IMG/VR virus record: IMGVR_UViG_3300032782_000005
Location: 1 to 64,000 of that record
DNA: 64,000 bases
DNA from: a virus
Strand: one strand, 5' to 3'
Shown: positions 1-64,000 of the stretch, piece by piece
Position numbering within the stretch: position 1 is the first letter of the stretch
How the letters are laid out: every line of letters begins with the position of its first letter
The notes under the pieces: model-generated
Seen by the model: only the letters and a program-made list of their open reading frames with translations
Databases searched by the model: none
Told to the model about the DNA's origin: nothing
Translations under genes and position numbers: made by a program

Positions 1-230
1 CGGCCGGGGTCGGGGGAGGGTCGGCGGTCCAGCAGACGCGCGCCGTGGGTTCCGCACCTGCTTCCAGCGGATACAACCAGGGGCCGATCTCCGGCAGGCT
101 TCGCTTCGTCGGCAAAACCTCGCTTGGAAAATCTTCCTCCTCGTCCTCATCGTCCTCATCGTCCTCCGGCCCTTCGCCGGTTCAGCAGGTGACGGCCACG
201 ATCCGCTACTCCATCCTGGGGCTACGCTGA
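1..230 (+). CDS. Ser-rich structural protein, 3' end only
   Basis: The frame that ends at 230 is open to the left edge of the window, so this is the last 75 or so residues of a longer protein. It holds a run of twelve serines (TCC/TCG/TCA codons, about 134-168) followed by a short tail ending YSILGLR. The serine run resembles the linkers of the fibre proteins at 18946 and 55964, so a tail-fibre or adhesin role is likely. The stop overlaps the next start by one base (TGATG), which suggests coupled translation with the LamG protein. Confidence 0.6.
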   Translation, partial: AGVGGGSAVQQTRAVGSAPASSGYNQGPISGRLRFVGKTSLGKSSSSSSSSSSSSGPSPVQQVTATIRYSILGLR

Positions 231-937
231 TGGGCGCCGCGATCCTGGGCACCGATTCGGAAGGTCCGGGTCCGGCGGTCCCCGCGACGGCTCCTTCTTC
301 ATTACTCACCGGCCTCATCGCATGGTGGGACTTGCACGAGGCGCAGGGGACGCCGCGCGACGACGATACGGGCCTGGCGCCAAGTCTTTTGGAGACTGGT
401 GGGCAGGTAGGTTCGGCTTCGGGCCTTCTCGGCAACGCGGCGCAATTCACAGGCGCGGGGACGAATTACCTGTCCGCGACATGGACGCCATCTCAGGCAT
501 CGGCGTTCTCTCTGTCTGCGTGGGTAAAGCCGGCCACCATACTCACGAATAACTACGTCCTGTCGATCACAAGCGCCAATGGTGCGACCATCTATGCAGG
601 TCTGGCCTACGCCCTCGCGTCTTCCAACGGCATTTTCAGGGTGTCGGGAGGGAATGTGGCCCCGGCCAACGGCATTTCCAGCGGCTGGAATCACATGGTC
701 GGGATATATGACGGCGTGAACGCCAAGTATTATTGGAACGGCGCTCTGCTGGCATCGGCGGCGAAGACCGGGGCCGACCTGAGCAACGCCGCGCTGGTTT
801 GCGTGGGGGCGCAGGGCTCCACGAGTGCATTGAGCGGCCTGGCGCAATTGTGCGGCGTCTGGAACCGCGCCCTGTCCGACGGCGAAATCGCTCAGTTGTA
901 TAACGGCGGCTACGGCGCTGATTACCCATTCATCTGA
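230..937 (+). CDS. LamG/concanavalin A-like lectin domain fibre protein
   Basis: 235 residues. After a short N-terminal part comes one LamG-type jelly-roll: LIAWWDLHEAQGT near residue 30, then a QFTGAGTNYLS strand, FSLSAWVKP, WNHMVGIYDG and a final GVWNRALSDGEIAQLYNGG. This order of motifs is typical of LamG domains that bind carbohydrate in secreted and phage fibre proteins. No signal peptide is seen. It directly follows a Ser-rich fibre end, so a receptor-binding role at the tail tip is the best reading; the ligand is unknown. Confidence 0.8.
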   Translation: MGAAILGTDSEGPGPAVPATAPSSLLTGLIAWWDLHEAQGTPRDDDTGLAPSLLETGGQVGSASGLLGNAAQFTGAGTNYLSATWTPSQASAFSLSAWVKPATILTNNYVLSITSANGATIYAGLAYALASSNGIFRVSGGNVAPANGISSGWNHMVGIYDGVNAKYYWNGALLASAAKTGADLSNAALVCVGAQGSTSALSGLAQLCGVWNRALSDGEIAQLYNGGYGADYPFI

Positions 938-947
938 GAGGGCCGTC

Positions 948-1871
948 ATGAAGCCAAGATTGGAGCGGCTGGAAGACCGCACGACGCCATCGACGCTGGC
1001 CAATATCGGCGGCGTGCTGACGTATCAGGGAGCGATGGGCGAGGTCAACGCGGTGACGGAGAGTTACGCCGCCGGCCGATACACGATCAGCGACCAGGCC
1101 CCGCCCGGTGCACCGGCCAACCAGATCGAGACAACCTTGCCGGGCTGGACGGTGACGGACACGAGCCGCACTGTCGCGGTATTCCAGTTCGAGAACATCC
1201 CCGGCCAGCCGCAACCCGTCAGCGTCTTCGTGGGCTACTTCCAACAGATCACGTCAACGGCGACCGGCCCGCGAGACGGCTCTTTTGGCAGCATCCTGAT
1301 TCAGACGGCCGATCTGCCGGCGCAGGTGGGCCTGGGGAGCACGGTCAACGTCGAATCCGTCGCCGATCCGCTGACCGTTATCACTGGAGCCGGCGACGCG
1401 GATACGGTCAACGTCTGCTCGACGCCTGCGAACACCGGAAATCTCAACGGCATCCAAGCTCCGGTGAACGTCGTGAGCAATGGCTTTACCAGACTCACGA
1501 TTAGCAACTTCACCGGGACGGCCGGCGACGCCGACGTGATCGTCTCGCAGTATGCCGTCACGGGCTTCGGGGTGCACGCCCAGCCGATCTACTATTCCGG
1601 CCCGCTCAGTCTGCTCTACATCATCGGCAGCAACAGCCGGACGCTGCCGGAGAGTTTCCATATCGAGAGCCTGCCCCGGGCCACGTTCGCCCTGCACACG
1701 GGCAGCGGCGACGATTCGGTATGGATCGACTGCTTACCCTACGTTGGGTTTGGAGCCGAGGTCGTCGGCAGCACCATCGGCACGCACACGCTGCACGCCG
1801 CCTTCATTAACCCCGCGACGATGACGGCGAACGGGTTCCGGTACTTCTGGTTTCAGGATTTCGGAGATTGA
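948..1871 (+). CDS. Planctomycete-type surface protein with LERLEDRTTPS N-terminus
   Basis: 307 residues. It begins MKPRLERLEDRTTPS, the N-terminal signature found on many secreted or surface proteins of Gemmata-group planctomycetes and best known from host genomes. The rest is beta-rich and repetitive (GAGDADTVNV, GTAGDADVIV, GSGDDSVWID), like haemolysin-type or adhesin beta-rolls. A GAGAGGG stretch upstream could be the ribosome site. In a phage this could be a lysogenic-conversion surface protein or a virion protein captured from the host. The family of the C-terminal part is not recognised. Confidence 0.7.
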   Translation: MKPRLERLEDRTTPSTLANIGGVLTYQGAMGEVNAVTESYAAGRYTISDQAPPGAPANQIETTLPGWTVTDTSRTVAVFQFENIPGQPQPVSVFVGYFQQITSTATGPRDGSFGSILIQTADLPAQVGLGSTVNVESVADPLTVITGAGDADTVNVCSTPANTGNLNGIQAPVNVVSNGFTRLTISNFTGTAGDADVIVSQYAVTGFGVHAQPIYYSGPLSLLYIIGSNSRTLPESFHIESLPRATFALHTGSGDDSVWIDCLPYVGFGAEVVGSTIGTHTLHAAFINPATMTANGFRYFWFQDFGD

Positions 1872-1874
1872 GAC

Positions 1875-2018
1875 ATGCCGAAACAATACGAGGCGATCCG
1901 CGACAAGTTCATCAAGGAGGGCATGTCCACCAAGGAGGCCAAGACGCGAGCCGCCAAAATCTTCAACGCGAAGCGGAAGAAGGGCCAGAAGCCCGTCACG
2001 CGCAAGGAACACGAATAA
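1875..2018 (+). CDS. Small basic phage protein, 47 aa
   Basis: Starts four bases after the stop of the surface protein gene. The product is helical and Lys/Arg-rich (MPKQYEAIRDKFIKEG, STKEAKTRAAKIFNAKR, KPVTRKEHE). Such short lysine-rich proteins with a 'GxSxKEAKxxAAxI' core are common in phage structural regions, but their role is unknown. It ends just before a TATAA box and a decayed copy of the palindromic repeat. Confidence 0.65.
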   Translation: MPKQYEAIRDKFIKEGMSTKEAKTRAAKIFNAKRKKGQKPVTRKEHE

Positions 2019-2020
2019 AG

Positions 2021-2065
2021 TATAAGTGAGAGTTTACATTTTCCTACTGGAAATTTTACCAGTTG
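2021..2065 (+). promoter_or_regulatory. TATAA box plus decayed copy of the 22-bp palindrome
   Basis: TATAAG at 2021 starts 23 bp before a diverged copy of the palindrome (2044-2065: CTACTGGAAA, TT, TTACCAGTTG). The same 23-bp spacing occurs at 34484 and 57868. It lies just after a stop codon and before the gene at 2063, so a promoter with an attached operator is plausible. The last three bases of the palindrome (TTG instead of TAG) form the proposed start codon of the next gene. Confidence 0.5.
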
Positions 2066-2950
2066 CCGCCAATCGTGCTAAACGTGATCCACACACGAGC
2101 CTCCCGAGCGGAGGTCGAGGCGGCGCTGCGCAATCTGCCCAGGCTGACCACAGGCTCGCCGGGAGGGGCTGGGGGGTTTGTCCGCGCGCTACAGGTCAGG
2201 ATCGGGCTGGCCCTCTTGCAGCACATCAAGGACGCCTTCATCGTCAAGGCCAGAGGTGGGACGGATGTGTGCGGGGACAAGTGGGCGCCTCTTTCCAAGC
2301 ACACGATTGCGTACTCGCGTTTACATCCCGACGCGAAGAAGGGAAACGTCGGGATGCGCCGGCACAAATTGCCCGGTGGAGGGACGATCGGTCACAACCC
2401 GGCGCGGCTAAAGGGACTGCTTCATCGCGTCGATTACCTTGGGCGCAAGAACCCCGGCCTGTCCGGTTATCACCCCTCGTGGGAACTGTCGCAAAAGAAC
2501 CGCGAGCGCTGGTGGGCGCTCTACCGGAAATTCAAGGCGAAGTATGGAGGGGATAAGCGAAGGGCCGCCGCCACGGCATGGGTCGTCCTCAAGACCGAGG
2601 GCAAAATCGACACGATCATGAGCAAGTTCGGCAACATGCAGGTAGATATCCTGCGTTCGACCGACCTCCTGTTTAACAGCCTCTCTCCCGGCGCCAAGGC
2701 CGACTCTGCCCCAATGTTCCCTCCCCACGTCGAGAAGCAGGTGTTCCGCAACGAGCCGGGCGACGTGATAGTCGGAACGAACCGGAAGTGGTCGTGGACG
2801 CATCATCACGGCGTCCCCGGCAAAATACCTCAGCGCCGTCTTTGGCCCGATCCCAGCCGTTGGACTGGAGAATGGTGGGCGTCCGTGATAGAACAGGCCC
2901 AGAAAGGCATTGCGGAAATCACGGCATACATCGTGGGGAGGATCAAGTGA
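2063..2950 (+). CDS. Phage virion morphogenesis (head/tail completion) protein
   Basis: 295 residues from a TTG start; GTG codons at 2075 and 2084 are alternatives and none has a clear ribosome site. The N-terminal part (IHTRASRAEVEAALRNL, GLALLQHIKDAFIVKARGG) and the C-terminal GVPGKIPQRRLWPDP followed by a helix resemble Mu gpG-like virion morphogenesis or tail completion proteins, which end in a conserved PARPxL-type motif. It precedes the likely tail chaperone pair. The TTG start lies inside a decayed palindromic repeat. Confidence 0.6.
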   Translation: MPPIVLNVIHTRASRAEVEAALRNLPRLTTGSPGGAGGFVRALQVRIGLALLQHIKDAFIVKARGGTDVCGDKWAPLSKHTIAYSRLHPDAKKGNVGMRRHKLPGGGTIGHNPARLKGLLHRVDYLGRKNPGLSGYHPSWELSQKNRERWWALYRKFKAKYGGDKRRAAATAWVVLKTEGKIDTIMSKFGNMQVDILRSTDLLFNSLSPGAKADSAPMFPPHVEKQVFRNEPGDVIVGTNRKWSWTHHHGVPGKIPQRRLWPDPSRWTGEWWASVIEQAQKGIAEITAYIVGRIK

Positions 2951-3357
2951 GCGCAGCCAACGGCGAGCGGATTCTGGACGTGGGGAGACAGGGCCGGATC
3001 AAGGTCCACTTCGGCGACGACACGGACCCCACCTTCTACATCGACGCCATCGAGGTCTACAACTCGTTCGCGGAGATGGACATGCAGTTCCGCGACGAGA
3101 AGGGAGAGTTTGACAAGACGAAGACGGCCGACTGGAACAAGGCGTGCTGGGGGTTCGTTCAACAGGTGGTTCTGGACCATCTGGCCGACCAGAAGGCCGC
3201 CGAGAAGATCAACGCCGGCATGTCCCTCACCGACGCCCGCCGGTTCCTCAAGCTGTTGCAGGAGGAGGCTAACAGGCTGATCCCTTTTTTCAGGCTCGAC
3301 TCGGCCGAAAGGCGGTCCTCGCCCGAGAGTTCGCCGACAGTCGCCTACTCCGAGTAG
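2947..3357 (+). CDS. Tail assembly chaperone-like protein, short (0-frame) form
   Basis: 136 residues from GTG; the start overlaps the previous stop (GTGA). The first 115 residues are acidic and helical, with a conserved-looking FYIDAIEVYNSF segment; the last 21 (RLDSAERR...) are poor in structure, as expected after a slippery site. The gene lies upstream of the tail tube and tape measure genes, as tail assembly chaperones do. A T-TTT-TTC heptamer at 3285-3291 would let some ribosomes enter the -1 frame (see the next entry). Confidence 0.65.
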   Translation: MSAANGERILDVGRQGRIKVHFGDDTDPTFYIDAIEVYNSFAEMDMQFRDEKGEFDKTKTADWNKACWGFVQQVVLDHLADQKAAEKINAGMSLTDARRFLKLLQEEANRLIPFFRLDSAERRSSPESSPTVAYSE

Positions 3358-3566
3358 ACGCCTTCACGGAGCAGGTGCTGTTCGCGGCGCTCCATCAGGC
3401 GCGAGCGTGGGAAAGACTTCACGACCCCGCGACGATGGGGGCCTACGGGATGAGGAAGGACGCCGTTCTGGAACTTGCGAAGCAGGCTGGCCACACCGAG
3501 GCCGAGGCCCAGAAGATCGCTTCCGACTGGGCGTGGAAGCGGAGCGAGTTGGAGATGCCGCACTGA
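2947..3566 (+). CDS. Tail assembly chaperone-like protein, -1 frameshift fusion form
   Basis: At 3285-3291 the mRNA reads T-TTT-TTC in the zero frame, a canonical X-XXY-YYZ slippery heptamer on which both Phe tRNAs re-pair after a -1 slip. The -1 frame then runs open from CAG at 3291 to the stop at 3566, adding 91 residues (QARLGRKAVLAREF ... ALHQARAWERLHD ... KIASDWAWKRSELEMPH). The fused product would be about 206 residues. This is the organisation of lambda G/GT tail chaperones. The second part has only a weak independent start (GTG at 3375). A downstream stem (CTCGG with CCGAG) may stimulate slipping. The frameshift itself is inferred. Confidence 0.65.
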
Positions 3567-3862
3567 TGCAGGACGCGAGGATCGGGACGTTCGACGGCCT
3601 CGATAACCGACGCTGGCTCATGGAACAACTGGACGCTCTTGGCCACGGACTTGACGAACGCCGGGCCGGCATGAGGCGAGCTGAGTTCCTGCGGTCGCTC
3701 ATGCCTGTCGCTCATCCTGCATGGCAAGGCCGGCCTGTGAAGATCACGCCCTGCGCGACGGTGGAGGCGTACCACCTTCTGATTGCGATGGTCTCCGGCC
3801 TGGGCGTCATGATGGAGACGGCGGCCAGAAGGCTGGAGGAAGCGGTGAGGGCGCAGCGATGA
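3566..3862 (+). CDS. Hypothetical protein, 98 aa
   Basis: Starts at an ATG overlapping the previous stop (TGATG). Helical and charged, with an RRAEFLRSLMPVAHPAW segment and a hydrophobic stretch AYHLLIAMVSGLGVMM near the C-terminus that is too short and interrupted to call a membrane helix. It sits between the tail chaperone pair and small accessory genes. No family is recognised. Confidence 0.55.
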   Translation: MQDARIGTFDGLDNRRWLMEQLDALGHGLDERRAGMRRAEFLRSLMPVAHPAWQGRPVKITPCATVEAYHLLIAMVSGLGVMMETAARRLEEAVRAQR

Positions 3863-4050
3863 AGGACGACGACTTCGATGTCTGTATCTTCTGCTGGCGG
3901 CCTCGCCATGCCGAGGTCACGCACAGTTCGCTCGACCGGCCCGTCCCCGTCTGCGGTCATCACGCCCGGATGGTCGTGAGGCATGAGATCACGGCCGAGG
4001 AGCTTCGGGAGCGTCTGAAGGAGTTGAGGGAGATGATGGTGCTGACATGA
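3859..4050 (+). CDS. Small zinc-binding-like protein, 63 aa
   Basis: ATG at 3859 overlaps the preceding stop (ATGA). The N-terminal half carries CIFCWRPRHAEV and VCGHHARMV, giving CxxC and CxxH pairs that could hold one zinc ion; the C-terminal half is a charged helix (ITAEELRERLKELREMM). It is one of many small zinc-ribbon-like proteins in this window. Function unknown. Confidence 0.55.
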   Translation: MKDDDFDVCIFCWRPRHAEVTHSSLDRPVPVCGHHARMVVRHEITAEELRERLKELREMMVLT

Positions 4051-4433
4051 AACGAAGAAGCTTTTTCGCGTCCTTGCTCGGCCTCTTGGGCGTCGGCGGC
4101 GTCGCCAAATCTGAGGCGTGGAGAATGCCTTCCCATCAGTACGCACCGACGATGCCGGTCTGGTCCTTGGAGCCGATGCCCGTGAAGGTCGTCTGTCTGG
4201 AAGCGTCCTCTTGGCGTTACTGGTTCGGGACAAGGGAGGACGGAATCCAGCACGCTACCGGCTATTTCGTCGTTATCCCGTGCTACAGAATGTTGAAAGA
4301 GGAGGAGATGGGAGACGCGCTGCCGTGGCCTCCGGTAAAAGAAAGATGGTTCAGAAAGCGGAGGACGCTCAAAGCGACTGCCAATCTCGGCATCTATAAA
4401 TACACGGTGACTGATGTGCCAGCGCCGACATAA
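4047..4433 (+). CDS. Small exported protein with Tat-like signal
   Basis: 128 residues, ATGA overlap with the previous gene. The N-terminus MKRRSFFASLLGLLGVGGVAKSEA has twin arginines, a hydrophobic core and an A-x-A-like end, resembling a twin-arginine or Sec signal peptide. The mature part (about 100 residues) has no recognised domain; it is rich in Trp, Tyr and Pro. It is the last + gene before the minus-strand gene at 4538, and its stop overlaps that gene's terminator. An envelope role (lysogenic conversion or exclusion) is possible. Confidence 0.55.
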   Translation: MKRRSFFASLLGLLGVGGVAKSEAWRMPSHQYAPTMPVWSLEPMPVKVVCLEASSWRYWFGTREDGIQHATGYFVVIPCYRMLKEEEMGDALPWPPVKERWFRKRRTLKATANLGIYKYTVTDVPAPT

Positions 4434-4473
4434 AAAAAGAGCCCGCGACGGTCGCCCATCCGTCGCGGGACTC
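4432..4473 (-). terminator. Intrinsic terminator of the minus-strand gene
   Basis: Read on the minus strand, a GC-rich stem (arms at 4460-4473 and 4439-4451, loop 4452-4459, one bulged base) is followed by seven T residues (4438 down to 4432). This is a textbook rho-independent terminator for the gene at 4538-5110. On the + strand no T-run follows the hairpin. Confidence 0.85.
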
Positions 4474-4537
4474 AGAAGGTAGAGGGCGGGACGGCTCTCA
4501 AACCTCACCCGTAATCTAAGGTGCGGCGCGTGCCGCG

Positions 4538-5110
4538 TCAATGGGTGAGCGGCGTGTAGCGGCGAGTCGTCATGACGCCAATGGCTTGATAGATATCGGG
4601 ATGGCTGCGAGCCATTCGCTCATATTCGCGTTTTAGTTTCGCTGTGGAGGCGACAGGCCGAACCTGAAGGATTTCGCTGACAAGCCAGCGCTCGATGTCG
4701 CGGAAGTCGCCATTGAGAACGGCATCGTTGGTGAGGCGCGAAGTTGTGACTTTCCAGGCGGTGATGAGTTCCGACCGCCAGCGGTCCTTCTCCTTCGCCA
4801 TACCGCCAGAATGCGATGGGCCGTCGATCTCTACAAGAAGACGGGCGTTGCGGAAGTAAAAGTCTCCGAAGAACACGACGCTGGGGGCGACCTTGAAATA
4901 TTTCTGCCGTGTATATTGCAACGGCGAGGCGCAGCACCTTGGAAGACGCGACCGCATCTTGTCCACGATGCGGCAGAAGGCTCGCTCGGCGGGCGGGAAC
5001 GCCTTGAGCAGTTTCCGCTGGGTCTGAGCGATCCAATCAGAGAAGGCTTGCGTGATCGGCTCGCCGGTTTTAGCGAGTAGCCAAGAGGGGAGGGAAATGA
5101 CTTCGGCCAT
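4538..5110 (-). CDS. DUF559/Vsr-like endonuclease-fold protein (minus-strand moron)
   Basis: 190 residues on the minus strand. The centre reads SVVFFGDFYFRNARLLVEIDGPSH, with an acidic residue in the FGDFYF strand and E-x-D in LLVEIDG, the core of DUF559-type PD-(D/E)xK nuclease-like domains. The C-terminal half is helical. ATG at 5110 is preceded by a CGGAG ribosome site. The gene has its own TATAAT box (5152-5157) and an intrinsic terminator, and runs against all its neighbours, so it is an autonomously expressed accessory gene. Nuclease activity is inferred from the fold only. Confidence 0.7.
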   Translation of the reverse strand: MAEVISLPSWLLAKTGEPITQAFSDWIAQTQRKLLKAFPPAERAFCRIVDKMRSRLPRCCASPLQYTRQKYFKVAPSVVFFGDFYFRNARLLVEIDGPSHSGGMAKEKDRWRSELITAWKVTTSRLTNDAVLNGDFRDIERWLVSEILQVRPVASTAKLKREYERMARSHPDIYQAIGVMTTRRYTPLTH

Positions 5111-5151
5111 GTTTGCTCCGGATCGACGACCGGGGACGAATGGGCTGAGTC

Positions 5152-5157
5152 ATTATA
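5152..5157 (-). promoter_or_regulatory. TATAAT -10 box for the minus-strand gene
   Basis: TATAAT on the minus strand, 41 bp upstream of the ATG at 5110, in a GC-rich gap between two genes. No good -35 hexamer is visible at 16-18 bp, so the promoter call rests mainly on the perfect -10 box and its position. Confidence 0.45.
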
Positions 5158-5216
5158 GCACGACGGGCTGAGGATGCCGGTAGGAATGCCCGCATCGTGC
5201 GCCGAGAGGTAGGAAC

Positions 5217-5402
5217 ATGGAAATCAAGATTGGCTCTGTCGTGAAATGCCATTTGCCCGGCAGTTGGGTGGATGGCTTGACCTTCACGGTCGAGGCGCTG
5301 AACGTCACCGCCTCCGACGGCGTGTTTGGCCATCGGCTGCGAGGCAATGGAGGCGTCACCGTAGTCGAGCCGGAGTTTCTTGAGTTGGTCAAAGCGGCAT
5401 GA
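5217..5402 (+). CDS. Hypothetical protein, 61 aa
   Basis: ATG is preceded by GAGAGGTAGGAAC. The protein is a small beta-rich unit (MEIKIGSVVKCHLPGSWVDGLTF ... GVTVVEPEFLELV) that may form a barrel, possibly an SH3-like fold. Its stop overlaps the next start (ATGA). It resumes the tail operon after the minus-strand insertion. No family recognised. Confidence 0.5.
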   Translation: MEIKIGSVVKCHLPGSWVDGLTFTVEALNVTASDGVFGHRLRGNGGVTVVEPEFLELVKAA

Positions 5403-5977
5403 TCGACGCCTTGCTCTACGCCGTCCGCGACGCCTGCCGCAGCCGCAAGGGCTACATGGACGCGGCCCATTGCGAGATCGTCGCCGACCAGGACGGCCAG
5501 CCGCCGGCGCGGTGCGGGGACTGGTTCCTGGCGATCCACCAGGGGGCCTACCGCAGCGTCATGGACAACGCCCTGGACGAATACTTCGGCTTCAACGTCA
5601 CGCTGACGATGCGGTCGGACGTTCCGGTGGACAGGATGGGGGATCAACTGCTGGCCAAGAAGATCGCCGCGGCGCCGGGTCCTGGAGGCTCGCCGAGTTT
5701 CAATCAGCGGGCCAACTTCCTTGGGGCCTACCTGCACATGAACTGGTCGGTAATCGGGAACGCGAACAACTACCTGATTCAGTTGCTCCCCGAGGCCGAG
5801 ACGGTGTACGGGTTTAGCGAGCCGGGACGGTTCAAAGGAATGGAAGTCCCGATGTTCGTCGGTGGCGTGTGGTTTGCCAGCGAACCGGGCGGCGACGAGG
5901 ACGTTCTTGGCCTCAAGGCCACGCTGAGGTTCGAGGACTGCCGGAGGGGGCCGCAGGCGATTGCGGCTTTTTCGTGA
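5399..5977 (+). CDS. Putative tail terminator/neck protein
   Basis: 192 residues. The N-terminus (MIDALLYAVRDACRSRKGY) and the mixed alpha/beta layout, with FNVTLTMRS and VYGFSEPGRF strands and an EDCRRGPQAIAAF end, suit head-tail joining or tail terminator proteins, as does the position a little upstream of the tail tube gene. The assignment rests on position and size rather than a firm motif. Junctions on both sides overlap (ATGA, TGATG). Confidence 0.45.
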   Translation: MIDALLYAVRDACRSRKGYMDAAHCEIVADQDGQPPARCGDWFLAIHQGAYRSVMDNALDEYFGFNVTLTMRSDVPVDRMGDQLLAKKIAAAPGPGGSPSFNQRANFLGAYLHMNWSVIGNANNYLIQLLPEAETVYGFSEPGRFKGMEVPMFVGGVWFASEPGGDEDVLGLKATLRFEDCRRGPQAIAAFS

Positions 5978-6189
5978 TGCAGGTCATGGTCCAGGCGGAC
6001 GGCTCGACGATGATCCTCGTCCACTGGGCCTACCTCGATGAACGCTGGCGGATCGCGTGTGCGCCGCACGTCGATCCGAACGGGAACTGGCAGAGGACGG
6101 ACGACCCGAGGGCGGCGAATTGCCCTTACTGCCGCGCGACGGACAGGTGGAAGGCGTCGCCACAGATGAAGCTTCCGTGGGAGAAGTGA
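5977..6189 (+). CDS. Zinc-ribbon-like protein, 70 aa (paralogue A)
   Basis: TGATG start overlap. It has an ILVHWAYLDERWRIACAPH segment and a C-terminal DPRAANCPYCRATDRWK zinc knuckle-like motif. The next gene encodes the same pieces in the same order (RIHWFVRS, HIACQKA, DDPRAVSCPECQATPEFK), so the two arose by tandem duplication. Function unknown. Confidence 0.55.
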   Translation: MQVMVQADGSTMILVHWAYLDERWRIACAPHVDPNGNWQRTDDPRAANCPYCRATDRWKASPQMKLPWEK

Positions 6190-6548
6190 TGCAGCCGCAG
6201 GTCGTAATCAGGATGCTTCGGGACGCCGACGGGCAACTGCGTCGCGTCCGCATCCACTGGTTCGTCCGCTCGGTCGAGGGGCCTGCCAAGACGCCGGGTC
6301 CTGGCAACTCGCCCGAGGCGTTGGCCGCCTATCCCGGTGGACATCCCCACCTTCCCGGCGCGCGAGGCCACATCGCCTGCCAGAAGGCGCGAACGAGCGT
6401 CGAGCCTGAGTTGCGGAATGGCGTGTGGCATCCGTGCCCGCACAGCGACGATCCTCGCGCCGTCAGTTGCCCGGAGTGTCAGGCGACGCCCGAATTCAAA
6501 ACCATGATGAAGCGTCTGGAAGAACTCGTACCGACGCCTACGGCGTAA
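6189..6548 (+). CDS. Zinc-ribbon-like protein, 119 aa (paralogue B)
   Basis: TGATG overlap with paralogue A. It shares the RIHWFVRS and DDPRAVSCPECQATPEFK motifs but carries an insertion of about 45 residues in the middle, rich in Gly, Pro and His. Cys and His pairs (CPH, CPEC) suggest zinc binding. It is the last gene before the hairpin leader of the endonuclease VII gene. Confidence 0.55.
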   Translation: MQPQVVIRMLRDADGQLRRVRIHWFVRSVEGPAKTPGPGNSPEALAAYPGGHPHLPGARGHIACQKARTSVEPELRNGVWHPCPHSDDPRAVSCPECQATPEFKTMMKRLEELVPTPTA

Positions 6549-6554
6549 AGAAGC

Positions 6555-6590
6555 GAGCGGCAAGCGGGGGCTCAATCCCGCCGGCCGCTC
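6555..6590 (+). promoter_or_regulatory. Hairpin leader of the endonuclease VII gene
   Basis: Arms GAGCGGC (6555-6561) and GCCGCTC (6584-6590) enclose an inner GCGGG/CCCGC stem. The spacer to the ATG is 29 nt and holds GACACA, AACC and AGGAGG. The HNH genes at 34624 and 46469 have hairpins ending 30 nt before their ATG with the same sub-motifs, so this is a shared leader. The outer and inner stems look like the 3' half of a tRNA but no 5' half is present. Confidence 0.65.
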
Positions 6591-6619
6591 TGACACACCA
6601 ACCTGATGAGGAGGCTGGA

Positions 6620-7120
6620 ATGCCTAAGAGCGATCCTACGCGACGTGGCACGTTCTGCGGCCTGAAAAACAGGCGGCGCTGCGGCCGATGCAAGAAGGTG
6701 AAGCATTATTCGCAGTTCCACAAGAACAGGGCCAAGAGAGGAGGCATCGGCGGCTATTGCAAGAAGTGCCGCAAGGAAAGATATCAGGAGACAGAAAAGG
6801 GCGCTGGATACGAACAGAGGCGGCGCCATTACTACGAAACGGCCCGATGGAAAAGCCTGCTTTTGCAATATGGAGTTACGCAGGAGCAATATGAGGAGAT
6901 GCACCAGGCTCAAAATGGCCTGTGCGCAATCTGCGGCAAGCCGGAAACGTATCAGTGGAGAGGGACGGTTCGCAGGCTCGCCGTAGATCATGACCACAAG
7001 ACGGGAGCAGCGCGTGGCTTGCTCTGCACGTCCTGTAATCGAGGCATCGGCAACTTGGGAGACGATCCCGAAATGCTGAAGAAAGCGATCGAGTACCTGC
7101 TCTCTTACCAGACGGAGTGA
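6620..7120 (+). CDS. Recombination endonuclease VII-like HNH nuclease
   Basis: 166 residues. The N-terminal part has two CxxC pairs (CGRCKKVKHYSQFHKN, GYCKKCRKERY). The C-terminal part has the endonuclease VII core: CAICGK, then VRRLAVDHDHKTGAARGLLCTSCNRGIG, with the catalytic DHDH and the second zinc pair. The family includes T4 gp49 (Holliday junction resolution) and many free-standing homing-type nucleases. The start has AGGAGG nine bases upstream. The gene sits between tail genes behind its own hairpin leader, which fits a mobile homing-type gene rather than packaging machinery. Confidence 0.85.
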   Translation: MPKSDPTRRGTFCGLKNRRRCGRCKKVKHYSQFHKNRAKRGGIGGYCKKCRKERYQETEKGAGYEQRRRHYYETARWKSLLLQYGVTQEQYEEMHQAQNGLCAICGKPETYQWRGTVRRLAVDHDHKTGAARGLLCTSCNRGIGNLGDDPEMLKKAIEYLLSYQTE

Positions 7121-7125
7121 TCCCG

Positions 7126-7665
7126 ATGGCTGCAGCCCTAGTATTGCCCAATTCGGGTCCGTATACGGGCACATGGAACGCCCTCGTTTTGGGAACCCTC
7201 AGCGATGATGGGTACTCGATCTCAGCAACGCCACAAGGACAAGAGATAAATGAGACAGATAGTTATGGCCTAACTCTCGTAGAGGCCATCTATCGTGGAA
7301 TCAATTGGCGCGCTCGCTTCCGCGGCCTCGAATTCAAGTCGGGCCTTCTTGGCGCTCTCCTCGCGTTCGGTTCCACTGCCGCGCAACCAGGCGGCGCCGG
7401 TTTCGGCACTCTGAACCCGACCCTCGCCAACATCGGCGACCGCTGGAGCAAGTACGGCGCGGCGCTGGTGCTGACCGCGATCCTCGCCAACCCCCCGACC
7501 TCTCCTCAGTCGTTGACGGCCTCGACGGCGATTCTCGCGCCGGGCCAGAACACGGAGATGATGTTCACGTCGAAGGTGAAGGAAGTGCCGATTGAGATGG
7601 TGCTTCTCCCCTATGCCTTCGTCATCAACAGCGTCACATATAACCTTCCGTTTTCGGTCACTTAG
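7126..7665 (+). CDS. Tail tube (major tail) protein
   Basis: 179 residues from ATG 7126, which has GGAG eight bases upstream; a GTG at 7117 overlapping the previous gene is the alternative. The sequence (GPYTGTWNALVLGTLSDDGYSI, YGLTLVEAIYRGINWRARFRGLEF ... TEMMFTSKVKEVPIEMVLLPY) is all beta with the strand pattern of siphovirus tail tube proteins. It lies immediately upstream of the tape measure-like gene, the classical position. The exact subfamily is not recognised. Confidence 0.65.
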   Translation: MAAALVLPNSGPYTGTWNALVLGTLSDDGYSISATPQGQEINETDSYGLTLVEAIYRGINWRARFRGLEFKSGLLGALLAFGSTAAQPGGAGFGTLNPTLANIGDRWSKYGAALVLTAILANPPTSPQSLTASTAILAPGQNTEMMFTSKVKEVPIEMVLLPYAFVINSVTYNLPFSVT

Positions 7666-7677
7666 AGGATATTAAAG

Positions 7678-9024
7678 GTGGCCGAAGAAGCGGTGATTCG
7701 CATCCGTTTCGAGGGCGACGGCGGCGCACAGACGACCGCCGTTTCCGTCCCGCGTCCGACCACGCAGGTTCCCCCTCCTCCACCGCTGCCTCCTACCGGA
7801 ACTCCACCCGCCGCTCCTGCTGGCGCGCCGACAACACTTCCAAACGTCGGCGCGATGCCCAAGCTTCCAGACATGGTTCGGGAACTGGACCAGTTCTGGA
7901 AAGAGTTGGCGGAACTCAACGCCGCGATGGACCCGGACATCGTGCGGCAGCGCGTCGAGCAGGAGTTGGCGCTGGCCGACGCGCGCAGGGAATTGAACCG
8001 CGTCATGGAGGAAGAGAGGGAGTACCAAAGACCGACGGCGATCCCTGTGCCGGAACCGGCCGGCGAACAAAAATCGGGCCTGGATCGGTTCCTCGACATG
8101 CTTGGGAGTTTCCGGGGAACCATCGGGGCCAGACTCGGACCCACCGCAGGAGGCGGACTAGATATCCTTCAGGCTTTGCGCGGCATGAAGGGACTTGGGG
8201 GCCAAGCCGAGGCCGGCGAAGGCGCTGAGATGGGCGGCGAAGCGGCCGGAGTGGAAGCCGGCGCGGCCGGTGGCCCAATCGGCATTCTCGTCGCACTTGC
8301 CGCGATGGAGGTCGCCAAGGCGGAAAAGGATTTGGCCGAGGCCACGGCGGACGCAAGCAATGGCCTTCAGCAGTTCGCCGCCGTTGCCATGTCCGCAAGC
8401 GCTGATGTAGGAGCGACCTTGCAGGGATTGGGTGGAGGCGTCGCGTCGATGGGCGAGGCCGTGGAGAAAACCTCCTCATCGCTTAACCTTCTCGACCCTC
8501 TTCTGGGGATGCTGGCGGATAAGTTGGGCGCCGGCGTCAAGATATTCGGGCAAGTCCTCGAAGTGCTGGGGAACTTCACGCAGGCGATAGACCAGATCGC
8601 CGACCGCTACTCCGCTTACTCCCCGGAGATCAGCGTGGCCCAGGCTCTCGCCGACGTTTCCCAGACGCTTGGAGACCTGCGCCGCGCTCAGGAGATTGGC
8701 CCGGAGATGGCGCAATTCATCAACGAGGAATCGAAACTGCGACAACAGTTCGAGAACGAGAAGATAAAGATTCTCCGCGCCATTCTTCCGTTCGCCACGG
8801 ACGCCATGCGCCTCCTCAACGACCTGATGCCGTTTCTTGACATGGGCTTCAAGCCAATCCTCGCTCTGCTCGACGCCATCCATCAATTCATGGTTGCGCG
8901 TGGATGGGCACAAGCGAATCAGCCAGACACCGACTTCGACCTGCCGGGCCTCGATATCATGAACATGGGCGCAGGAGCCCTTCGTGGGAACCGCGAAGGC
9001 GTCAACGTCTCGCCGGTCGAATAG
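7678..9024 (+). CDS. Tape measure-like protein
   Basis: 448 residues from GTG. A Pro-rich N-terminal linker (about residues 25-45) is followed by helical segments with many Ala, Gly, Glu and Gln, a hydrophobic stretch near 200-215 (GGPIGILVALAAME), and amphipathic helices (QQFENEKIKILRAILPF, MRLLNDLMPFL). Length and composition match a short tape measure protein: 448 residues would set a tail of about 65 nm by the usual helix rule. Its place just after the tail tube gene supports this. A dedicated peptidase domain is not seen. Confidence 0.6.
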   Translation: MAEEAVIRIRFEGDGGAQTTAVSVPRPTTQVPPPPPLPPTGTPPAAPAGAPTTLPNVGAMPKLPDMVRELDQFWKELAELNAAMDPDIVRQRVEQELALADARRELNRVMEEEREYQRPTAIPVPEPAGEQKSGLDRFLDMLGSFRGTIGARLGPTAGGGLDILQALRGMKGLGGQAEAGEGAEMGGEAAGVEAGAAGGPIGILVALAAMEVAKAEKDLAEATADASNGLQQFAAVAMSASADVGATLQGLGGGVASMGEAVEKTSSSLNLLDPLLGMLADKLGAGVKIFGQVLEVLGNFTQAIDQIADRYSAYSPEISVAQALADVSQTLGDLRRAQEIGPEMAQFINEESKLRQQFENEKIKILRAILPFATDAMRLLNDLMPFLDMGFKPILALLDAIHQFMVARGWAQANQPDTDFDLPGLDIMNMGAGALRGNREGVNVSPVE

Positions 9025-9033
9025 GAGGGCTCC

Positions 9034-10494
9034 ATGCCTGGCACGACTGGACTTGGGCCGCTTCCGGACACCGGGAAACTTCAATACAACGGCGTCACCT
9101 GGAGCGCGCTCTACAAGTCGAAACTGGACGGCAAGGTCGTCATCGACGCCTCCCAGCGCATCACGCGCTACATGCAATGGGAGCTTCAGGTTGACGGGAT
9201 TGTCACGCTGGAGCAGGGCCTTCCCAACACGGATCAGACGTGGGCATTCATCCGGAAGAGTCTAAGCGTCGATGGAGCCGATCTGGTTTACACCGGACAG
9301 GGATTCGGCGGGCTTCAGGTCGGTCCCGGTCAGCCGACTCAGGACGTTGCGTGGGGGCCGATCCCGGAAGTCCTGAGCTTCCAACCTTTGGGCCAAGCGA
9401 GGTCGGCCTTCATCGCGTGGCGGTGCGTCGTTCGGATTCCGGAGTTGTCCACGACTCCCAATACGGTCGTGCAGTTCAGTTACGAATCGGCGCTGAGTTA
9501 CGACGAGGAGGGCTACGCGACCGTATCTCTTCGGGGAACTCTGGAGATCGCCCTTGCGCGAGCCGGCCTGCCCGGCGCCGCCAACAACCGCGTCGTCACT
9601 CAAACCGTCGATAAATTCCGCCAGTTGTGGCTCGACATCGACTTCGATCTCACGAAGTACAAGATCGTGCGCCGCGAGTTTCCTATGACCAGGGACAAGC
9701 GAACTTGCGAGTGGGAATACCAGGCGACCGAGTTGGCCCCGTTCGGATTGCCTCTCGGACACACAGGAGCGCATGGCACGATGAGTTTTCGCCCGATCCG
9801 GCCGGGCGGAGGGCAACAGGGGAAGCTTCTGGCCGTGCCGCGGTGGGTCTGCTCGATGAAGTGTACTTATGCCGTGCGGTCGGACTTCCCCCGGAGAATG
9901 GCCCAATTCGCATTCCTGAGCCTCCTCTGGTATCGCATGTGGTCGTCGCTGAACGGGTCTTTTCCTGTCGGCAATCAGAACGACGTGAACGCCAACGCCA
10001 ATCTACGAGGATTGTTGCGACAGCCATTCAAGCAGGCTGCGGCGGGAGTGCCTGTTCCGGCGCTTCCAAACGTCCCCATCGGCACGGCCGGGGCGTTGAA
10101 GTTTTACCAGCAGTTGGCCGCCAACCAGAAGCAGGTCGCCACGGCGCTGATCCCGGTAATAGCGATCAACGCAGCCGCCAACCCGCTGGCGGGCGTGCTC
10201 ACCGCAACCGCCATGCTCATGGATTTCGGCTTCGACGAGGGGCTGTATGAGGACTCGAAGACGGTGACGTTTCAGGCGGCGTGGTCGTTCTTCAGCACAT
10301 TCGAGACGGTCATGCAGGCCTCTGGGGTCTGGAATTATTCCCAGGACGTGGGTGGGAATGTGTGGTCCACGTCGGTCAAGGATATCATGGGCTGGCGCGG
10401 GCCGTTAGCTGCGCAGATCGACCCCAGCGTCGAAGTCCTTGTTGACATGGGCGGCGGCGCTCCGCTAAGCGGACCCGTGATCGTGGCCGAATGA
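9034..10494 (+). CDS. Structural (tail/baseplate) protein, 486 aa
   Basis: Starts after AGGAGG, nine bases from the tape measure stop. The first 270 residues are beta-rich (YMQWELQVDGIVTLEQ, FIAWRCVVRIPELSTTP, EYQATELAPFGLPLGHTGAHGTMSFRP); the C-terminal part includes helices and Ala-rich stretches (IAINAAANPLAGVLTATAML). Following the tape measure, it occupies the position of distal tail or baseplate hub proteins. No domain family is recognised with confidence. Confidence 0.5.
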   Translation: MPGTTGLGPLPDTGKLQYNGVTWSALYKSKLDGKVVIDASQRITRYMQWELQVDGIVTLEQGLPNTDQTWAFIRKSLSVDGADLVYTGQGFGGLQVGPGQPTQDVAWGPIPEVLSFQPLGQARSAFIAWRCVVRIPELSTTPNTVVQFSYESALSYDEEGYATVSLRGTLEIALARAGLPGAANNRVVTQTVDKFRQLWLDIDFDLTKYKIVRREFPMTRDKRTCEWEYQATELAPFGLPLGHTGAHGTMSFRPIRPGGGQQGKLLAVPRWVCSMKCTYAVRSDFPRRMAQFAFLSLLWYRMWSSLNGSFPVGNQNDVNANANLRGLLRQPFKQAAAGVPVPALPNVPIGTAGALKFYQQLAANQKQVATALIPVIAINAAANPLAGVLTATAMLMDFGFDEGLYEDSKTVTFQAAWSFFSTFETVMQASGVWNYSQDVGGNVWSTSVKDIMGWRGPLAAQIDPSVEVLVDMGGGAPLSGPVIVAE

Positions 10495-10495
10495 C

Positions 10496-11209
10496 ATGGC
10501 GATACGCAATCCAGACGACGTTGACATCCAACCGCAGGACGGCCTGGGGCTGCCGTGGTTCATCCCTGCCGGGTCGGGGTGGTTGGGGAGAAGGGATCAC
10601 GTCGAAATCCTGCTCGACCCCGGCTCAGCCCTGCACAAGACGTTGCCCCAAAGCGACCAGCCGTGGGACACATTGGCGACGCAATTTGTCGAGGGGTATG
10701 GGTTCGTCAATCCGGGCGCAGGGCAGGCTGGAGGTGCTGCCGATGCGGATGCAGTGATCGCCTCCGGCGGCGTCAACCTGAACAGCCAGTCCACGGGATA
10801 CGACACGATCCAGCGGATGGCGACCTCGACCTACCGATTCGTCTTGCGAGGCGAGGCGTGGAGGGTGGGGTATCAGGTTCCCGTTCCCGGCCTCCTGAGC
10901 GTCGGAGGGCAAACGGCTGTCCCGACCTTCCCGCAGTGGAGTTCGGGCAACGTGATCGTGGGCAACCTGCCGGGGCAGATTCCTATATTTTACTGCGCCT
11001 GGGAGCTTCACTACATCGTGGCCGGTCCGTTGAAGGGAAGCGCGCCAATCGTCCCGAATGCGGCCATGCGGATTCGCGCCGACCAGACGTTGCCGGATAT
11101 GGTGCAGGTTCCGTTCGCTCCCGCGGATGCGAACGCTGGCGTCTCGGCGGGAGGCGCTGCCGGCGGCGGCGGACCCAAATTGCCGTTTTTCAAGCGGAGG
11201 GGAAAGTGA
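10496..11209 (+). CDS. Structural protein, 237 aa
   Basis: ATG two bases after the previous stop; beta-rich with Gly/Pro loops (TSTYRFVLRGEAWRVGYQVPVPGL, YCAWELHYIVAG) and a Gly-rich, basic C-terminus (AAGGGGPKLPFFKRRGK). Strand content similar to the preceding gene suggests that both are subunits of the same tail or connector structure. Directly followed, with GTGA overlap, by the portal gene. Confidence 0.45.
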   Translation: MAIRNPDDVDIQPQDGLGLPWFIPAGSGWLGRRDHVEILLDPGSALHKTLPQSDQPWDTLATQFVEGYGFVNPGAGQAGGAADADAVIASGGVNLNSQSTGYDTIQRMATSTYRFVLRGEAWRVGYQVPVPGLLSVGGQTAVPTFPQWSSGNVIVGNLPGQIPIFYCAWELHYIVAGPLKGSAPIVPNAAMRIRADQTLPDMVQVPFAPADANAGVSAGGAAGGGGPKLPFFKRRGK

Positions 11210-12723
11210 ACGAGACTCTGGAACCCACCATCGCCGACCCCCGCTTCTACGTCCCGCGCGAGGACGTGCTGGAGAAGTTGACGCACGCGCTCACGGACGG
11301 TTACAAGCCCACAATCCCCCTCTGGGCGCTGGGTCACGAAAACGAGCCCATGCCCCAATTGTTCCTGTTCCGGGACGTGGAAAGGATGATGATCCACGGT
11401 CATGTCCGGAACTGCTTGGAAATCTACGAGTCGGGGATCGCAGGCGCAGAATTCTGGGGCGGCCCGAATCCTGACATGCCAGACGACCCGGTGGGCCTGC
11501 CGATCTCGGACAACCCGGAAGTCTCGCGCTTCGTCATGTCGCAGGTAAACCGCTTCTGGGACCGTGGCGTCCCCAAGCTTCAGAAGGCTTACCCCTACGG
11601 CTGGATCGGCTGCGAGGCGATGTACGCCCTCGATCAGCAGAATCAACCAGAGTGGGACGATCTGATCGACTTCTCCCCGTGGGACACGTTCATGCTCCTG
11701 ATTGGGGAAAAGCCGGTCGGCGTGCGCGTCAAGCAGGTTCAGTCCCCCGGCGACAAGAAGGATCACGGGGAAGTCAACCTGTGGCTGGCGACGAAGGACG
11801 TTCCGGCAAAAGGAATCTGGTACGCGCATAATCCTCGTTACAACCAGTTCTACGGCCAGAGCCAACTGATCGGGGCGTGGCGCGACTGGAGGCGTCTGGC
11901 GACAAAGGGCGCGGCTGAGACCGTTCTGGACGGAGGGTTCTTCCGACTGGGTTACTGCGCCCCCTTGATCCGTTACCCCAACGAGGACCTTCAGGTCGCT
12001 CAGGCGGTGCCGGGGACCGCCCCGGACTCGCAGGGGCGTCCCCGCCGACCGGCGCGTGATATGGCCCGCATGATAAGCGAGCAGATGCAGGCCGGGGCGG
12101 GGATGGGTATGCCCTCCGATTGTTACGCGCCCGGAACCGGCGGGGAGGGAAAATACAAGTGGGATGCTCAGGAATGGCGCGGCGAATTCGACGGGAGCCA
12201 CATCATCGCCTACTGCGAGCACCTGCACAAGCAGATCGCCAAGGGCATCGGCACGCCATACGAACTCATCGAGGAGACTCAGAGCGGCGGTTCGGGTGGA
12301 GGTTTTTCCGGCAAGATCGTCCCGGTCGAGGCGTTCCTGACCAAGCAGCAAAGGATCGCCGACGCCATGCTCATGCTGTTCATCAAGCAAATCCTTGGCC
12401 CGCTGGTTCAGTGGCGATGGCCGGGCTCGACGTTCAAGGTCGAAGTGAAGAGCCTTCTCCAAACGAAGCGCAAGCAGCAGGCCGGCGGCGACATCTCGAA
12501 CAAGCCAGGCGTGGACCCGAACATGCCGGCGCCGATGCCAGGGACGCATCAGGGCGACTCACACCATCCCTTGCAGGGCCAGAACCCGCCTCCAGGCCAG
12601 ATGGATCAAGGTTTCGCGCCATCCTCGCCGACGCGGGAACTTCCCTTCAGCCTCAACGCGGCGCGTGAGGATCGCGTTGCCAAACTGGCCGCGCTGATCC
12701 GAAGCATAGGGAGGGCAGCGTGA
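11206..12723 (+). CDS. Phage portal protein
   Basis: 505 residues from GTG overlapping the previous stop. Portal-like motifs are seen along the chain: FRDVERMMIHGHVRNCLEIYES, then WDDLIDFSPWDTFMLL, the WRDWRRLATKGAAETVLDGG clip/stem helices, and near residue 355 GIGTPYELIEETQSGGSGGGFSGK followed by TKQQRIADAMLMLFIKQILGPLVQW. This order is that of Mu gp29/SPP1-like portals, and the next gene encodes the usual Mu F partner. The portal forms the dodecamer at the DNA-entry vertex. The C-terminal 60 residues are Pro/Gln-rich. Confidence 0.8.
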   Translation: MNETLEPTIADPRFYVPREDVLEKLTHALTDGYKPTIPLWALGHENEPMPQLFLFRDVERMMIHGHVRNCLEIYESGIAGAEFWGGPNPDMPDDPVGLPISDNPEVSRFVMSQVNRFWDRGVPKLQKAYPYGWIGCEAMYALDQQNQPEWDDLIDFSPWDTFMLLIGEKPVGVRVKQVQSPGDKKDHGEVNLWLATKDVPAKGIWYAHNPRYNQFYGQSQLIGAWRDWRRLATKGAAETVLDGGFFRLGYCAPLIRYPNEDLQVAQAVPGTAPDSQGRPRRPARDMARMISEQMQAGAGMGMPSDCYAPGTGGEGKYKWDAQEWRGEFDGSHIIAYCEHLHKQIAKGIGTPYELIEETQSGGSGGGFSGKIVPVEAFLTKQQRIADAMLMLFIKQILGPLVQWRWPGSTFKVEVKSLLQTKRKQQAGGDISNKPGVDPNMPAPMPGTHQGDSHHPLQGQNPPPGQMDQGFAPSSPTRELPFSLNAAREDRVAKLAALIRSIGRAA

Positions 12724-15230
12724 ACGACTGGCGCACGCAAGGACTGGAATTCGCCGCGCTCCTCTCTCGCGCTGTGCCTCACGCCGAGTCGCTGGAAGAG
12801 GCCGTCGCCGCCGTGGACATGGCGATGGCCAAAAACGGACAAAAGTTGGAGGAAGAAATTCCTACTGGTAATTTTACCAGTAGGCCGCCGTCTGACGTAA
12901 GCCTCGACGCATTCTTCTCTTACGACATTTTCTCCCGTCGCGCCCAGGGCGTTTTGAACCGCGCCATGGCCGCGATGAACGACCTTTCCGCCTCGGCCAG
13001 ACGGGAATTGAAGGCCGCCATCGGCAAGGAAACGCCTGCGGAGATCGGGCAGGCAGTCATTTCGTTCATTCGGCACTATCGCGGTCAACTTGCTGAACTA
13101 TTGGGCGCGACCAACCTGTCTGCCCTTCTGGCAGGGGCGCGGGAAGTGGCCGATAAATTGCCCCCTGTGCCGCTTCCGGGGCTGGGCAAGCCTCCGCCCC
13201 CATCTTTGCCTCCAGACGCGGCAGCGGGCCTCCTGGCGAAACTGGAGGCCATGCCGGAGATGGAGCGCGCGAAGGAGGTCTACAACCTGCCGGCGGATCA
13301 ACAGGAATGGGCCAAGCAGGCGCTGGCCGTCGGTACAGGTCCGCCCATGCCGCCGTTCACTCCGCCCTCGCCTCCGGCGGATTCTCCGGGCGCAATTCAC
13401 TTCCCAACCATCGAGGAGGCCGTCAAGGACTTGTCCGCTCGGAACGTCGTCTCGCGCGACCAGTACGACCGACTGGACGCAGCCGCGAGGCAGAAGGCGT
13501 TCACCGTTGCAGGAGTTGAATCTCAGGAGACGCTGACGAAGATCAGGGACGCCCTGGCCGAGGTCGTCGCCGAGGGCGCGGACGTGGAGGCGTTCCGGCG
13601 GAAGGTCATGGAGAGGGTCGAGCCGAACACTTTCATGAGTCCGGCTCACATGGACGTGGTTGCCAGAAGCAACATCCAGGCGGCGTTCTCGGACGGGCAG
13701 ATGGCAGTCCTGAATACGCCGTTCGTCCGAAGCGGCTTCCCGTACACGATGTACCATGCGATCCACGACGACCGCGTGCGGCACGACCATTTGGAACTGG
13801 AAAAACTCGGCATCCAAGGAACGAATATCTACCGGATTGACGATCCCGTTTTCCAGACGTTCCGCCCGCCTTGGGATTACAACGATAGATGTGGCTTCAC
13901 GCCGATGAGCGTGAAGTTCGCGGCGGAGAAGGGAATTGATGAGGCGAAGCGTTGGCTCGAAACGAACGTCGAGCCCTCCCCTCCCGCCTTCGTCTCCTGG
14001 CCATCTTTCCGCCCCCCGCCCGAGTTCCAGCGCGCCCTGGCCGGCGCGCCCCTGTCGATCCGGCTGTCGTTGCAGCCGATGGAGATCGACCTAGACGATC
14101 TCCGGGATATTGAACTGGCCGTCGGGGACTGGTCCCCACATCACGGAGACAAGGGAGGCGTCGGCTGGAAGAACAGCGCCACGGGAGAAATCCGTTACCA
14201 GAAGAACCGCCCCGGTACGCGAGGAGAGGGCGAGCAGCCAGGCGGAGCGAGGGTCTTTCGCCCGCACGATTACATCAACGCCATCCATCAGCACGTCCAG
14301 TCCGGGGACAAGACGCGGGCTCACAAGTCATGGCAGTCGGTGCCGAGGGAGCAACGTGCCAAGGTCGCGGCCGGGTTATCGTCGGAGGCAAAGAGCGCGA
14401 TCAGGGAAGCGGCTGGAGGAGCGAAGCCGGCTCCAAAGCCACAGCCGGCGCCACAACCGAAAGCTGCGCCACCGCCGGCCCCAAAACCAACTCCGCCGCC
14501 TTCACCACCATCCGCGCCGCCTCCGCAACAGGCGCCACAACCAGGATCGCCTGAGCGGATCAACGAGGCCGTGGCGGCTTCTGGCCTATCTCCGAAGGCA
14601 TCGGAATCGTTGCGCGGCGTGGCAGCGGCCTTGGCGGCGTCGAAGCACCTGACGCCAGAGCAGAGGAATCATTACTATTCAGCAGCGAAATCCGTGCTGT
14701 CCAGAATGACGCCGGCCGCCATAAACCGCTTCAGGGAAGGGGTGAAGCAGGTTGAATTCCATCCAAATTTAGATACTCTTACGGCGTCTTTTACGAAGGT
14801 ATCTGGAAAATCTGTTGAGGGGACTGTTTTAGGTTTTTACGCATGGAAAACACAAATGCTGTCATTGGATGGCGGCAAAGATGTCCAGATGCGAGCAGAA
14901 GACGTGGTGCCAATGACTGGAGAAACGCATCAGACTTATGCTCATGAATTCGGACATGTCATCGACGGACCGCAAGAGGAATACAGCAGCTCAGTTGATT
15001 GGAGGGCGGCATGGTTGCTGGAACTGGTCGCCCCTTCTGCGCCTGAACGCAACATTCTCACCGGGTACGCCACGACGCATCCGGCGGAAGGATTCGCCGA
15101 ATTCAGCCGTTTGCTTCATGGCATTGGCGAGAGGCCGATGAACGCAGCCGAATTGAACGTTGTGGAGTCCGCATTCCCGAGTTGCAGCGCCTTCTGGAAA
15201 GCGAAGGGATTATGGCCGAGCCCCCAGTAA
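12720..15230 (+). CDS. Mu F-like head morphogenesis protein fused to a zincin metallopeptidase
   Basis: 836 residues, GTGA overlap with the portal. Residues about 300-410 hold the Mu F/SPP1 gp7 core (HMDVVARSNIQAAFSDGQ, HDDRVRHDHLELEKLGI, PPWDYNDRCGFTPMS). A Pro/Ala/Lys linker (about 568-612) leads to a C-terminal domain with HEFGH at 742-746 and a downstream ThPAEGFAEFS segment, the HExxH plus glutamate layout of zincin peptidases. A perfect copy of the palindromic repeat is read in frame at residues 48-55 (TGNFTSR). The peptidase part (14660-15080) is clearly richer in A/T than the rest, suggesting separate acquisition. Such polyvalent head proteins can be injected with the DNA; that is inference here. 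Confidence 0.75.
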   Translation: MNDWRTQGLEFAALLSRAVPHAESLEEAVAAVDMAMAKNGQKLEEEIPTGNFTSRPPSDVSLDAFFSYDIFSRRAQGVLNRAMAAMNDLSASARRELKAAIGKETPAEIGQAVISFIRHYRGQLAELLGATNLSALLAGAREVADKLPPVPLPGLGKPPPPSLPPDAAAGLLAKLEAMPEMERAKEVYNLPADQQEWAKQALAVGTGPPMPPFTPPSPPADSPGAIHFPTIEEAVKDLSARNVVSRDQYDRLDAAARQKAFTVAGVESQETLTKIRDALAEVVAEGADVEAFRRKVMERVEPNTFMSPAHMDVVARSNIQAAFSDGQMAVLNTPFVRSGFPYTMYHAIHDDRVRHDHLELEKLGIQGTNIYRIDDPVFQTFRPPWDYNDRCGFTPMSVKFAAEKGIDEAKRWLETNVEPSPPAFVSWPSFRPPPEFQRALAGAPLSIRLSLQPMEIDLDDLRDIELAVGDWSPHHGDKGGVGWKNSATGEIRYQKNRPGTRGEGEQPGGARVFRPHDYINAIHQHVQSGDKTRAHKSWQSVPREQRAKVAAGLSSEAKSAIREAAGGAKPAPKPQPAPQPKAAPPPAPKPTPPPSPPSAPPPQQAPQPGSPERINEAVAASGLSPKASESLRGVAAALAASKHLTPEQRNHYYSAAKSVLSRMTPAAINRFREGVKQVEFHPNLDTLTASFTKVSGKSVEGTVLGFYAWKTQMLSLDGGKDVQMRAEDVVPMTGETHQTYAHEFGHVIDGPQEEYSSSVDWRAAWLLELVAPSAPERNILTGYATTHPAEGFAEFSRLLHGIGERPMNAAELNVVESAFPSCSAFWKAKGLWPSPQ
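12862..12883 (+). repeat. 22-bp palindromic repeat, copy inside the Mu F-like gene
   Basis: Perfect arms CTACTGGTAA and TTACCAGTAG around TT; the inverted symmetry extends one more base each side (C and G). It is preceded by AAATTC. It is translated as TGNFTSR and disrupts nothing in the reading frame. Confidence 0.95.
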
Positions 15231-15526
15231 AGCGACGCCAGATGCTTCAGGAGTTGTTCTCCCGCCGCGTGGAGATTCCCGGCGGCGGCCATGCCGACAT
15301 CGGCTTGGAGTCTCCTGCCGCATCCTTCTCCATCGCCGAACCCGGCGGCAAGGACAAGGACCCCGACCCCGATGAGGCTGATGGCGTCGAATGCGCCATT
15401 TGCGGCAAGACGAAATGCGATCACTGGAAGGACGACGACCTCCCGAAAAAGCCGGACCCAGTGGACGAAGAACTATGGAAACAATGTGTCGCCTGCGCCA
15501 AAACGCCGGCGTCTACGAGCGGCTGA
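15212..15526 (+). CDS. Zinc-binding-like acidic protein, 104 aa
   Basis: The ATG lies 19 bases inside the end of the previous gene, with GAAGGG upstream. The N-terminus is basic and helical; the middle has CAICGKTKCDHW and the C-terminus CVACAKT, giving a possible zinc knuckle with Asp-rich spacers (KDKDPDPDEADG). The CGKTKCDHW motif looks like a truncated zinc ribbon. Function unknown. Confidence 0.55.
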   Translation: MAEPPVKRRQMLQELFSRRVEIPGGGHADIGLESPAASFSIAEPGGKDKDPDPDEADGVECAICGKTKCDHWKDDDLPKKPDPVDEELWKQCVACAKTPASTSG

Positions 15527-15573
15527 CTTTAGCTGCAACCCCGGATCACCCCGTTCATTTTAGGAGCCTGAAA

Positions 15574-16036
15574 ATGTCCGAACAGATCATCCCTGCGGAT
15601 GTGGAAAAGACGCTCATAGGCAAGGTGGACGGCAAGAGCGTCTTCCTTGTGGACGGGGACGAGATCAAAGTAAAATACGAAATGGACTATCTTTGAAGGC
15701 GGCAATGGCTACCGCTATCCATTCATCCCCAAGGACGAAATCTGGATTGATGGGGTGGAAGTCCAGTCGCAGGACATCGCCTTCATCATCTACCACGAAG
15801 CCTACGAGTCGCGGCTGATAAAGCAGGGCCTCAGTTACGACGATGCCCACAAGCGGGCCAACGGCGTCGAGCGGCAGTTGCGGCTGCGGCAGTTGCGGCA
15901 GCGCGAGGAAGAAGCCTCCGAATACGCCTACGGCACCGAGCCTCCCTCGTCCGGCTGGGAGTGCGTCGGCGAAATGAAATGGCGGCGCACGGGCAAAAGG
16001 ATACAATCGGACGGGACACACGGAGAAAAAACATGA
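15574..16036 (+). CDS. HExxE-type conserved phage protein interrupted by a CTT-TGA +1 frameshift site
   Basis: The first frame (15574-15696) gives 40 residues ending VKYEMDYL and stops at CTT-TGA (15691-15696). Reading GAA at 15695 in the +1 frame continues as EGGNGYRYPFIPKDEIWIDG ... IIYHEAYESRL ... YDDAHKRANGVE to the stop at 16036 (153 residues in total). The joined protein matches a widespread phage/planctomycete family with a DYxEGGH-type motif before an HExxE helix. UAU-CUU-UGA is the shift site of the RF2 gene prfB, but the upstream AGGGGG stimulator is missing, so a one-base mutation or sequencing error is the alternative. The second half has no good start of its own. Confidence 0.7.
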
Positions 16037-16479
16037 CGGCAGTTGCAGAAGTCGAGACGAAGTTCGAGCGGCAACAGGACGGCTCCCTGATCTACAAGCG
16101 CGAGCCCAAGCCCACCGACCCCTCGATCCTCCGCACGGCCCAAAACAACGTCCACATCTTCGAGCGCATCTGCACCAAGCCGCGCCAGACCGGAACGGAC
16201 CCAATGACGCTGGCCGTGCGCATGGCGCCAGGCGTGCCCCGCGAAGAGGCGGAGAAGATGCTTCTCGAACGGATCGAGTCGGCCAAGGCCAAGTACGGCA
16301 AGCTTGTCATCGACGCAGACACCGGCGAGGAGCGCTGCGTCGAGCCGGCCGTCCTGACCTTCGCGCGCGTGGGTCTGAAGGAAGGCTGGGTGATCGCCGA
16401 GTCGGTCTACGCCTCCAGGCAAAAGCCGCTGGAGATTCACGCCGTCGTTCACGCGGACGGGTCCGTCGAGGGGTACTGA
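16033..16479 (+). CDS. Hypothetical protein, 148 aa
   Basis: ATGA overlap with the frameshift gene. Charged and mixed alpha/beta (ILRTAQNNVHIFERICTK, EEAEKMLLERIESAKAKYG, KPLEIHAVVHADGSVEGY). The C-terminal strands could form a small barrel. No known family; it lies in the connector/fibre region. Confidence 0.5.
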   Translation: MTAVAEVETKFERQQDGSLIYKREPKPTDPSILRTAQNNVHIFERICTKPRQTGTDPMTLAVRMAPGVPREEAEKMLLERIESAKAKYGKLVIDADTGEERCVEPAVLTFARVGLKEGWVIAESVYASRQKPLEIHAVVHADGSVEGY

Positions 16480-16766
16480 TGGTCTTCTACGACAGGGCGA
16501 CGCGCGTGGTCATGAACGACCACGGCGGCCTCACCCTTCATTTCGACGGCTTCCAGATCAGCAACACCATCGGCGGCGAGTGGTGCATGAGCCGCCCTGA
16601 AGGCAATCGCTGGGTCGAGCAGACGTACCACAAGAGCATCATGGAAGCCTTCTGGGCCGGTATGAAGTGGCCTGAAAATGTTCCGCCCGACCAGTTCATC
16701 ATCGAGCCTCCATGCCAACCAACGCGCTCTTCCAGGCGTACCAACAAGGCGTGCAGGCGGCCGTAA
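16479..16766 (+). CDS. Hypothetical protein, 95 aa
   Basis: TGATG overlap with the previous stop. The first 75 residues are a compact Trp/His-rich unit (HGGLTLHFDGFQISNTIGGEW, TYHKSIMEAFWAGMKWPENVPP). The last 20 residues overlap the next gene by 55 bp in another frame and are Arg-rich, so they may be a by-product of the overlap. Function unknown. Confidence 0.5.
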   Translation: MVFYDRATRVVMNDHGGLTLHFDGFQISNTIGGEWCMSRPEGNRWVEQTYHKSIMEAFWAGMKWPENVPPDQFIIEPPCQPTRSSRRTNKACRRP

Positions 16767-17971
16767 CCTTGCCCCTGCAAGACCCGATCCCCGAACGCGC
16801 CAACAGGATTCGCTTCGGACGGGAGAGGGCGCACAGGCTCGAACTGGCGAACTCGCTCTACTGCCCCGCCGGAAGATGGCCGTCACGAGGCTACGTTCTC
16901 GTCCTTCGCAGCGACCTCAACAACGTCCAGAACAAGTACGCCACGAATTTCCAGTTGAACTTCACCGATGTTAAGACCGGAACCTCCCTTACCTTCCAGA
17001 ACCTCTCGATCATCCATGCCTGGTGCGTCAGCCGGGGGAACACCGCCGATCCGGATGCGGTATACCTCGTTGAGTTGACAGACAACCGTGGAATCCTCTG
17101 GTCGCCGTGGTTTCAGTTCCCCACGACAAGTCAATACAACATCGTCGCGCCGGCGTATCCGGGGCAGTATTACTCAGGGTCGATGAACGCGGGAGTTCCG
17201 TGGGACTGGAACGGGATGGTCGGGGACCTGTGGGGCCAGATGGGGACGTTTCTGGGAACTTTTCCGGGGTTGCCTTCGTTTCCCACTGCCACACCGGAAG
17301 GGTTCAGTTTCCCCGGCGTCGGCGCGTGGGACGCCCTGAACCGAATCCTCGAACTGACCGGGATGCAGGTCTCCGCGGATCACACCAACTCCCCTCAGTA
17401 CGGGATCGTCGTCGTCGGCGCGACCGATGCTGCCTTTGCAGGCTTGCAGGCCAAGTACGAGGGGGACGCGATCGAGGACGATTACGAGTACATCGACCTC
17501 GGCGCGGGGCGCGTTCCCGGCAATATCATCGTTCTTTTCCACCGCAGGAATGAATACTACGGGACCGAGGAGACGGTTCGCAGAGACAGCCTCCAGTGGT
17601 GGACGACGCCCTTTCATCAGGAGACGATCACCGCGACGCAGGCCGGTTTCTCTCAATTCGCTTCCGCCCCAGGAACGGAGTATATTTGGGACGACTTCAC
17701 GGTCCGGTTCGACATCGACGGGAATGCCTTGGCGGCTGACGTGGCGCAAGCGAACGCGATAGCGATCCAGAGAGCCGGCCAGTATTACCAGAGGGTCTAC
17801 CGCGGCACGTTCGGTTATCTGCGGCAGGTTTACACGGGCGTCCTTCCATTCATCACCGGCTCGATGGTGGACGGAATAAGGTGGGCGCAGGCTCGGACGG
17901 GGCAAGGGTTCACGACGACAATCACTCGAGGCCCCCAACCGCCGTTCGGGGAGTTGTGGGATGGATCGTGA
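16712..17971 (+). CDS. Large structural protein upstream of fibres, 419 aa
   Basis: Rich in Trp, Tyr, Phe and Gly with long beta segments (RGYVLVLRSDLNNVQNKYAT, AVYLVELTDNRGILWSPWF, DYEYIDLGAGRVPGNIIVLFHRR, YQRVYRGTFGYLRQVYTG). The C-terminal part contains a DSLQWWTTPF stretch. This composition and the place before two fibre genes suggest a baseplate hub or fibre-adaptor protein. The ATG lies inside the previous gene. No family recognised. Confidence 0.5.
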   Translation: MPTNALFQAYQQGVQAAVTLPLQDPIPERANRIRFGRERAHRLELANSLYCPAGRWPSRGYVLVLRSDLNNVQNKYATNFQLNFTDVKTGTSLTFQNLSIIHAWCVSRGNTADPDAVYLVELTDNRGILWSPWFQFPTTSQYNIVAPAYPGQYYSGSMNAGVPWDWNGMVGDLWGQMGTFLGTFPGLPSFPTATPEGFSFPGVGAWDALNRILELTGMQVSADHTNSPQYGIVVVGATDAAFAGLQAKYEGDAIEDDYEYIDLGAGRVPGNIIVLFHRRNEYYGTEETVRRDSLQWWTTPFHQETITATQAGFSQFASAPGTEYIWDDFTVRFDIDGNALAADVAQANAIAIQRAGQYYQRVYRGTFGYLRQVYTGVLPFITGSMVDGIRWAQARTGQGFTTTITRGPQPPFGELWDGS

Positions 17972-18938
17972 CTCGACCAATCTTCAGGCGCCGCGTCTTG
18001 GGCCAACCGCCCCCCTGTATCCGGAGCTTCCCCAACTCTGCGAGGTCAGCGGACCCGTCACCGTCAACAACATCTATCCGGGGTTCGTTCAGCAGTTCTC
18101 ACCGGCCCTGGTTCTGAGACGCCGCGAGGCGTGCTGGGTCCACGAGCCAAACGGACTGCAACTTTATCCCATTCCCGGTCTCTCGCGCCCCGTCTACGAC
18201 TGCCGACTTGTCTCCTCGTATCATGGCCTCCCTCTTTACGTTGCGACCTGTTGCCCGACGCAGGGATTTTCGTCGGCTTCCTCATCCAGTTCCGCCGCGC
18301 CGGTCGCGCGAGCGTCGCTGGGAAAAACTCAAGGAGGCTACCCCGTCCCCGTCTCAACGCTGACGCTTTCCTCACTCACGATCCCCAGCAATTCCCTCCT
18401 CGTCGCCGTCGCAAGCGTCGTCGGCAGCGCCGGTCTGGTCGGATCAGTGCGCTGGGGGCCATACACGCTGGGCGTCGATGCGGAGGCGATCCTGCCCGGC
18501 GCTGCGTCATTGGCCGGCAGTCTGGCGATCCTGTCCGCGACGATTGATTCTGGCGGGACGAACGATCTGGTTCTGACCTCAACGCTGCCCGGCGCGTTGA
18601 CTCTTCAGGCCATGCGCGTCTCCGGCCTTTACGACGACGTGCCGGATCAGTCGGCTTCGGCGACTGGCGTGGCCTCAGCGCCGGATTCCGGCTCGACTGG
18701 AAACACGACCGCCGTTCCCGAATATGTCCAGGGCGCGTTCCTGATGCTCACACCGCCCTCGTGGTCGTGGCTGAATGGGTTTCTGTCCGGCGGGCAGGAT
18801 TTGAGCCAGACCGTGCAGGGCGTCTCGGTCTCGGTCACAGAAGGGTGGAAGCAATTGGCGGCGCTTCAGGCGGTCGATGCCGCGCTGGGCGGCGGGAACG
18901 CGGCGGCGTGGGCCGGGGCTTGCGTCACCTATTTCTGA
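17961..18938 (+). CDS. Tail fibre protein, paralogue 1
   Basis: 325 residues; starts 11 bases before the previous stop. The N-terminal 100 residues (LGPTAPLYPELPQLCEVSGPV, FVQQFSPALVLRRREACWVHEPN, RLVSSYHGLPLYVATCC) share the same pattern with the next protein, so they probably attach both to the virion. A short Ser-rich linker (SSASSSSSAAP) leads to a beta-sandwich C-terminus (SSLTIPSNSLLVAVASV, GWKQLAAL). The different C-termini suggest different ligands. Confidence 0.65.
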   Translation: MDRDSTNLQAPRLGPTAPLYPELPQLCEVSGPVTVNNIYPGFVQQFSPALVLRRREACWVHEPNGLQLYPIPGLSRPVYDCRLVSSYHGLPLYVATCCPTQGFSSASSSSSAAPVARASLGKTQGGYPVPVSTLTLSSLTIPSNSLLVAVASVVGSAGLVGSVRWGPYTLGVDAEAILPGAASLAGSLAILSATIDSGGTNDLVLTSTLPGALTLQAMRVSGLYDDVPDQSASATGVASAPDSGSTGNTTAVPEYVQGAFLMLTPPSWSWLNGFLSGGQDLSQTVQGVSVSVTEGWKQLAALQAVDAALGGGNAAAWAGACVTYF

Positions 18939-18945
18939 GGTTGCG

Positions 18946-19866
18946 ATGGACGACAACCTCACCGGCATTCGACCGCCCTACCTTGGGCCAATTCCTCCCG
19001 GCTATCCTCCCCTTCGCCAACTCATGCGGGTCACAGGGCCTTCGGTCGGAGGCGTCGCGCCTGCCCTATTGGAACAGTGGGACGACAAGAACCTCGTCCT
19101 GCGCGACCGTGAGCCCGCGTTCGCGTGGGAGCCGAATCTTCTGAGTTTCCCCAAAGGAGTCTTTCAAGGACGCCTCATCTCGACCTGGCAGGGCAAGCCT
19201 CTCTTCGTCGTCAGTCTGGCCTGCTGCGGTGGAATTCCGGCGAGTTCTTCCAGTCCGTCGGTCGCGTCACCCTCGGTTCCGTCTTCAAGTTTTCCATCGT
19301 CGAGGCTGCCGTCGTCTTCCGGCATCCCATCTCCGTCGTCGCCATCCTCGCCGAAGCCGTCGCTCAGTTCCCAACCATCGGTAAGCCTTCCATCTACCAG
19401 TCCGCCGCCAACATCGTCGGTTCAGCCGCCTCCCGTTTCGTCGGCCGCTCCGAGCGCGAGCCCGTCGTCCAGTTCATCTTCCTCATCGAGCGGTTCGAGT
19501 TCTTCCAGTTCGTCATCTGGAATTGCCGGGACGATTTCAACGACGTGCTGCCCGAACCTTCTGCCGACGACGCTTTACGCAACCTTTTCGGGCTTCCTGA
19601 GCGGGACCGTGCCGATTCAATGGGCTGGCGGCCAAACGTGGACCGCAAGCACGACCCTGTGCGGCTTCACGTCGTCGGTTCAGTTGGTGTGCTCCGGAAG
19701 TGTGTGGACGCTGCAAATCTCGGCAGGCGGCGGGTCATCATGCTTCGTGCCTACGACATCAGCCCAGGCTGGAGGAATGTGCCTCCCCTTCATGCAGACG
19801 TTCAACATGACTGGCCTGAGCGGATGCTGCGCCGGCCAGAACTTTACGGTCGTCGTGACTGAGTGA
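18946..19866 (+). CDS. Ser/Pro-rich tail fibre protein, paralogue 2
   Basis: 306 residues from the ATG after GAGGTTGCG. Residues 1-100 repeat the anchor domain of the previous protein (LGPIPPGYPPLRQLMRVTGP, LVLRDREPAFAWEPN, GRLISTWQGKPLFVVSLACC). Residues about 100-195 are almost only Ser, Pro and Ala. The C-terminal 100 residues are Cys-rich (ISTTCCPNLLP, TASTTLCGFTSSVQLVCSG, SGCCAGQNFTVVV) and may be disulfide-bonded. The Ser-rich part is a candidate site for O-linked sugars. The 3' end overlaps the convergent minus-strand gene by 23 bp. Confidence 0.65.
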   Translation: MDDNLTGIRPPYLGPIPPGYPPLRQLMRVTGPSVGGVAPALLEQWDDKNLVLRDREPAFAWEPNLLSFPKGVFQGRLISTWQGKPLFVVSLACCGGIPASSSSPSVASPSVPSSSFPSSRLPSSSGIPSPSSPSSPKPSLSSQPSVSLPSTSPPPTSSVQPPPVSSAAPSASPSSSSSSSSSGSSSSSSSSGIAGTISTTCCPNLLPTTLYATFSGFLSGTVPIQWAGGQTWTASTTLCGFTSSVQLVCSGSVWTLQISAGGGSSCFVPTTSAQAGGMCLPFMQTFNMTGLSGCCAGQNFTVVVTE

Positions 19867-20239
19867 TCCGGGCCACGACCTTTCTGGTTATGTCCCGGTC
19901 CCCGCGGATGAGCCACGGACCCATGCGAACACCGTCCCAGTCCATGACGTGGCTGGGGCCGATCCGGGAACAACACACGACGCCCTTCCACCGCGACGAG
20001 TCCTCCTCGGAGGTCGTCAAATGATTGAGATCGTCAAAGGGCACGTCGTCAACGCTGAGGTAGAGGCAGGAAGGGCAGACGGAGGAATGGAGGCCGAGAT
20101 CGGAAGTGCGACTGACGAACTCGGCGTAATCGCTCGGCGGATTCTCCCGTGGATGCGCCATCTTCCACGCGGCGGCGAACAGACAGGCTCCGGCCAGCGC
20201 GACCGGGACGAGGACGAAGAGGATATTGCGGCGTTTCAT
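19844..20239 (-). CDS. Membrane-anchored or exported protein, 131 aa
   Basis: Minus strand, ATG at 20239 with AGGAGG eight bases upstream. MKRRNILFVLVPVALAGACLF is a signal anchor or signal peptide, followed by a periplasm-type soluble part with CPSC (SSVCPSCLYLSVDDVPF) and VVCCSR cysteines and a SRWKGVVCC strand. It ends inside the convergent fibre gene. It is the last gene of a three-gene minus-strand island. Possible envelope or superinfection-exclusion role; the family is not known. Confidence 0.65.
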   Translation of the reverse strand: MKRRNILFVLVPVALAGACLFAAAWKMAHPRENPPSDYAEFVSRTSDLGLHSSVCPSCLYLSVDDVPFDDLNHLTTSEEDSSRWKGVVCCSRIGPSHVMDWDGVRMGPWLIRGDRDITRKVVARITQSRRP

Positions 20240-20250
20240 GGATGAGCCTC

Positions 20251-20487
20251 CTATCGGATTATACGCGGCAAGCACGGCCCCATCGGCAGGTTCTTCCTCT
20301 CCAGCCTCACCGCCTTCTTCGCCGCCCAGCGCAGGTGCCTCATGGCATAGTCCAGCGGGATGGAGCGCCACTCCTGATCGTCGGGCTGGGTGACGATGCC
20401 GGGGCGCGCCTTGGGGACGAGGTAGTCGAGCCGGTCCATCAGGGACAGGCCCAAAAGGATGTGGGCGGCGCGGCGGGAGAGGATCAT
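20251..20487 (-). CDS. Small basic protein, 78 aa
   Basis: Minus strand; ATG at 20487 follows GGGG at six bases; an upstream ATG at 20514 would add nine residues. The protein is basic (MILSRRAAHILLGLSLMDRL, YAMRHLRWAAKKAVRLERKN). It may be helical or partly membrane-associated. It lies between the two other minus-strand genes. No family recognised. Confidence 0.5.
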   Translation of the reverse strand: MILSRRAAHILLGLSLMDRLDYLVPKARPGIVTQPDDQEWRSIPLDYAMRHLRWAAKKAVRLERKNLPMGPCLPRIIR

Positions 20488-20552
20488 GCGAGCCCCTTTT
20501 GTTCGGCGATCCATTCGGTCACGGAGCGGCGTTAGTCATGGGTGGACTCCTT

Positions 20553-20978
20553 TCAGGAAACGTGAGACGCGGTGATTCCGTAATGGCGGTAAGACGCCGT
20601 GCCGGAGTAGGTTGAGCGAAGCGTCCGAATCAGCCCATCAGGATCGTTTATGTGCGGATAGTTGAGGCTCCCATCTCTATTATTCCGTGGAGACCGACTC
20701 CAATGGCTGTCCGAGAATGGCACCTCGTTTCCTCCCTTGAAGACTCCGCATTCGTGCAGTCGTTTCTTGAGCCACAGACGCCACATTCCCCGGCTCCAGT
20801 AGTGGAAAGCGACGTTCCTCATTTCCGCAAGAACCCGCTCGCAGGCTTGGCCCAGGGCGTGAACGTCAACGCCAACCTGATATTCCCACATGAGGCGCAC
20901 GGCGAGCGTCGGCCAGTCGCGACGGTTGACTTCGTGAAAGATGATGCATTCCGGTCGTTCTGGCGTGAAACTCATCAT
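20553..20978 (-). CDS. Hypothetical minus-strand protein, 141 aa
   Basis: Minus strand; first of two adjacent ATG codons at 20978, ten bases after AGAGGAG. The N-terminal half is a soluble alpha/beta-like unit (ECIIFHEVNRRDWPTLAVRLMW, HALGQACERVLAEMRNVAFHYW); the C-terminal half is polar (NYPHINDPDGLIRTLRSTYSG). It heads the minus-strand island, so its promoter should lie in 20980-21840. Function unknown. Confidence 0.55.
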   Translation of the reverse strand: MMSFTPERPECIIFHEVNRRDWPTLAVRLMWEYQVGVDVHALGQACERVLAEMRNVAFHYWSRGMWRLWLKKRLHECGVFKGGNEVPFSDSHWSRSPRNNRDGSLNYPHINDPDGLIRTLRSTYSGTASYRHYGITASHVS

Positions 20979-21074
20979 GGGTATTCGACTCCTCTTCTTT
21001 CCACCTGCCCAAGGTGACAACCCATCCCCTAGGCGCATGGAAGTGATTTCACAATCACAACCCGCGTGCCGCTA

Positions 21075-21362
21075 TCACGGACAATGCGGATGGGTGACTA
21101 GCGAAAGTGTACCACTACCGGCTTCCGGCCAGAAGATCGGGGCGATGCCCAGCTCGCACTCTTCCTGAATCAGACAGCAGAGATTGTGGCAGAGGAACTT
21201 GCACAGCACGCGATTCGAGCAACCAGATACTTGAGTTCCCGTTCTAAAAGCTGGGGGCACGGCTCGTGGCCGTGCCCAAGGTGCGTCACAAGTTCTCGGG
21301 AGGGGTGCGCTACGGCGCCAACCATCACGCACACTTCCGAGTAGAGGGACGTAATCTACCAT
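21075..21362 (-). pseudogene. Transposase C-terminal remnant
   Basis: The minus strand encodes RVLCKFLCHNLCCLIQE followed by ELGI and PIFW, very close to the conserved C-terminus of DDE insertion-sequence transposases (LCKxLCHNxCxLIQxxxELGI). Upstream residues do not continue a transposase in a single frame and a strong hairpin (21255-21277) interrupts the expected junction, so only a decayed fragment is left. It lies between the minus-strand island and the glycosylation island and may mark how one of them was acquired. Confidence 0.55.
21255..21277. other. GC-rich hairpin in the accessory gap
   Basis: GGGCACGG (21255-21262) and CCGTGCCC (21270-21277) enclose a 7-nt loop. No T-run follows on either strand. 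It sits inside the transposase remnant and may be part of a former insertion junction. Confidence 0.5.
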
Positions 21363-21695
21363 GAAGTGCCGTAAGAAAGCAATCCCGCTTTCGCCGGATG
21401 AAGACCAACTTCTACGTCATTTGTACGTAGAACGACGGATTCCGAGCCGGACGACCCTATCGACGTTCAGGTGGACGTAGTTTGATGACCCCATGCCCAT
21501 CTCCTTCGCTTGTACTCCGAACGAATAGCGCACCTCCCCTACCCCTCCATACTTTTCGCGTGGAATCCATGCGCAGCGGCCTTTCGCCACGTCTCACGAC
21601 GTTGCTGTTTTATCGGTCGTAATTAGCCTTGCCGCTGGCCGTGTCACTTCGCAGACCTCTTGATTCAGCGTTGCCCATCCGGGGGCTATGGCCTA
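21363..21695. other. Intergenic stretch without a recognised gene
   Basis: About 330 bases between the transposase remnant and the hairpin pair. I see no convincing open frame, RNA gene or repeat here. It has a lower GC content than the neighbouring coding regions and must hold the promoter of the minus-strand island unless that lies further left. Confidence 0.4.
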
Positions 21696-21735
21696 GACGG
21701 CGAGAAGTGCAATTTGATATGCTGATCTCGCCGTC
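21696..21735 (+). other. Perfect 10-bp hairpin upstream of the terminator
   Basis: GACGGCGAGA (21696-21705) pairs with TCTCGCCGTC (21726-21735) around a 20-nt A/T-rich loop. The arm sequence is close to that of the terminator stem nine bases downstream, so alternative pairing between the two hairpins is possible, as in attenuators. Confidence 0.55.
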
Positions 21736-21743
21736 ACGTGTTT

Positions 21744-21787
21744 GGCCGTCGAGAAGTCTTGGCAGGCTCTCGGCGGCCTTTTTCTTT
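21744..21787 (+). terminator. Intrinsic terminator before the glycosylation island
   Basis: GGCCGTCGAGA (21744-21754) pairs with TCTCGGCGGCC (21768-21778), eleven pairs with one G-U, followed by TTTTTCTTT. It would stop transcripts entering from the left and isolate the gene at 21837. Confidence 0.8.
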
Positions 21788-21823
21788 CAGGCCCACTCTA
21801 CCGCGCCCGCCCCGAGAATCAAA

Positions 21824-21829
21824 TAGAAT
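21824..21829 (+). promoter_or_regulatory. TAGAAT -10 box, leaderless type
   Basis: TAGAAT ends seven bases before the ATG at 21837, which has no ribosome site. The same arrangement is seen at 43955, 54058 and (eight bases) 23099. No TTG-type -35 is visible here, so this member is the weakest. Confidence 0.4.
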
Positions 21830-21836
21830 CTTCTTC

Positions 21837-23090
21837 ATGAAGCCCTGCGGCCATCCCCCGGACCAGCCCGTCGAATCCTGCCGTGTGTGTTTCTTGTACT
21901 CCACCCGCCTCGACTACCGCGCCCTCTGGGACGCTACTGGTAATTTTACCAGTAGAAAATTGTCGTATCTCAAATGCGCCTTTTTAAGCCGCCGCGCCCG
22001 CAACGAAGACGGCACGGTGAAGACGCGAGCCTGCGCCCCCTGCGGCGGCAAACAACTGGAGGTATTCCGGTGCGTCTGTCCGTCGCTTAGAATCGGCGAA
22101 TCGGATCACGAGACGACGCTGGCCGAATGCGAGACGTGCCCACACAGGACGAGGGGAACGATGCCCGACGCGCGGAAACTGATCCTCAGGAACCACCTTT
22201 CCCCCGGCGACGTTCTCGTGATGACCGCCGCGATCCACTCGCTGCACAAGGCGCACCCCGGAAGGTTCCGGATCGCCGTCGATACAGCCTGCCCGGCGAT
22301 CTTCGAGAACAGCCCGGAGGTCGAGCCGCTGGATAAGGCGCGCGAGGAGAAATGGGAGGAAATGGATACGCATTATCCTTTGGTGAACGAGTGCAACCAG
22401 AGGGGCATCCATTTCATGCAAGCGTACTGCTCATATTTCGAGGACAATCTGCAAGTCCGCGTTCCACTGGCGACGAACAGGCCGATGGTGTGGCTCAGCG
22501 CCGAGGAGAAGGGCTGGATGAATCAGGTCGAGGAGGCGTTCAAATACAAGGGGAGGTTCTGGCTCGTCAACGCCGGGCGAAAGAATGACTACACCTGCAA
22601 GCACTGGGGAACGGAATCCTTCCAGCGCGTCGTCGATTCACTCCGGGGCAAGGTCGTGTTCGTGCAAGTCGGCGCGGCAGAGCATCATCATCCACCGCTC
22701 AGGAACGTCCTGAACCTCGTCGGCAAGACCGACCTGAGGCAATTGATCCGCCTCTGCTGGCACGCGGACGGCGTTCTGTGCGGCGTGACGATGCTCCACC
22801 ATTTGGCGGCGGCCCTGGAAAAACGCTGCGTGACGATCATGGGCGGGCGCGAGCCGGTCCAATGGAACTCGTACCCTCGTTGCCAACTCCTGCACACCAT
22901 CGGCTCGCTCTCCTGCTGTCGAGACGGAGGGTGCTGGAAGTCGCGCGTCATCGCCCTGCCCGACAACGCCGAACAGAACAACTCGCTTTGCGAGCAACCT
23001 CAACCGGGCGACGAACCGATTCCCCGTTGTATGAGCCTTATCCGCCCCGACGACGTGGCGTCGAAGGTCGCGCTCTTGACGACGGCATGA
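21837..23090 (+). CDS. GT9-family glycosyltransferase (heptosyltransferase-like)
   Basis: 417 residues. The N-terminal 95 residues are Cys/His-rich (CGHPPDQPVESCRVC, CAPCGGKQLEVFRCVC, CETCPHR), probably a zinc-binding module seen in planctomycete proteins. The rest follows the GT9 layout: LILRNHLSPGDVLVMTAAIHSLHKAHPGRF, FWLVNAGRKNDYTCKHWG, VVFVQVG, NLVGKTDLRQLIRLCWHADGVLCGVTMLHHLAAALEK, which is the donor-site motif of ADP-heptose transferases. A palindromic repeat is read in frame after RALW (TGNFTSR). It heads the glycosylation island and has a leaderless-type start. Confidence 0.75.
   Translation: MKPCGHPPDQPVESCRVCFLYSTRLDYRALWDATGNFTSRKLSYLKCAFLSRRARNEDGTVKTRACAPCGGKQLEVFRCVCPSLRIGESDHETTLAECETCPHRTRGTMPDARKLILRNHLSPGDVLVMTAAIHSLHKAHPGRFRIAVDTACPAIFENSPEVEPLDKAREEKWEEMDTHYPLVNECNQRGIHFMQAYCSYFEDNLQVRVPLATNRPMVWLSAEEKGWMNQVEEAFKYKGRFWLVNAGRKNDYTCKHWGTESFQRVVDSLRGKVVFVQVGAAEHHHPPLRNVLNLVGKTDLRQLIRLCWHADGVLCGVTMLHHLAAALEKRCVTIMGGREPVQWNSYPRCQLLHTIGSLSCCRDGGCWKSRVIALPDNAEQNNSLCEQPQPGDEPIPRCMSLIRPDDVASKVALLTTA
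21934..21955 (-). repeat. 22-bp palindromic repeat, copy inside the GT9 gene
   Basis: Perfect arms around TT (+ strand). The A/T flank AATTTT lies on the minus side, so the element is inverted relative to 12862. It is translated as TGNFTSR in a linker between the Cys-rich N-terminal segments. Confidence 0.95.
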
Positions 23091-23104
23091 GGCCGGGTTA
23101 CTAT
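23076..23104 (+). promoter_or_regulatory. Sigma70-like promoter, leaderless type
   Basis: TTGACG (23076-23081), 17-bp spacer, TACTAT (23099-23104), then eight bases to the ATG at 23113. It straddles the stop of the GT9 gene. No ribosome site precedes the ATG, so transcription would begin at or next to the start codon. Confidence 0.6.
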
Positions 23105-23112
23105 CCCTCCAC

Positions 23113-23250
23113 ATGGGAACCGCGCTGAGGGAATTAAAGACCTGCTTGCGTTGCGGATGGCGCTGGTTTTCGCGCAAGCCGTTCCCGCCGCGCTGTCCGA
23201 ACCCGAAGTGCCGAAGCCCATACTGGAACAAGCCAAAGGCGAAGTTATGA
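23113..23250 (+). CDS. Small zinc-ribbon protein, 45 aa
   Basis: MGTALRELKTCLRCGWRWF, then CPNPKCRSPYWN: two CxxC-type pairs spaced as in the 'KCLRCGHxWxxR...CPxCxSPYW' zinc ribbons that are common in phages. It ends with ATGA overlap to the next gene. It may bind nucleic acid or act as a small regulator. Confidence 0.75.
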   Translation: MGTALRELKTCLRCGWRWFSRKPFPPRCPNPKCRSPYWNKPKAKL

Positions 23251-23720
23251 TTGCCTCGGAATGCCGCTGCTGCGAAATGAACGCCGCCGACCGCCCTTCA
23301 TGGGGAGACGGTCCGTGGGCCAACGAGCCGGATCGCGCCGAATGGGAACACAATGGTCTGCCTTGCATCACTCACCGTGGCGGAAACGGCGCATGGTGCG
23401 GTTACGTCGGCGTGCCTCCAACTCACCCGTTGCACGGCAAGCGCTACGGCGAGGTTGACTTGGAGGTGCATGGCGGCCTGACCTATTCGGACGCTTGCCA
23501 TGGCCACATCTGCCACACTCCCAAGCCGGGCGAGGGCGACGATGTGTGGTGGTTCGGGTTTGACTGCGCTCATGCCTTTGATCTCTGTCCGACCATCGAC
23601 GCGAAAATGCGAGATTACATCTTCCACGGCATACCAGAAGGCCACTACTGGACGCTGGAAGAGGTCCGCGCCGAAGTGAACCAGCTTGCCGATCAATTGG
23701 CGGCCTTGATGGTGAAGTGA
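23247..23720 (+). CDS. Hypothetical protein, 157 aa, Cys/His-rich
   Basis: ATGA overlap. The protein has a CRCCEMN start and then a HGKRYGEVDLEVHGGLTYSDACHGHICHTP stretch followed by WWFGFDCAHAFDLCP, a pattern seen in phage proteins that may bind metal through Cys and His. The C-terminal WTLEEVRAEVNQLADQLAAL is a helix. No enzyme family is certain. Confidence 0.6.
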   Translation: MIASECRCCEMNAADRPSWGDGPWANEPDRAEWEHNGLPCITHRGGNGAWCGYVGVPPTHPLHGKRYGEVDLEVHGGLTYSDACHGHICHTPKPGEGDDVWWFGFDCAHAFDLCPTIDAKMRDYIFHGIPEGHYWTLEEVRAEVNQLADQLAALMVK

Positions 23721-23920
23721 TGGGCTACTTCCCCGGCTACGACAACGAACCATGCTGGTTCTGTGGTCGCTCAGACTGCAACGGCAACCATTCAGGACCG
23801 TCGGCTGACGCGGCGCGGGAGAGGATCACGCACTTCGAGCGCGGCTTCGGCCATCCGTCTTGCCCGTGTCAGTCGTGCCGCGAAATGCGTGAACGGGAAG
23901 CGAACCGGAGGAAGGAATGA
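23720..23920 (+). CDS. Small zinc-binding-like protein, 66 aa
   Basis: TGATG start overlap. CWFCGRSDCNGNH and CPCQSCREMRERE give several Cys/His ligands for zinc; the C-terminus is a charged helix. Its stop overlaps the groES start (ATGA). Confidence 0.55.
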   Translation: MGYFPGYDNEPCWFCGRSDCNGNHSGPSADAARERITHFERGFGHPSCPCQSCREMREREANRRKE

Positions 23921-24216
23921 AGTCGGACAAGAAGATCATCCCCCTTGGCGACCGCGTTCTCCTGCGTCTATCCGAGCCGCAGAAGCAGCAGGGCCGCATC
24001 CTCCTGCCCGAGAAGTTCGCTCCCAAACCGCAGAGCGGGGAAGTGCTTGCGGTGGGGCCGGACTGCAAGTGCGAAAAGAGCATGAAAGGCGATGAGCAGC
24101 GCATTCGCCCAGAAATGGTCGTCATCTTCAACCAGTACGCCGGCACCACTGTCCCCGGCGACGACACACTCCTTCTGATCCGCGAGGACGAGTTGCTGGG
24201 GGTCATGGAAGCGTGA
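23917..24216 (+). CDS. groES: GroES-like co-chaperonin
   Basis: 99 residues, the normal length. It starts IIPLGDRVLLRLSEPQKQQGRILLPEKF, has the GEVLAVGPDCK strand and ends VVIFNQYAGTTVPGDDTLLLIREDELLGVM, all in order for a 10-kDa chaperonin lid. The mobile-loop tip is KQQGRILLP. It would cap the host GroEL; phage versions (T4 gp31) are needed to fold large virion proteins. Here it is embedded in the glycosylation island, so its clients could be those enzymes or the head protein. No GroEL is seen. Confidence 0.9.
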   Translation: MKSDKKIIPLGDRVLLRLSEPQKQQGRILLPEKFAPKPQSGEVLAVGPDCKCEKSMKGDEQRIRPEMVVIFNQYAGTTVPGDDTLLLIREDELLGVMEA

Positions 24217-24467
24217 GAAGCCCCGATCTAGCCTCTTGGCATTCCAGTCGGGTCGCTAAACTCGTTGAGGCGGCGCGTTACAACGAGGCTCTTGACGAAG
24301 AAAACGACCGTCTGAAGCCTTCAGGGGAAGAGACGTTGTTCGTGGATGGCCTGCGAGCGCTGGGATTCAGCGACAAGCAGATCAGACTTCTTCATGAGGT
24401 CGATTCCCTGCTCTGCAAGTCATGCCGCGACGACTGGGCAGGTTGCCGTTGCTGGGACGATTCGTAA
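24213..24467 (+). CDS. Hypothetical protein, 84 aa
   Basis: GTGA overlap with groES. Mostly helical and acidic (RVAKLVEAARYNEALDEENDRL, GLRALGFSDKQIRLLHEVDSL), ending with CKSCRDDWAGCRCWDDS, a small Cys cluster. Unknown function. Confidence 0.5.
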   Translation: MRSPDLASWHSSRVAKLVEAARYNEALDEENDRLKPSGEETLFVDGLRALGFSDKQIRLLHEVDSLLCKSCRDDWAGCRCWDDS

Positions 24468-24480
24468 TCGGAGTCATGGA

Positions 24481-24678
24481 ATGAAACTGACCAAGGGCGA
24501 CTGGCTCCTTCGCCTCACCGAGGTCGAGGACGACCTTCTCCGGGCGCGAGAATGTCGCTTCGGCCATTACCGCGACAGAGACATCATCGCGTTGGAGGCT
24601 TATCTTCAATGGCTCGAGAGCAAGGCACGGAAAGCGGGGTGGGAGAGTCCGACGCAGACCGTTTCGAGGCCGTCCTGA
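24481..24678 (+). CDS. Hypothetical protein, 65 aa
   Basis: ATG shortly after the previous stop. Helical (WLLRLTEVEDDLLRARECRFG, IIALEAYLQWLESKARKAG). It overlaps the next start by 70 bp in another frame. No family recognised. Confidence 0.45.
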   Translation: MKLTKGDWLLRLTEVEDDLLRARECRFGHYRDRDIIALEAYLQWLESKARKAGWESPTQTVSRPS

Positions 24679-24818
24679 AAGAACTGGTCTCTACCGTCCG
24701 CGAGGCCATCGAGAAACGAAAGAACATGGGCGACCACCGGCAGCGCAAACGGCTGGAGGCCGCGCTGGAGGCGTACACGGTGCTGGTCGAGGAGTTGTAC
24801 GGGAGCGAACGCGAATGA
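24609..24818 (+). CDS. Hypothetical helical protein, 69 aa
   Basis: ATG with GAGG upstream, inside the end of the previous gene. One long amphipathic helix (DRFEAVLKELVSTVREAIEKR, KRLEAALEAYTVLVEELYG). ATGA overlap with the following fusion enzyme. No family recognised. Confidence 0.5.
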   Translation: MAREQGTESGVGESDADRFEAVLKELVSTVREAIEKRKNMGDHRQRKRLEAALEAYTVLVEELYGSERE

Positions 24819-26683
24819 GCGTGCTTTATCTGGCCTTTAACGGCCACCCCGACATGGGCCAGTTCCTCGGCGACACCATCGTCTCCGTCAAGGCGGCGTA
24901 CCTGATGGCGCGGGCAACTCCCTGCTCGCGCTACCTGCTCGGCCTCTCCCCCAAATCCCCACTCAACTTCCTCTGGGACAAGTTCATCGAGACCTTCCAC
25001 GTCGAGGTCGTCTACGACACGTTCCATCCGGGGAACATGGACCAACGGTTCGACAGTTGGAACAAGGCGTTCAACCGCCGCGAGATCGACGGGCGGAAAT
25101 TCGACCACTACCGCGAACTCTACCGGCGGATCGACGGAGGCCACAGGCAGGGCGTTCTCTGCGGCGGTGAGCGCGGATTGGGTCGAAAGAACGTCTTCGA
25201 GTACGTCTACTATGGCCAGGAGAACAAGCCAGAAGGGCCATGCGAAGGCGGCGCGGAGTTTGCCGACGACCTGATCGCGCATCCCGTCGTCCCACCAGAA
25301 TACGACGTGCTGATCGCGCCCTATGCCAAATGCCAGGGCAACGGGACGTTCACGTTTGCGTTCTGGGACAGAGTGACTCGCTTGCTTGTGGAGAGCGGCG
25401 TCAAGGTCACGGTCAACCATCACGGAGAGTTCTGCGAGGACCTGAAAGCCGGCGGTCTCTACCGTCGCATCTACCCTCCGTTCAAGGACCTGCTCCCCGA
25501 AGTCTGTCGTCACCGCCTCGTGTCCTGTGGGAACACTGGCGTCGGCTGGGTCGCAGGCGCCTGCGGAATTCCGCTTCTGGCCATGCAGCCGCCCGACTCG
25601 AACATGCAGGACTACCGTTACGAATGGTGCGGCGTGCAATCCCTGCGCGAGTTTGTGGAGGACCCCGATGCCGAGTACGTCGTCAAACGGATTCAGGAGG
25701 AACTGGAAACGAGGACGGTGCTCACCACGGGCTGCTTCGACATACTCCATGCAGGCCACATACGCCACCTTGAGGAATCGCGCTCATTCGGAAATCGTCT
25801 GGTCGTGGCGCTCAATTCCGACGCTTCCGTCCGCTCCCTCAAGGGCGCGGATCGCCCCATACACAATCAGGCCGAAAGGGAATTCGTCTTGAGGGCCATG
25901 CGCTGCGTCGATGACGTTCAGGTCTTCGACGGCGACAACGCCCTTCGTCTGATTCACAAACTTCGCCCCGCGGTCCTGACCAACGGCTCCGACCACAAAC
26001 TGGAAGAGATCGTCGGCAAGGACTTCGTGGAATCCTACGGTGGAAAGGTGGTCGTCACCGACGGCTCGCGCACACAGACTTCAACCAGGATCATCCAGAC
26101 CGTCATCAAGCAGGTGGACGTTCTGACGGCATGTCGGGAGGCCGCCAATCTGAGCCCGAACCCGTTCCCAAAGATGAAGCTCCTGGCCGATCAGTTCCTG
26201 TCGGTGAAGGACTTGCCAGCCGCCGCAGCGGACGTTGGAGCATACCGGGGGGCATGTTCCCTCGTCATGCGGCGGCTGGCGCCGGAGAAGGAGCTGCACC
26301 TGTTCGACACATGGTCGGGCAATCCCCACGAGGACCCGCTATGTCACCACAGAAAAGGGGAATGGGCCGCCGACCTCGCCGAGTGCAAGAAGGTCGTGGG
26401 TTCAGACGCACGAACCCATTACCACGTCGGCGTCTTCCCCGAATCGGTGAATGGCGAATCGTCGGCGAGGTTCTGCTTCGTCGTGATCGACGGCGACACT
26501 TACCAGACCACAAAGGACGCCATCGCCTTCTTCTGGCCCCGCCTAGTCGAGGGCGGGAAGCTGTTCATCGACGATTACGATTGGCAACCATGCGCTGGCG
26601 TCCGCAAGGCCGTGGACGAGGCGTTCACGGACGCACAGCGGACAGTGTTCGGCAGCGAGAAAACCTGCGTGGTGAAGAAATGA
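24815..26683 (+). CDS. Three-domain enzyme: GT9-like, HldE-type nucleotidyltransferase, TylF-like methyltransferase
   Basis: 622 residues. Residues 1-295: GT9-like fold (LGDTIVSVKAAYLMAR; later LVSCGNTGVGWVAGACGIPLLAM as donor site). Residues 300-430: cytidylyltransferase-like domain with TTGCFDILHAGHIRHLEES (intact HxGH) and TSTRII. Residues about 455-622: SAM-dependent methyltransferase of the TylF/macrocin type (DVGAYRGACSLVMRRLAP, ELHLFDTWSGNP, FVVIDGDTYQTTKDAIAFFWPRL, GKLFIDDY). It could activate a sugar phosphate, transfer it and methylate it in one chain. The order of domains is clear; substrates are inferred from the HldE homologue at 36817. Confidence 0.75.
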   Translation: MSVLYLAFNGHPDMGQFLGDTIVSVKAAYLMARATPCSRYLLGLSPKSPLNFLWDKFIETFHVEVVYDTFHPGNMDQRFDSWNKAFNRREIDGRKFDHYRELYRRIDGGHRQGVLCGGERGLGRKNVFEYVYYGQENKPEGPCEGGAEFADDLIAHPVVPPEYDVLIAPYAKCQGNGTFTFAFWDRVTRLLVESGVKVTVNHHGEFCEDLKAGGLYRRIYPPFKDLLPEVCRHRLVSCGNTGVGWVAGACGIPLLAMQPPDSNMQDYRYEWCGVQSLREFVEDPDAEYVVKRIQEELETRTVLTTGCFDILHAGHIRHLEESRSFGNRLVVALNSDASVRSLKGADRPIHNQAEREFVLRAMRCVDDVQVFDGDNALRLIHKLRPAVLTNGSDHKLEEIVGKDFVESYGGKVVVTDGSRTQTSTRIIQTVIKQVDVLTACREAANLSPNPFPKMKLLADQFLSVKDLPAAAADVGAYRGACSLVMRRLAPEKELHLFDTWSGNPHEDPLCHHRKGEWAADLAECKKVVGSDARTHYHVGVFPESVNGESSARFCFVVIDGDTYQTTKDAIAFFWPRLVEGGKLFIDDYDWQPCAGVRKAVDEAFTDAQRTVFGSEKTCVVKK

Positions 26684-27303
26684 GCGGCGAAGCCTACGAC
26701 GAGTCGTACTTCCTTCGCGGCAAGGAAACAGGCAAGTCGTGCTACACGAACTACTCATGGATGCCGATGCTGACGATCCCCATGGCGCGGGTGATGGCCG
26801 CCCGGCTGGGGATCAAGCCCGAAGAGACGATCTGCGACTTCGGCGCGGCCAGGGGCTACGTCGTCAAGGCGTTCCGCGAACTCGGCTACACGGCGTTCGG
26901 CGTCGATGCCTCACAATGGGCCGTGGAAAATTGTCACCCCGACGTGAAGCCGTTCCTGACCTGCGACAAGCGGGTGAGCCGTTACTACGACTGGATCATC
27001 GCCAAGGACGTTCTGGAGCATGTCGTCGAACTTGAGGCGACGGTCGAGAACTTGATGCAGAAGGCGCACGTCGGCCTCTTCGTCGTCGTGCCGCTGTCCG
27101 CGAAGGACGGAGAGCGCTACATAGCCGAAGAATATGAACTGGACATGACCCACGTTCACCGACTGACGCTGGCGACATGGGCGGCGATGTTCATTCGCCC
27201 CGGTTGGTCGGTCGAGGCGACCTACCGCGCCAAGGGCATCAAGGACAGTTGGGACCACCTGGGGCCGTGCAACGGATTCTTGGTTGTTAAGAGGAACGGC
27301 TGA
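26680..27303 (+). CDS. Class I SAM-dependent methyltransferase
   Basis: 207 residues, ATGA overlap. ICDFGAARGYVVKAFRELGYTAFGVDAS is motif I with the glycine-rich SAM loop; YYDWIIAKDVLEHV is the post-motif with the DVLEH signature; LFVVVPLS follows. This is the UbiE/ubiquinone-type layout often found in sugar O-methyltransferases. Target unknown; probably a sugar given the neighbours. Confidence 0.8.
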   Translation: MSGEAYDESYFLRGKETGKSCYTNYSWMPMLTIPMARVMAARLGIKPEETICDFGAARGYVVKAFRELGYTAFGVDASQWAVENCHPDVKPFLTCDKRVSRYYDWIIAKDVLEHVVELEATVENLMQKAHVGLFVVVPLSAKDGERYIAEEYELDMTHVHRLTLATWAAMFIRPGWSVEATYRAKGIKDSWDHLGPCNGFLVVKRNG

Positions 27304-28130
27304 TGAAGACGCTTGGGGCGTGCTTGAACTTTTTTAATGAGGCAGACGCCCTCCCAGGCTGGCTCGAATCCGCTTCGCGCTGGGCCGACGACATTGCCGC
27401 CTACCAGGCCGGTCCGAACGGCGAGGAAAGCGACGATGGCTCCATTGAGATACTGGAAAAGTGGCGCATCCCCATCCACCGCGGCTCGATCAACGAGGGC
27501 TTCGGCATCGTCCGCACGGCGGCTGTCAGAGCCTGCAAGACGGACTACGTGATGCTGCTCGACGCCGACGAACGATTCCTCCACTCGGGCCAGGTTCTGA
27601 CCTGTTCGGGTGAGAACACATCGCTGGAAGTTGAGCAACAGGTCTTGCAGGAGTACGACACCGGCGAGCCGGGCCAATGTCCGGCCAACTGGGAGAACCT
27701 GTCTAAACTGGGCGCGAAACTGTCCGTCTCGTTCGGCGAAGTATACAACCAGGCGGCCTGGGTCAAGGACTTCATCCAGCACGGCGACCTCGACGCCGTG
27801 TGCATGATCCGCCGCCACTGGCACGACTTCACCTTCAAGCGCCCCACGCAGAACTGGCACACGCGGCCGGACTACCAGATTCGGCTGGTGCGCAACCGCG
27901 ACGACGTTCACTGGGACGCCAACACGAAGATGCACGAGACGCTGGTTCCTGGCAACCGGAACATCTACCAGCCCAACCACACCCACGGCCCCTTCTACGA
28001 CCACTTCCACTGCTTCTTCAAGAGGCTGTCTCCCCTCAAGCGCCAGTTCGCCGTGCGCGTTTACCGTGCCATCCATTACGGTCACGCGGTGCCGTCGTGG
28101 AAGGCGTTCAAGAAGGAGTACGGCGGGTGA
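27303..28130 (+). CDS. GT2-type glycosyltransferase
   Basis: 275 residues; starts one base inside the previous stop (TGATG). The GT-A core is visible: LGACLNFFNEADALPGWLES, then SDDGSIEILEKWR, YVMLLDADERFL (metal-binding DAD), and a C-terminal HTHGPFYDHFHCFFKR segment. Shape and size match family 2 enzymes that use nucleotide sugars. The acceptor is not known. Confidence 0.75.
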   Translation: MKTLGACLNFFNEADALPGWLESASRWADDIAAYQAGPNGEESDDGSIEILEKWRIPIHRGSINEGFGIVRTAAVRACKTDYVMLLDADERFLHSGQVLTCSGENTSLEVEQQVLQEYDTGEPGQCPANWENLSKLGAKLSVSFGEVYNQAAWVKDFIQHGDLDAVCMIRRHWHDFTFKRPTQNWHTRPDYQIRLVRNRDDVHWDANTKMHETLVPGNRNIYQPNHTHGPFYDHFHCFFKRLSPLKRQFAVRVYRAIHYGHAVPSWKAFKKEYGG

Positions 28131-28792
28131 AGACTTTGCTGCTGACCGGCTACGACGACGCATTCGCGCCGCTGGGTAAACTGACCGAGCCGCTGATGCT
28201 CGCCTATGCCAAGCGCCAAGGCTTCACTTTCGCGTGCATGAGGGAGGGTCTGGGCAACACGGAACACCCGTCGTGGTGGAAGATGCGTCGCCTCCTGAGC
28301 GCCTTCGACCTTCCGCCGAAATCATCCTATTCGCCTTATCACGACGGTTCCGGCCTCTGTGACCACGTGATCTGGATGGACGCCGACATGGTGATAACCA
28401 ACCCCCATTTCGTCCCGCCGGGCGAATCGGGCTATCACTGCTCGCGCGACTGGGGGCAGGACGCGACCGAGCCGTGGATGCTGACCAACTGCTGCTTCGC
28501 CGCCTTCCCCGACAGCCTGCCCCTGATCCGGTGGGTGCTGGAACACAAGGACGATTATTCCTGCGAGTTTCACGAACAGAACCATGTGCGCGAGGCGGCC
28601 AGGGGTCCGTTCAAGGGCGTGATTCACGTCCACCCCAGCCGCGTTTTCTCCGCCGTACCCGTCGAGATTCACCCCAGCGTGCGCGAGCCGTGGCGGCCGG
28701 GGGACTGGGCGGCGCACCTGACGATGGTTCCACTGGCCGAGCGTGTGCGTCTAGCCCGTGAGTTCATCAAACGCACAAAAGGGGCATGGTGA
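28127..28792 (+). CDS. GT34-like glycosyltransferase
   Basis: 221 residues from GTG overlapping the previous stop. YAKRQGFTFACMREG, WWKMRRLLSAF and VIWMDADMVITNPHF are the hallmarks of galactosyl/mannosyltransferases of the GT34 type, where the DAD binds the metal and sugar nucleotide. It ends with LAEFIKR-like helices and overlaps the radical SAM gene by 7 bp. Confidence 0.75.
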   Translation: MKTLLLTGYDDAFAPLGKLTEPLMLAYAKRQGFTFACMREGLGNTEHPSWWKMRRLLSAFDLPPKSSYSPYHDGSGLCDHVIWMDADMVITNPHFVPPGESGYHCSRDWGQDATEPWMLTNCCFAAFPDSLPLIRWVLEHKDDYSCEFHEQNHVREAARGPFKGVIHVHPSRVFSAVPVEIHPSVREPWRPGDWAAHLTMVPLAERVRLAREFIKRTKGAW

Positions 28793-30285
28793 AGCCAGTC
28801 TGCCTCGTCATCCCGCCGTCCTGCTTCCTCCTGGACGAGCGCGTGTTTATGTCGCTCGGCGTCCTGCGCGTCGCCGCCGTCTTGGAACGCGCCGGCGTTC
28901 CCGTCGAGATTCTGGACTTGTCCGGGATTATGAATTACGAGGAAGCCGTCCGATTCCACGCCCGCCACTTTAGCGGGTGGACTTACGGGATCACCGCCAC
29001 GACCCCGCAGATGCCGGCCGTCGCGCGGATCGTCTCCGTGCTGCGGGAGCAGATCGGCCTGCGTCTGATCCTGGGCGGCCCGCACGTCACGCTGGTCCAC
29101 GCGGCCTTCAAGAAAGGCGCCGCCCGCGCCGGCGAAGCGCTGTCGCGGTTGAAAGAGATGTTTGACGTGCTGGTGGCCGGCGATGGAGAGGGGGCTATCT
29201 TTGCCGCCGTCGCGGTCGAAGCGCCCCGCCTGATCGACGCCGACGACCCCAAGGGGCCGTACTTCCTGACCGACGCCCGCTACGAGAGCCTGCCCTGGGC
29301 CGCCCGGCATCTGGTGGACGTGAGGAGTTACCACTACTCCATCGACGGAGTTCCGGCCCTGTCGATGATCGCGCAGCTAGGCTGCCCGTTCGCCTGCGCC
29401 TTCTGCGGAGGGCGCGAGTCGCCCATGCTGCGCCGCATCCGCACGAGGTCCACCGAAAGCATCGTCGCCGAAATGGCGCATTTGCATGAGGCCTACGGCG
29501 TGCGTGGGCTCATGTTCTACGACGACGAGTTGAACGTGAACAGGCAGGTCGTTGAACTCATGGACGCCATCGCCGCGATGGGGATTGACTGGCACTTGCG
29601 CGGCTTCGTCAAGGCGGAACTGTTCACCGACCGTCAGGCCGAGGCCATGTACCGCGCCGGCTTCCGCTGGCTCCTGGTCGGCTTTGAGTCGGGTTCGCCA
29701 CGGGTTCTGGAAAACATCAACAAGAAGGCCACGCGCGAGGACAACACGCGCTGCCTGCGGACGGCGCGAAGGCACGGTCTGAAAGTCAAGGCGCTCATGT
29801 CGCTGGGTCACGCGGGGGAGAGTCTGCGTACGGTTCAGGACACGGAGGATTGGTTGCTGGAAGAAAGGCCGGACGACTTCGACGCCACGGTGATTACCAC
29901 CTACCCCGGAACCCCGTACTACGATCGCGCCGTCGAGACGACGCCCGGAATATGGACATACACCGCCAGGTCGGGGGACCGCCTGCACGCCTGCGAGACG
30001 GACTTCCAGGGAGAGGCGGTCTACTACAAGGGGATTCCGGGGCAATACAAATCCTTCGTCTTCACCGATCATTTGTCGGCCGACGAGATCGTGGCCCTGC
30101 GCGACTGCTTGGAGGCCGACGTGCGGCGTCAACTGGGCGTTCCGTTTAACGCGGGCGCCCCTGGCGTTCGCTATGAGGCGTCGATGGGGATGCTGCCGGG
30201 ACACATCCTGCGGCGGTCGATGACGGATCATGAGCAACAGCGGCTTCTCGATTGGGAGCCGATCCCTGACTTCTGCGGAGATTGA
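28786..30285 (+). CDS. B12-binding-domain radical SAM enzyme
   Basis: 499 residues. The N-terminal 170 residues form a cobalamin-binding-like domain (LGVLRVAAVLERAGVPVEILDLSG, TATTPQMPAVARIVSVLRE, LGGPHVTL). The radical SAM cluster motif is QLGCPFACAFCGG (CxxxCxxC). LVGFESGSPRVLENINKKA is the conserved SAM-barrel strand of this group, and LKVKALMSLGHAGES follows. Enzymes of this class methylate carbon atoms or rearrange sugars and lipids. It starts 7 bp inside the GT34-like gene. Substrate unknown. Confidence 0.85.
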   Translation: MVKPVCLVIPPSCFLLDERVFMSLGVLRVAAVLERAGVPVEILDLSGIMNYEEAVRFHARHFSGWTYGITATTPQMPAVARIVSVLREQIGLRLILGGPHVTLVHAAFKKGAARAGEALSRLKEMFDVLVAGDGEGAIFAAVAVEAPRLIDADDPKGPYFLTDARYESLPWAARHLVDVRSYHYSIDGVPALSMIAQLGCPFACAFCGGRESPMLRRIRTRSTESIVAEMAHLHEAYGVRGLMFYDDELNVNRQVVELMDAIAAMGIDWHLRGFVKAELFTDRQAEAMYRAGFRWLLVGFESGSPRVLENINKKATREDNTRCLRTARRHGLKVKALMSLGHAGESLRTVQDTEDWLLEERPDDFDATVITTYPGTPYYDRAVETTPGIWTYTARSGDRLHACETDFQGEAVYYKGIPGQYKSFVFTDHLSADEIVALRDCLEADVRRQLGVPFNAGAPGVRYEASMGMLPGHILRRSMTDHEQQRLLDWEPIPDFCGD

Positions 30286-30287
30286 AC

Positions 30288-31349
30288 GTGCCTAGGATCG
30301 TCGTCGCCATTACACACAGTTACACGTGGTTCTGGACGCAGGCGTGCTTGGCCGCGCTGAAGCGGACGCTGGCCGAGGGCGCGGCGGACGGCTTCGGCGT
30401 GGAGATCGTGGTCGTCGATAATTCGTGGGAGAATAGTCCGTCCATTTACGGCGTCACGAAGACGCGACTGGGCGAGGGCGTGCGGGTCGTCGAGAACAAG
30501 GTCTTGCACAGCCACTCGGTCGCCATCGACATTGCGTTCAAGTCATCCTGGCCGATGGACTACTTCGTCCCCATCGACAGCGACTGCATCGTCATGCGCC
30601 CGAGTTGGCTCACGGAGTTCCTTTCTCGCCTGCGCCCAACGGACTACGGCATTGGCGCGCTTCACTCCGAACTCGGCGTCTGCTGTTCCTTCGCCTTGTA
30701 CAACGCTCAGGCCGTCAAGCGGATGGCCGATGCGAGCGCCGCGAACCCCGACCGCCATTTCCGGTGGGGCGACGGCTTCGCGCTATCCGAGCCGATCCCA
30801 GATGGTCACGAAGAAATCCTGAAAGGCCCGTTCTCCGACCGGCGCGGCTGGCCGCCCGGAACGGTTCTGAGGGAGAGGCCGGCGGGTTTGACGCGCGGTC
30901 CGGGCTGGTACGAGCCGGGTCAGATGTTCCACTTCTGGGCCTTGGAGGCAGGCTACACTTATTCGATCTGCCCGTCCCGGACGATCCGCGACGACGCGCG
31001 GGGCATACCGCTGGGCACGTTCTACGGCGTCGATCCGGCGCTGCCGATGGGCTACAACGAGTGCCGCGACGCCTGCTGGGCCGTCCACTTCTGGGGCGGG
31101 ACGCGCGCCCAGGATATGGTCAATTTGCAGGGCGGAAGTCTGACCGATCCGGCGATCATCAGCAACATCGGCTTCTGGCTGGAGAGGGAGGCCGGTTGGT
31201 GGATGAATCAGGTCCCCGCCGACGTTCGCGCCGAGACGCTGAACCTCATCAGGGAATACGGGTGGGTGCGCAAGGTGAGGCCGGACGCCCGCCCTGATTC
31301 ACTGACGCGAATGAAGGCGTGGTACAAGGCCGGAGGCGTCGATCTGTGA
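30288..31349 (+). CDS. GT2-like glycosyltransferase, second copy
   Basis: 353 residues from GTG 30288, seven bases after GGAG (TTG at 30282 is the alternative). Family 2 features: VVAITHSYTWFWTQACLAALKR, VEIVVVDNSWENSP, YFVPIDSDCIVMRPSWL (DSD metal motif). The C-terminal half (GPGWYEPGQMFHFWALEAGYTY, AVHFWGGTRAQD) is specific to this protein. The last four bases overlap the aminotransferase gene. Confidence 0.75.
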   Translation: MPRIVVAITHSYTWFWTQACLAALKRTLAEGAADGFGVEIVVVDNSWENSPSIYGVTKTRLGEGVRVVENKVLHSHSVAIDIAFKSSWPMDYFVPIDSDCIVMRPSWLTEFLSRLRPTDYGIGALHSELGVCCSFALYNAQAVKRMADASAANPDRHFRWGDGFALSEPIPDGHEEILKGPFSDRRGWPPGTVLRERPAGLTRGPGWYEPGQMFHFWALEAGYTYSICPSRTIRDDARGIPLGTFYGVDPALPMGYNECRDACWAVHFWGGTRAQDMVNLQGGSLTDPAIISNIGFWLEREAGWWMNQVPADVRAETLNLIREYGWVRKVRPDARPDSLTRMKAWYKAGGVDL

Positions 31350-32449
31350 AGCCAATCCCTCTGTTCAAGGTCTTCATGCACCCGGACGCCTCGCCGGCCG
31401 TGGCGAAGGTGCTGGAGAGCGGCTACGTCGGCCAGGGTCCGCGCGTCGAGAAGTTTGAGAACGAATTGCGATGCCACTTCAATTATCCGTGGATCAACAC
31501 GCTCAACAGCGCCACGTCTGGGTTGCAGTTGGCCGTCCACATGCTCAAGGGAACGTACCCTGACACCGAAGTTCTGACGACGCCGCTGACCTGCACGGCG
31601 ACCAGTTTCGCCATTCTTGCCGAAGGGCTGAAGATTCGCTGGGCGGACGTGGACCCTAACACGGGCAACATGGATTTGAACGATGCGTGCCGCAAAATAA
31701 ACGCCAACACGCTCGCCATTATGGTAGTGCATTGGGGTGGATATCCTTGCGACCTTGATCGCATTGAGGCGATTCGCAAAGGGTGCAAGATGATGTTCGT
31801 CATCGAGGACTGCGCCCATGCGTGGGGCGCGACCTATCGAGGCAAGCCCATCGGGGCGCACGGCAACACGGCCGTCTTTTCGTTCCAGGCCATCAAGCAC
31901 CTGACGACCGGCGACGGCGGCTGCATGGTCTCGCCAAATGAGGCCCACTACCGTCGGGCCAAACTCCTCCGCTGGTACGGCCTCGACCGCGACAGCTCCG
32001 CCGACTTCCGCTGCGCCCAGAACGTGAAGGAATGGGGCTTCAAGTTCCACATGAACGACATCGCCGCGAGCATCGGGCTGGCAAACTTTCCATACGTCGA
32101 TGGGTTGGTGGGCGTCCACCGTTCCAATGGCCGCTTCTACAACAAGGCGCTGGCAAGCACGCCCGGCCTGACTCTGATGGAGAACAAGCCGGACCGTGAA
32201 TCCTCCTTCTGGGTCTACACCGTCCGCGTGGAGGACCGAGATGGCTTCGTCCGTAAGATGACGGAGAAGGGAATCGCCGTCAGCCAGGTCCACGCCCGCA
32301 ACGACAAGCACGACTGCGTGAAGGAGTTCCGCTGTCACCTGCCGGGGATGGATATTCTGGAGCGGGAGATGATCTGCATCCCTTGCGGCTGGTGGGTGAC
32401 GGCGGAGGACCGCGAGTACATCGTCGATTGCATCAGGGAGGGATGGTGA
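31346..32449 (+). CDS. DegT/DnrJ/EryC1-type sugar aminotransferase
   Basis: 367 residues from GTG overlapping the previous stop. LESGYVGQGPRVEKFE, INTLNSATSGLQLAVHML, VIEDCAHAWGATY (pyridine-binding Asp) and FSFQAIKHLTTGDGGCM (PLP lysine followed by GDGG) are in the family order, as is KWGxxFHMND-like KEWGFKFHMNDIAASIG. These enzymes transfer an amino group to 3- or 4-keto nucleotide sugars. With the acetyltransferase that follows it would make an N-acylated amino sugar. Confidence 0.9.
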   Translation: MKPIPLFKVFMHPDASPAVAKVLESGYVGQGPRVEKFENELRCHFNYPWINTLNSATSGLQLAVHMLKGTYPDTEVLTTPLTCTATSFAILAEGLKIRWADVDPNTGNMDLNDACRKINANTLAIMVVHWGGYPCDLDRIEAIRKGCKMMFVIEDCAHAWGATYRGKPIGAHGNTAVFSFQAIKHLTTGDGGCMVSPNEAHYRRAKLLRWYGLDRDSSADFRCAQNVKEWGFKFHMNDIAASIGLANFPYVDGLVGVHRSNGRFYNKALASTPGLTLMENKPDRESSFWVYTVRVEDRDGFVRKMTEKGIAVSQVHARNDKHDCVKEFRCHLPGMDILEREMICIPCGWWVTAEDREYIVDCIREGW

Positions 32450-33030
32450 TGGAATACCTCTACCGACACCGGAACGGCATCCTGTTCCGCCGCGTCAATG
32501 CGGGCGACCTGTCGGACCTGACCGACCTCAAGAACGAGAGTTGGTTCGGCACGCACCGCATCTCCTTCGTCAGCGCGGACAGTCAGAGGCGATGGCTGGA
32601 GGCGCTGGACCGCGAGAACGTTCACGCCCCCGGCAATCTAGTCCTCGTGGCCTGTACGGACGAGCCGGCAGACGACATGCCCGCCCCGGCGCCGCGTCCG
32701 AACCACGCCGGCCTGAGCAACGTCGGGGTGTTCAAGATACTAGGCATCGACTGGCAATCCCGCCGCGCCTCTGTCGGCTGGGACATTTACCGCCCCTATC
32801 GAGGCGAGGGCCTGGGCAAGAATCTGGTCGAGGCGGGAATCGCTTTCTGCTTCAACGTCCTGAACCTTCACCGTCTTCAGGCCGACGTGCTGGACACCAA
32901 CCACGCCTCGCAGAAGTGCGCACTGGCCGCCGGCTTCATCAAGGAAGGCTTCCAGCCCAGGTGCATCCTGCGGGGCGGGAAGTGGATCGACAACGTGATC
33001 TATGGGATCGTGGCCCCGGAACCGGAGTGA
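32449..33030 (+). CDS. GNAT-family N-acetyltransferase
   Basis: 193 residues, TGATG overlap with the aminotransferase. ASVGWDIYRPYRGEGLGKNLVEAGIAF carries the acetyl-CoA binding RGEGLG loop, and LHRLQADVLDTNHASQKCALAAGFIKEG is the typical last part of sugar/ribosomal N-acetyltransferases. Likely acetylates the amino sugar made by its neighbour (inference from context). Confidence 0.85.
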   Translation: MEYLYRHRNGILFRRVNAGDLSDLTDLKNESWFGTHRISFVSADSQRRWLEALDRENVHAPGNLVLVACTDEPADDMPAPAPRPNHAGLSNVGVFKILGIDWQSRRASVGWDIYRPYRGEGLGKNLVEAGIAFCFNVLNLHRLQADVLDTNHASQKCALAAGFIKEGFQPRCILRGGKWIDNVIYGIVAPEPE

Positions 33031-33033
33031 GGC

Positions 33034-33318
33034 ATGACGGACGCTGAGCGCACGGCTGAATGGAAGCGGCAGGAATTGGCGAAGTTGGATTCCGTGGGCT
33101 GGCCCCCAAACGTGAAGGATGCTCTTGCCGATGCCTGCGTGGCACTTCGTAAGTATCGCAGTGATCTCGACCAGCCCTGTCATACAAGTGCCTATGCCAG
33201 CGGTCATGCACTGGATGATGCAATGAGGCGCTTGCTTTCGTTGCGTTCGCCGAGCGATTACGGGTTGATGCAAGCGTTCCTTGAAATGATTCCCGAAGAC
33301 GAAAGGGACGAACTGTGA
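33034..33318 (+). CDS. Hypothetical protein, 94 aa
   Basis: Starts four bases after the acetyltransferase stop. Helical (ERTAEWKRQELAKLDSVGW, LADACVALRKYRSDLDQP, HALDDAMRRLLSLRS). GTGA overlap with the radical SAM gene downstream. No recognised family. Confidence 0.5.
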   Translation: MTDAERTAEWKRQELAKLDSVGWPPNVKDALADACVALRKYRSDLDQPCHTSAYASGHALDDAMRRLLSLRSPSDYGLMQAFLEMIPEDERDEL

Positions 33319-34478
33319 AGACCGCGCTGCCGCTGAAGGACACGTTCACGTCCACGGGGCACAAATTTTTTGCCCATCAGGAAACGATGCGCAACTTGCG
33401 GAACGGCAAGGGTCAGCCGGTCGTCACGCACTTGATGCCCACATCGGTCTGCGCTCACTCTTGCGCCTTCTGCTCCGTCCATCATCGCCCGCACGAGGTT
33501 CTGCCGCTGGCCGACATGACGACCTATCTCGACATCCTGCTCCGCTACGGCCTGAAGGCGGTCATCATCAGTGGCGGCGGCAACCCGATCTTATACAGGT
33601 GCCCCGACACGGGAGCCGACTTCAACCGGCTTGTCGATGAGGTCTATCGGCGGGGACTGGAGATCGGCGTCATCAGCGACGGAATGCCATTGCGAGTTGA
33701 CGAGCCGACGATGCGGCAGATGTGGAAGGCTGTGCATCCGGAGACAATCGACAAGTTGACTTGGCTGCGGATCAGCATGGCCGGCTTGGATCACCAGGAG
33801 AACTGCGTCCACGTCCCAGACGTGGACCCGTCACGGACGACGCTGGGCTTTTCCTACGTCCTGCATGACATCTATGACGAACCGGCGGATAAGGCTCACG
33901 GCAAAGTATCCACGCCAGCCGACCTCATCACCGTCGGTTACGAACGACTGCATAACGACAACATTAAGCCAGTTCGGTTCGCCGAGGACCGCGTTCCGGT
34001 GCTGACCAGCCAGATCGACGAGATCGTGCGGAAGTACAAACCGACCTATGTTCGATTGCTCCCGAACTGCTTGCAACCGGAGCTGATCCAGCAGCGGTGC
34101 GATCTGCTCCAACGGATGGCCGACGCCATCGACCCGGACGTGGTGTTCGTGCAGTACAAGCCGCCGGCCGCGCCGAATGTATGCCTGCTCGGCAGCATTC
34201 ATCCAGTCCTCAATACAGATGGTTTTTGTTATCCTTGCGACAGCTGTGTATTAAACGACTCAGCAGGTCACAAATTCGCCAACCCATGGAGGATGTGTCA
34301 CTGGAGCGAGATCGCCAGCATCTACGAAAGACCGCTCCGCAGCCTGATAGATAACCCACATGAGAGATGTCCAGGGTGCGTATTTACCCAAAGCAACCTC
34401 TTGCTGGAAAAGGTGTGGAAGGGCGAGGTCGAGCCGACGCCTCCGGTCGAGACGCCGGAGCACGTCAACTTCGTCTAA
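33315..34478 (+). CDS. Radical SAM enzyme with SPASM-like C-terminus
   Basis: 387 residues from GTG. MPTSVCAHSCAFCSVHH is the CxxxCxxC cluster motif; VIISGGGNP follows as the glycine-rich strand. The C-terminal part has a second Cys set (GFCYPCDSCVLND, MCHW, CPGCVFTQ), typical of SPASM-type auxiliary clusters. Substrate not predictable; in the island it may modify a sugar or a peptide. It is followed by the promoter-like palindromic element. Confidence 0.8.
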   Translation: MKTALPLKDTFTSTGHKFFAHQETMRNLRNGKGQPVVTHLMPTSVCAHSCAFCSVHHRPHEVLPLADMTTYLDILLRYGLKAVIISGGGNPILYRCPDTGADFNRLVDEVYRRGLEIGVISDGMPLRVDEPTMRQMWKAVHPETIDKLTWLRISMAGLDHQENCVHVPDVDPSRTTLGFSYVLHDIYDEPADKAHGKVSTPADLITVGYERLHNDNIKPVRFAEDRVPVLTSQIDEIVRKYKPTYVRLLPNCLQPELIQQRCDLLQRMADAIDPDVVFVQYKPPAAPNVCLLGSIHPVLNTDGFCYPCDSCVLNDSAGHKFANPWRMCHWSEIASIYERPLRSLIDNPHERCPGCVFTQSNLLLEKVWKGEVEPTPPVETPEHVNFV

Positions 34479-34483
34479 AGAAG

Positions 34484-34528
34484 TATAATAGCTATCGTTA
34501 AATTTCCTACTGGTAAAATTACCAGTAG
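34484..34528 (+). promoter_or_regulatory. Promoter-like box plus perfect palindromic repeat
   Basis: TATAAT at 34484, the small palindrome ATAGCTAT (34488-34495), an 11-bp gap, then the perfect 22-bp palindrome (34507-34528, AA core). The same ATAGCTAT-11 bp-palindrome order is seen at 57868-57912. It fills the gap between a stop codon and the next genes, suggesting an operator-controlled promoter. No clear -35 box is seen. Confidence 0.6.
34507..34528 (+). repeat. 22-bp palindromic repeat, intergenic copy
   Basis: Perfect arms around AA, preceded by AAATTTC. Intergenic, 13 bp before the first ATG downstream. Confidence 0.95.
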
Positions 34529-34563
34529 CCGAGGCCAGTCATGGAAGCCGCCTATAGAATAAT

Positions 34564-34593
34564 GAAGCCGGAGCGCGCGACCGCCCCGGCTTC
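34564..34593 (+). promoter_or_regulatory. Hairpin leader of HNH gene 2
   Basis: GAAGCCGG (34564-34571) and CCGGCTTC (34586-34593) around a 14-nt loop, preceded by TAGAAT (34555). The spacer to the ATG is 30 nt with GACACA, AACC and GGGGG. Same design as the leaders at 6555 and 46411. Confidence 0.65.
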
Positions 34594-34623
34594 CAGACAC
34601 AGCGAACCATGTGGGGGTCCGCC

Positions 34624-35301
34624 ATGCCGAAGAAAAGCCTATCCGTTCGCACCGATCTTGTCCACCGGCCTCCCCCTCCAGATGAAAACATCTCTGGCAA
34701 GGAATTCGGTCAGTGGAAAGTTCTTGAGTATGCCGGATCGAAACAGGGTCGGTGGTATCGCTGCCGCTGCTCATGCGGTTACATTGCCGTCGTTCATGGT
34801 GGAGAGTTAAAAGGAGGCCGTTCTTTGAGTTGCGGGCATGATGGATCGACTTACAGGCATGGCCATGGAAGTCGCGCGCATGAGAAAAGGCCAGCAGAAT
34901 ACAATGTGTGGGTTCTGATGCGTGACCGCTGCAATAACACAAACTCAAGGCACTACAAGAACTATGGTGGCCGTGGAATCAAAGTGTGTGAGCGATGGGA
35001 CGACTTCGCTGCCTTCCTCGCCGACATGGGGCCGCGCCCATCGCCGCAACACACCATCGACAGAATCAACAACGACGGCAACTACGAGCCAAGTAACTGC
35101 CGATGGGCGACGAGGGCTGAGCAGGCGAGGAACAAGAGAACGAACATCCAAATCTCGCACAATGGCACGGTCTTGTGTCTTGCGGAGTGGTGCAAGAAAT
35201 TGAATCTTCCTTATCTGCGGTCTTATCGTCGCCTCCGTAATGGCGAGAGCGTGACTGCAGTATTTGCTGAGAAAGGAGGTCAACCAAGCCATGACGACTG
35301 A
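34624..35301 (+). CDS. HNH/AP2-like homing endonuclease-type protein
   Basis: 225 residues. After a zinc-like CRCSCGYI and CGHDG stretch comes the conserved core of phage homing-type proteins: YNVWVLMRDRCNNTNSRHY, YGGRGIKVCERW, FAAFLADMGPRPSPQHTIDR and NNDGNYEPSNCRWATRAEQ, the His-Asn-Asn layout of this HNH group. It ends 11 bp inside the next gene's original start. It lies at a gene border behind its own leader and is A/T-richer than its neighbours, which fits a mobile gene. Confidence 0.75.
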   Translation: MPKKSLSVRTDLVHRPPPPDENISGKEFGQWKVLEYAGSKQGRWYRCRCSCGYIAVVHGGELKGGRSLSCGHDGSTYRHGHGSRAHEKRPAEYNVWVLMRDRCNNTNSRHYKNYGGRGIKVCERWDDFAAFLADMGPRPSPQHTIDRINNDGNYEPSNCRWATRAEQARNKRTNIQISHNGTVLCLAEWCKKLNLPYLRSYRRLRNGESVTAVFAEKGGQPSHDD

Positions 35302-35353
35302 AAAACCAGTCCGCATCCTGCTCTCGCTGAGAGGAGGGTATGGCTTGGGTTGA
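35291..35353 (+). pseudogene. Displaced N-terminus of the GT9 gene
   Basis: ATG at 35291 gives MTTEKPVRILLSLRGGYGLG then a stop. In GT9 enzymes this strand should run straight into GDVVTFGVILKHL, which is found in another frame just downstream. A near-tandem TTGGG/TTGAGGG duplication (about 35344-35354) adds seven bases and causes the break. It may be a mutation next to the HNH insertion, or an unusual recoding site. Confidence 0.55.
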
Positions 35354-36641
35354 GGGCGATGTCGTGACATTTGGCGTTATCCTGAAACACCTGCGAAAAC
35401 ACCGCCCCAACTGGCTTATCGACGTGGCCGCCCCGCGCGGTTCTCACTCCGCCCTCTTCGGCCTTTGCAACCGCGTCCTCTATCACGGCGAGCCGGAAGG
35501 CAAGTACGACAAGGCGGTGGACCTTGACCTGGAGGACTCCTACGTCCACTTCAAGGACCGTCCCAGCAGCAAGACCGTCTTCAACCTGCGTCTTCAGTTC
35601 GGTCTGGAATACGACCCGGAGTGCGGGGGCTACGAGATCGCTGTTGGGCCAGAGGCGACGGATCGCGCCGAGCGATGGCTGCGGAGCGTCATCAGTCCGA
35701 CGCCCGGCGTGTTCTCGCCGTATCCGGCGGTCGTCCTCCACTACCGCGGTGGCTCCAGCAAGGCTCGCAAGGACCTCGAACACTGGCAGGGCGAGGTTCT
35801 GGTCAACGCCATCCGCCAATCCGGACGCACGCCGATCCTTCTGGACTGGTCCGACTCTCCCATGGACGCCGTGCGCGTCCCCGACAAGGTGTGGGGAGGT
35901 TTCGGAAACGGCGACGCCGAGACGATGGCCGCCCTGATTAGGCTCTCGGAAGCCTTCATTGGCATCGACTCCGGGCCTGGCAAGGTTGCCTCGGCGACGG
36001 ACACGCCAAGCCTGATCGTCTGGACCAAGCATCATCCGGCGCGTTACCACGACCCTGCTCCGAACACCGAACATCTGATCCCGCACGACTGGCGGGGAAT
36101 GCAGCCGATCGAGTGGGACGCCGAACGGGAGAAATTCTTCACGGAGAACTACCGCTTCCGGACATACGCCGGCGAGCACGGTCTTGTGGGCGAGATCATC
36201 CAGTGGCTTCAGAAGACTCTGCGCTGGGAAGGCTGGCTCGACCCCGGCGTGAAGTTCGTGATCCCGGCTCGAATCGAATCGGCGGCGTGGGTGATGGCGA
36301 AGATCAGGAACATCGCCGGGAAGCGCGTCGCCGACTGCATCGTGTCGGCTCAGCCCGGCGACAGCGAGGGCCTGAAGGTTGTGGAGTTTGTGCGAAGCTT
36401 CGGCTTCTTCCGCGACGTGCGAGTTCTTCCCATTGCGGTGCATCAGGGTCCGGAGAAGCCACGGGACACGCGCGGACGCTATCTCTACGTCTCCGACGGT
36501 TTGAGGGACGGCTACCATTACCTCGTGCCGGATACCGTGTCCCAGTTAGGGAAGCCGTTGGCCGACTGGTTGCCGGACGTTCCGGCTGACTTCGAGATGG
36601 TCAAGAGGGCGGAGGAATGGCTGCAATTGACGAATGCTTGA
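35340..36641 (+). CDS. GT9-family glycosyltransferase, 5' end disrupted
   Basis: 433 residues from ATG 35340, though that start has its ribosome site only one base away. The GT9 order is present: GDVVTFGVILKHLRKHRPNW, AVVLHYRGGSSKARKDLEHW, and the donor site MAALIRLSEAFIGIDSGPGKVASAT. The natural N-terminus is encoded at 35291 in another frame. The C-terminal 130 residues (VKFVIPARIESAAWVMAKIRN, RVADCIVSAQPGDSEGLKVVEF) form an extra domain of unknown type. Expression level is uncertain. Confidence 0.65.
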   Translation: MAWVEGDVVTFGVILKHLRKHRPNWLIDVAAPRGSHSALFGLCNRVLYHGEPEGKYDKAVDLDLEDSYVHFKDRPSSKTVFNLRLQFGLEYDPECGGYEIAVGPEATDRAERWLRSVISPTPGVFSPYPAVVLHYRGGSSKARKDLEHWQGEVLVNAIRQSGRTPILLDWSDSPMDAVRVPDKVWGGFGNGDAETMAALIRLSEAFIGIDSGPGKVASATDTPSLIVWTKHHPARYHDPAPNTEHLIPHDWRGMQPIEWDAEREKFFTENYRFRTYAGEHGLVGEIIQWLQKTLRWEGWLDPGVKFVIPARIESAAWVMAKIRNIAGKRVADCIVSAQPGDSEGLKVVEFVRSFGFFRDVRVLPIAVHQGPEKPRDTRGRYLYVSDGLRDGYHYLVPDTVSQLGKPLADWLPDVPADFEMVKRAEEWLQLTNA

Positions 36642-36649
36642 GGCCCATC

Positions 36650-36820
36650 ATGTTCGGGGCCAAATGCTCGCGCTGCCCTTATTGGGTGAATATTTCAGCA
36701 AACGCGACTCATGAAGTGCGAGATTATTTGGTCGATAGCGGCTGGGAAATTCTGACGCAGCCAGTGCAATTGCTCTGTCCATGGTGCGTTGACAAAAAGA
36801 GGGCCAAGGAAAAGCCATGA
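36650..36820 (+). CDS. Small zinc-binding-like protein, 56 aa
   Basis: ATG 36650 follows GAGG at the end of the GT9 gene; ATG 36617 is an alternative. CSRCPYW and CPWCVDKK form two CxxC pairs separated by about 40 residues. ATGA overlap with the HldE-like gene. Function unknown. Confidence 0.55.
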   Translation: MFGAKCSRCPYWVNISANATHEVRDYLVDSGWEILTQPVQLLCPWCVDKKRAKEKP

Positions 36821-38175
36821 CTCCCATCGACCGACTGATCCAGTCCACGCAGGCGACCGAGAAGCGCATCGTCGTCCTCGGCGACTCGATGCGCGACGTT
36901 CATGTCCATGGCGACCTTCTCCCTTCCCAGGACGGCGTGCAGAAATTCGTGGAACGCCGCCGTCTTGAGACTCCCGGCGGCGCAGCGGGGGCGGCGCGGC
37001 AACTTTGCCGGTGGAGCGCGGAGACAATTCTGCTATCGGTCGGTCACTGTGGCGATCCTCCATACCACGAATCATGGAACGCTGTTGACTGGTCGCATTG
37101 CATGATGAGTCGTCGTATGCCCGAAAAGCACCGCTTCCTCGACGACTCCGGGCGCATCCTCTGGAGACACGACAAGGACCACGGCTACGGCGCTGACGCG
37201 AACCTGATGGAGTCGTGGCGGAAGACGATCCTGGAGCGGCTGTACGAGTTGGCCCCGGACGCCGTGCTGATTTCCGATTACGACAAGGGCTTCCTGACGG
37301 AGGCGATGATCCGCGAAGTCATCGGGTGGTGCAATGAGAAGGGCGTCCCGATTGTAGCGGACGCGAAGCGCGAGCCGAAAGTATACGACGGCGCGATCTT
37401 GAAATTCAACCACGACTATTGGCTCAACCACACGACAACAGGTAAGAGCGAAGTGATAACCTTGGGGGCCGAGCCTCCTGGGGTCAATGGCCGGGTGCTT
37501 CCTAAGATGGCCATTGGCGGCATTGTTTGCAAAAATCACGTCGGAGCTGGCGATTGCTTTTCCGCCACGCTCGCACTCGCCCTGGCTCACGGCTTCTCAT
37601 TGGAGGACGCCGCCGCCATCGCCCATTCCGCCGGACGCATTTACGTCCAGCATCTTCACGGTCGTCCGCCATGGCCTTTTGAGATTCGGCGCGACCTAAA
37701 TCCGGTCGGGGGAAAGGTCTTATCAGCGTTCGACCTCGCCGCCTTGTGTAGGGCGGCCCCCGGCCGGATTTGCTGGGCCAACGGGTGCTTTGACCTCCTC
37801 GGCCCACACCACGTCCAGTTCCTCCAGAATGCCCGCAGACAGGGCGATCTCCTGGTGGTCGGGCTGAACGACGACCAGAGCGTGAGGCGGCTTAAAGGGC
37901 CAAAACGCCCCATCATGGCCCTTCCCGAACGGACTGCCATGCTGGCAGCGCTCGATTGCGTGGATTGGGTCGTGCCGTTCTCCGCCGACGCCCCCGTGGA
38001 AGAACTGTCGGCGCTGCGTCCCCATGTGCGCGTCTGCGCCGACATTCCGGATCGCAACGGCGCCGGGGACGAATACGCAGGCGAGGTCAAACTGCTCCCG
38101 ATGGTTCCGCAGGCTTCAACCACGGCGATGGTGGAGAGGATAATCCGGTTGCAGCGAACCCCGTCTCCGGCGTAG
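36817..38175 (+). CDS. hldE-like: HldE-like bifunctional heptose kinase/nucleotidyltransferase
   Basis: 452 residues. Residues 1-300: PfkB kinase (VLGDSMRDVHVHGDLLP, ETPGGAAGAARQL, AVLISDYDKGF, GAGDCFSATLALALA with catalytic Asp). Residues 315-452: nucleotidyltransferase (CWANGCFDLLGPHHVQFLQNA, GLNDDQSVRRLKGPKRPI). HldE makes ADP-heptose precursors for lipopolysaccharide-like sugars. Here the HxGH motif is GPHH, so the first His is lost, and the kinase GGAxN motif also lacks its Asn. The intact HAGH domain in the fusion at 24815 may supply the adenylyl transfer. GmhA, GmhB and HldD are not in the window. Confidence 0.8.
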   Translation: MTPIDRLIQSTQATEKRIVVLGDSMRDVHVHGDLLPSQDGVQKFVERRRLETPGGAAGAARQLCRWSAETILLSVGHCGDPPYHESWNAVDWSHCMMSRRMPEKHRFLDDSGRILWRHDKDHGYGADANLMESWRKTILERLYELAPDAVLISDYDKGFLTEAMIREVIGWCNEKGVPIVADAKREPKVYDGAILKFNHDYWLNHTTTGKSEVITLGAEPPGVNGRVLPKMAIGGIVCKNHVGAGDCFSATLALALAHGFSLEDAAAIAHSAGRIYVQHLHGRPPWPFEIRRDLNPVGGKVLSAFDLAALCRAAPGRICWANGCFDLLGPHHVQFLQNARRQGDLLVVGLNDDQSVRRLKGPKRPIMALPERTAMLAALDCVDWVVPFSADAPVEELSALRPHVRVCADIPDRNGAGDEYAGEVKLLPMVPQASTTAMVERIIRLQRTPSPA

Positions 38176-38178
38176 ACT
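38149..38178 (+). promoter_or_regulatory. Sigma70-like promoter of the lysis region
   Basis: TTGCAG (38149-38154), 18-bp spacer, TAGACT (38173-38178), at the end of the HldE-like gene. A GGAGG ribosome site and a TTG start (38207) follow. It would start the set of membrane proteins that follows. Confidence 0.5.
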
Positions 38179-38206
38179 GATGCTGCATTGCAGATCGGAG
38201 GACGCT

Positions 38207-38596
38207 TTGCTCGCTCAAATACCCGCCCCTCCAACCGATTTTTTCAGCAACTCGATTCTGTTTGTGATCGCTGGCATCTTCATCGCGGATCGTGGGTTGT
38301 CGGTGTTCATTCAACTTCGGGCGCTGATCGGCTCCGGCGACAGCAGGTTGGCGACCAAGGGAGACGTGAAGGAGGCTCGAACTGAAGTAGTGGGCGACCT
38401 GGAGTTGCACAAGCGCGAGGATTCCAAGCATTTTGGCGAGGTCAAGGAGGAGATCAAGGGCGTCAAGGCTGACATCAAGGAAGTGCGAGAGGCAGTGAAC
38501 GAAACGCGGATCAGCACGGCGGAAATCGCGGCGGCATTGCGCGAGCATTTCAACATGACGCCATCACGGGTGGGGAGAAAGGACGGGGCGAAATGA
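38207..38596 (+). CDS. Membrane protein with coiled coil (holin/spanin-like), 129 aa
   Basis: TTG start five bases after GGAGG (an ATG at 38180 would overlap the -10 box). One transmembrane helix, FFSNSILFVIAGIFIADRGL, is followed by a long charged coiled coil (KGDVKEARTEVVGDLELHKREDSKHFGEVKEE and on). First of three membrane proteins in a row. Pinholin or spanin-like roles are possible; no family recognised. Confidence 0.55.
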   Translation: MLAQIPAPPTDFFSNSILFVIAGIFIADRGLSVFIQLRALIGSGDSRLATKGDVKEARTEVVGDLELHKREDSKHFGEVKEEIKGVKADIKEVREAVNETRISTAEIAAALREHFNMTPSRVGRKDGAK

Positions 38597-38898
38597 CGCC
38601 AGTGCGGAACGGTCTGGTGATGGTGGAGCGTCCGCCGACCGCAGAGAAAACACTGTCTCGCTTCGCGCTGTGGGTGCAGATCGTCATTGCCATCCTGTTC
38701 GCTGGGGCGTGGTTGCAATTGGAATTCTTCACGTTGCCGCGACTCGACGCCGCCTCGGCTGAATTGCAACAAGACAAGCAGCACCGGATGGAAATGCAAA
38801 CCGTCCGCGACGGCGAGATCAAGCAGAACGCCGACATCTTGCTCCAACTGGAACAGGAGCGGCGAATCCTCAAAGCCATGCAGGAGACTAAACCGTGA
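38593..38898 (+). CDS. Membrane protein with coiled coil, 101 aa
   Basis: ATGA overlap. N-terminal TM helix LWVQIVIAILFAGAWLQLEFF followed by an amphipathic, Gln/Glu-rich helix (SAELQQDKQHRMEMQTVRDG). Same architecture as the previous protein, so they may act together in lysis or membrane anchoring. Confidence 0.55.
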   Translation: MTPVRNGLVMVERPPTAEKTLSRFALWVQIVIAILFAGAWLQLEFFTLPRLDAASAELQQDKQHRMEMQTVRDGEIKQNADILLQLEQERRILKAMQETKP

Positions 38899-39095
38899 GT
38901 GGAGCCCAGCAAGTTTGGCAGGCGTATGTGGCGCTGGCGGCGGCTCAAAAGACATGGCGGCTGGCGATGCAAGCTTACGCCACGGCTCAGACGCAGCAGA
39001 ACGCGGCGAGCCTGAATGCGGCGGAGCAAGCTGTCGAGGTTGCCGACTCGTACTACCAGGCGGCGCTGAACAACTGGGCCAATGGCGGACATTAA
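38895..39095 (+). CDS. Small Ala/Gln-rich protein, 66 aa
   Basis: GTGA overlap with the preceding gene. Almost pure amphipathic helix rich in Ala and Gln (QAYVALAAAQKTWRLAMQAY, SLNAAEQAVEVADSYYQAAL), like short tail or lysis accessory proteins. No family recognised. Confidence 0.5.
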   Translation: MSGAQQVWQAYVALAAAQKTWRLAMQAYATAQTQQNAASLNAAEQAVEVADSYYQAALNNWANGGH

Positions 39096-39112
39096 CGATA
39101 GGAGCCTGTTCA

Positions 39113-39394
39113 ATGAAGAACGAAACCGCGCAGGAAGTGAACCCCTCATGGCTGCTGGCCGCTATCGTCGCCGTCTGCATCGGCACGCTCATCGTATGCG
39201 TGATCCTCGACGTGACGGGGAACCAGGATCAAGTGCCGGTTGTCATGACCTTCGTAGTCCCCATCGCATCCGGCCTCATCGCGTGGAAGATCGACCTCAA
39301 CCGCCGCATCAGTCAGGCGGGGCAGCAGATCATTGAGAGCAAGGTCAACGGCCAGCGGGAACGGATTGAGGCGCTTGAGAAAAAGGTGAAGTGA
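39113..39394 (+). CDS. Holin-like protein with two TM helices, 93 aa
   Basis: After a short N-terminal cap come SWLLAAIVAVCIGTLIVCVI and VPVVMTFVVPIASGLIAW, two TM segments, then a charged coiled coil ending EALEKKVK. Length and layout match class II holins. It is the best holin candidate in the window because of the two helices and the basic tail. Function inferred from architecture. Confidence 0.6.
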   Translation: MKNETAQEVNPSWLLAAIVAVCIGTLIVCVILDVTGNQDQVPVVMTFVVPIASGLIAWKIDLNRRISQAGQQIIESKVNGQRERIEALEKKVK

Positions 39395-39401
39395 TACACA
39401 C

Positions 39402-39472
39402 GGGGCGGGTGACGGGCCGGCTGGGAGGGGCGACCCGCCGGAGGCGTGAAGAGCGCCGCCCGCCCCACCTTT
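39402..39472 (+). terminator. Structured, terminator-like intergenic region
   Basis: GGGGCGGG (39402-39409) can pair with CCCGCCCC (39459-39466), with inner stems in between, and is followed by ACCTTTTA. The T-run is short, so it is a weak terminator or attenuator. TTTTACGGAGAGCGA that follows is repeated at 39806. Confidence 0.5.
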
Positions 39473-39493
39473 TACGGAGAGCGAGGAAACACA

Positions 39494-39805
39494 ATGCAAC
39501 TGGACGAAGCTAGAGGATTCGCGGCACATGCGTGGTGCGAAGACGCCAACAGCGGCAAGGTCTTAGACGTGGACTTAGCCGAGTCGTTCGCTCATATCCT
39601 GATGACGCGAGTGAACGAGGCAGTGCAGTCGCACAAGATCAGGGAAGCCCGTCGCGTCATGCGGTCGGCGTTGGCTGGGGACGCTGGATTCCGGCAGGGA
39701 TACATCGCCAACGTCGCCATGCTGTTGCACGACCACTATGGCATCACGGACTACGAAAAGCGGAACAAGGCCGCTGAGGAAATTCTCGACCTGATCTTCG
39801 GATGA
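39494..39805 (+). CDS. Hypothetical helical protein, 103 aa
   Basis: ATG eight bases after GCGAGG. Helical throughout (ESFAHILMTRVNEAVQSHK, REARRVMRSALAGDAGFRQG, IANVAMLLHDHYGITDYEK). Leader TTTTACGGAGAGCGA is shared with the next gene. No family recognised. Confidence 0.5.
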   Translation: MQLDEARGFAAHAWCEDANSGKVLDVDLAESFAHILMTRVNEAVQSHKIREARRVMRSALAGDAGFRQGYIANVAMLLHDHYGITDYEKRNKAAEEILDLIFG

Positions 39806-39823
39806 CTTTTTACGGAGAGCGAC

Positions 39824-40072
39824 ATGGGAGTCGCAATACGCCGGCTGAGGAACAAGACGGCCGAGGAGTGCCTGCTGCGGGCCGTCTCTCGGCGTGTGAA
39901 CTATCGACGCTTTATTGCCGCCACGGAGTTGTTGGCGGGGATGCTCTCCAACCCGGAAGTGGTGTCCGCTCGTGCGATGGGCGAGAACCGTGCCGACGCC
40001 GCCCTTGACCGGCTCGCCGATACGGCATGGCGACTGGTGGGGCGGCTGATGGGAAAGGCGGGGGTGATATGA
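39824..40072 (+). CDS. Hypothetical helical protein, 82 aa
   Basis: Uses the same leader as the previous gene (TTTTTACGGAGAGCGA, then ATG). Basic and helical (RRLRNKTAEECLLRAVSRR, FIAATELLAGMLSNPEVV, LVGRLMGKAGVI). Overlaps the next gene by ATGA. Function unknown. Confidence 0.5.
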   Translation: MGVAIRRLRNKTAEECLLRAVSRRVNYRRFIAATELLAGMLSNPEVVSARAMGENRADAALDRLADTAWRLVGRLMGKAGVI

Positions 40073-40218
40073 ACGACCTCTGGACCGTGATGCAGAACAA
40101 CCTCATCGTTCGCGCCGGCCTGCCCAAGGACGTGGCCGAAAAGGAACGGGACAAGCTCCAGGAGGCGGCCGGCAATATTGCCGTGACGTACTGGATCACT
40201 CCTACGGAGAAACCATGA
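40069..40218 (+). CDS. Hypothetical protein, 49 aa
   Basis: ATGA overlaps on both sides, which supports its reality despite its size. Sequence MNDLWTVMQNNLIVRAGLPK, then EKERDKLQEAAGNIAVTYW; a helix-turn-helix-like or scaffold helix is possible. Unknown. Confidence 0.5.
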   Translation: MNDLWTVMQNNLIVRAGLPKDVAEKERDKLQEAAGNIAVTYWITPTEKP

Positions 40219-41618
40219 AGCGACTCCTCTATCTTCTGCCTATTCTGTTCGGCCTCGCCGCCGTGGCATCTATCCCGGCCGCCGATCCGCCGGACGCGCC
40301 GCCGGCGCCGGTTCACCATCCGCGCGGCTACAAACCTCTTCTCGCCGAGCAGGCCAAGGCCCTTCATGACGCCGCCTTCAAACGCCACGGATATCTGATG
40401 GCGTGGTTGGCCAAGCGTGCAACCCCGCCGGCCGTGTTCGACGCCGTCACGCAGGGATGGGTGCAGCCGATCGTGGATCAAGGCCAGTGCGGGGATTGCT
40501 ACGGGGTAAGTGCATCCGACGCGGTGACGGGCAGTTTCATCAAGGCCGGCTGGGGAAAGAACGACGGCAGTTTCAAGCTGAGCGACCAGTACGGCCTCGA
40601 CTGCGGCATGTACGAGGGAGGCTGCAACGGCGGCGACGAGGCCCAGGTGATCGACGCATACAAATCGAAGGGAGGCCCAGCCGAGCACTACGTCGATGCC
40701 AGCGGCAAGGCCGTTTCGGACTATGGCCCTTACACGGCAAACCCCGGCTCGTGCAAGCTAAAGGCCGGTGCGAAACTGTGGCAGGTTCAGGATTGGGGTT
40801 ATGTCGCGGGAGATCAGGGACAGGGGCCGGCGTCGCTGGCGGCGTACAAGGCCGCCCTGATGCAATACGGCCAGCTATCCATCGCCCTCGACGCCTCCAG
40901 TTTCGACAATTACAACAGCGGCGTCATCACGAACCTCGGCAACTCCATCGATCATGCGATTACCTGCGTGGGGTGGGACGATACTAAGCAGGCCCTTCAC
41001 TGCCGCAACAACTGGGGAACGTCGTGGGGCGAGCAAGGCTACTGCTGGATCAGCTACAAGGCAGTTCCGCAGATCGTGGAACCGATCTGGATTCTGGCTC
41101 CGGCCGTGACGCCTCCGCCAGTGCCGCCGCCTCCGGGGCCGACACCACCGCCGACGCCCAGCGGCAACCTCTACACCATGACGACCGATCCGACGACGGG
41201 GGTTATCAGCTTCACGCCGACCACGACGCCGACGCCGGCCGGGAGCGTCACGCTGACGCCGGATCAGGTGAAGCAATTGCAGCAATGGTTGGGTGGGCAG
41301 AACAAGGAGGCGCCTCTGCCGCCGCCTGAGCAGAAGAAGCCTGCCAAGCCGATGCCTCCGCCCGAGCCGCCGGAGTCGTTGGAATGGCGTCGGCCGCGCG
41401 ACCCCAGCATCACCAACGCGGCGGAGTTGTGGAGTCCGACGGCTCTCCGAGGTGAATGGATCACGCATCCCGGTGTGTATCTGCCTCGCCGGGGCGACGG
41501 CTGGGGCGAGGCATCTGAACCTCCCATCCCACCACCCGATAGTCGATGGGACCACAACCATTCGTATGTTTGGCAGACGCCGGGAGGACGCATCCCGGTG
41601 TCGGAGTTGAGACCTTAA
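40215..41618 (+). CDS. Secreted papain-like (C1A) cysteine protease
   Basis: 467 residues. MKRLLYLLPILFGLAAVASIPAA is a signal peptide. The C1A triad is complete: Cys95 in VDQGQCGDCYG, His247 in SIDHAITCVGW, Asn265 in CRNNWGTSWGEQGYCWISY; the oxyanion Gln is in DQGQ. A Pro-rich linker (about 296-315) leads to an extra C-terminal part with PPEQKKPAKP repeats. The protease would act outside the cytoplasm. It follows the holin candidates, so cutting the proteinaceous envelope of a planctomycete host is a reasonable, untested idea. Confidence 0.85.
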   Translation: MKRLLYLLPILFGLAAVASIPAADPPDAPPAPVHHPRGYKPLLAEQAKALHDAAFKRHGYLMAWLAKRATPPAVFDAVTQGWVQPIVDQGQCGDCYGVSASDAVTGSFIKAGWGKNDGSFKLSDQYGLDCGMYEGGCNGGDEAQVIDAYKSKGGPAEHYVDASGKAVSDYGPYTANPGSCKLKAGAKLWQVQDWGYVAGDQGQGPASLAAYKAALMQYGQLSIALDASSFDNYNSGVITNLGNSIDHAITCVGWDDTKQALHCRNNWGTSWGEQGYCWISYKAVPQIVEPIWILAPAVTPPPVPPPPGPTPPPTPSGNLYTMTTDPTTGVISFTPTTTPTPAGSVTLTPDQVKQLQQWLGGQNKEAPLPPPEQKKPAKPMPPPEPPESLEWRRPRDPSITNAAELWSPTALRGEWITHPGVYLPRRGDGWGEASEPPIPPPDSRWDHNHSYVWQTPGGRIPVSELRP

Positions 41619-41623
41619 CGTAT

Positions 41624-41731
41624 TTCGGCGGCTGCGGCCGAATCCGCATCCAGGGAAGCGGCTTCGACTCGCACGGGCAACTGTGCGGGCGGCAGAAAAC
41701 TCGAAGGAAACCTGATCGGCCAGCCGCCGAA
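41624..41731 (+). ncRNA. Candidate structured RNA (long-range 11-bp stem)
   Basis: TTCGGCGGCTG (41624-41634) pairs perfectly with CAGCCGCCGAA (41721-41731). Inside are GAAG/CTTC and CGCAC/GTGCG hairpins. It lies in a 150-bp gap after the protease gene and before a small membrane-associated gene. It matches no RNA family I know; it could also be a mobile-element inverted repeat. Confidence 0.4.
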
Positions 41732-41768
41732 CCTTACACCTTCGCCCCTCTCACGGGAGACCTGTTTC

Positions 41769-41981
41769 ATGAGTCTGCTTCTGAAAATCCTGGCCCTGCT
41801 GTCGCAGCTCCAAAACCTCCAGCTGGTGCAGGACATTGAACAGTGCGTCATCACCAACACGTCGGCCGCCGCGATCTGGGCGTGCATCCTCGGCAAGCTG
41901 AACGGCCATCCAACCGTGACGGCGCACGACATGGCCCACATCGAGGCGGCGAAGACGTTGGCGACTGCGGCGAAGCTGTAA
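41769..41981 (+). CDS. Small Ala/Leu-rich protein, 70 aa
   Basis: Starts MSLLLKILALLSQLQNLQL, a hydrophobic amphipathic helix, and continues Ala-rich (NTSAAAIWACILGKL, AHIEAAKTLATAAKL). Could be membrane-associated. Located between the structured element and a 40-residue membrane protein. Function unknown. Confidence 0.5.
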   Translation: MSLLLKILALLSQLQNLQLVQDIEQCVITNTSAAAIWACILGKLNGHPTVTAHDMAHIEAAKTLATAAKL

Positions 41982-42013
41982 CCGCCGATGTTTGACCACG
42001 AGGAGGGCGTGCC

Positions 42014-42136
42014 GTGTGGCAGCGCATCCAAAACTCCATCACGACCGTCCTCCTCGTGCTGTTCGGCGTCTTCATGATCGTGGGCGACTGGCTCGCCCGC
42101 AGCCTCGGATATGATCCGTGGAAGGGGAAAAAATGA
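42014..42136 (+). CDS. Tiny membrane protein, 40 aa
   Basis: GTG start seven bases after GAGGAGG. One TM segment (TTVLLVLFGVFMIVGDWLA) with a short tail ending PWKGKK. Its stop overlaps the next start (ATGA). Size and topology resemble small holins or antiholins, but this is inference. Confidence 0.6.
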   Translation: MWQRIQNSITTVLLVLFGVFMIVGDWLARSLGYDPWKGKK

Positions 42137-42468
42137 GCGCTCCTACCGTGCAACTCAGAGGCGTCTGGCTACGGCGTGAAGGAAATTACGCCGTGGTAGA
42201 GGCATGGATGCCGGACGGCAGTTATCGGGAGATTATCCGCGAGCCGCTTGACTCGCCATTTTCCCATTGCGTTCACGCGGGCGGCATCAAAACGAGCCGG
42301 GTTGTCCGATCCACTTGCGCCGACTGCGGCGCGACCTTCGTTGGTTGGCCTCCGGGCCTTTGCTCCGCGTGCGCCCAGAAGGCATACGACACTACCGAAC
42401 CTGTTCCGATGTCCGAGAAGCGGATTCAGGAGATCGTTGACTACGCCGTGAGCAAGGAGCATTCATGA
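42133..42468 (+). CDS. Zinc-finger-like protein, 111 aa
   Basis: ATGA overlap with the membrane protein. The middle has STCADCGATFVGWPPGLCSACAQK, two CxxC pairs forming a zinc ribbon; the N-terminal part is a beta domain (GNYAVVEAWMPDGSYREII). C-terminal helix follows. Role unknown; small zinc ribbons are frequent here. Confidence 0.6.
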   Translation: MSAPTVQLRGVWLRREGNYAVVEAWMPDGSYREIIREPLDSPFSHCVHAGGIKTSRVVRSTCADCGATFVGWPPGLCSACAQKAYDTTEPVPMSEKRIQEIVDYAVSKEHS

Positions 42469-43136
42469 GCAAGATTCTAATCGCCATCGTCCTCTTGTCC
42501 GCCGCCCTCCCTTCGGCCCGCGCCGACTCACTCTCCGACGCGCTATACGCCGTGGAGGTCCGGGGCGTCCACTACTTCAACGCGGGCGACGTGGCGACGT
42601 GCAGGAGCGAGTACCACGCGGCCCTCGAGGTCGCCGGCCCGAAGCTGCCGCCCGATCTCCAAGCCGTGGTCGCCGACGCCCTGGCCCGTGAGCAGGGTGA
42701 GCCGACCGATGAGGATGCCGCGTTCTTGTTGCGGGCGACGATTGACAAAGTGCGGAAGGGGCTGAAGGCTCCTATCATCCACCTCGACGCGACCCCGCTC
42801 AAAACCACCTGCCTCTGTCAGCAGGGCGGGCAATGCTTGTGCTTGCAGGCCGGTCTCGCTTGTCATTGCAACTCGGCTCACTCGCACGTGTTCACGTCGG
42901 CCCGTTACCGCTGGTCCATACATGGCGATTGGGCCGAACTGATCGACGCGGGGACGGGCAAGCAGGTTGGCGGGCTTATGTTCGACACGGGGCACTTTTT
43001 CCCCTACGTCGATGGCGTCTGGGGCGCGGCGTGCGAGCCGCCGATTGCGGCGCCGGCCAAGCCGCAGGTCAGCGTGGCCGCACCAATGCCAGTCATGACA
43101 ATGCGGAGCGTGCGCGGGTGTGCGTCGGGGACGTGA
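42465..43136 (+). CDS. Exported Cys-rich protein, 223 aa
   Basis: Signal peptide MSKILIAIVLLSAALPSARA. The following 80 residues form a helical Ala-rich domain (AVEVRGVHYFNAGDVATCRSEY), as in planctomycete exported proteins. Then comes a Cys cluster TTCLCQQGGQCLCLQAGLACHC that may be disulfide-bonded or bind metal, then a beta part (WSIHGDWAELIDAGTGKQVGG). Exported to the periplasm or cell surface; role unknown. Confidence 0.65.
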   Translation: MSKILIAIVLLSAALPSARADSLSDALYAVEVRGVHYFNAGDVATCRSEYHAALEVAGPKLPPDLQAVVADALAREQGEPTDEDAAFLLRATIDKVRKGLKAPIIHLDATPLKTTCLCQQGGQCLCLQAGLACHCNSAHSHVFTSARYRWSIHGDWAELIDAGTGKQVGGLMFDTGHFFPYVDGVWGAACEPPIAAPAKPQVSVAAPMPVMTMRSVRGCASGT

Positions 43137-43175
43137 AGGTGAACCAAGAGCCCCCGTGCGGGGCTGGAGGGAACG

Positions 43176-43289
43176 ATGATCCTAACCCCCAACTACGCCA
43201 TGTCGCCCTTCTTCTGGCTCTCCGGCGGCCCGTGGAGCTGCTGGCACAGCGAACCGCCGCGAAGGATGATGGTGAAGGGAAGGCCATGA
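43176..43289 (+). CDS. Tiny Trp/Pro-rich protein, 37 aa
   Basis: Starts six bases after GGAGGG and ends in ATGA overlap with the next gene. Sequence MILTPNYAMSPFFWLSGGPW then CWHSEPPRRMM. No known family; the coupling signals are the main support. Confidence 0.45.
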   Translation: MILTPNYAMSPFFWLSGGPWSCWHSEPPRRMMVKGRP

Positions 43290-43507
43290 GAAGCCACAAG
43301 TGTGAACAGTGCGGCGAGTTCTTCACGGCGCTAGATTCACCTCGCCTGTGTCCGGCGTGCGAGGAATATGAGGCGCTCATAGCTGACGATCTTCCCGAAT
43401 TGACCGATGAGGAGCGAGTCGCCATGAACTCGCTGCCGCCTGAGTTTGTGGAGCGAATTCTGCGAGGCGAGCGGCCTTTAACCGATCCAAAGACGTTTGC
43501 GAACTGA
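43286..43507 (+). CDS. Zinc-ribbon protein, 73 aa
   Basis: ATGA overlap. HKCEQCGEFFTALDSPRLCPACEEYE is a two-pair zinc ribbon of the type used to bind nucleic acid. The C-terminal half is acidic and helical. Possible regulator; unknown target. Confidence 0.6.
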   Translation: MRSHKCEQCGEFFTALDSPRLCPACEEYEALIADDLPELTDEERVAMNSLPPEFVERILRGERPLTDPKTFAN

Positions 43508-43534
43508 TTCGCCCCCTACTCATGGAGGTCCGAA

Positions 43535-43771
43535 ATGAAAACCCTTGTGTCCGCCGCCCTCGCCCTCTGTCTGCTGTGTCTCGTGGCCTGCTTCGCGCGA
43601 GCCGACTGCCGCAACGGCTCCTGCTCTGCTCCGCCGACGTACACCTACGTCCAGACCAGCGGTGTCGTGGTGCAGGTCACGACCTCGGCTCCAGTTGGAT
43701 TTCGTCAGCGTCACCTGCAACGCCGCATCGACCGGCTGAATCGGCGGGCGGTGCGAGTGGCGGCGAGGTAA
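43535..43771 (+). CDS. Small exported protein, 78 aa
   Basis: Signal peptide KTLVSAALALCLLCLVACFARA; mature part begins DCRNGSCSAPPTYTYVQTSG and ends with a basic helix (RQRHLQRRIDRLNRRAVRVAAR). GGAGG lies ten bases before the ATG. The last gene before the palindrome-bearing gap. Role unknown. Confidence 0.55.
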   Translation: MKTLVSAALALCLLCLVACFARADCRNGSCSAPPTYTYVQTSGVVVQVTTSAPVGFRQRHLQRRIDRLNRRAVRVAAR

Positions 43772-43871
43772 GGATGATCTTTCGGGGTGGGGTCGCAAAA
43801 ACCTCGTGGGAGCGACAACGTGTCGTAGGATTCTTTCCCATTGAACGAGGCTGGGTGCCCCGCCCCGATTC

Positions 43872-43893
43872 CTACTGGTAAAATTACCAGTAG
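43872..43893 (-). repeat. 22-bp palindromic repeat, intergenic copy
   Basis: Perfect arms around AA (+ strand). The AATTTT flank is on the minus side, so it is inverted relative to 34507. It lies 75 bp upstream of the RHH gene. The gap 43772-43967 also holds the next promoter and nothing else recognised. Confidence 0.95.
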
Positions 43894-43932
43894 AAAATTA
43901 TCCCCTCTCATTTATAGCACATCAAGCTCCTC

Positions 43933-43960
43933 TTGCCTGCATCTACCAGGACGCTATCAT
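43933..43960 (+). promoter_or_regulatory. Sigma70-like promoter, leaderless type
   Basis: TTGCCT (43933-43938), 16-bp spacer, TATCAT (43955-43960), then seven bases to the ATG at 43968. No ribosome site is present. It lies downstream of the palindrome, which could therefore act as an upstream operator. Confidence 0.55.
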
Positions 43961-43967
43961 GTAACGC

Positions 43968-44162
43968 ATGGACGCCACCAATCTGCGACCGACAAGCTTC
44001 CGCTTCGACCCTAAGTTTCTGGCCGAGCTAAAAGAACTGACTGATCTGTTGAGCAGCGGGGACGCCGGGCGTCTGACGCGCACGCAGGTCATCAGGGTTG
44101 CGGTCAGGCGACAACTCGATTTCGAGAAAGCCCGAAGGAAAAATTTCTCAAAATCGGATTGA
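43968..44162 (+). CDS. Ribbon-helix-helix-type DNA-binding protein, 64 aa
   Basis: SFRFDPKFLAELKELTDLL (beta strand then helix) and LTRTQVIRVAVRRQLDFEKAR (second helix) match the RHH/CopG repressor pattern. These proteins dimerise and bind inverted repeats. The gene is flanked by a perfect palindromic repeat upstream and a TTCGCTA/TAGCGAA repeat right after its stop, so it may control itself and the elements elsewhere. Leaderless-type start. Confidence 0.7.
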   Translation: MDATNLRPTSFRFDPKFLAELKELTDLLSSGDAGRLTRTQVIRVAVRRQLDFEKARRKNFSKSD

Positions 44163-44184
44163 CATTTCGCTATGCGGTAGCGAA
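44159..44184 (+). promoter_or_regulatory. -35-like TTGACA with inverted-repeat operator
   Basis: TTGACA (44159-44164) is followed by TTCGCTA (44166-44172), five bases, and TAGCGAA (44178-44184). The repeat would sit between the -35 and a weak -10 (GAAGAT, 44182-44187), an ideal place for a repressor such as the RHH protein. The -10 is weak, so confidence is limited. Confidence 0.45.
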
Positions 44185-44223
44185 GATGAGGATGTGGACG
44201 GAAGGCTCAACAAAGGAGACGCA

Positions 44224-44400
44224 ATGTTTCAGGGCTTTTTCGCCTGGCTCCGCAACCGCGTCAAGCAGGCGGTCGTGGCCGGCGTGCAGGAGGCGATGGA
44301 CGAACTGGCGACGGCGAAGGTGCAGGACGCGCCCGCCGAGCCGCAGTTGTTGACGTTCAAGGAGTCGGAAACGCCGGCCAAGCGCCGCAAGGCCGAGTGA
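44224..44400 (+). CDS. Small helical protein, 58 aa
   Basis: ATG seven bases after AAAGGAG. MFQGFFAWLRNRVKQAVVAG is an amphipathic helix; the rest is charged and ends in a Lys/Arg tail. No known family. It begins a set of small replication-region genes. Confidence 0.5.
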   Translation: MFQGFFAWLRNRVKQAVVAGVQEAMDELATAKVQDAPAEPQLLTFKESETPAKRRKAE

Positions 44401-44423
44401 TCGTCCCAAAGGGAGGACGGGCG

Positions 44424-44579
44424 ATGTATTACATGTACGACGACGGGCAGTACATCATCTGCACACGTCTAGCGCCGCAAACGGCGCGAGCGGCGCAGGA
44501 TTGTCTTGCGGGGCCACTCACACTGGAGCAGGCCCGCGAATGGGCTTCTGCGGAAGAACGGTCGGTTATTTGGCGCTGA
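44424..44579 (+). CDS. Small protein, 51 aa
   Basis: ATG after GGGAGGACGGGCG. Starts MYYMYDDGQYIICTRLAPQT and ends EWASAEERSVIWR. An in-frame GTG at 44397 is an alternative start. Compact and soluble; unknown role. Confidence 0.45.
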   Translation: MYYMYDDGQYIICTRLAPQTARAAQDCLAGPLTLEQAREWASAEERSVIWR

Positions 44580-44603
44580 CGCACACAAGCAAAGGGGAAC
44601 GCA

Positions 44604-45044
44604 ATGCCTCTCACCAAGTACCAAGAAGACGAACGTATTCGCTGGCTCGACAGCCTGCGAGCCATGATCGAGTACGCCGAGGCGCATCCAGAGATGCCCG
44701 CGCCGGCGTGCTGGGACATGGCAAGCTTCTTCCCGAAAACGCGGGAGGAAATGGCCGAAGTCGCCCGTTATCACGCTCCGGTCGAAAAGGTTTTCTCCGG
44801 TCCACTTGAGGATGACTGGTTCTATATCAGGAAGAAAATCGGTGGCATCCAGCTTCGGTTCAATATGAGACGTGGAGAGGTCTGCACGAAGGTTCCGACT
44901 GGCGTGAAGAAACTGACCGTTCCCGCCGAGCCGGCCAAACCCGCGCGTGAAATTGAAATCGAACAGTACGAGTGGCGGTGCGACGCCATCCTCGCTCCGA
45001 GCGGCGAAGATGCGACGCCGGTTCCGGCCGAACACGCCATTTGA
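44604..45044 (+). CDS. Hypothetical protein, 146 aa
   Basis: ATG after GGGGAACGC. The N-terminal half is helical with Trp (RIRWLDSLRAMIEYAEAHPEM, FFPKTREEMAEVAR). The C-terminal half is beta-like (FYIRKKIGGIQLRFNMRRGEVCTKV). The VRRGEVC-type strand pattern and length occur in phage accessory proteins, but I cannot name a family. Confidence 0.5.
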   Translation: MPLTKYQEDERIRWLDSLRAMIEYAEAHPEMPAPACWDMASFFPKTREEMAEVARYHAPVEKVFSGPLEDDWFYIRKKIGGIQLRFNMRRGEVCTKVPTGVKKLTVPAEPAKPAREIEIEQYEWRCDAILAPSGEDATPVPAEHAI

Positions 45045-45059
45045 TGGAGCATCGCCGCC

Positions 45060-45413
45060 ATGCGCATCCTCGAAAACCGCTTTGATATCGAAGTCGAGAC
45101 GTGGGACGACCCAGGAGACTATCCAAACGCGCTCGCCGCCGGACCGCTGCCGTCTTACCAGTATGTCTGCGAAGTGCCAGGTCGGCTGATAGTCCAACTG
45201 GAGTTTGGCGATGACGATCCGGGCGAGGAGGCGGTGGAGATCGCACAAGAACACGCCGACTTGCCCGATGGCGTCACGGTCACGAAATGGGACATGCAGC
45301 GCGACGGCGACAAACTGACCTTCGAGGTCGCGGACTTCGAGGCAGAACGGCCAGAGCGGGAAGGCCCGGACCCGGACGAGTTGCGCGATGCGTGGCTGGA
45401 TCGGAATTACTGA
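45060..45413 (+). CDS. Hypothetical acidic protein, 117 aa
   Basis: Fifteen bases after the previous stop. Acidic, alternating strands (FDIEVETWDDPGDYPNALAAG, GRLIVQLEFGDDDPGEEAVEI, KLTFEVADFEAERPEREG). May be a small barrel or an anti-restriction-like acidic mimic, but the latter is only a guess from charge. It ends eight bases before the tRNA-like element. Confidence 0.45.
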   Translation: MRILENRFDIEVETWDDPGDYPNALAAGPLPSYQYVCEVPGRLIVQLEFGDDDPGEEAVEIAQEHADLPDGVTVTKWDMQRDGDKLTFEVADFEAERPEREGPDPDELRDAWLDRNY

Positions 45414-45421
45414 GGCAAGTT

Positions 45422-45508
45422 GGGAGCAATCACCGCAGTACAGGGTCAAAGGCTGCGACGGGATCGGGCATAACGTCCCGGAAGCGGGTTCGAGCCCCGC
45501 TGCTCCCC
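45422..45508 (+). tRNA. tRNA-like element with an aberrant anticodon arm
   Basis: Acceptor arms GGGAGCA (45422-45428) and TGCTCCC (45501-45507) pair perfectly. The T arm is textbook (GCGGG, TTCGAGC, CCCGC; 45484-45500). A D-like stem CGCAG/CTGCG (45434-45438/45453-45457) has a 14-nt loop. The anticodon-like stem CGGGA/TCCCG (45459-45463/45476-45480) has a 12-nt loop which can shrink to GGCATAA, containing CAT but with no U before it. CCA is not encoded. Either a degenerate tRNA, an intron-containing or specialised one, or a tRNA mimic. Confidence 0.55.
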
Positions 45509-45510
45509 CT

Positions 45511-45664
45511 GAATGCGTCTGCGGCGTGGAAGGACACGCAAAACTGTTCGCCGGGAAGCCGAATAGGAATCGAGGCGGCGAACCTGGACCTTTAGCTGCG
45601 TGGGCTATTTCCTCGATACCTAGACCCGGCGGCAGCCGGTACTCAAGCCCGGCCGGACGCATTC
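45511..45664 (+). ncRNA. Candidate structured RNA next to the tRNA-like element
   Basis: GAATGCGT (45511-45518) pairs with ACGCATTC (45657-45664). Within it: GCGTG/CACGC (45524-45539), GTTCGCC/GGCGAAC (45546-45583) and CCGGC/GCCGG (45626-45639); the last GCCGG can instead pair with a second CCGGC at 45649. This switch-like option and the closed outer stem suggest a folded RNA or the 5' control region of the ERF gene, which starts 21 bases later. Confidence 0.5.
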
Positions 45665-45684
45665 ACAAACCAAGGGAGACACAA

Positions 45685-46395
45685 ATGTCCACGGCCATCG
45701 AGCCGTCCGCAATCACGCCGCTTTCCATCCTCCATGAAGCGATGGAGCGAGGCGTCAGTCCCGACCATCTGGAACGCCTTCTAGACTTGCAGGAGCGGTG
45801 GGAGAAGAACCGCGCCGCCGAGGCGTTCGCCACCGCGATCACCGGCTTTCAAGCCGAGTGCCCGACCGTCTTCAAGTCGCGTCAGGCAGGCAAGGAAGGC
45901 GACAAGATGCGGTACAAGTTCGCCTCTTTTGACGACGTGATGCAGCAGGCGGCGCCGCTCCTCTCGAAGTGGAAGATCGCCGTCTCCTTCCGCACCGAGC
46001 AGGCCCAGGCCGCCCTCAAGGTCATCTGCCGCGTCCGGGTCGGCATCCACTACGAGGATCACGAGTTCACGACGCCCATCCCGGCCATGTCCGTCAACGA
46101 CACGCAGAAGTTCGGGGCGGCCCTGTCCTACGCCAAGCGCTACTGTTTCTGCGCCGCCCTGAACATCGTGACGACCGACCGCGACACGGACGCCGCCGGC
46201 CTGATGGAGATGATCGGCGGCGACGAGATCGCCGTCATCAACGGCCTTCTGGAGAAGCATGGACGCGAGTTGGACGCCTTTCTGGCGTGGGCGAGCAAGG
46301 CGGCCGGCTTCGAGATCGAGTCGCTGGATAAGTTGCCCAAGGCGATTTACGCCAAGGCCGTTGACGTGCTGAGCCGCGCGGCGAGGAGGGCATAA
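45685..46395 (+). CDS. erf-like: ERF-family single-strand annealing protein
   Basis: 236 residues, AGGGAG upstream of the ATG. GFQAECPTVFKSRQAGKEG, YKFASFDDVMQQAAPLLSKW and GAALSYAKRYCFCAALNIVTTDRDTDAA are the conserved segments of ERF recombinases, which anneal single strands during phage recombination and circularisation. It partners with the YqaJ exonuclease at 47029; an HNH gene lies between them. Confident family call. Confidence 0.9.
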   Translation: MSTAIEPSAITPLSILHEAMERGVSPDHLERLLDLQERWEKNRAAEAFATAITGFQAECPTVFKSRQAGKEGDKMRYKFASFDDVMQQAAPLLSKWKIAVSFRTEQAQAALKVICRVRVGIHYEDHEFTTPIPAMSVNDTQKFGAALSYAKRYCFCAALNIVTTDRDTDAAGLMEMIGGDEIAVINGLLEKHGRELDAFLAWASKAAGFEIESLDKLPKAIYAKAVDVLSRAARRA

Positions 46396-46410
46396 ATTCA
46401 TAGAATGGTA

Positions 46411-46438
46411 GAGCCGGATGGCTGGAACCACCCGGCTC
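46411..46438 (+). promoter_or_regulatory. Hairpin leader of HNH gene 3
   Basis: GAGCCGG (46411-46417) and CCGGCTC (46432-46438) around a 14-nt loop, preceded by TAGAAT (46401). The spacer to the ATG is 30 nt, with AACACA, AACC and AGGAG. Shares its plan with 6555 and 34564. Confidence 0.65.
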
Positions 46439-46468
46439 ACGAACACAACCCGCTGTCAGGAGCGAGTC

Positions 46469-47032
46469 ATGTCCGAAAGCCATTCTACCGAAACTTGGCG
46501 TCCGGTCGTCGGTTACGAAGGCTTCTACGAGGTCTCAGATCGCGGCCGCATTCGCGGCGTGGACAGGTTGGTTGGGAGCAAAATACCCGGAACACTCAAG
46601 CCGTGGAAAGGAAAGATTTTGGCTCCTGGCGTCACAGAGACGGGACGCCTGCGCATAAGGCTGATGAAGTATGGTAAATCGAAAATGGAATTCGTTCATC
46701 GTCTCGTTCTTCTCGCTTTCGTTGGCCCATGCCCAGAAGGAATGGAAGCGTGCCATGATCCAGACCCAGACCCAAGCAATTGCCGACTCAATAATCTCCG
46801 CTGGGACACGCATATTGCGAACAAAGTGGATCAAATGCGCCATGGAAGGGGAACGAGTGGTGAGCGTCATGGCATGGCAAAACTGACGACGGTACAGGTT
46901 GAAGTAATCCGTCGGGAATACAGAAGGACGCATTACCATCGGTCTAATGCAAAGGAATTAGCAGCCCGCTATGGAGTTACGGTTGATATGGTGGGCCGCA
47001 TTCTAAGAGGCGATAACTGGCGAAAAACATGA
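46469..47032 (+). CDS. NUMOD4/HNH homing endonuclease
   Basis: 187 residues. ETWRPVVGYEGFYEVSDRGRIRGVDR is a NUMOD4 motif. FVHRLVLLAFVGPCPEGMEACHDP is the HNH histidine region and NCRLNNLRWDTHIANKVDQ holds the asparagines. The C-terminus (KELAARYGVTVDMVGRILRG) is a small DNA-binding helix-turn-helix. It is inserted between the ERF and YqaJ genes and is A/T-richer than they are, typical of homing genes that jump into phage recombination modules. Confidence 0.9.
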   Translation: MSESHSTETWRPVVGYEGFYEVSDRGRIRGVDRLVGSKIPGTLKPWKGKILAPGVTETGRLRIRLMKYGKSKMEFVHRLVLLAFVGPCPEGMEACHDPDPDPSNCRLNNLRWDTHIANKVDQMRHGRGTSGERHGMAKLTTVQVEVIRREYRRTHYHRSNAKELAARYGVTVDMVGRILRGDNWRKT

Positions 47033-47658
47033 AGATAATTGAGTGCGAGCAGGGCAGTTCTGAGTGGTTTGAGGCTCGAAAAGGCGTTCCGACAGCTTCA
47101 AGATTCGGCATGGTCCTGACTGCGAAGACGATGCGCTTATCGGCCCAGGCCGACGAACTCATAAACCAACTTATAGGAGAAAAGTTATCTCTGATTCCGC
47201 CCGAAGGCGTTGAGCATTTTACAAATCGCGCTATACGCTGGGGCGAGCAGACCGAGGACGAGGCGCGCGCTTGGTATTCGCTAGAGACGAACCATGATGT
47301 GCAGCAGGTCGGCTTTTGCCTCACCGACGACGGACGTTTCGGCTGTTCGCCTGACGGCCTGATTGGCGACGACGGCGTTTTGGAGTTGAAGTGCCCCCAG
47401 GCGGCGACCCAGGTGTCCTATCTGCTGGCAGGCGGCCTTCCCAGCGAATATCGCGCCCAGTGCGCCGGCGCGTTGATCGTCACAGGCCGTCCATGGCTCC
47501 ATTTTGTCTCGTACTCGCCCGGCCTGCCGCCATTGCTCGTCAAGGTCCAACGGGACGAATACGTGGAAAAACTCGCCGCCGCCCTGGAGGAATTCCACAT
47601 CCGCTACCAGGACGCCCTCGAACGCATCACGTCGATGGGTGGAGGGAGGGGCGAATGA
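47029..47658 (+). CDS. yqaJ-like: YqaJ-type viral recombinase (alkaline exonuclease)
   Basis: 209 residues, ATGA overlap with the HNH gene. SEWFEARKGVPTASRFGMVL and GFCLTDDGRFGCSPDGLIGDDGVLELKCP contain the catalytic D and E-x-K of lambda-exonuclease-like nucleases. It resects double strands for the ERF annealer: together they form the phage Red-like recombination system. The first 60 codons are A/T-rich next to the HNH insertion. Confidence 0.9.
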   Translation: MKIIECEQGSSEWFEARKGVPTASRFGMVLTAKTMRLSAQADELINQLIGEKLSLIPPEGVEHFTNRAIRWGEQTEDEARAWYSLETNHDVQQVGFCLTDDGRFGCSPDGLIGDDGVLELKCPQAATQVSYLLAGGLPSEYRAQCAGALIVTGRPWLHFVSYSPGLPPLLVKVQRDEYVEKLAAALEEFHIRYQDALERITSMGGGRGE

Positions 47659-48041
47659 ACGTCGGCGATCTGACCCACCGGCAGCGCGAATTCCTGTGCG
47701 CCATCTGGGATTTTCTCGTCTACCAGGGCGAGTATCCCACCGTGCGGCAACTATGCGATCTCCTAGACATCAATTCGCCCAACGGCGTCATGAGTCACAT
47801 CATGTATTTGAAGAAAAAGGGCTTTGTGGAATGGCACGGCAAACATCGTGGCGTCGGCGATGGGCGGCCTTCACGGGCGCGCTGCGTCCGCCTCAGCGGC
47901 GTTCGGATGAGACCCGTTTTTGACGACACATTGGATGGCCAGGAGATGCGCAAGGTGATCTGCGAGCCTGTCTGCGCAGCAACCGCTGGCCCTCATGAGT
48001 CGTCAGCGTCGGCCATGACAGGAGAACCCGAATTAGCTTAA
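47655..48041 (+). CDS. LexA-type winged helix protein without protease domain
   Basis: 128 residues, ATGA overlap. LTHRQREFLCAIWDFLVYQGEYPTVRQLCDLLDINSPNGVMSHIMYLKKKGFVEW is close to the LexA N-terminal DNA-binding domain. The C-terminal half lacks the Ser-Lys protease and is low in known motifs. It could act as a constitutive repressor or a dominant LexA mimic. Candidate binder of the palindromic repeats. The start of the next gene is 60 bases downstream. Confidence 0.75.
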   Translation: MNVGDLTHRQREFLCAIWDFLVYQGEYPTVRQLCDLLDINSPNGVMSHIMYLKKKGFVEWHGKHRGVGDGRPSRARCVRLSGVRMRPVFDDTLDGQEMRKVICEPVCAATAGPHESSASAMTGEPELA

Positions 48042-48100
48042 AGTCGTCCATACACAAATGATACGAACCGTGTCTAGTAGGTTCACAAGGGAGCGAAGCG

Positions 48101-49159
48101 ATGGCAGTTGCAGCACGATCGGTGCCGATCTCCAAAATTCGTCTCAGCGACGGTACGCAGACGCGCGTGAAGACCGACCCGGATGTCGTGGCGGACTACG
48201 CGGAACACGCGCAGGAGCTTCCGCAGGCCGAGGGCGAGGACCCCATCGTTCTCTTCACCGAGGACGAGGAGGCGTACTGGCCCGGCGCGGGTCATCACCG
48301 CATCCCGGCTCTGGCAAGCGCCGGCTACGAACACATCAAGGCCGACGTGCGCAAAGGGACGCAAAGGGACGCAAAGCTCTACAGCCTGGGCTCCAACGCC
48401 GCCCACGGCCTTCAACGGACGCGCGCCGACAAGCGCCACATGATCGAAGCCTTGTTGGAAGACGACGAGTGGTCGCAATGGTCCAGCCGCGCCATCGCCG
48501 ATCACCTGCACGTCTCCCACCCTCTCGTCGAGGAAGTCCGGGCTGGCAAAAATGGACAAATGGGAGAGGATAAAAAATCAACTGGTAAAATTTCCAGCAC
48601 CCGCACCTCCAAGTCGGGGAAGCAGGTGCCGGCCTCGCGCGGCCCAAAATGCCCGAAGTGCGCCAAGGCAAAGGAGCGCGACCCCAACTGCGCCGCGTGC
48701 AAGAAGCTTCAGGACGAGGCGGAGAAGAAGCGGACGGCCGCTCAGTTCGAGAAGGACCGCCTCAAGCAGGAGCAGGCTGAGAAGAAGGCCCAACGCGAGC
48801 GAGCTGCGCGCGAGGTCAAGGAGCGTCGGGAGGCTGAGAAGGAAAAGAAGGCCGAGGCCCGGCGTCTCGCAGCCGAGCAGAAGGCGCGCGAACGCGAGGA
48901 GGAGAAAACCCGCAAGGAGGTCGCCAAGGCGCAAAGGGAACTGGCCGCCGAAACGCGCCGCAAGGAACGAGAGGCGATGGCGACGGGCAAACCGATTTAC
49001 GACGACCCCAAGGTCCACGCCGCGATCATCGGCCTGTCCCGCCTGTTCAACGACCGGGCTACGGCGTTGAAACAGCAGAAATCCCTCCTGTTCGCCGCCG
49101 TGCGGCAGGGGATGGACATTGTTCTAAAGGCGTGGGAAGCGTGGAGGAAGGCCAAATGA
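48101..49159 (+). CDS. ParB/sulfiredoxin-fold protein with HTH and coiled coil
   Basis: 352 residues. VPISKIRLSDGTQTRVKTDPD ... PIVLFTEDEEAYWPGAGHHRIPALASAG is the ParB N-terminal domain with GHHR in place of the usual GERR/GxxR motif. Residues about 105-150 (SSRAIADHLHVSHPLVEEVR) form the ParB-type HTH. A zinc-ribbon-like PKCPKCAKAKERDPNCAACKK is followed by a very long Lys/Glu/Arg coiled coil and a C-terminal helix pair. A decayed palindromic repeat is read in frame right after the HTH. No ParA is visible. Suggests a DNA-bound regulator, possibly of the repeats. Confidence 0.7.
   Translation: MAVAARSVPISKIRLSDGTQTRVKTDPDVVADYAEHAQELPQAEGEDPIVLFTEDEEAYWPGAGHHRIPALASAGYEHIKADVRKGTQRDAKLYSLGSNAAHGLQRTRADKRHMIEALLEDDEWSQWSSRAIADHLHVSHPLVEEVRAGKNGQMGEDKKSTGKISSTRTSKSGKQVPASRGPKCPKCAKAKERDPNCAACKKLQDEAEKKRTAAQFEKDRLKQEQAEKKAQRERAAREVKERREAEKEKKAEARRLAAEQKAREREEEKTRKEVAKAQRELAAETRRKEREAMATGKPIYDDPKVHAAIIGLSRLFNDRATALKQQKSLLFAAVRQGMDIVLKAWEAWRKAK
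48579..48600 (+). repeat. Decayed copy of the palindromic repeat
   Basis: CAACTGGTAA, AA, TTTCCAGCAC: four differences from the consensus. Read in the ParB-like gene as STGKISST, the same phase as the in-frame copies at 12862 and 21934. The gene lies close to the candidate binders. Confidence 0.6.
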
Positions 49160-49404
49160 GTTGCCCGACGTGCGATCACACGATGCACAACCTCGGCGTC
49201 ACGTATTACTGGTGTCCGCGCTGCGGGACGATACAGCAGTCGCTGGACTTCAAGCCGTTCAACGTCAATGTTCCGAAACTGGTGGGTCGGTGCCGACAAT
49301 ATGAGTGCATTCCTGTTCCGTTCAACGTGCAACCACTGCTCGCATCCGAGTGGCAGCGCCTGGGAATCGCGGAGTCGATCAACAAGCCGGAGGACAGGTC
49401 GTGA
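49156..49404 (+). CDS. Zinc-ribbon protein, 82 aa
   Basis: ATGA overlap with the ParB-like gene. CPTCDHTMHNLGVTYYWCPRCGT is a clear zinc ribbon; the C-terminal half is mixed. GTGA overlap with the helicase gene, so it may be its partner. Confidence 0.6.
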   Translation: MSCPTCDHTMHNLGVTYYWCPRCGTIQQSLDFKPFNVNVPKLVGRCRQYECIPVPFNVQPLLASEWQRLGIAESINKPEDRS

Positions 49405-50954
49405 GCGACGCCCGCGAGCGATGGACCCATCAGAAATTTGCCCTCGCCGAGGCCATGCGCCGCATGGAAGCAGGAGCGAAGAGAATCTGCGTTACAACCC
49501 CCACCGGCGGCGGCAAGAGCCTCATAATCTGCGACCTGATCGAGCAGGCCGTCGCAAGAGAATGCAAGGCCGTGCTTTACACCAACCGGAGACTCCTCAT
49601 CAACCAGTTGGAGCGGGTTCTGGAAGGCCACGGCATCCGCTTCGGCGTCCGGGCTGCCGGGCATGAGGATCGGCGCGAGTTGGACGTGCAGGTGTCCTCG
49701 CTTCCGACCGAGAACGCCCGCGTGTTCAAGAGCGAGAAGTGGGACCTGCATGGGAACGGCAAGCCGATCCTCGTGATCGTTGACGAGGCGCATTTGAACA
49801 AGGGCGAGGTCGCTCAAAAAGTCCTGAACAGGCACGTCGAGGACGGGAGCGCCTGCATCGGCTTCACGGCGACGCCAATTGGGCTGAAAGGCGTCTACGA
49901 CGAACTGGTGATCGCCGGCACGCCGTCAGAACTCCGCCAGTGCGGCGCCCTGGTCCCCGCTTATCACTACGGCATCGACGAGCCGGACATGAGCAACTTT
50001 CGGCAGAACGTGAAGACGGGGGAATTCTCCGAAGGGGACGTGCGCAAGGCCATCATGACCAAGTGCATCTTCGGCCGCGTCCTCGAACACTACCGAGCCT
50101 TGAACCCGGACGGCAGGCCGACGATCCTGTTCGCGCCCGGCGTGAAAGAGAGCGTCTGGTTCGCGCAACAACTGTGCGAGGCCGGCGTCAGGGCCGCGCA
50201 CATCGACGGGGAAGGAGTTTGGGCCGACGGGGAATACGAGCGCGGCGGCGACCGGGAGCGAATCCTGCGCGCTTGCATGGGCGGCGAGGTCGTTCTGTGC
50301 AACCGCTTCGTGGCCCGCGAAGGGCTGGACCTGAAGCCGGTGAGCCATTGCATCCTTGCGACCGTGATGGGCTCGCTCCAGTCGTATTTGCAAAGCGTGG
50401 GGCGCGTCTTACGAGCCTGCCAGGGCAAGGAGCGGGCAAGTATCCAAGATCATGGCGGCCACTTCTGGCGGCATGGCAGCGTCAACGCCGACCGCGAATG
50501 GAAACTGGAGTACACCGAGAACATCCTGTCCGGCATGAGGGCGGAGCGGTTCACGGAGAAGAAAGAGCCCGAGCCGATCCGCTGCCCCAAGTGCGGCCTG
50601 GTCCGCGCCGCCGGCCCCCTGTGCAAGGGTTGCGGCTTCGAGTCCACCAAACGGACGCGGATGGTCATGCAGCAGGACGGGACGCTCGTGGAGCACGAAG
50701 GCGACATCTTCAAGCCGAGGCGCGTCAAGCAATTCCAGAACACGGAGCAAATCTGGATCAGGTGCTACTACCGGGCGAAGAACTCGAAGAACCGGATGAC
50801 CTTCAGGCAGGCGGCTTCACTCATGAATTACGAGGAGCATTACTGGCCTCCCAACAACCTGCGCTTCATGCCCAAGGAAGCGCTGGATTGGTACAACGCC
50901 GTCGCCGATGTGCCTGTCGAGCGCCTGATCGGCGGCAAACAGGAGGCAGGATGA
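49401..50954 (+). CDS. SF2 DEAD/H-box helicase
   Basis: 517 residues from GTG. Motif I TTPTGGGKS, Ia YTNRRLLINQLE, II VDEAH, III GFTATP, then C-terminal motifs ILFAPGVKESV, FVAREGLDLKPVSHCILATVM, and QSVGRVLRACQGK (motif VI). A zinc ribbon IRCPKCGLV with LCKGCGF follows near residue 395-415. Such helicases unwind DNA at the phage replication fork or help recombination. It lies in the ERF/clamp region. Confidence 0.9.
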   Translation: MSDARERWTHQKFALAEAMRRMEAGAKRICVTTPTGGGKSLIICDLIEQAVARECKAVLYTNRRLLINQLERVLEGHGIRFGVRAAGHEDRRELDVQVSSLPTENARVFKSEKWDLHGNGKPILVIVDEAHLNKGEVAQKVLNRHVEDGSACIGFTATPIGLKGVYDELVIAGTPSELRQCGALVPAYHYGIDEPDMSNFRQNVKTGEFSEGDVRKAIMTKCIFGRVLEHYRALNPDGRPTILFAPGVKESVWFAQQLCEAGVRAAHIDGEGVWADGEYERGGDRERILRACMGGEVVLCNRFVAREGLDLKPVSHCILATVMGSLQSYLQSVGRVLRACQGKERASIQDHGGHFWRHGSVNADREWKLEYTENILSGMRAERFTEKKEPEPIRCPKCGLVRAAGPLCKGCGFESTKRTRMVMQQDGTLVEHEGDIFKPRRVKQFQNTEQIWIRCYYRAKNSKNRMTFRQAASLMNYEEHYWPPNNLRFMPKEALDWYNAVADVPVERLIGGKQEAG

Positions 50955-51151
50955 AGACTGAGCAGGAAATACGCAAGGTGATGGCCGATTTGCGGGACAT
51001 AATCAGCAGATGTCCCTGTGATGCGAGTAAGTGCGAGCCATGCCAAATCAAGGCTGCATTTCTATGCGCCTTGGAATGGGTTCTCGATGAGGCCGGCGTT
51101 GTAGGAGATTCGGCCATAGAAAAAGTCGCCGCCATGGCGAGGCGCACATGA
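50951..51151 (+). CDS. Hypothetical protein, 66 aa
   Basis: ATGA overlap. Helical with a Cys cluster (IISRCPCDASKCEPCQIKAAFLCALEW) that may bind a metal. Unknown role. Confidence 0.45.
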   Translation: MKTEQEIRKVMADLRDIISRCPCDASKCEPCQIKAAFLCALEWVLDEAGVVGDSAIEKVAAMARRT

Positions 51152-51393
51152 AAACGCCCGAGGACCTTCTATCCGCCTTCTCCGACGAACTCTACGGCTT
51201 CGCGCTGTCGGCGTTCGCCGAGGAGCACGCGACGCGCGGCAACCTTTCGGCTCAGGGCCGATGGATGAAGCAGCGGATGATTCAGGCGAGAAGCCTGCTC
51301 CTGCGCATCCACGCCTTCGTCACGGAATCAAAACCCGAACCCAAGCCGGCTCCCAGCGGGACGCCGGCTCAAACCCCAGCGAGGAAAACATGA
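51148..51393 (+). CDS. Hypothetical helical protein, 81 aa
   Basis: ATGA overlap. Helices SAFSDELYGFALSAFAEEHA and GRWMKQRMIQARSLLLRIHAF, then a Lys/Pro-rich disordered tail. No recognised family. Confidence 0.45.
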   Translation: MKTPEDLLSAFSDELYGFALSAFAEEHATRGNLSAQGRWMKQRMIQARSLLLRIHAFVTESKPEPKPAPSGTPAQTPARKT

Positions 51394-51524
51394 AACAGGC
51401 AGTAGAGGAAAAGCCCAAGGGCGCCGTCGTCACCGACCCCGAAGCCGTGGCCCTGGCCCGGATCGCCAAGGCGTTGCAAGCCGAGCAGACGGAGAAGGTG
51501 AATGGACTCGACCCGCGCGACTGA
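51390..51524 (+). CDS. Hypothetical small protein, 44 aa
   Basis: ATGA overlap. Helix-rich (AVVTDPEAVALARIAKALQAE). Function unknown; its size makes it a weaker call, supported by the coupled junction. Confidence 0.4.
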   Translation: MKQAVEEKPKGAVVTDPEAVALARIAKALQAEQTEKVNGLDPRD

Positions 51525-51532
51525 GGGACATG

Positions 51533-51802
51533 ATGCAAGGACGCTGGTTTTCGTGGGACGACCTCGCCAAGAAGGATGATGAGATGACAACGCAAACTCG
51601 CCAATGCCCATTTGACGGCTGTGCAAGGCGAATTCGGCCAGAGATTTTCGCCTGCCGCTCTCACTGGTTCAGTCTCAATGGGCGCCAGAAGGCGGCGATC
51701 TGGTCCGCCTATGAAGCATGGAAAACTGGAAATATTGACGGAGACGAGTTGCGCCGTCGCCAAAAGGCGGTACTTGATGAAGTTCAGGGAAAGGCATCAT
51801 GA
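51533..51802 (+). CDS. Zinc-binding-like protein, 89 aa
   Basis: The second of two adjacent ATG codons is five bases after GAGGG; ATG 51530 and ATG 51584 are alternatives. CPFDGCARRIRPEIFACRSHWFSL has Cys and His ligands and FSLNGRQKAAIWSAYEAWK looks like a conserved core of small phage proteins. C-terminal helix. Unknown. Confidence 0.5.
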   Translation: MQGRWFSWDDLAKKDDEMTTQTRQCPFDGCARRIRPEIFACRSHWFSLNGRQKAAIWSAYEAWKTGNIDGDELRRRQKAVLDEVQGKAS

Positions 51803-52158
51803 ATCGTCGCCACTGGATGCGAAAAAAGCCTCGACGAAAGAACAGGGGTGTCGTGCCGGACAACGAGGCGCTGCTGGACGAGTTCCGCTTCAAGCCGCGT
51901 TGCGAATGGTGCGGGCGTCTCATGTGCAACGAGCGCCTGCACCCCCACCACATCTTCGGTCGGGGAATGGGCGGCTGGTCGCGGATGGATGTTCGGATCA
52001 ACCTTGTGGGGCTGTGCGCGGAAGACCACGCCGCGCACCATAACGGCCAGCGCCCCTTGACCATCGACCTCTTGGCCATCGTCGCGGCCAGAGAGAAGAC
52101 GACGCAAGACGCCATCCGCGACGAGATCAACTGCCTGCGCTGGGGGAGGCGAGCATGA
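51799..52158 (+). CDS. HNH-like nuclease-domain protein, 119 aa
   Basis: ATGA overlap. CEWCGRLMCNERLHPHHIFGRGMGGWSRMDVRINLVGLCAEDHAAHH contains a CxxC zinc pair, the HH and N-x-x-x-L-C-x-x-x-H-x-x-H layout of HNH enzymes. C-terminal helices. Unlike the three homing-type HNH genes it has no hairpin leader and is coupled into the replication operon, so it is probably a real component of it. Confidence 0.7.
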   Translation: MNRRHWMRKKPRRKNRGVVPDNEALLDEFRFKPRCEWCGRLMCNERLHPHHIFGRGMGGWSRMDVRINLVGLCAEDHAAHHNGQRPLTIDLLAIVAAREKTTQDAIRDEINCLRWGRRA

Positions 52159-52460
52159 GCGTGTTCGCCGCCGCCTGTGAGGCAGCCGGACTGTCGCGCC
52201 CTGAGCCGGAATACCGCTTCTGCAAGGATCGCCGATGGAGGGCGGATTGGGCCTTCCTCAAAGAGAAGGTCGCCGTGGAGATTCAAGGCGGTCTCCACGT
52301 TGGCGGCCGACATACCAGAGGAGCCGCGCTGGAGCGCGAGTACGAGAAACTGAACGAGTTGGCGATCATGGGCTTCCGGGTGCTGCTCGTGACGCCGGAA
52401 CAGTTCGAGCGCGGCGATGTCGTCGGACTTGTTGCCCGAGCCGTCTGCGCCAAGGAGTAA
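52155..52460 (+). CDS. PD-(D/E)xK nuclease-fold protein (Vsr/DUF559-like), 101 aa
   Basis: ATGA overlap. RWRADWAFLKEKVAVEIQGG gives D and E-x-Q of a PD-(D/E)xK core, followed by GRHTRGAALEREYEKLNELAIMGFRVLLVTPEQF, a motif common to phage and planctomycete enzymes of this size. May cleave branched or mismatched DNA during phage replication; activity not proven by sequence alone. Confidence 0.7.
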   Translation: MSVFAAACEAAGLSRPEPEYRFCKDRRWRADWAFLKEKVAVEIQGGLHVGGRHTRGAALEREYEKLNELAIMGFRVLLVTPEQFERGDVVGLVARAVCAKE

Positions 52461-52465
52461 TCACG

Positions 52466-52666
52466 ATGCCCCAGAATGCAGAGGGCGCCATTGCCGGTCA
52501 TTATCGCGCTAGACTGGCGATTCGCTCCCAGGCAGAGATCGCAGCCTCTTGGGGCGTCTCGCGGGCGCGCGTGGAGCAGATCGAGCAGACGGCGCTCGCC
52601 AAACTCCGTCGGCATCCGGTGATGCGAAGATTGGCGAAAGAGTACGGAATCGAAATACAGGAGTGA
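52466..52666 (+). CDS. Sigma region 4-like HTH protein, 66 aa
   Basis: ATG after AATCACG. RSQAEIAASWGVSRARVEQIEQTALAKLRRH is like sigma70 region 4.2 (helix-turn-helix contacting the -35). Only region 4 is present, so it may modify host polymerase specificity (similar to other phage region-4 appropriators) or act as a repressor. A good candidate for control of the repeated phage promoters. Confidence 0.6.
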   Translation: MPQNAEGAIAGHYRARLAIRSQAEIAASWGVSRARVEQIEQTALAKLRRHPVMRRLAKEYGIEIQE

Positions 52667-52669
52667 CCC

Positions 52670-52912
52670 ATGCGAGCCTTCTGGACCCCGCCCTTCCTGT
52701 TCGACCCGATCCCCGTCAACCTCGTCGGCAAGGAGTTGGTCGGGGAGTTCGGAGTCGTGCCGCTCAACGAGGAAATCGTGGTCGTCAGGGACGTTTCGGG
52801 TGGTGAGGAGGAGCCTTGGCGCGACCTGCATCTCCTGATCGACAAAGGCTACTGGAACACCCGCATCGCCCTGGAGTCTGAAATCAGCAAAGGAGTCTTC
52901 CCATGCGTCTGA
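52670..52912 (+). CDS. Hypothetical protein, 80 aa
   Basis: ATG after a GGAGTGACCC stretch. Mixed alpha/beta (VVPLNEEIVVVRDVSGGEE, DLHLLIDKGYWNTRIAL). Overlaps the clamp gene by ten bases. Unknown function. Confidence 0.45.
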   Translation: MRAFWTPPFLFDPIPVNLVGKELVGEFGVVPLNEEIVVVRDVSGGEEEPWRDLHLLIDKGYWNTRIALESEISKGVFPCV

Positions 52913-54033
52913 GCATTCCCCGCGCGCTCCTGGCCAAGGCCGTCGGGCTTGTGGCCCGAGCGCTGCCGTCCAAGTCCATCAAGCCGATCCTCGACGGCAT
53001 CCTGATCCGGGCCACCGATAAACTCTCTCTCTTCGCCACCGACCTCGAAATCGGCTGCCGCGCCGAGACATTCGTACTGGAGGTCGAGGAGCCCGGCGAG
53101 CCCGGCGAGGCAATTCTTCCAGGCGAGCAGATCGTCAAACTTCTCTCCGAAACGGACGACGAGCGCGTCAGGATCGAGGCCAACGAGAAGGACGTTCGCG
53201 TCGTGACGGACTCGGCGGACTTCCACCTGCCCGCGAGCAATCCAGCGGACTTCCCGCTCTGGCCCGATTTCCCGACCGAGAAGCGTCACGAAATCGCCGC
53301 CGACGAATTGGCGACCTTGATCCGCCATGCCATATTCGCGGCAGCGAAGAAGGGAGGCGCGGTCGGCGCGTTCGCCTTCACTGGCGTCGGCTGGAGTTGC
53401 GGAGAAGGGAAACTGGAACTGGCGGCGATGGACAGATACCGCTGCGCCGTGGATGAGCGCCCCTGCGCGGCGTTCAACGGCCATAGACCGGAAAAGATTC
53501 CGGTCGTGCCAAGAAAAGCGATGGACCTGCTCGCCTTGATGGTCAGCAATGCCGAGAAGGATGATGTCGCCTCGGTGAGTTTCCGCCCTAACGACGCACT
53601 CTTCCGCTGCGGCGGCTTCTCGGTTTACACGAGGCTGATCGCCGGCTGCTTCATTGAAGTAGCGAGGCAACTACCAAAGGGAAAGCACGACGAGGCTGTC
53701 ATCAACGCTGCCGCACTCGCCAAAGCATTGAAACAGGCCCGCCTTACGACCGGCGCAGAATGGGACAACCGCGTCGTCTTCTCGTTCGCGAAGAACCGGC
53801 TTACGCTGGAGAGTCAGGGTAAAGGCCGCTCCAAGATCGAACTGGCCTGTGGTTGGACTTCCAAGGACATGAAGGTCGCCATCCCGCCCGAGCGCGTCTC
53901 CGACTTTCTCGCCATCCTCGATGAAGGCGCGGAGATCAGGATGCAGATATTCTCCCCCGACGCGCCCATCCTCTGCCGGGTCGGGGAAACGCACCGATTC
54001 TTGGTCTCCCCATTGGCCATGACGAAATCCTGA
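52903..54033 (+). CDS. dnaN: DNA polymerase III beta sliding clamp
   Basis: 376 residues, the normal length. It shows the three-domain repeat of bacterial clamps: MRLSIPRALLAKAVGLVARAL, KPILDGILIRATDKLSLFATDLEIGC, DFHLPASNPADFPLWP, AMDRYRCAVDERP, and the end VSPLAMTKS. A phage-encoded beta clamp would recruit host or phage polymerase to its replisome. No polymerase or clamp loader is visible. Followed by a promoter for the fibre module. Confidence 0.9.
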   Translation: MRLSIPRALLAKAVGLVARALPSKSIKPILDGILIRATDKLSLFATDLEIGCRAETFVLEVEEPGEPGEAILPGEQIVKLLSETDDERVRIEANEKDVRVVTDSADFHLPASNPADFPLWPDFPTEKRHEIAADELATLIRHAIFAAAKKGGAVGAFAFTGVGWSCGEGKLELAAMDRYRCAVDERPCAAFNGHRPEKIPVVPRKAMDLLALMVSNAEKDDVASVSFRPNDALFRCGGFSVYTRLIAGCFIEVARQLPKGKHDEAVINAAALAKALKQARLTTGAEWDNRVVFSFAKNRLTLESQGKGRSKIELACGWTSKDMKVAIPPERVSDFLAILDEGAEIRMQIFSPDAPILCRVGETHRFLVSPLAMTKS

Positions 54034-54063
54034 TTGCACCGACCCCCCATTCTCGCCTATCCT
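54034..54063 (+). promoter_or_regulatory. Sigma70-like promoter, leaderless type
   Basis: TTGCAC (54034-54039), 18-bp spacer, TATCCT (54058-54063), then seven bases to the ATG at 54071; no ribosome site. Starts at the stop of the clamp gene, so it begins the second fibre module. Confidence 0.55.
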
Positions 54064-54070
54064 CTCTCTC

Positions 54071-54274
54071 ATGCACCAACCGCGCCTGGACGTGAGCGTC
54101 GTGGCTGAAAGAAGGCCCGATGGACGGTACGAGGTCTTCTTGTACGACCCAGGAGACCATCGCGCCGCCAAGATTGGGCACGTCGTCGAGCCGTGGGAAA
54201 AGGACGCGACGATGGCCAGGATCGCGGATCAGGCGCGGGCCAACGGAATGCGCGTCACGTTCCGAACCGTATAG
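54071..54274 (+). CDS. Hypothetical protein, 67 aa
   Basis: Leaderless-type ATG. Beta strands (LDVSVVAERRPDGRYEVFLYD, HVVEPWEKDATMARIADQA) and a short end. Soluble; unknown. First gene of the fibre module. Confidence 0.5.
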   Translation: MHQPRLDVSVVAERRPDGRYEVFLYDPGDHRAAKIGHVVEPWEKDATMARIADQARANGMRVTFRTV

Positions 54275-54294
54275 CACTTCTTCAAGGAGCCTCT

Positions 54295-54582
54295 ATGCAG
54301 CAGCGACTTGATCTCGTTTTCACCGTCCCCGTGGCCGGTCTATTGACTGAGTCGCAATTCACCGTCCCCACGCAGGAACCGAACGCTGGCTCCTACCAAC
54401 TGCCCTCGCCGACTGGCGGCGTCGCACCATACTCATGGGGCATCACGCCTGGCCAGACGCCGCCGACGGGCTGGGCGATCTCCGCAAGCGGTCTGCTATC
54501 GTGGACGGCCGCCGCCGGTGCTGCCGCCGCCGGCACGACCGTTACCGTGAACTGGGTCAGCGTCTACGACAGCGGGAGTTGA
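54295..54582 (+). CDS. Ig-like structural protein, 95 aa
   Basis: ATG after AAGGAGCCTCT. LPSPTGGVAPYSWGITPGQTPPTGWAISASGLLSW matches the pattern of 'putative Ig' (bacterial Ig-like) domains, and TVNWVSVYDSG completes the sandwich. Such domains decorate capsids or fibres by binding carbohydrate. Confidence 0.65.
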   Translation: MQQRLDLVFTVPVAGLLTESQFTVPTQEPNAGSYQLPSPTGGVAPYSWGITPGQTPPTGWAISASGLLSWTAAAGAAAAGTTVTVNWVSVYDSGS

Positions 54583-54583
54583 C

Positions 54584-55957
54584 ATGCGACAGCGCCATGA
54601 CCTGTCGCCGTTTGGTGTGGCATTCGCAAGCGGCGGCAAGCCGCTGCTCCAGCCGTCCGACTTTACCTATCTCGGCTCCTATCCCGTAGCCGGCGGGGGC
54701 GGCGTCGGCAACGGGTTGGGGTCGGGCAATGGGTTGGTGCTGCGCTACGTCGGTGGGCAGTTGCGGTTTCTGACGCAGGCGTACAACGGCGGTGCTTACG
54801 ATCTCGTGGAGTTCACGCTGCCGGGCTCCTTCGGCACGTATATCAATAGTCGCGTCACGCGCTGGGCCGGGGCGGGACTGTGGGCAAAAACGCCTGACAA
54901 CCAATCTCCGCGAGCGGCGACAGGTTTATTCTGGGACCCGAACACGGCGGGGCTTCTGTGGAGCGTCTGGGGGCCGGACTATCCCAGCAGCACTTACCAC
55001 GAGAATGACCCGAGCAATAACAACTACTACTGGTCTGTGCAGACCCGGCAATTGACGGACGGCAACCCCGGCACGGTCTCCGGGTTGACTGGCCTGTTCG
55101 GCTTCACCGGGATCAATAGCCGCTTCGTCAAGGGCGGCGTTCAGCCCGTGCCGTCCTGGGTGCAGACGCAGTACGGCGTCGGGCCTTACGCCTACGGCTG
55201 GGGCGGCTACCAATCGACGAAGACGGTCGGCCCGGTCTCTTTTGGTCTGGCGATGCTGCTGGGCAAGGCCATCACGACTTACAGCAATCCCAACACTCTG
55301 ATTCCGACGGTCGACTTCAAGATCGCCGCGGATCACCGTGCGGCGGCCATAACAGGCGACTGGTACACGAACCCCGGCAGTCCGTCTCAACTGGACCGAG
55401 GCCAGCGGGCGTCGGACGTATTGAATTACTTCAACGATCCCAGCTATCCGAGCAACCCGGCGACGTTCCCGGCCGGCTACGGCAATCCTCACACCGGCTC
55501 GCAATGGCTTTCCCCGGCTCCCGATGGGCAGGGGCGTTGGGTGGATGGCGACAACTACTGGTCCACGGGCGTCAGCATCGACGGCCCGAACAAGCAGGGG
55601 TTCTTGGCGGTCGGCTGGACCAGCACGGGCAAGGCGTATTACGCCGGCTCGACCATCAATTTTGACGGCAAACATGCCGAGCTGCATTGCTTCGATTGGA
55701 ACATGTTGGGCAAGGCGGCGACGGGACAACTCAACCCGTGGAACGTGCAGCCGTCGTGGGCGAAGCTTCTGGACGCCGACCTGAAACCGCTGGGGCCGCA
55801 AGTGCTGACGGCCGGCTACCAGAGTGGGCTGGGTGGACCTGGAACAGGGGTCGGGGCTGCGGTATTCGACCCGACGACGAAGCGGCTGTACGCGTGGATT
55901 CCGGCGGCGCAGACCAGCGGGGATTGCGCCTTGGCGTGCTACTCCGTGAACTGCTGA
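54584..55957 (+). CDS. Large beta-rich fibre/receptor-binding protein, 457 aa
   Basis: ATG one base after the previous stop. Repetitive Gly, Tyr, Trp and Asn-rich sequence (FTYLGSYPVAGGGGVGNGLG, TGLFWDPNTAGLLWSVWGPDY, WVDGDNYWSTGVSIDG, AVFDPTTKRLYAWIPAAQTSG) suggests a beta-propeller or beta-helix. The HCFDWNML region resembles repeated blades. A tail spike-like or host-contact role is the best guess. Confidence 0.55.
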   Translation: MRQRHDLSPFGVAFASGGKPLLQPSDFTYLGSYPVAGGGGVGNGLGSGNGLVLRYVGGQLRFLTQAYNGGAYDLVEFTLPGSFGTYINSRVTRWAGAGLWAKTPDNQSPRAATGLFWDPNTAGLLWSVWGPDYPSSTYHENDPSNNNYYWSVQTRQLTDGNPGTVSGLTGLFGFTGINSRFVKGGVQPVPSWVQTQYGVGPYAYGWGGYQSTKTVGPVSFGLAMLLGKAITTYSNPNTLIPTVDFKIAADHRAAAITGDWYTNPGSPSQLDRGQRASDVLNYFNDPSYPSNPATFPAGYGNPHTGSQWLSPAPDGQGRWVDGDNYWSTGVSIDGPNKQGFLAVGWTSTGKAYYAGSTINFDGKHAELHCFDWNMLGKAATGQLNPWNVQPSWAKLLDADLKPLGPQVLTAGYQSGLGGPGTGVGAAVFDPTTKRLYAWIPAAQTSGDCALACYSVNC

Positions 55958-55963
55958 GGCAGC

Positions 55964-57862
55964 ATGGGCTTTCCGGGAACAGGTCCGTTCGCGCACAAGG
56001 GGGCGGCGTCCTCTAACACGAACAACGTCACGACGGCCGGCATCGACACGACCGGGGCCGATCTTTTGATCTGCCTTGTGGCGACATACATCGGAGGCCC
56101 TTCGCCGACGTTGACGGATTCGGTCGGCGGCAACAGCAATAGCTGGACAAAGTACGGCGAACACACTGGCGGCGGCGGCAACGACGCGGGCCGCATCACG
56201 ATATTTTACTGCCAGGCCCCGGCCCACGTCGGCTCGGGGCACACGTTCACGGCGACCTCTACAGGCGGCTACCCGGCGATCAACGTGCAGGCGTGGACGG
56301 GCAGTGCATCAACTCCTGCGGACGGAACCAACGGGGCGACGGGCGCTGGCATCACGTCGCTGGCCACGGGCAACGTGTCGCCGACTCAGGACGGCGATTT
56401 ATTGGTGTCCGGCTGCTGCATCGGCAGCAGTCTGGCTCCCACGTCCATCGACAGCGGCTTTACCTACATCACCGCCGATAAGATCACGAACGCCGGAAAC
56501 AACGAGGGCTTGGGCGGGGCGTGGCTGGTGCAAGGGGCGCATGCAACGGTCAATCCGACATGGAGTTTCAGCACCGCAAATCAGGTCGCTGTGAACGTGG
56601 CGGCGTTCAAGGGATCGCCAGCGGCAAGCAGTTCTTCCGTTTTGAGCAGCAGTTCGTCGATTAGGGCGTCCCCGTCATCCTCGCCATCTTCGTCCCTTTC
56701 GGTCGCGCCGCCGTCCTCAAGTCCTTCGCCATCCGCCAGCGTCCTTCCATCAAGTAGCCCTTCCAGCGCATTGCCGTCCGCATCACCAAGCCCATCGAGC
56801 AGCATTGCGGTTTCGCCGTCGCCAAGCGCTTCCCCAAGTCCATCCAGCAGCGGGCCATCCTTAACAAGCCCAGCCATTGCGCCGTCGAGCAGTCCAAGCC
56901 CATCGCCTTCTCCGTCGAGCCCTTCTCCTTCTGCGAGCGCTTCGCCCAGCGCAGCGAAGAGTCCGTCAGCATCGCCATCAGTCAGTCCTTCGTCGTCGCC
57001 ATCGACTAGTCCGTCGGTCAGCGCATCCGTATCAACTTCAGCGTCTCTAAATCCGTCTGTGAGCGCCGCGCCGTCCGTTTCTTCCTCGTCGTCGCTGAGC
57101 AGTTCCCTGATCGTCTCGGCGAGTCCCCGGGTCAGTTCATCGTCGCCTAGTCCATCATCGAGCCTCGGTCCATCTGCGTCGGCCAGCGCATCTCCGAGCA
57201 AGAGCGTGGCGCCATCTTCCTCAGCGAGTCTGTCGTCATCCCTGTTCGTGGCCCCATCTGTTTCATCCAGCAGTGGACCGTCTCCGTCCGTCTCGATCAG
57301 CGCCTCTGTCGCATCCTCACGCGCCCCGAGCAGCCTGTCGTCAATTATCTCAATCTCATCGAGTGTTTCGCCAAGTGCGTCGGTCAGCCCATCGGCCAGC
57401 GCCTCGGCTTCACCCTCAGTCTCGTCGGCTAAAAGCCCGTCAGCGAGTCCATTCGCCTCGTCGTCGCCGTCTGTCGTGGCATCGTCCGGCTCTCCATCAC
57501 CGTTTTCCAGCAAGATAAGCCCGTCGAGCAGCCTGAGCAGCATCTTCGCCGTCCCAAGTTCATCGCTGCTGTCGAGCCTGAGTCCGTTCAGCCTTAGCAT
57601 TTCCTCGCTGAGTCCGTCTCCGCGCTCGTCGCCATCTATTTCCCCAAGCAGTCGGTCGCCGGCCTCGCTCCCCTCGATCTCACCTGTCTCATCCTCAGCC
57701 GCCTCGGCGTCGAGCGCGCAGCCCGTGATCCTCATTGGAGCCCTCGTTCTGGATAAGCTATATTTCGATTCTGTCGTGGTGGACCATGGGAAGTTCGAGA
57801 CGCCGGTGCTCGACAAGGCGGCGTTCGTCTCGACCATTGTTGACAGGGCCAAACTACCCTAA
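55964..57862 (+). CDS. Fibre/adhesin with 370-residue Ser/Pro/Ala tract
   Basis: 632 residues. An N-terminal beta domain (residues 1-220; LICLVATYIGGPSPTLTDSVGG, RITIFYCQAPAHVGSGHTFT) precedes about 365 residues made almost only of Ser, Pro, Ala and Val (56630-57720), built from TCG, AGC and CCN codons. A short C-terminal end QPVILIGALVLDKLYFDSVV may be a trimerisation tip. The Ser tract is a candidate for phage or host O-glycosylation. The minus strand here is also open because of the codon bias but is not coding. Confidence 0.65.
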   Translation: MGFPGTGPFAHKGAASSNTNNVTTAGIDTTGADLLICLVATYIGGPSPTLTDSVGGNSNSWTKYGEHTGGGGNDAGRITIFYCQAPAHVGSGHTFTATSTGGYPAINVQAWTGSASTPADGTNGATGAGITSLATGNVSPTQDGDLLVSGCCIGSSLAPTSIDSGFTYITADKITNAGNNEGLGGAWLVQGAHATVNPTWSFSTANQVAVNVAAFKGSPAASSSSVLSSSSSIRASPSSSPSSSLSVAPPSSSPSPSASVLPSSSPSSALPSASPSPSSSIAVSPSPSASPSPSSSGPSLTSPAIAPSSSPSPSPSPSSPSPSASASPSAAKSPSASPSVSPSSSPSTSPSVSASVSTSASLNPSVSAAPSVSSSSSLSSSLIVSASPRVSSSSPSPSSSLGPSASASASPSKSVAPSSSASLSSSLFVAPSVSSSSGPSPSVSISASVASSRAPSSLSSIISISSSVSPSASVSPSASASASPSVSSAKSPSASPFASSSPSVVASSGSPSPFSSKISPSSSLSSIFAVPSSSLLSSLSPFSLSISSLSPSPRSSPSISPSSRSPASLPSISPVSSSAASASSAQPVILIGALVLDKLYFDSVVVDHGKFETPVLDKAAFVSTIVDRAKLP

Positions 57863-57867
57863 AGGGG

Positions 57868-57912
57868 CACAATAGCTATCTCACAATTTCCTACTGGTAA
57901 TTTTACCAGTAG
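57868..57912 (+). promoter_or_regulatory. Promoter-like box plus perfect palindromic repeat
   Basis: CACAAT then ATAGCTAT (57872-57879), 11 bp, and the 22-bp palindrome (57891-57912, TT core), the same layout as at 34484. It follows the stop of the fibre gene and precedes the gene at 57926. Confidence 0.6.
57891..57912 (+). repeat. 22-bp palindromic repeat, intergenic copy
   Basis: Perfect arms around TT, preceded by AATTTC; in the same orientation as 12862 and 34507. Ends 13 bp before the ATG downstream. Confidence 0.95.
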
Positions 57913-57925
57913 CGGAGAGAACCTT

Positions 57926-58240
57926 ATGCAAACGGGCGCAACTACAACAGGGCTAAGGGATTTCGCCATCGGCTCGGTCGAGAAATTCGTGCTGTCGGTG
58001 GACCTGAACGGCCTGCCGAACAGTCTGGCGGGAGGGTCGGCGACGATCACGTTCGCTGACCCGGCGGCGAATCTTTATGGCCCATTCGCGGCGAGCATCG
58101 TGGGGGATGATGCTCAGTATACGTTCATGATCATTGGGCCGTCGGGGGGATGGGCACGGAGTTGGACTTTCACGGATGCGAACGGAGTGCATCAGGTGTC
58201 CCTGCCCATACCTTTCGATGTTGTCAGCAGTCCGGTGTGA
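57926..58240 (+). CDS. Structural-type protein, 104 aa
   Basis: ATG after AGAACCTT. Beta-sandwich-like (FAIGSVEKFVLSVDLNGLP, SATITFADPAANLYGPF, YTFMIIGPSGGWARSWTF). Possible fibre or head decoration. Expression may be controlled by the palindromic element upstream. Confidence 0.5.
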   Translation: MQTGATTTGLRDFAIGSVEKFVLSVDLNGLPNSLAGGSATITFADPAANLYGPFAASIVGDDAQYTFMIIGPSGGWARSWTFTDANGVHQVSLPIPFDVVSSPV

Positions 58241-58247
58241 ATTTCCC

Positions 58248-58275
58248 TTGTTTTCCTGCGATTTTTGCCTAGAAT
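58248..58275 (+). promoter_or_regulatory. Sigma70-like promoter with GGAGG leader
   Basis: TTGTTT (58248-58253), 16-bp spacer, TAGAAT (58270-58275). The leader has a CCGCT/AGCGG hairpin (about 58287-58301) and a GGAGG site before the GTG at 58314. Likely starts the operon of small basic genes. Confidence 0.55.
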
Positions 58276-58313
58276 CGTGCTTAGACCGCTCAAGCAGCGG
58301 ATCGGAGGTTCCT

Positions 58314-58505
58314 GTGGCGAAGCGCGACCGTGCGACCAACCTGAAATTGGCGGCCCAGATGCTTGGCAAGAGGGGCGGCAAGAAGGGCGGACCAGCCCGC
58401 GCCAGAATGCTGACACATGACGAAAGAGTCAAGATTGCCTCGGCGGGCGGCCATGCCAAGGCGGCACAGCACGGCGGCAAGAAAAAGGGAGATGCGGACA
58501 AATGA
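58314..58505 (+). CDS. Small basic DNA-binding-like protein, 63 aa
   Basis: GTG start after GGAGG. Very basic with GKRGGKKGGPARARML, DERVKIASAGGHAKA and a KKKGDADK end; two copies of a G-G-K/H-x-A unit also seen in the next protein. Likely binds DNA or RNA, like small nucleoid-associated proteins. No family is certain. Confidence 0.55.
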   Translation: MAKRDRATNLKLAAQMLGKRGGKKGGPARARMLTHDERVKIASAGGHAKAAQHGGKKKGDADK

Positions 58506-58837
58506 CGTTCGACGAGGAGAAGGAAGGCAAGATCGGCCTCAAGATATGGATGGAAAAGGCCGAACGAGAAATCTGCGAGAAGGCGGCGACGCTCGCCGGC
58601 CTTGACCTATGGGAGTGGGCCAAGAGGGAAATGCTGAGCGCAGCGCTGAGAACGTTCAAGCAGCCGGTTCTTTTTCCGGGCTGCGAGCCGGACAAGAACG
58701 CCGCAGCCATCGGCAGCGTGGGCGGCAAGCGCCGGGCCGAGAAGTTGACCGCCGAACAGAGAAGCGAAATCGCGCGGCTGGGCGGAAAGGCGCGGGCTGC
58801 TAAGAACGCTCAAGCAAACGGCAATTTTCCCCAATAG
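58502..58837 (+). CDS. Basic protein with GGK-RA motif, 111 aa
   Basis: ATGA overlap. The N-terminal helix set (GLKIWMEKAEREICEKAATLAG, LWEWAKREMLSAALRTF) resembles arginine-repressor/RHH-like folds. The C-terminal SVGGKRRAEKLTAEQRSEIARLGGKARAA repeats the pattern of the preceding protein. Could bind DNA. Confidence 0.5.
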   Translation: MTFDEEKEGKIGLKIWMEKAEREICEKAATLAGLDLWEWAKREMLSAALRTFKQPVLFPGCEPDKNAAAIGSVGGKRRAEKLTAEQRSEIARLGGKARAAKNAQANGNFPQ

Positions 58838-58847
58838 GAGCGGACCC

Positions 58848-59144
58848 ATGCCCCCCAAAGTCGTCTACCACCTGCCCGCCGCGACGGCCGCCCAACTCCG
58901 CGCCCTCGCTGAGCGCTGGGGCCAAGTGAGCGCCGGCGCCGTCATCTGCAACCTTGCCGCGGAAGCATGCGCGAGAGAAGGGATAGACCTTCCCCCTGGT
59001 ATCGTTCACAAGTCCGGGCGTCCCCGTATCCACCCTATCATTCCCCCCGAACTCCGGCGCCGGCCCGGCAGACCGCGCATCCGACCGATTCCGACCGGTC
59101 CTAAGCGCCGTCCAGGGCGCCCGCGCAAACATCCGGCCGCATAG
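58848..59144 (+). CDS. AT-hook protein, 98 aa
   Basis: ATG seven bases after AGGAG. Helical N-terminal half (AAQLRALAERWGQVSAG, LAAEACAREG), then three AT-hook motifs: KSGRPRIHP, RRPGRPRIRP, RRPGRPRKHP. AT-hooks bind the minor groove of A/T-rich DNA, so it may condense phage DNA or recognise A/T-rich promoters such as the element downstream. Confidence 0.75.
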   Translation: MPPKVVYHLPAATAAQLRALAERWGQVSAGAVICNLAAEACAREGIDLPPGIVHKSGRPRIHPIIPPELRRRPGRPRIRPIPTGPKRRPGRPRKHPAA

Positions 59145-59379
59145 GTCGCAGATTGCACCATTTGCCCTAGGACGGCCGATCTGCCTTCAACCCGCCCTAT
59201 CCCCCATCCGCTCGCCCCGTCAGCGTAGGAGCCAATTCCCGCTCTGTTCACTACTTCCACTGTACGCCACGTGAAGAATTGATGAAATCAAGAAAAACGC
59301 GGATTTTCATTGCAACCTTTCGGCCAGTTCGGCGTATATATAGGTGTAGACTCGCCCGCGACACACAAGAGGGACGGTC
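59145..59379 (+). promoter_or_regulatory. A/T-rich control region with promoter
   Basis: 235 bp without a gene. It is A/T-richer than the rest of the window. TTGCAA (59310-59315) and TATATA (59335-59340), 19 bp apart, may be a promoter; TAGACT at 59347 is an alternative -10. A TTGAT/ATCAA repeat (59279-59291) and GAAAA/TTTTC may bind regulators such as the AT-hook protein. It leads into the genes that carry the CTCGCCCG leader. Confidence 0.5.
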
Positions 59380-59559
59380 ATGCAGGCGGAAAGTAAAGAT
59401 CGGGATGCCCGCCCGATCTTCCGTTGGCGTATGTACGTCATCGGGCGCCGCCTTGCATCGGTGACGTGGGCCGCAACGGCGGACGAGGCAAGGCGGCGCT
59501 GCGAAGCGCGCGGCCTAAAAGTGGTCCGCATCGAACCGGCCGGCGGAATGTTGGACTAA
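59380..59559 (+). CDS. Small basic protein, 59 aa
   Basis: ATG after CTCGCCCGC and GAGGGACGGTC. FRWRMYVIGRRLASVTWAA and EARRRCEARGLKVVRIEPAGG are basic and compact. First gene with the repeated leader. No recognised family. Confidence 0.55.
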   Translation: MQAESKDRDARPIFRWRMYVIGRRLASVTWAATADEARRRCEARGLKVVRIEPAGGMLD

Positions 59560-59592
59560 TGAGACTGACTCGCCCGCAAAGGGGAATGACCA

Positions 59593-59787
59593 ATGGCCAA
59601 TGCAACAATCGACCTGGCAACGCCGACGGAGGAAGTCGCACGCAGCGCCTACTTGACGTTGGCGCGACTTTGGCAAGCGGCGCGCGACCGCGCCCATGCG
59701 CGGGGCGAGCACTTGGAAGCGCTCACCTACGCCAATCGCGCCGCCGACGCAGCGTATCACGCTCACACAATTCGCCCGCTGTACTGA
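59593..59787 (+). CDS. Helical protein, 64 aa
   Basis: ATG after CTCGCCCGCAAAGGGGAAT. Helix-rich (STEEVARSAYLTLARLWQAARD, ALTYANRAADAAYHAH). No recognised family. Confidence 0.5.
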   Translation: MANATIDLATPTEEVARSAYLTLARLWQAARDRAHARGEHLEALTYANRAADAAYHAHTIRPLY

Positions 59788-59817
59788 GCACGAGTGGTCG
59801 CCCTGGAGGACTGAGAC

Positions 59818-60381
59818 ATGGCGCAGACGACGGAAAGGGTCATCGGATTGTGGCTGGATTGCGACAGTGGCGATGAGCCGGGCTGGATCGTGTCGGCCGA
59901 CGAAGTGAATGAGGCACTGGAGACGCAGCACACCACCACACTGGCCGTCTACGGCGAGGACGAGGCGGATGAGGCGCGGGCGCATGCCGTGCGGATCGGT
60001 CAAGAGCGCGGGCTGCGCGTGCTGGAGATGTCGGATGCGGCTGGCGGATTCCGCAATCGGGTCATTGACGCGCGGGGAAAAATCATGGCGTTGAAACCTG
60101 GCGAACATTATGGCCTGCCCAATAGGGGCTGGCCGCCTTCCACGGTCTTTCGGGATACGGAGGGCAATTACTGGCTCTCCCGTCTGACAAAAGACCTGCG
60201 CTCCGAGCGACGCGAGCCGCTCACGAAGGAGCAGGCTGAGGCGCTGATAGAGGATGACGGTGACACGCCCTTGCAGCCAGCGATCTGCTGCTATTGCGGC
60301 GGTAAGAATCCGGATGCGCCGGCCACAGGCTCATTCGCATGCTGGTGCTGCGGCCAAACCGTCACAATCGACCCGTCGTGA
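59818..60381 (+). CDS. Zinc-ribbon-ending protein, 187 aa
   Basis: ATG ten bases after GGAGGA. The first 110 residues have strand-helix pieces (TTLAVYGEDEADEARAHAVRIG, VLEMSDAAGG); the C-terminus ICCYCGGKNPDAPATGSFACWCCGQTV is a zinc ribbon. Its leader box is degenerate. Function unknown. Confidence 0.55.
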   Translation: MAQTTERVIGLWLDCDSGDEPGWIVSADEVNEALETQHTTTLAVYGEDEADEARAHAVRIGQERGLRVLEMSDAAGGFRNRVIDARGKIMALKPGEHYGLPNRGWPPSTVFRDTEGNYWLSRLTKDLRSERREPLTKEQAEALIEDDGDTPLQPAICCYCGGKNPDAPATGSFACWCCGQTVTIDPS

Positions 60382-60394
60382 CCGACCACAGCAA

Positions 60395-60464
60395 GCGGCG
60401 CCCCGGACGTTCCGGGCGCCGCAAATGAAACGACCGGAGCGCCGCTTACGACGGCGCTCCGGTC
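60395..60464 (+). other. Two strong hairpins between genes
   Basis: Hairpin 1 (60395-60422): GCGGCGCC paired with GGCGCCGC, with an extra inner CCGG/CCGG-type stem. Hairpin 2: GACCGGAGCGCCG (60432-60444) pairs perfectly with CGGCGCTCCGGTC (60452-60464), loop 7. No T-run follows either. They may cap mRNA ends, stop ribosome read-through or mark a processing site. Confidence 0.7.
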
Positions 60465-60486
60465 TGAACAGCAAAGGAGTCAGCAC

Positions 60487-60711
60487 ATGCAAGCTATCCT
60501 ATCTGCCGCGCCCTGGATACCCCCGATTCTCCTTTCCGCCGGCGCCGCCCTCATGATCGGCCTGGCAATCGCCGCGGATCGTTGCGCCGCTGCCCTGTCC
60601 CGCAAGTGGGATGCGCGGCCCCAGTGGCGCGCCGAACAGCTCGCCCGAACTCGCCCCGGATGGACGCCGGCCTTTCCGCCCCCTCCGTCCAATCCCTTCC
60701 CCTGTCCCTGA
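60487..60711 (+). CDS. Small membrane protein, 74 aa
   Basis: ATG after AAAGGAGTCAGCAC. A TM helix IPPILLSAGAALMIGLAIAA is followed by a basic, Pro-rich tail (RPQWRAEQLARTRPGWTPAF). Lacks the CTCGCCCG box. Function unknown. Confidence 0.5.
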   Translation: MQAILSAAPWIPPILLSAGAALMIGLAIAADRCAAALSRKWDARPQWRAEQLARTRPGWTPAFPPPPSNPFPCP

Positions 60712-60742
60712 CCGCGACCTTCGCCCGCAAAGGAGCAAAACC

Positions 60743-61126
60743 ATGGCTGATGCAGACTTCCGGCGGCGCTGGCAATTCTTTCTTGAACATGCCGGATACT
60801 GTACTCCTCCGGGGCGCGCCGCCTGCGCCCTGTCTCTCGCCCGTGCGGAACGGGACGCGGAGTTTCACGAACTGGCGTTTCGCTGGGAAGATGATGCGGA
60901 CGGCTGGAGTGATATTCGATGCGACGAAAAGCGCTGGCCCGGCAAAGGTCCGCGCGAAACGTGCGAGAGTTGCGGATGCTACGATCCGGACGGCGTTTAC
61001 TTGACTGGACTCGGCGGAATATGGGATGCGGACGCCGATTACCGCCGAGTCATCCAGGCTCAACTCGCCCTTGAAGCGCTGGACGAACTGGTTTTCACAA
61101 TTGCCGAAACTGTCCCGCAAATCTGA
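60743..61126 (+). CDS. Cys-containing protein, 127 aa
   Basis: ATG after TTCGCCCGCAAAGGAGCAAAACC. FRRRWQFFLEHAGYCTPPGRAACALSLARAERDAEFHELAF and a CESCGCYDPDGVYLTGLGG zinc-like turn; C-terminal helix. Members with this layout are frequent in phage accessory regions. Function unknown. Confidence 0.55.
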   Translation: MADADFRRRWQFFLEHAGYCTPPGRAACALSLARAERDAEFHELAFRWEDDADGWSDIRCDEKRWPGKGPRETCESCGCYDPDGVYLTGLGGIWDADADYRRVIQAQLALEALDELVFTIAETVPQI

Positions 61127-61156
61127 ACCCCGCTCGCCCGCAAGAGGATGCAGAAC

Positions 61157-61600
61157 ATGCCGCAACACAAACCGTTTCCGTACACTTTGGACCCCGAGCA
61201 AATCCCCACGAAGAAAAACCTGGACATGACACGCGCCGATTATGAAGGCGGCCCGTGCGTGCGTTACTCCTGCCCGGATGCGTGCTGGAAAGAGCACGTG
61301 GACGCATGGGTCCGCGAGAGACGCAAGGGAAACAATACTTCCCCCTGTCCCGAGCCTTACGGCCATTGCATGTTCATTCGCCCCGTCGGCTATGGCATGG
61401 TTCCCTACGGATGCACCGATCCCGCGACAATCCGCGCTGCCTGGGAATCGCACGTCCGCGCCATGCTCTCGGGTGGATGGGACCGCGACGTGAGCAAGGA
61501 GCAACTGGACAAGATCATCAACGCCACGGTTGAAGCGAAAATGAACGGCAAGGACATAGGCGCTGCTCCCTTCATGGCATGCGTCATGGCAACAATCTAG
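61157..61600 (+). CDS. Cys-rich protein, 147 aa
   Basis: ATG nine bases after AAGAGG, within a CTCGCCCGC leader (an ATG overlapping the ribosome site at 61148 is less likely). CVRYSCPDACWKEHVDAWV and CPEPYGHCMF, then GYGMVPYGC, give clustered Cys residues. A SKEQLDKIINATVEAKMNG helix follows. No family is recognised. Confidence 0.5.
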   Translation: MPQHKPFPYTLDPEQIPTKKNLDMTRADYEGGPCVRYSCPDACWKEHVDAWVRERRKGNNTSPCPEPYGHCMFIRPVGYGMVPYGCTDPATIRAAWESHVRAMLSGGWDRDVSKEQLDKIINATVEAKMNGKDIGAAPFMACVMATI

Positions 61601-61676
61601 GCCACGGCGCCGCGGACGGAACGATAACCGGCTTTCGACGGCCGGCGGCGCACTCGCCCGGAAAGGGGAAACGATC

Positions 61677-62006
61677 ATGACGAAACGGGAGTATGCGGCA
61701 TACGTCGAACGGGTGGAATTCTATCTGAAAGGTCTGGAGTTCGTTTCGACCGGACCTTGCCCTGGATGCGAGGAATGCGCCGAATTCTTTCCGGACGGAC
61801 AGGACGGCGAATCGGTCTGCGAGCCGTGGTTTTCATGGTCGCCTTGCGAAATCTGCAATCGACCGCTCGGAGGGAACCGCGAACCATGGCACGGAGTTCT
61901 GGACGGCGAAATCGTTCATGGTTCGTGCTGCGTCGATTGCGTTTACTTCCTCAATTATGGCCAACTGGACGATATGACGATGGATGAAATCGAATCGTCC
62001 AACTAA
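61677..62006 (+). CDS. Zinc-finger-like protein, 109 aa
   Basis: CTCGCCCGG then AAAGGGG before the ATG; a GC-rich hairpin precedes the box. Cys motifs CPGCEECAEFF, CEICNRPLGG and CCVDCVYF give a likely zinc fold. Acidic C-terminus. Unknown function. Confidence 0.55.
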   Translation: MTKREYAAYVERVEFYLKGLEFVSTGPCPGCEECAEFFPDGQDGESVCEPWFSWSPCEICNRPLGGNREPWHGVLDGEIVHGSCCVDCVYFLNYGQLDDMTMDEIESSN

Positions 62007-62029
62007 TCCGCCCTGGCAAAGGAGAAGCG

Positions 62030-62425
62030 ATGATACTTCACCCACCATTCAAGATCGGCTCGCGCTTGCTGCCTTCCTTGGAAGTTGGGGGCGCATGGAT
62101 TTCGTTGGAACACGTCGGATACAGCAACAGCGGGCGCGACGTGTTCCGATGGTACATAGACCTCGCGGACGGAACCGAGTACAGCGCTGCGGACCTACGC
62201 AGCGGCTGCCAAGGATGCACAACGCAAGAGGCTTTCGGGACGTTGCTGGCGTTCCTTGATGCCTACGCCGAAGCGATTGCCTGGAAAGAGCGGACCGGCC
62301 GCGACTCGGAAAACGCGGATATCTTTCCGCCTGGCATGCGGCAGTGGGCGCGCGAGAACGCGGACGAACTCGGGATGCTGCGGTTAGAGATTGAAGAATC
62401 CGGCGCCGTCCTAATGGAGGAATGA
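62030..62425 (+). CDS. Hypothetical protein, 131 aa
   Basis: ATG after AAAGGAGAAGCG; the box here is degenerate (CCGCCCTGGC). Beta strands (GAWISLEHVGYSNSG, VFRWYIDLADGTEYSAADL) then helices (EAFGTLLAFLDAYAEAIAW). Resembles phage proteins of unknown function. ATGA overlap with the following gene. Confidence 0.5.
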   Translation: MILHPPFKIGSRLLPSLEVGGAWISLEHVGYSNSGRDVFRWYIDLADGTEYSAADLRSGCQGCTTQEAFGTLLAFLDAYAEAIAWKERTGRDSENADIFPPGMRQWARENADELGMLRLEIEESGAVLMEE

Positions 62426-62685
62426 CGATGGGCGCCCGCGCGGAAACATCATCAACCTTGGGATATCTGCTTATTCACGCGGACAACTCCCACTACTGGG
62501 ATGGGCAGACTTGGCGCCGGATATCCGGGCGCATCAATGGGGCGGAGTTCTTGGTGCGGACCCCCGTCGATCCGCTCACCAAACTGTATTCCGACCAAAA
62601 GACCGCGACGGCGGCCGCGCTCACCCTGGCCAAGCAACGGGGCGAGCACGCGCGGCCTTGCAGACTGCGTTTTGTGTGTCAGTAA
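62422..62685 (+). CDS. Hypothetical protein, 87 aa
   Basis: ATGA overlap, so it needs no leader of its own. GYLLIHADNSHYWDGQTWRRIS, then VRTPVDPLTKLYSDQKTATAA. Mixed secondary structure. No family recognised. Confidence 0.45.
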   Translation: MTMGARAETSSTLGYLLIHADNSHYWDGQTWRRISGRINGAEFLVRTPVDPLTKLYSDQKTATAAALTLAKQRGEHARPCRLRFVCQ

Positions 62686-62710
62686 CTCGCCCGCAAAGGA
62701 GCAAAGACCA

Positions 62711-63229
62711 ATGGCCGAAACAACCGCCTACGCTGCCGCAATCGCGGGAATCGCGCCCGACTTGTCCTACTCCGCCGAGTTCGTTCCGTGGAAACTGTCC
62801 CGGAACGCCGGAGAGAAATCGCCGTCCTTGAACTGGAAAATCACCCTGAAAACCCCGCGCGGTTCGCTCACAACGGACTACATGCAAGGAATTGGGCATT
62901 TGCCCGGATACAAGCATGGCCCCAAAAGCATCATGCAAGACGAACTGGAGCGCGTCGCCGCAGACTCGGGAAAGCTTCCGGGGCGCGGCGTGTTTGCCAA
63001 ACCGCTCGCCGCGCCCGCCCTGGCCGACGTGCTCCATTCGCTGCTCCTTGACGCCGAAGCGCTGGACTCCGCGACCTTTGAAGATTGGGCATGCGATCTC
63101 GGGTATGACACCGATTCCCGCAAGGCGGAATCCATCTATCGCGCGTGCCTTGCAATCGGCTTGAAACTGCGTCGGATGCTTGGCGACGAAACGATAGCAG
63201 CGCTCCGTGAAGCGCTGCGCGACCTGTAA
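62711..63229 (+). CDS. Phage protein, 172 aa
   Basis: Best copy of the CTCGCCCGCAAAGGAGCAAAG leader. SPSLNWKITLKTPRGSLTTDY then MQGIGHLPGY and an ATFEDWACDLGYDTDSRKAES helix pattern are found in a widely distributed phage accessory family without known function. C-terminal helix LRRMLGDETIAALREAL. Confidence 0.6.
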   Translation: MAETTAYAAAIAGIAPDLSYSAEFVPWKLSRNAGEKSPSLNWKITLKTPRGSLTTDYMQGIGHLPGYKHGPKSIMQDELERVAADSGKLPGRGVFAKPLAAPALADVLHSLLLDAEALDSATFEDWACDLGYDTDSRKAESIYRACLAIGLKLRRMLGDETIAALREALRDL

Positions 63230-63262
63230 CCCATCCCCCCTTCGCCCGGAGGTAAACGAACG

Positions 63263-63547
63263 ATGGCACACCGAACCTTCCCGACTCTGAAAGTCATCGG
63301 CTGCGACATATTCGACGATGACGCAAATCCAATTGCGCACATCGACCCACAAGAGGAGCAACCCTCTCAGACCGTTGCGGCCTATGCCAGACTATTCAGC
63401 GCCGCCCCGGAACTCCTCGCAGCGCTGCAAGCGCTGGCCAATGCGTGCCACGAAGCGCGAAAGCATCTCATTCTGGATGATGACAAGAAAACAGTGGAGG
63501 CGCTGAAGTCAGCCCGCGCCGCAATCCGCAAGGCGACAGGAGAGTAA
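63263..63547 (+). CDS. Helical protein, 94 aa
   Basis: Starts after TTCGCCCGGAGG. FPTLKVIGCDIFDDDANPIAHI (strands) then a long helix (YARLFSAAPELLAALQALANACHEARKHL) and ARAAIRKATGE. Related to small phage proteins with this coiled-coil type; function unknown. Confidence 0.55.
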   Translation: MAHRTFPTLKVIGCDIFDDDANPIAHIDPQEEQPSQTVAAYARLFSAAPELLAALQALANACHEARKHLILDDDKKTVEALKSARAAIRKATGE

Positions 63548-63607
63548 CCCACAATCGCCGCACGGACCGCAACGCGCGGCCAGCTCGCCCGCACAAAGGA
63601 GCAAGCA

Positions 63608-63856
63608 ATGCGAAGGTACACAACGGTCGGGAATGTTCGCGGTTCATGCGGCCATCACCACCAGACCATCGAGAGCGCCGTGCGCTGCATGCAGCGCGAT
63701 CAGGCGGATTGTAAACGTCAAGGCGGTTATTCCGATCGCAATCTAATCGCCTTGGAGGACGGCCGGCGCGTCCCCTTGAAAGAGGCGGAATATCTGTATT
63801 CCGTCTCGGATGAATGCGACCGAAGAATCCATTCTCACAGACGCCGCCGCACCTAA
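63608..63856 (+). CDS. Basic Cys/His-containing protein, 82 aa
   Basis: CTCGCCCGCACAAAGGAGCAAGC before the ATG, and a GCCGC/GCGGC hairpin upstream. CGHHHQTIESAVRCMQRDQADCKRQGG and RRIHSHRRRRT suggest nucleic-acid or metal binding. Followed by a terminator-like hairpin. Confidence 0.5.
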   Translation: MRRYTTVGNVRGSCGHHHQTIESAVRCMQRDQADCKRQGGYSDRNLIALEDGRRVPLKEAEYLYSVSDECDRRIHSHRRRRT

Positions 63857-63869
63857 CATGTTCTTGGAG

Positions 63870-63899
63870 CGCCGCACGGAAAGCAAACGTGCGGCGTTT
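63870..63899 (+). terminator. Terminator-like hairpin after the last gene
   Basis: CGCCGCACG (63870-63878) pairs perfectly with CGTGCGGCG (63888-63896) around a 9-nt loop, followed by TTT. The T-run is short. Confidence 0.6.
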
Positions 63900-64000
63900 C
63901 CATGCGCCAACCCGTCCAGGATGCCCTAGAATCGCCGATCGTCGCGCCGGCCGGTCTATCGTGCGTGCGAAGTGAGCGGCCCGTAGGCGCAAAGACCGGA
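63900..64000. other. No gene seen at the right edge
   Basis: About 100 bases after the terminator-like hairpin. A TAGAAT box (63927) could be a promoter for a gene beyond the window; no -35 is clear. Confidence 0.35.

What the first reader, a model, noticed from the sequence alone, without database searches (positions are those of the whole stretch)
2044..57912. Dispersed 22-bp palindrome family spread through the phage
Five perfect copies of arms CTACTGGTAA and TTACCAGTAG around AA or TT (12862, 21934, 34507, 43872, 57891) plus two decayed ones (2044, 48579). Chance cannot explain five identical 20-bp palindromes in 64 kb of GC-rich DNA. Spacing between perfect copies is about 9-14 kb. Most copies have an AATTT(C/T) flank on one side, whose direction alternates along the genome. 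Possible roles: operator/stoperator, ParB-type centromere, recombinase crossover site (10-2-10 layout with a 2-bp asymmetric core, as in serine recombinase sites), or a mobile palindrome.
Basis: seen in the sequence. Interest (0 to 1): 0.88.

Follow-up and report, generated by a model that had tools for sequence, protein, structure and literature searches.

The report
Evenly spaced palindromic phage DNA element
A newly sequenced bacterial virus carries nine copies of one 54-base DNA element, each ending in an almost perfect 22-base palindrome, spaced about every 9,000 bases around its circular genome; it looks like a landing site for a DNA-binding protein of the virus, most likely a LexA-like regulator, but that binding has not been tested.

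Summary
The five perfect copies and the two decayed ones are at the stated coordinates. The complete 79.4-kb circular virus record adds one more perfect copy (70236) and a two-mismatch copy (64659), nine in all. The palindrome is only the right part of a 54-bp element: a 32-bp AT-rich asymmetric left part is also conserved (z = 15, sharp edge at -32), and nothing is conserved to the right. A profile of the element gives nine hits of 52-74 bits and no other site above 9.1 bits. Spacing round the genome is more even than chance (p = 0.0003). Copies lie between genes and inside four coding frames, in both orientations, with depressed GC3. Relatives sharing the structural genes lack the copies; in two host genes the linker has not changed length, so those copies are not insertions. 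No recombinase was recognised. The variant copies break the hairpin without compensation. This fits a DNA site for a dimeric protein. The outer arms, TACTG-N10-CAGTA, have the layout of the E. coli LexA box, and the phage encodes a stand-alone LexA DNA-binding domain (gp71), the best candidate binder; ParB-like proteins are the main rival. Binding is inferred, not shown.

The parts
2012..2065 (+). element 1 (54 bp; palindrome 2044-2065, 2 mismatches), between genes 3 and 4; overlaps the TAA of gene 3 and supplies the probable TTG start of gene 4
   Evidence: 66.5 bits; absent from relative G001, where the genes abut
12830..12883 (+). element 2 (perfect palindrome 12862-12883), inside gene 21 (Mu gpF-like head protein), reads KNGQKLEEEIPTGNFTS
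   Evidence: 66.3 bits; G004 homologue has a nearly unchanged linker length; GC3 0.37 against 0.70
21934..21987 (-). element 3 (perfect palindrome 21934-21955), inside gene 34 (GT9-like glycosyltransferase), antisense to the gene
   Evidence: 68.7 bits; GC3 0.37 against 0.81
34475..34528 (+). element 4 (perfect palindrome 34507-34528), starts at the stop codon of gene 47, upstream of an HNH endonuclease gene
   Evidence: 73.6 bits; HNH
43872..43925 (-). element 5 (perfect palindrome 43872-43893), mostly non-coding stretch
   Evidence: 68.7 bits
48547..48600 (+). element 6 (decayed palindrome 48579-48600, 4 mismatches), in the linker of gene 72 (ParB-like)
   Evidence: 52.0 bits; linker length nearly unchanged in homologues, modelled as coil; GC3 0.32 against 0.81
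57859..57912 (+). element 7 (perfect palindrome 57891-57912), starts at the stop codon of the short ORF 87
   Evidence: 70.7 bits. Elements 8 and 9 lie beyond the window in the same record: G000 64627-64680 + and 70236-70289 -
47655..48041 (+). gene 71, stand-alone LexA DNA-binding domain (128 aa, no S24 peptidase match); best candidate binder (inferred)
   Evidence: PF01726 E 1.5e-12 over the curated cut-off; TIGR00498 E 2.6e-10, DNA-binding part only, below its cut-off; phmmer to LexA 3k2z E 1.5e-6 and 1lea
48101..49159 (+). gene 72, ParB-like protein with HTH and long coiled coil; rival candidate binder
   Evidence: tblastn to annotated phage parB-like proteins, best E 9e-20; no Pfam, PHROG or PDB sequence match
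52466..52666 (+). gene 79, sigma-70 region 4 protein (66 aa), possible transcription factor for the left part
   Evidence: PF04545 E 1e-7

Best explanation
The feature is a 54-bp composite DNA element repeated nine times round a circular phage genome. Shown: its anatomy, copy number, even spacing, presence inside coding frames, and absence from relatives. Inferred: the palindrome is the site of a dimeric winged-helix protein of the phage, most likely gp71, a stand-alone LexA-type DNA-binding domain. The half-site TACTGG at CTG-N10-CAG spacing is that of a LexA box with an altered inner sequence. The 32-bp AT-rich left part would be a second contact for the same protein or a partner such as RNA polymerase or gp79. 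Bound at about nine evenly spread sites, the protein would set transcription of the whole genome, as a roadblock or operator in stoperator fashion, or as an activator like GIL01 gp6.
For: Nine discrete copies of 52-74 bits; the next-best site other than the same palindromes read the other way is 9.1 bits. Palindrome nearly invariant while the left part is diverged, so it is not merely recent copying. DNA-level constraint within four genes: GC3 0.32-0.37 against 0.65-0.81, in both orientations. None of the changed arm positions in the three variant copies keeps a Watson-Crick pair, one leaving only a T-G pair, which argues for DNA rather than an RNA hairpin. Spacing even, p = 0.0003. Outer arms TACTG...CAGTA coincide with the textbook E. 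coli SOS box in the same register (about 1 in 1,000 for five bases at a fixed centre; my estimate). gp71 is a LexA DNA-binding domain over Pfam's cut-off with SPN kept in the recognition helix (SPNGVMSH against SPNAAEEH). A phage-encoded truncated LexA homologue binding its own palindrome is established: GIL01 gp6 (PMC6182141).
Against: No site lies at the start of gene 71, so no obvious autoregulation. The residues matching E. coli LexA Glu44 and Glu45 are Met and Ser. Planctomycete LexA is reported not to use the E. coli motif (PMC3108266), and the host looks planctomycete. The left part is unexplained by LexA. Other phages with LexA-like domains showed no comparable dispersed palindromes. 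No lysogeny module was found. LexA was chosen after seeing the palindrome, so the match is partly post hoc.
Confidence: 0.4

Rival explanations
1. Dispersed ParB-type loading sites: gp72, gp111 or gp112 (ParB-like) bind the palindromes and spread or clamp from each one, silencing or organising the genome, as KorB does from O_B sites on plasmid RK2.
For: Three ParB-like proteins; gp111 matches Noc sequences weakly; even spacing of about 8.8 kb suits a spreading protein. KorB works over kilobases from O_B sites (PMC11790492).
Against: No ParA was found in the searches made. Known ParB-family sites are 13-16 bp (own knowledge), shorter than 22. gp111 and gp112 are absent from G001 although the neighbouring genes are present, and phage ParB-like proteins are often not partition proteins.
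Confidence: 0.25
2. A phage-specific promoter class: the left part holds a -10-like box reading towards the palindrome, which is an operator or activator site.
For: TATAAT, TATAAG and TATAAA at -23 to -18 in three copies; elements 1, 4 and 7 start at gene ends ahead of co-directional genes; gp79 is a sigma region-4 protein.
Against: The in-gene and reversed copies mostly have no good -10 box (ACAAAA, CGCATT, CATTTT); I saw no -35 box at a fixed distance; 70236 would read antisense through gene 109.
Confidence: 0.17
3. A mobile palindromic mini-element (REP, RPE or PATE-like) that spreads by insertion.
For: Discrete 54-bp unit; at 70236 the 57-bp gap is missing from G001, where genes abut, and at 2044 a 44-bp gap is missing; 54 is a multiple of 3.
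Against: Copies in genes 21 and 72 have almost no length change against homologues; spacing too even; left part far more diverged than the palindrome; no Y1 or other transposase recognised.
Confidence: 0.08
4. An RNA hairpin: processing, termination or antitermination signal.
For: Folds to a stable hairpin in four of five copies tested.
Against: Variant copies break pairs without compensation; no T-tract; no Rfam match; three copies have the left part in reverse orientation.
Confidence: 0.05
5. Recombinase crossover sites with a 2-bp core.
For: 10-2-10 layout.
Against: No recombinase found; the core reads TT six times and AA three times relative to the flank.
Confidence: 0.02

Closest known systems
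LexA (SOS) box of E. coli type, TACTG(TA)5CAGTA
   Same: 20-bp palindrome, identical outer TACTG...CAGTA, CTG-N10-CAG spacing; a LexA DNA-binding domain is encoded by the phage
   Different: inner sequence GTAAWWTTAC; a 32-bp conserved left part; copies inside genes and far from DNA-repair promoters; the candidate binder has no S24 peptidase match
GIL01 gp6 (truncated LexA homologue) and its P3 site
   Same: phage-encoded stand-alone LexA DNA-binding domain acting on a palindromic site (PMC6182141)
   Different: one reported site overlapping a -35 box, GaCACAC GTGTGaC, not nine dispersed copies
Stoperators of Cluster A mycobacteriophages (L5)
   Same: many repressor sites spread through a phage genome, in promoters and short intergenic gaps (PMC9283540)
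   Different: 13-bp asymmetric sites bound by a monomer and oriented with transcription; here a 22-bp palindrome, mixed orientation, also inside genes, no clear lysogeny module
KorB O_B sites of plasmid RK2
   Same: dispersed palindromic sites of a ParB-family regulator acting at a distance (PMC11790492)
   Different: shorter TTTAGCSGCTAAA core, plasmid with its partner KorA; binder here unknown
Dispersed centromeres of phage-plasmid N15 (own knowledge)
   Same: several palindromic sites scattered in a phage genome
   Different: N15 has a ParA/ParB-type sop system; no ParA found here

Membership tests
LexA operator | palindrome with CTG-N10-CAG half-site spacing | tested here: met
   all nine copies keep CTGG/CCAG at that spacing
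LexA operator | a LexA-family DNA-binding protein in the same genome | tested here: met
   gp71, PF01726 E 1.5e-12, over cut-off
LexA operator | full LexA with S24 autopeptidase (SOS-cleavable) | tested here: not met
   gp71 matches only the DNA-binding part; host LexA unknown
LexA operator | protein binds the site and represses | not testable with these tools
   needs EMSA or footprinting
Mycobacteriophage-type stoperators | many sites through the phage genome, including outside promoters | tested here: met
   nine sites
Mycobacteriophage-type stoperators | asymmetric site oriented with transcription | tested here: not met
   palindrome; three of nine left parts reversed
Mycobacteriophage-type stoperators | lysogeny repressor | tested here: inconclusive
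   no CI-like repressor or integrase found; gp71 is the only repressor-like HTH seen
ParB-parS or KorB-O_B | ParB-family protein with HTH | tested here: met
   gp72, gp111, gp112
ParB-parS or KorB-O_B | ParA partner | tested here: inconclusive
   no ParA match in the searched proteins, but not all proteins were searched, and KorB-like regulators need none for silencing
Serine recombinase sites | cognate recombinase and polar 2-bp core | tested here: not met
   none found among the searched proteins; polarity inconsistent
REP/RPE/PATE mobile palindromes | clean insertion against empty sites | tested here: not met
   gap at two intergenic sites but almost no length change in genes 21 and 72

The most novel reading that the evidence does not exclude
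A genome-wide system of nine evenly spaced 54-bp DNA elements, written into coding linkers where no gap was available, that a phage-encoded protein uses to organise or silence the whole phage genome at about 9-kb intervals rather than to control single promoters.
Probability: 0.25. Interest if true: 0.78.

Novelty: new variant of a known kind. Interest (0 to 1): 0.6.

Why it matters
Dispersed, regularly spaced sites for one phage protein are rare. If the binder is gp71, this would be a phage regulon built on a stand-alone LexA domain. If it is a ParB-like clamp, it would be a phage counterpart of RK2 long-range silencing. Either way the element gives a strong, specific handle on gene control in phages of a little-studied host group, and single binding assays can decide it.

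Tried and rejected
Exact 22-mer in IMG/VR: no contig other than possibly this genome, which may be left out. In 84,980 species genomes: one Paraburkholderia hit that is part of a longer unrelated hairpin. The 18-bp core in IMG/VR: 40 contigs, one copy each, many within repeat-rich coding-like sequence, without the left part. Rfam and tRNA scans: nothing. Relatives were sought with gp20, gp21, gp71, gp74, terminase and capsid; only terminase and capsid found useful ones. G004 has its own unrelated promoter-like repeats. Four other phages with LexA-like domains: no dispersed palindrome family like this. Near-palindromes at 71107, 40169 and 53487: probably chance. The gp71 model is of low confidence (pLDDT 55), so no fold search was run. 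Host LexA motif: no planctomycete genome could be reached.

Full report
What was checked. The seven reported copies exist at the stated places. Shuffled sequence gives none at up to three mismatches. The window is part of a 79,484-bp virus record with a 127-bp terminal overlap, so probably a complete circular map. The rest of the record holds a perfect copy at 70236 and a two-mismatch copy at 64659, so nine copies in all.

The real unit is larger. With the copies turned so that the AATTTTC flank is on the left, positions -32 to -1 are conserved as well (letter-shuffle z = 15.1). Conservation stops at -32 (z = 0.5 for -40 to -33) and nothing is conserved to the right of the palindrome. A profile of the 54 bp scores 52-74 bits at nine places. 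Apart from the same palindromes read the other way, the best remaining site scores 9.1 bits. The left part has only 7-24 of 32 identities between copies, whereas six of nine palindromes are perfect. A recently copied mobile sequence would not diverge on one side only, so the palindrome is held by selection or conversion.

It acts at the DNA level (inferred). Four copies lie in open frames: gene 21 (Mu gpF-like), gene 34 (glycosyltransferase, antisense), gene 72 (ParB-like) and a 224-aa frame at 64181-64855 that my gene caller missed. In all four the stretch uses AT-ending codons (GC3 0.32-0.37 against 0.65-0.81 in the rest; 0.5-5% of same-length stretches of the gene are as low). In the three variant palindromes none of the altered arm positions keeps a Watson-Crick pair, which speaks against an RNA hairpin, although the RNA would fold in most copies. 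The centre is always AA or TT.

Spacing. The nine gaps are 4.7-12.6 kb. Their coefficient of variation, 0.28, is reached by random placement with p = 0.0003 (0.0005 without the decayed copy). The copies do not follow gene-module borders, which favours a genome-wide role.

Relatives. Four IMG/VR contigs share the structural genes (G001-G004); none has the palindrome at up to three mismatches. At 2044 and 70236, G001 has the two genes abutting, so this phage has 44 and 57 extra bases there. In gene 21, the G004 homologue has a linker of nearly the same length without the element. In gene 72, three homologues likewise show no length change beyond a few residues, and the gp72 model is coil there. 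So these two in-gene copies are not insertions. They were probably written into variable linkers by mutation or conversion. The relatives are fragments or distant, so absence of gp71 or gp72 from them is not informative.

Which protein. I noticed that TACTG-N10-CAGTA is the outer sequence and register of the textbook E. coli LexA box. Independently, gene 71 encodes a 128-aa protein with a LexA DNA-binding domain (PF01726, E 1.5e-12; LexA structures by phmmer) and no peptidase match. A phage-encoded truncated LexA that binds its own palindrome and activates late genes is known, GIL01 gp6 (PMC6182141). Against it: no site at gene 71 itself, two of the recognition-helix positions differ from E. 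coli LexA, and planctomycete LexA is said not to use the E. coli motif (PMC3108266). The rival binders are three ParB-like proteins (gp72, gp111, gp112). KorB on RK2 shows how a ParB-family protein can silence from dispersed sites (PMC11790492). gp79, a sigma region-4 protein, might read the left part, which holds TATAAT-like hexamers in some copies only.

What it is not, as far as tested. No recombinase, integrase or transposase family was matched by the proteins searched, and the core polarity is inconsistent. It is not a classical stoperator, since those are asymmetric and oriented with transcription (PMC9283540).

Verdict. Real, strong, and specific to this phage lineage as far as the collections show. 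Shown: anatomy, number, spacing, DNA-level constraint, and absence from relatives. Inferred: dimeric protein site (about 0.8), gp71 as the binder (about 0.4), genome-wide control as the purpose. Filed as a new variant of dispersed operator systems.

Noticed in passing
window 948-1871: Protein begins MKPRLERLEDRTTPS, a pattern I associate with planctomycete (Gemmata-like) proteins; suggests the host phylum. Not tested.
   Followed up: partly
window 24815-38175: Large sugar or glycosylation module: two nucleotidyltransferase-type heptose proteins, aminotransferase, GT9-like, radical-SAM-like and methyltransferase genes.
   Followed up: no
window 34609-35301, 46418-47032, 6620-7120 and 4538-5110; G000 76568-77446: Several HNH, endonuclease VII or DUF559-like free-standing endonuclease genes; the ones at 4538 and 76568 are missing from relative G001 between conserved neighbours.
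   Followed up: partly
window 23917-24216: Phage-encoded GroES (Cpn10).
   Followed up: no
window 40215-41618: Secreted papain-like cysteine protease-like protein with a C-terminal proline-rich tail (weak PHROG peptidase match).
   Followed up: no
G000 71107-71128 (in gene 111): CTTCCGGCAAATTTACCGGAAG, a near-palindrome five mismatches from the family, inside a ParB-like gene; may be chance.
   Followed up: partly
L056 11654-18228 (G004 51654-58228): Relative G004 has its own repeated promoter-like sequence (TGATGAGCCAAGTATGTAATTACCC, five copies) and a pair of 113-bp repeats that end in different palindromes.
   Followed up: partly
L064 12275-12339: Three tandem palindromes AGTGCCATCGTGGCACT at 24-bp spacing in a contig picked up by a weak gp71 match.
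   Followed up: no

What the first reader, a model, noticed from the sequence alone, without database searches (positions are those of the whole stretch)
12862..21955. Palindrome inserted in frame in two unrelated proteins
Both gene-internal perfect copies (Mu F-like protein, GT9 enzyme) are read in the same phase as TGNFTSR, and the decayed copy in the ParB-like gene is also in phase (STGKISST). The element is compatible with coding and sits in linkers. This resembles Rickettsia palindromic elements that insert in frame into genes.
Basis: partly seen in the sequence, partly recalled or inferred. Interest (0 to 1): 0.75.

Follow-up and report, generated by a model that had tools for sequence, protein, structure and literature searches.

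The report
Dispersed phage operator cassette, partly in genes
A bacterial virus carries nine copies of a 53-letter DNA cassette (a mirror-image protein-docking site plus an AT-rich tail) spread evenly round its genome, at least one of them slotted into a protein gene without breaking it, and it probably docks a repressor that the virus itself encodes.

Summary
CTACTGGTAA(AA/TT)TTACCAGTAG is present in the Mu F and GT9 genes in one phase (TGNFTSR), decayed in a ParB-like gene. The whole 79,484-bp phage contig has nine copies: six perfect, two with 2 mismatches, one with 4; five lie between genes. The palindrome is half of a larger asymmetric ~53-bp cassette: a 31-nt AT-rich arm always adjoins it on one side (z=15 against shuffles; other side z=0.3). 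Copies are evenly spaced (circular P about 5e-4). Two relative contigs (about 41 kb) have none. They show empty sites at three places: 18 codons missing in Mu F, and two gene junctions closed up. The GT9 copy adds no residues against a relative's paralogue. The palindrome is far more conserved (92%) than the arm (47%), without compensatory changes, so it looks like a protein-binding site under selection, not a Rickettsia-type selfish repeat. It matches the E. coli LexA-box skeleton TACTG-N10-CAGTA, and the phage encodes a stand-alone LexA DNA-binding domain (47655-48041). Best reading: a dispersed operator cassette (stoperator/SPBRE-like) that spread by insertion, once in frame. Binding and repression are inferred, not shown.

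The parts
2013..2065 (+). Cassette copy 1 (intergenic; palindrome 2044-2065, 2 mismatches). Its last three bases are TTG, the probable start codon of gene 2063-2950; upstream stop TAA at 2016-2018
   Evidence: empty site in G002 where TAA is followed directly by ATG
12831..12883 (+). Cassette copy 2, in frame in the Mu F-like gene (codes KNGQKLEEEIPTGNFTS); palindrome 12862-12883 perfect
   Evidence: 18-codon gap in G001
21934..21986 (-). Cassette copy 3, reversed, inside the GT9 gene; palindrome 21934-21955 perfect (DATGNFTSRKLSYLKCAFL)
   Evidence: no extra residues against the G001 paralogue
34476..34528 (+). Cassette copy 4, intergenic; begins at the stop codon TAA of gene 33315-34478, TATAAT at -23, palindrome 34507-34528 perfect
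43872..43924 (-). Cassette copy 5, reversed, intergenic, about 75 bp upstream of ORF 43968-44162; palindrome 43872-43893 perfect
48548..48600 (+). Cassette copy 6, decayed (4 mismatches), in frame in the ParB-like gene (KNGQMGEDKKSTGKISS)
57860..57912 (+). Cassette copy 7, intergenic; begins at stop codon TAA of gene 55964-57862; palindrome 57891-57912 perfect; RBS and ATG of gene 57926-58240 follow 13 bp later
   Evidence: Copies 8 (64628-64680 +, in ORF 64181-64855) and 9 (70236-70288 -, intergenic) lie in the same contig beyond the window (L001)
12720..15230 (+). Mu F-like minor head protein gene, host of copy 2
   Evidence: PF04233 E=3.7e-9; phrog_220 1.6e-30
21837..23090 (+). GT9 glycosyltransferase gene, host of copy 3
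   Evidence: PF01075 E=1.8e-10
47655..48041 (+). Stand-alone LexA DNA-binding domain protein (128 aa, no LexA protease domain): candidate binder of the palindrome
   Evidence: PF01726 E=1.5e-12, above gathering score; PDB LexA 3k2z 1.5e-6, 1lea 5.7e-4; phrog_362 transcriptional repressor
48101..49159 (+). ParB-like gene, host of the decayed copy 6; rival binder
   Evidence: tblastn to annotated ParB-family proteins of plasmids, 34-45% identity; no Pfam match

Best explanation
It is a dispersed operator cassette of about 53 bp: a 31-nt AT-rich arm (with a -10-like TATAAT in the intergenic copies) followed by a 22-bp LexA-box-type palindrome. Shown: nine copies, one-sided arm, even spacing, absence from two relatives, three empty sites, palindrome conserved far beyond the arm. 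Inferred: the copies spread in this lineage by insertion, mostly at gene junctions and at least once in frame (Mu F). The phage's own stand-alone LexA DNA-binding-domain protein (47655-48041), or another LexA-type protein, binds the palindrome as a dimer. At gene junctions it represses the adjoining start region; inside genes it acts as a roadblock or as a silencing/segregation site, as L5 stoperators and SPbeta SPBRE sites do. In-gene copies survive because the phase TGNFTS is open, hydrophilic and falls in linkers.
For: Nine copies against 0 in shuffles. Arm similarity z=15 on one side, z=0.3 on the other; each arm significant when left out. Palindrome 92% against arm 47% mean pairwise identity, with AT-ending codons kept in GC-rich genes, so selection acts on DNA sequence. 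Even spacing, circular CV 0.29, P about 5e-4. Empty sites in G001/G002 at 12862, 2044 and 70236. TACTGGTAAAATTACCAGTA has the outer halves and spacing of the E. coli LexA box TACTG(TA)5CAGTA (PMC12211044). LexA DNA-binding domain encoded in the phage, with S39 and N41 of the DNA-contacting residues kept (contacts listed in PMC3091678; alignment).
Against: The LexA link rests on a 5-bp half-site with matching spacing (about 1/1000 by chance, but I tested it after seeing the gene) and one gene. Three of five contact residues differ from E. coli LexA. The phage protein lacks the LexA dimerisation domain, and its structure model is poor (pLDDT 55). No -35 box is found. The orientation is mixed (six +, three -) although nearly all genes run +. 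GT9 shows no insertion. Relatives do not cover the region of the LexA-like gene, so co-occurrence could not be tested.
Confidence: 0.5

Rival explanations
1. Selfish palindromic repeat like Rickettsia palindromic elements or REPs: copies insert at random, are tolerated where they stay open, and decay.
For: Repeated, absent from relatives, empty sites at three places, in-frame copy in Mu F, one decayed copy.
Against: The palindrome is almost invariant while the arm has drifted to 47% identity; neutral copies should decay evenly. Copies are evenly spaced. No transposase of the RAYT kind was seen among the proteins scanned (not every gene was scanned). GT9 shows no added residues.
Confidence: 0.2
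2. Centromere or global-regulator site of a ParB/KorB-type protein (phage-plasmid partition or long-range silencing).
For: Three ParB-like genes (48101-49159; 70750-71535, phrog_4715 7e-18; L001:7645-8454, phrog_12305 1.6e-21). The last two and the palindromes are both absent from the G002 contig at the homologous place. Dispersed, evenly spaced sites. A related 26-bp palindrome (CACTTCCGGCAAATTTACCGGAAGTG, 71105-71130) lies inside 70750-71535.
Against: No ParA ATPase was identified among the proteins scanned. ParB N-terminal domains are common in phages as nucleases. Known ParB sites have no AT-rich one-sided arm (own knowledge).
Confidence: 0.2
3. RNA hairpin (terminator, processing or translation element).
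For: The RNA folds a 9-10 bp stem, z -2.2 to -3.5.
Against: No U-tract follows; no terminator-like site is found around copy 7. Differences between copies break pairs instead of compensating (2044, 48579, 64659). Sequence, not only pairing, is kept. Copies occur in both orientations.
Confidence: 0.06
4. Target of the unknown host's own LexA or another host regulator.
For: LexA-box skeleton. Host LexA control of a temperate phage is known (GIL01, PMC4551915).
Against: Nine sites, four of them inside structural, glycosylation and other genes, are more than host control needs. Host and its LexA box are unknown. Only one exact 22-mer in 84,980 prokaryote genomes, without the arm.
Confidence: 0.15

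Closest known systems
Mycobacteriophage L5 / Cluster A stoperators (PMC6550527)
   Same: Many copies of one short repressor site dispersed through a phage genome, some at promoters, most elsewhere; repressor blocks elongation
   Different: L5 sites are 13 bp, asymmetric, up to 30 per genome and mostly in one orientation to transcription; here a 22-bp palindrome with a one-sided AT-rich arm, nine copies, mixed orientation, LexA-like not L5-type repressor
SPbeta repeated element SPBRE and MrpR (PMC10516654)
   Same: Phage-specific repeated element at dispersed intergenic sites bound by the phage's master repressor
   Different: 15-bp motif, promoter regions, recombinase-like repressor; no in-frame copies described there
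E. coli LexA box
   Same: TACTG-N10-CAGTA outer halves and spacing
   Different: Core GTAAAATTAC instead of TATATATATA, so CTGG rather than CTGT; dispersed in a phage; candidate binder has only the DNA-binding domain
Rickettsia palindromic elements (own knowledge; mentioned in PMC3733652)
   Same: Palindromic repeat found in frame inside unrelated proteins
   Different: Here 53 bp, mostly intergenic, binding-site-like conservation, in a phage, nine copies
T4-type PeSL mobile promoter/stem-loop cassettes (from memory, paper not held)
   Same: Short mobile cassette with a promoter-like part and a stem-loop at phage gene junctions
   Different: No complete sigma-70 promoter found here; in-frame gene copies; palindrome looks like a protein site

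Membership tests
Rickettsia-type palindromic element | Insertion in frame into unrelated proteins, shown by gap in homologues | tested here: inconclusive
   Met for Mu F (18 codons), not met for GT9, unclear for ParB-like
Rickettsia-type palindromic element | Whole repeat (100-150 bp) similar between copies | tested here: not met
   53 bp; only the palindrome is conserved (92%), arm 47%
GTAG-type REP | Imperfect palindrome with unpaired GTAG tag at one end, mobilised by RAYT | tested here: not met
   CTAC/GTAG are paired inside the stem; no RAYT seen in the Pfam and PHROGs scans, which did not cover every gene
Phage stoperator/operator system | Many dispersed near-identical sites in the phage genome | tested here: met
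   Nine copies, evenly spaced
Phage stoperator/operator system | Phage-encoded repressor that binds the site | not testable with these tools
   Candidate LexA DNA-binding-domain gene 47655-48041; binding needs experiment
Phage stoperator/operator system | Predominantly one orientation to transcription | tested here: not met
   Arm orientation six + and three - while nearly all genes run +; the palindrome itself is symmetric
LexA box (E. coli type) | CTGT-N8-ACAG core, TACTG(TA)5CAGTA consensus | tested here: inconclusive
   TACTG-N10-CAGTA met; fourth core base is G, not T; centre AT-rich but not TA repeats
parS / ParB site | Bound by cognate ParB with ParA partner | not testable with these tools
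   ParB-like genes present; no ParA identified among proteins scanned

The most novel reading that the evidence does not exclude
A phage silences or organises its genome through a mobile operator cassette, read by a stand-alone LexA DNA-binding domain, that has spread into intergenic and coding DNA alike, so that a repressor site is also translated as part of a virion protein.
Probability: 0.3. Interest if true: 0.7.

Novelty: new variant of a known kind. Interest (0 to 1): 0.5.

Why it matters
If true, it shows how a phage can build a dispersed operator network by spreading one cassette, including into coding sequence, instead of evolving each site by point mutation. It gives a concrete repressor-site pair to test, and a case where protein sequence is shaped by a DNA-binding site.

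Tried and rejected
(1) Palindrome in IMG/VR, exact: none. Relaxed 18-mer: 77 loci, none with the arm; in the one with two matches (L042) they lie in tandem coding-like repeats, so unrelated. (2) Palindrome in 84,980 prokaryote genomes: one hit, in a transposase-like remnant of Paraburkholderia humisilvae, inside a 32-bp palindrome; its flanks do not match the arm, so probably coincidence. (3) Relatives by Mu F, ParB-like and helicase queries: none; GT9 and terminase queries gave G001 and G002. (4) A phage with a LexA-like domain (MW202482) has no repeated palindrome. (5) Intrinsic terminator and complete sigma-70 promoter: not found. (6) Structure model of the LexA-like protein: low confidence, not used. 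(7) Target-site duplications: none evident at the three empty sites, but relatives are too diverged (about 65% DNA identity) to judge. (8) 'Same phase' as strong evidence: weakened, because only two phases are open.

Full report
What is there. The window is bases 1-64000 of a 79,484-bp viral contig, 61.6% G+C. One related contig (G002) runs from homologues of genes at 66-79 kb straight into homologues of genes at 1.9-9 kb, so the genome is circular or circularly permuted. A scan of the whole contig found six perfect copies of CTACTGGTAA-NN-TTACCAGTAG (12862, 21934, 34507, 43872, 57891, 70236), two with 2 mismatches (2044, 64659) and one with 4 (48579). The next-best place has 5 mismatches (71107). 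None is expected by chance. The centre is always AA or TT.

The element is larger than the palindrome. Laying the copies side by side, each turned so that its AT-rich flank points the same way, shows a 31-nt arm that always adjoins the palindrome on one side. Ungapped mean identity of the flank is 0.467 against 0.283 for shuffles (z=15); the other flank is at background (z=0.3). Each arm scores significantly when left out of its own profile, including the GT9 copy. A 53-column profile gives exactly nine hits (53.7-77.0), nothing else above background, and none in the relatives. In the three gene-internal copies with + orientation the arm is open and codes hydrophilic KNGQKLEEEIPTGNFTS, KNGQMGEDKKSTGKISS and ETGQSEGEESATGNFTS. 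In 34507 and 57891 the arm starts exactly with the stop codon TAA of the upstream gene; in all three + intergenic copies (2044, 34507, 57891) that stop is in the same phase. The four intergenic copies 2044, 34507, 43872 and 57891 carry TATAAG, TATAAT, TATAAA and CACAAT at the same place, but no -35 box.

Was it inserted? G001 and G002 together cover about half of the genome. At 2044 the relative has TAA followed at once by ATG, while here 44 nt lie between stop and start; the start TTG is the mutated end of the palindrome, and the following protein keeps its length. At 70236 the relative's genes overlap by ATGA, while here 57 nt (the cassette plus 4 nt) separate them. In Mu F the relative lacks 18 codons. 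The simplest alignment is one 54-nt gap, the cassette plus 1 nt; tblastn prefers three gaps, one of exactly 24 nt over the palindrome. In GT9 the only available homologue of that part, a paralogue in G001 at about 31% identity, has the same length, with KC-(Y/F)-L aligned to the arm-coded part. So there the cassette was not simply added: it replaced sequence, arose in place, or the comparison is too distant. The ParB-like copy lies in a variable linker.

Why a binding site. Among nine copies the palindrome is 92% identical and the arm 47%; among the six perfect copies the arms are still only 50% alike. Mutations seen in the palindrome break pairs, none compensate. Inside GC-rich genes the AT-ending codons are kept. 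So the exact DNA sequence is under selection, not just pairing or a peptide. The spacing is more even than random: circular CV 0.29, P about 5e-4. This is a post hoc test.

What binds it. The phage encodes a 128-aa protein at 47655-48041 that is a LexA DNA-binding domain without the LexA protease domain (PF01726 1.5e-12; LexA structures). The E. coli LexA box is TACTG(TA)5CAGTA (PMC12211044); the phage palindrome is TACTG-GTAAAATTAC-CAGTA, the same half-sites at the same spacing. Of the contacting residues Ser39, Asn41, Ala42, Glu44 and Glu45 (PMC3091678), the first two are kept, which would fit a kept CTG and a changed fourth base. This is inference. A chance match of a 5-bp half-site with fixed spacing is about 1/1000, but I looked after finding the gene. 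ParB-like proteins are the main rival, all the more because two of their genes are missing, like the palindromes, from the homologous place of G002.

Comparison. Dispersed repressor sites are known: L5 stoperators (PMC6550527) and SPbeta SPBRE with MrpR (PMC10516654). Palindromic repeats inside genes are known too: Rickettsia elements and REPs (PMC3733652). This element works most like the first two and is a formal member of neither: orientation is mixed and binding is untested. It differs in being a 53-bp cassette that shows empty sites and that sits in frame in a virion protein gene.

Verdict. The in-frame insertion holds for Mu F, fails for GT9 on present evidence, and is open for the ParB-like gene. 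The Rickettsia comparison is replaced by a dispersed operator cassette, with a LexA-type protein as the most likely reader.

Noticed in passing
window 58848-59144 (+): 98-aa ORF ending in three GRPR motifs (SGRPRIHP, PGRPRIRP, PGRPRKHP), i.e. AT-hook-like; could bind AT-rich DNA such as the cassette arm.
   Followed up: no
L001:7206-7231 (contig 71105-71130): Related 26-bp palindrome CACTTCCGGCAAATTTACCGGAAGTG inside a ParB-like gene; 5 mismatches to the element, no arm.
   Followed up: partly
window 34609-35301, 46418-47032; L001:12669-13547 (-): Three HNH-type endonuclease genes or candidates (46418: NUMOD4 + HNH_3; the other two by eye); the first lies directly downstream of cassette copy 4.
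   Followed up: no
L007:3578-3609 (Paraburkholderia humisilvae): 32-bp perfect palindrome containing the identical 22-mer, in frame (LPTGKITSRQLL) in what looks like a degraded transposase; flanks unrelated to the phage arm. Probably coincidence.
   Followed up: partly
window 21837-38175: Block of sugar/nucleotide and other metabolic genes (GT9, cytidylyltransferase, TylF-like methyltransferase, radical SAM, PfkB), unusual for a phage of this size.
   Followed up: no
window 40215-41618: Papain-family cysteine protease gene (PF00112, 1.3e-30) in a phage.
   Followed up: no
window 55964-57862: 632-aa protein with a long Ser/Pro/Ala low-complexity stretch, directly upstream of cassette copy 7.
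   Followed up: no
window 60432-60464: 13-bp-arm inverted repeat GACCGGAGCGCCG...CGGCGCTCCGGTC, single copy, hairpin-like.
   Followed up: no
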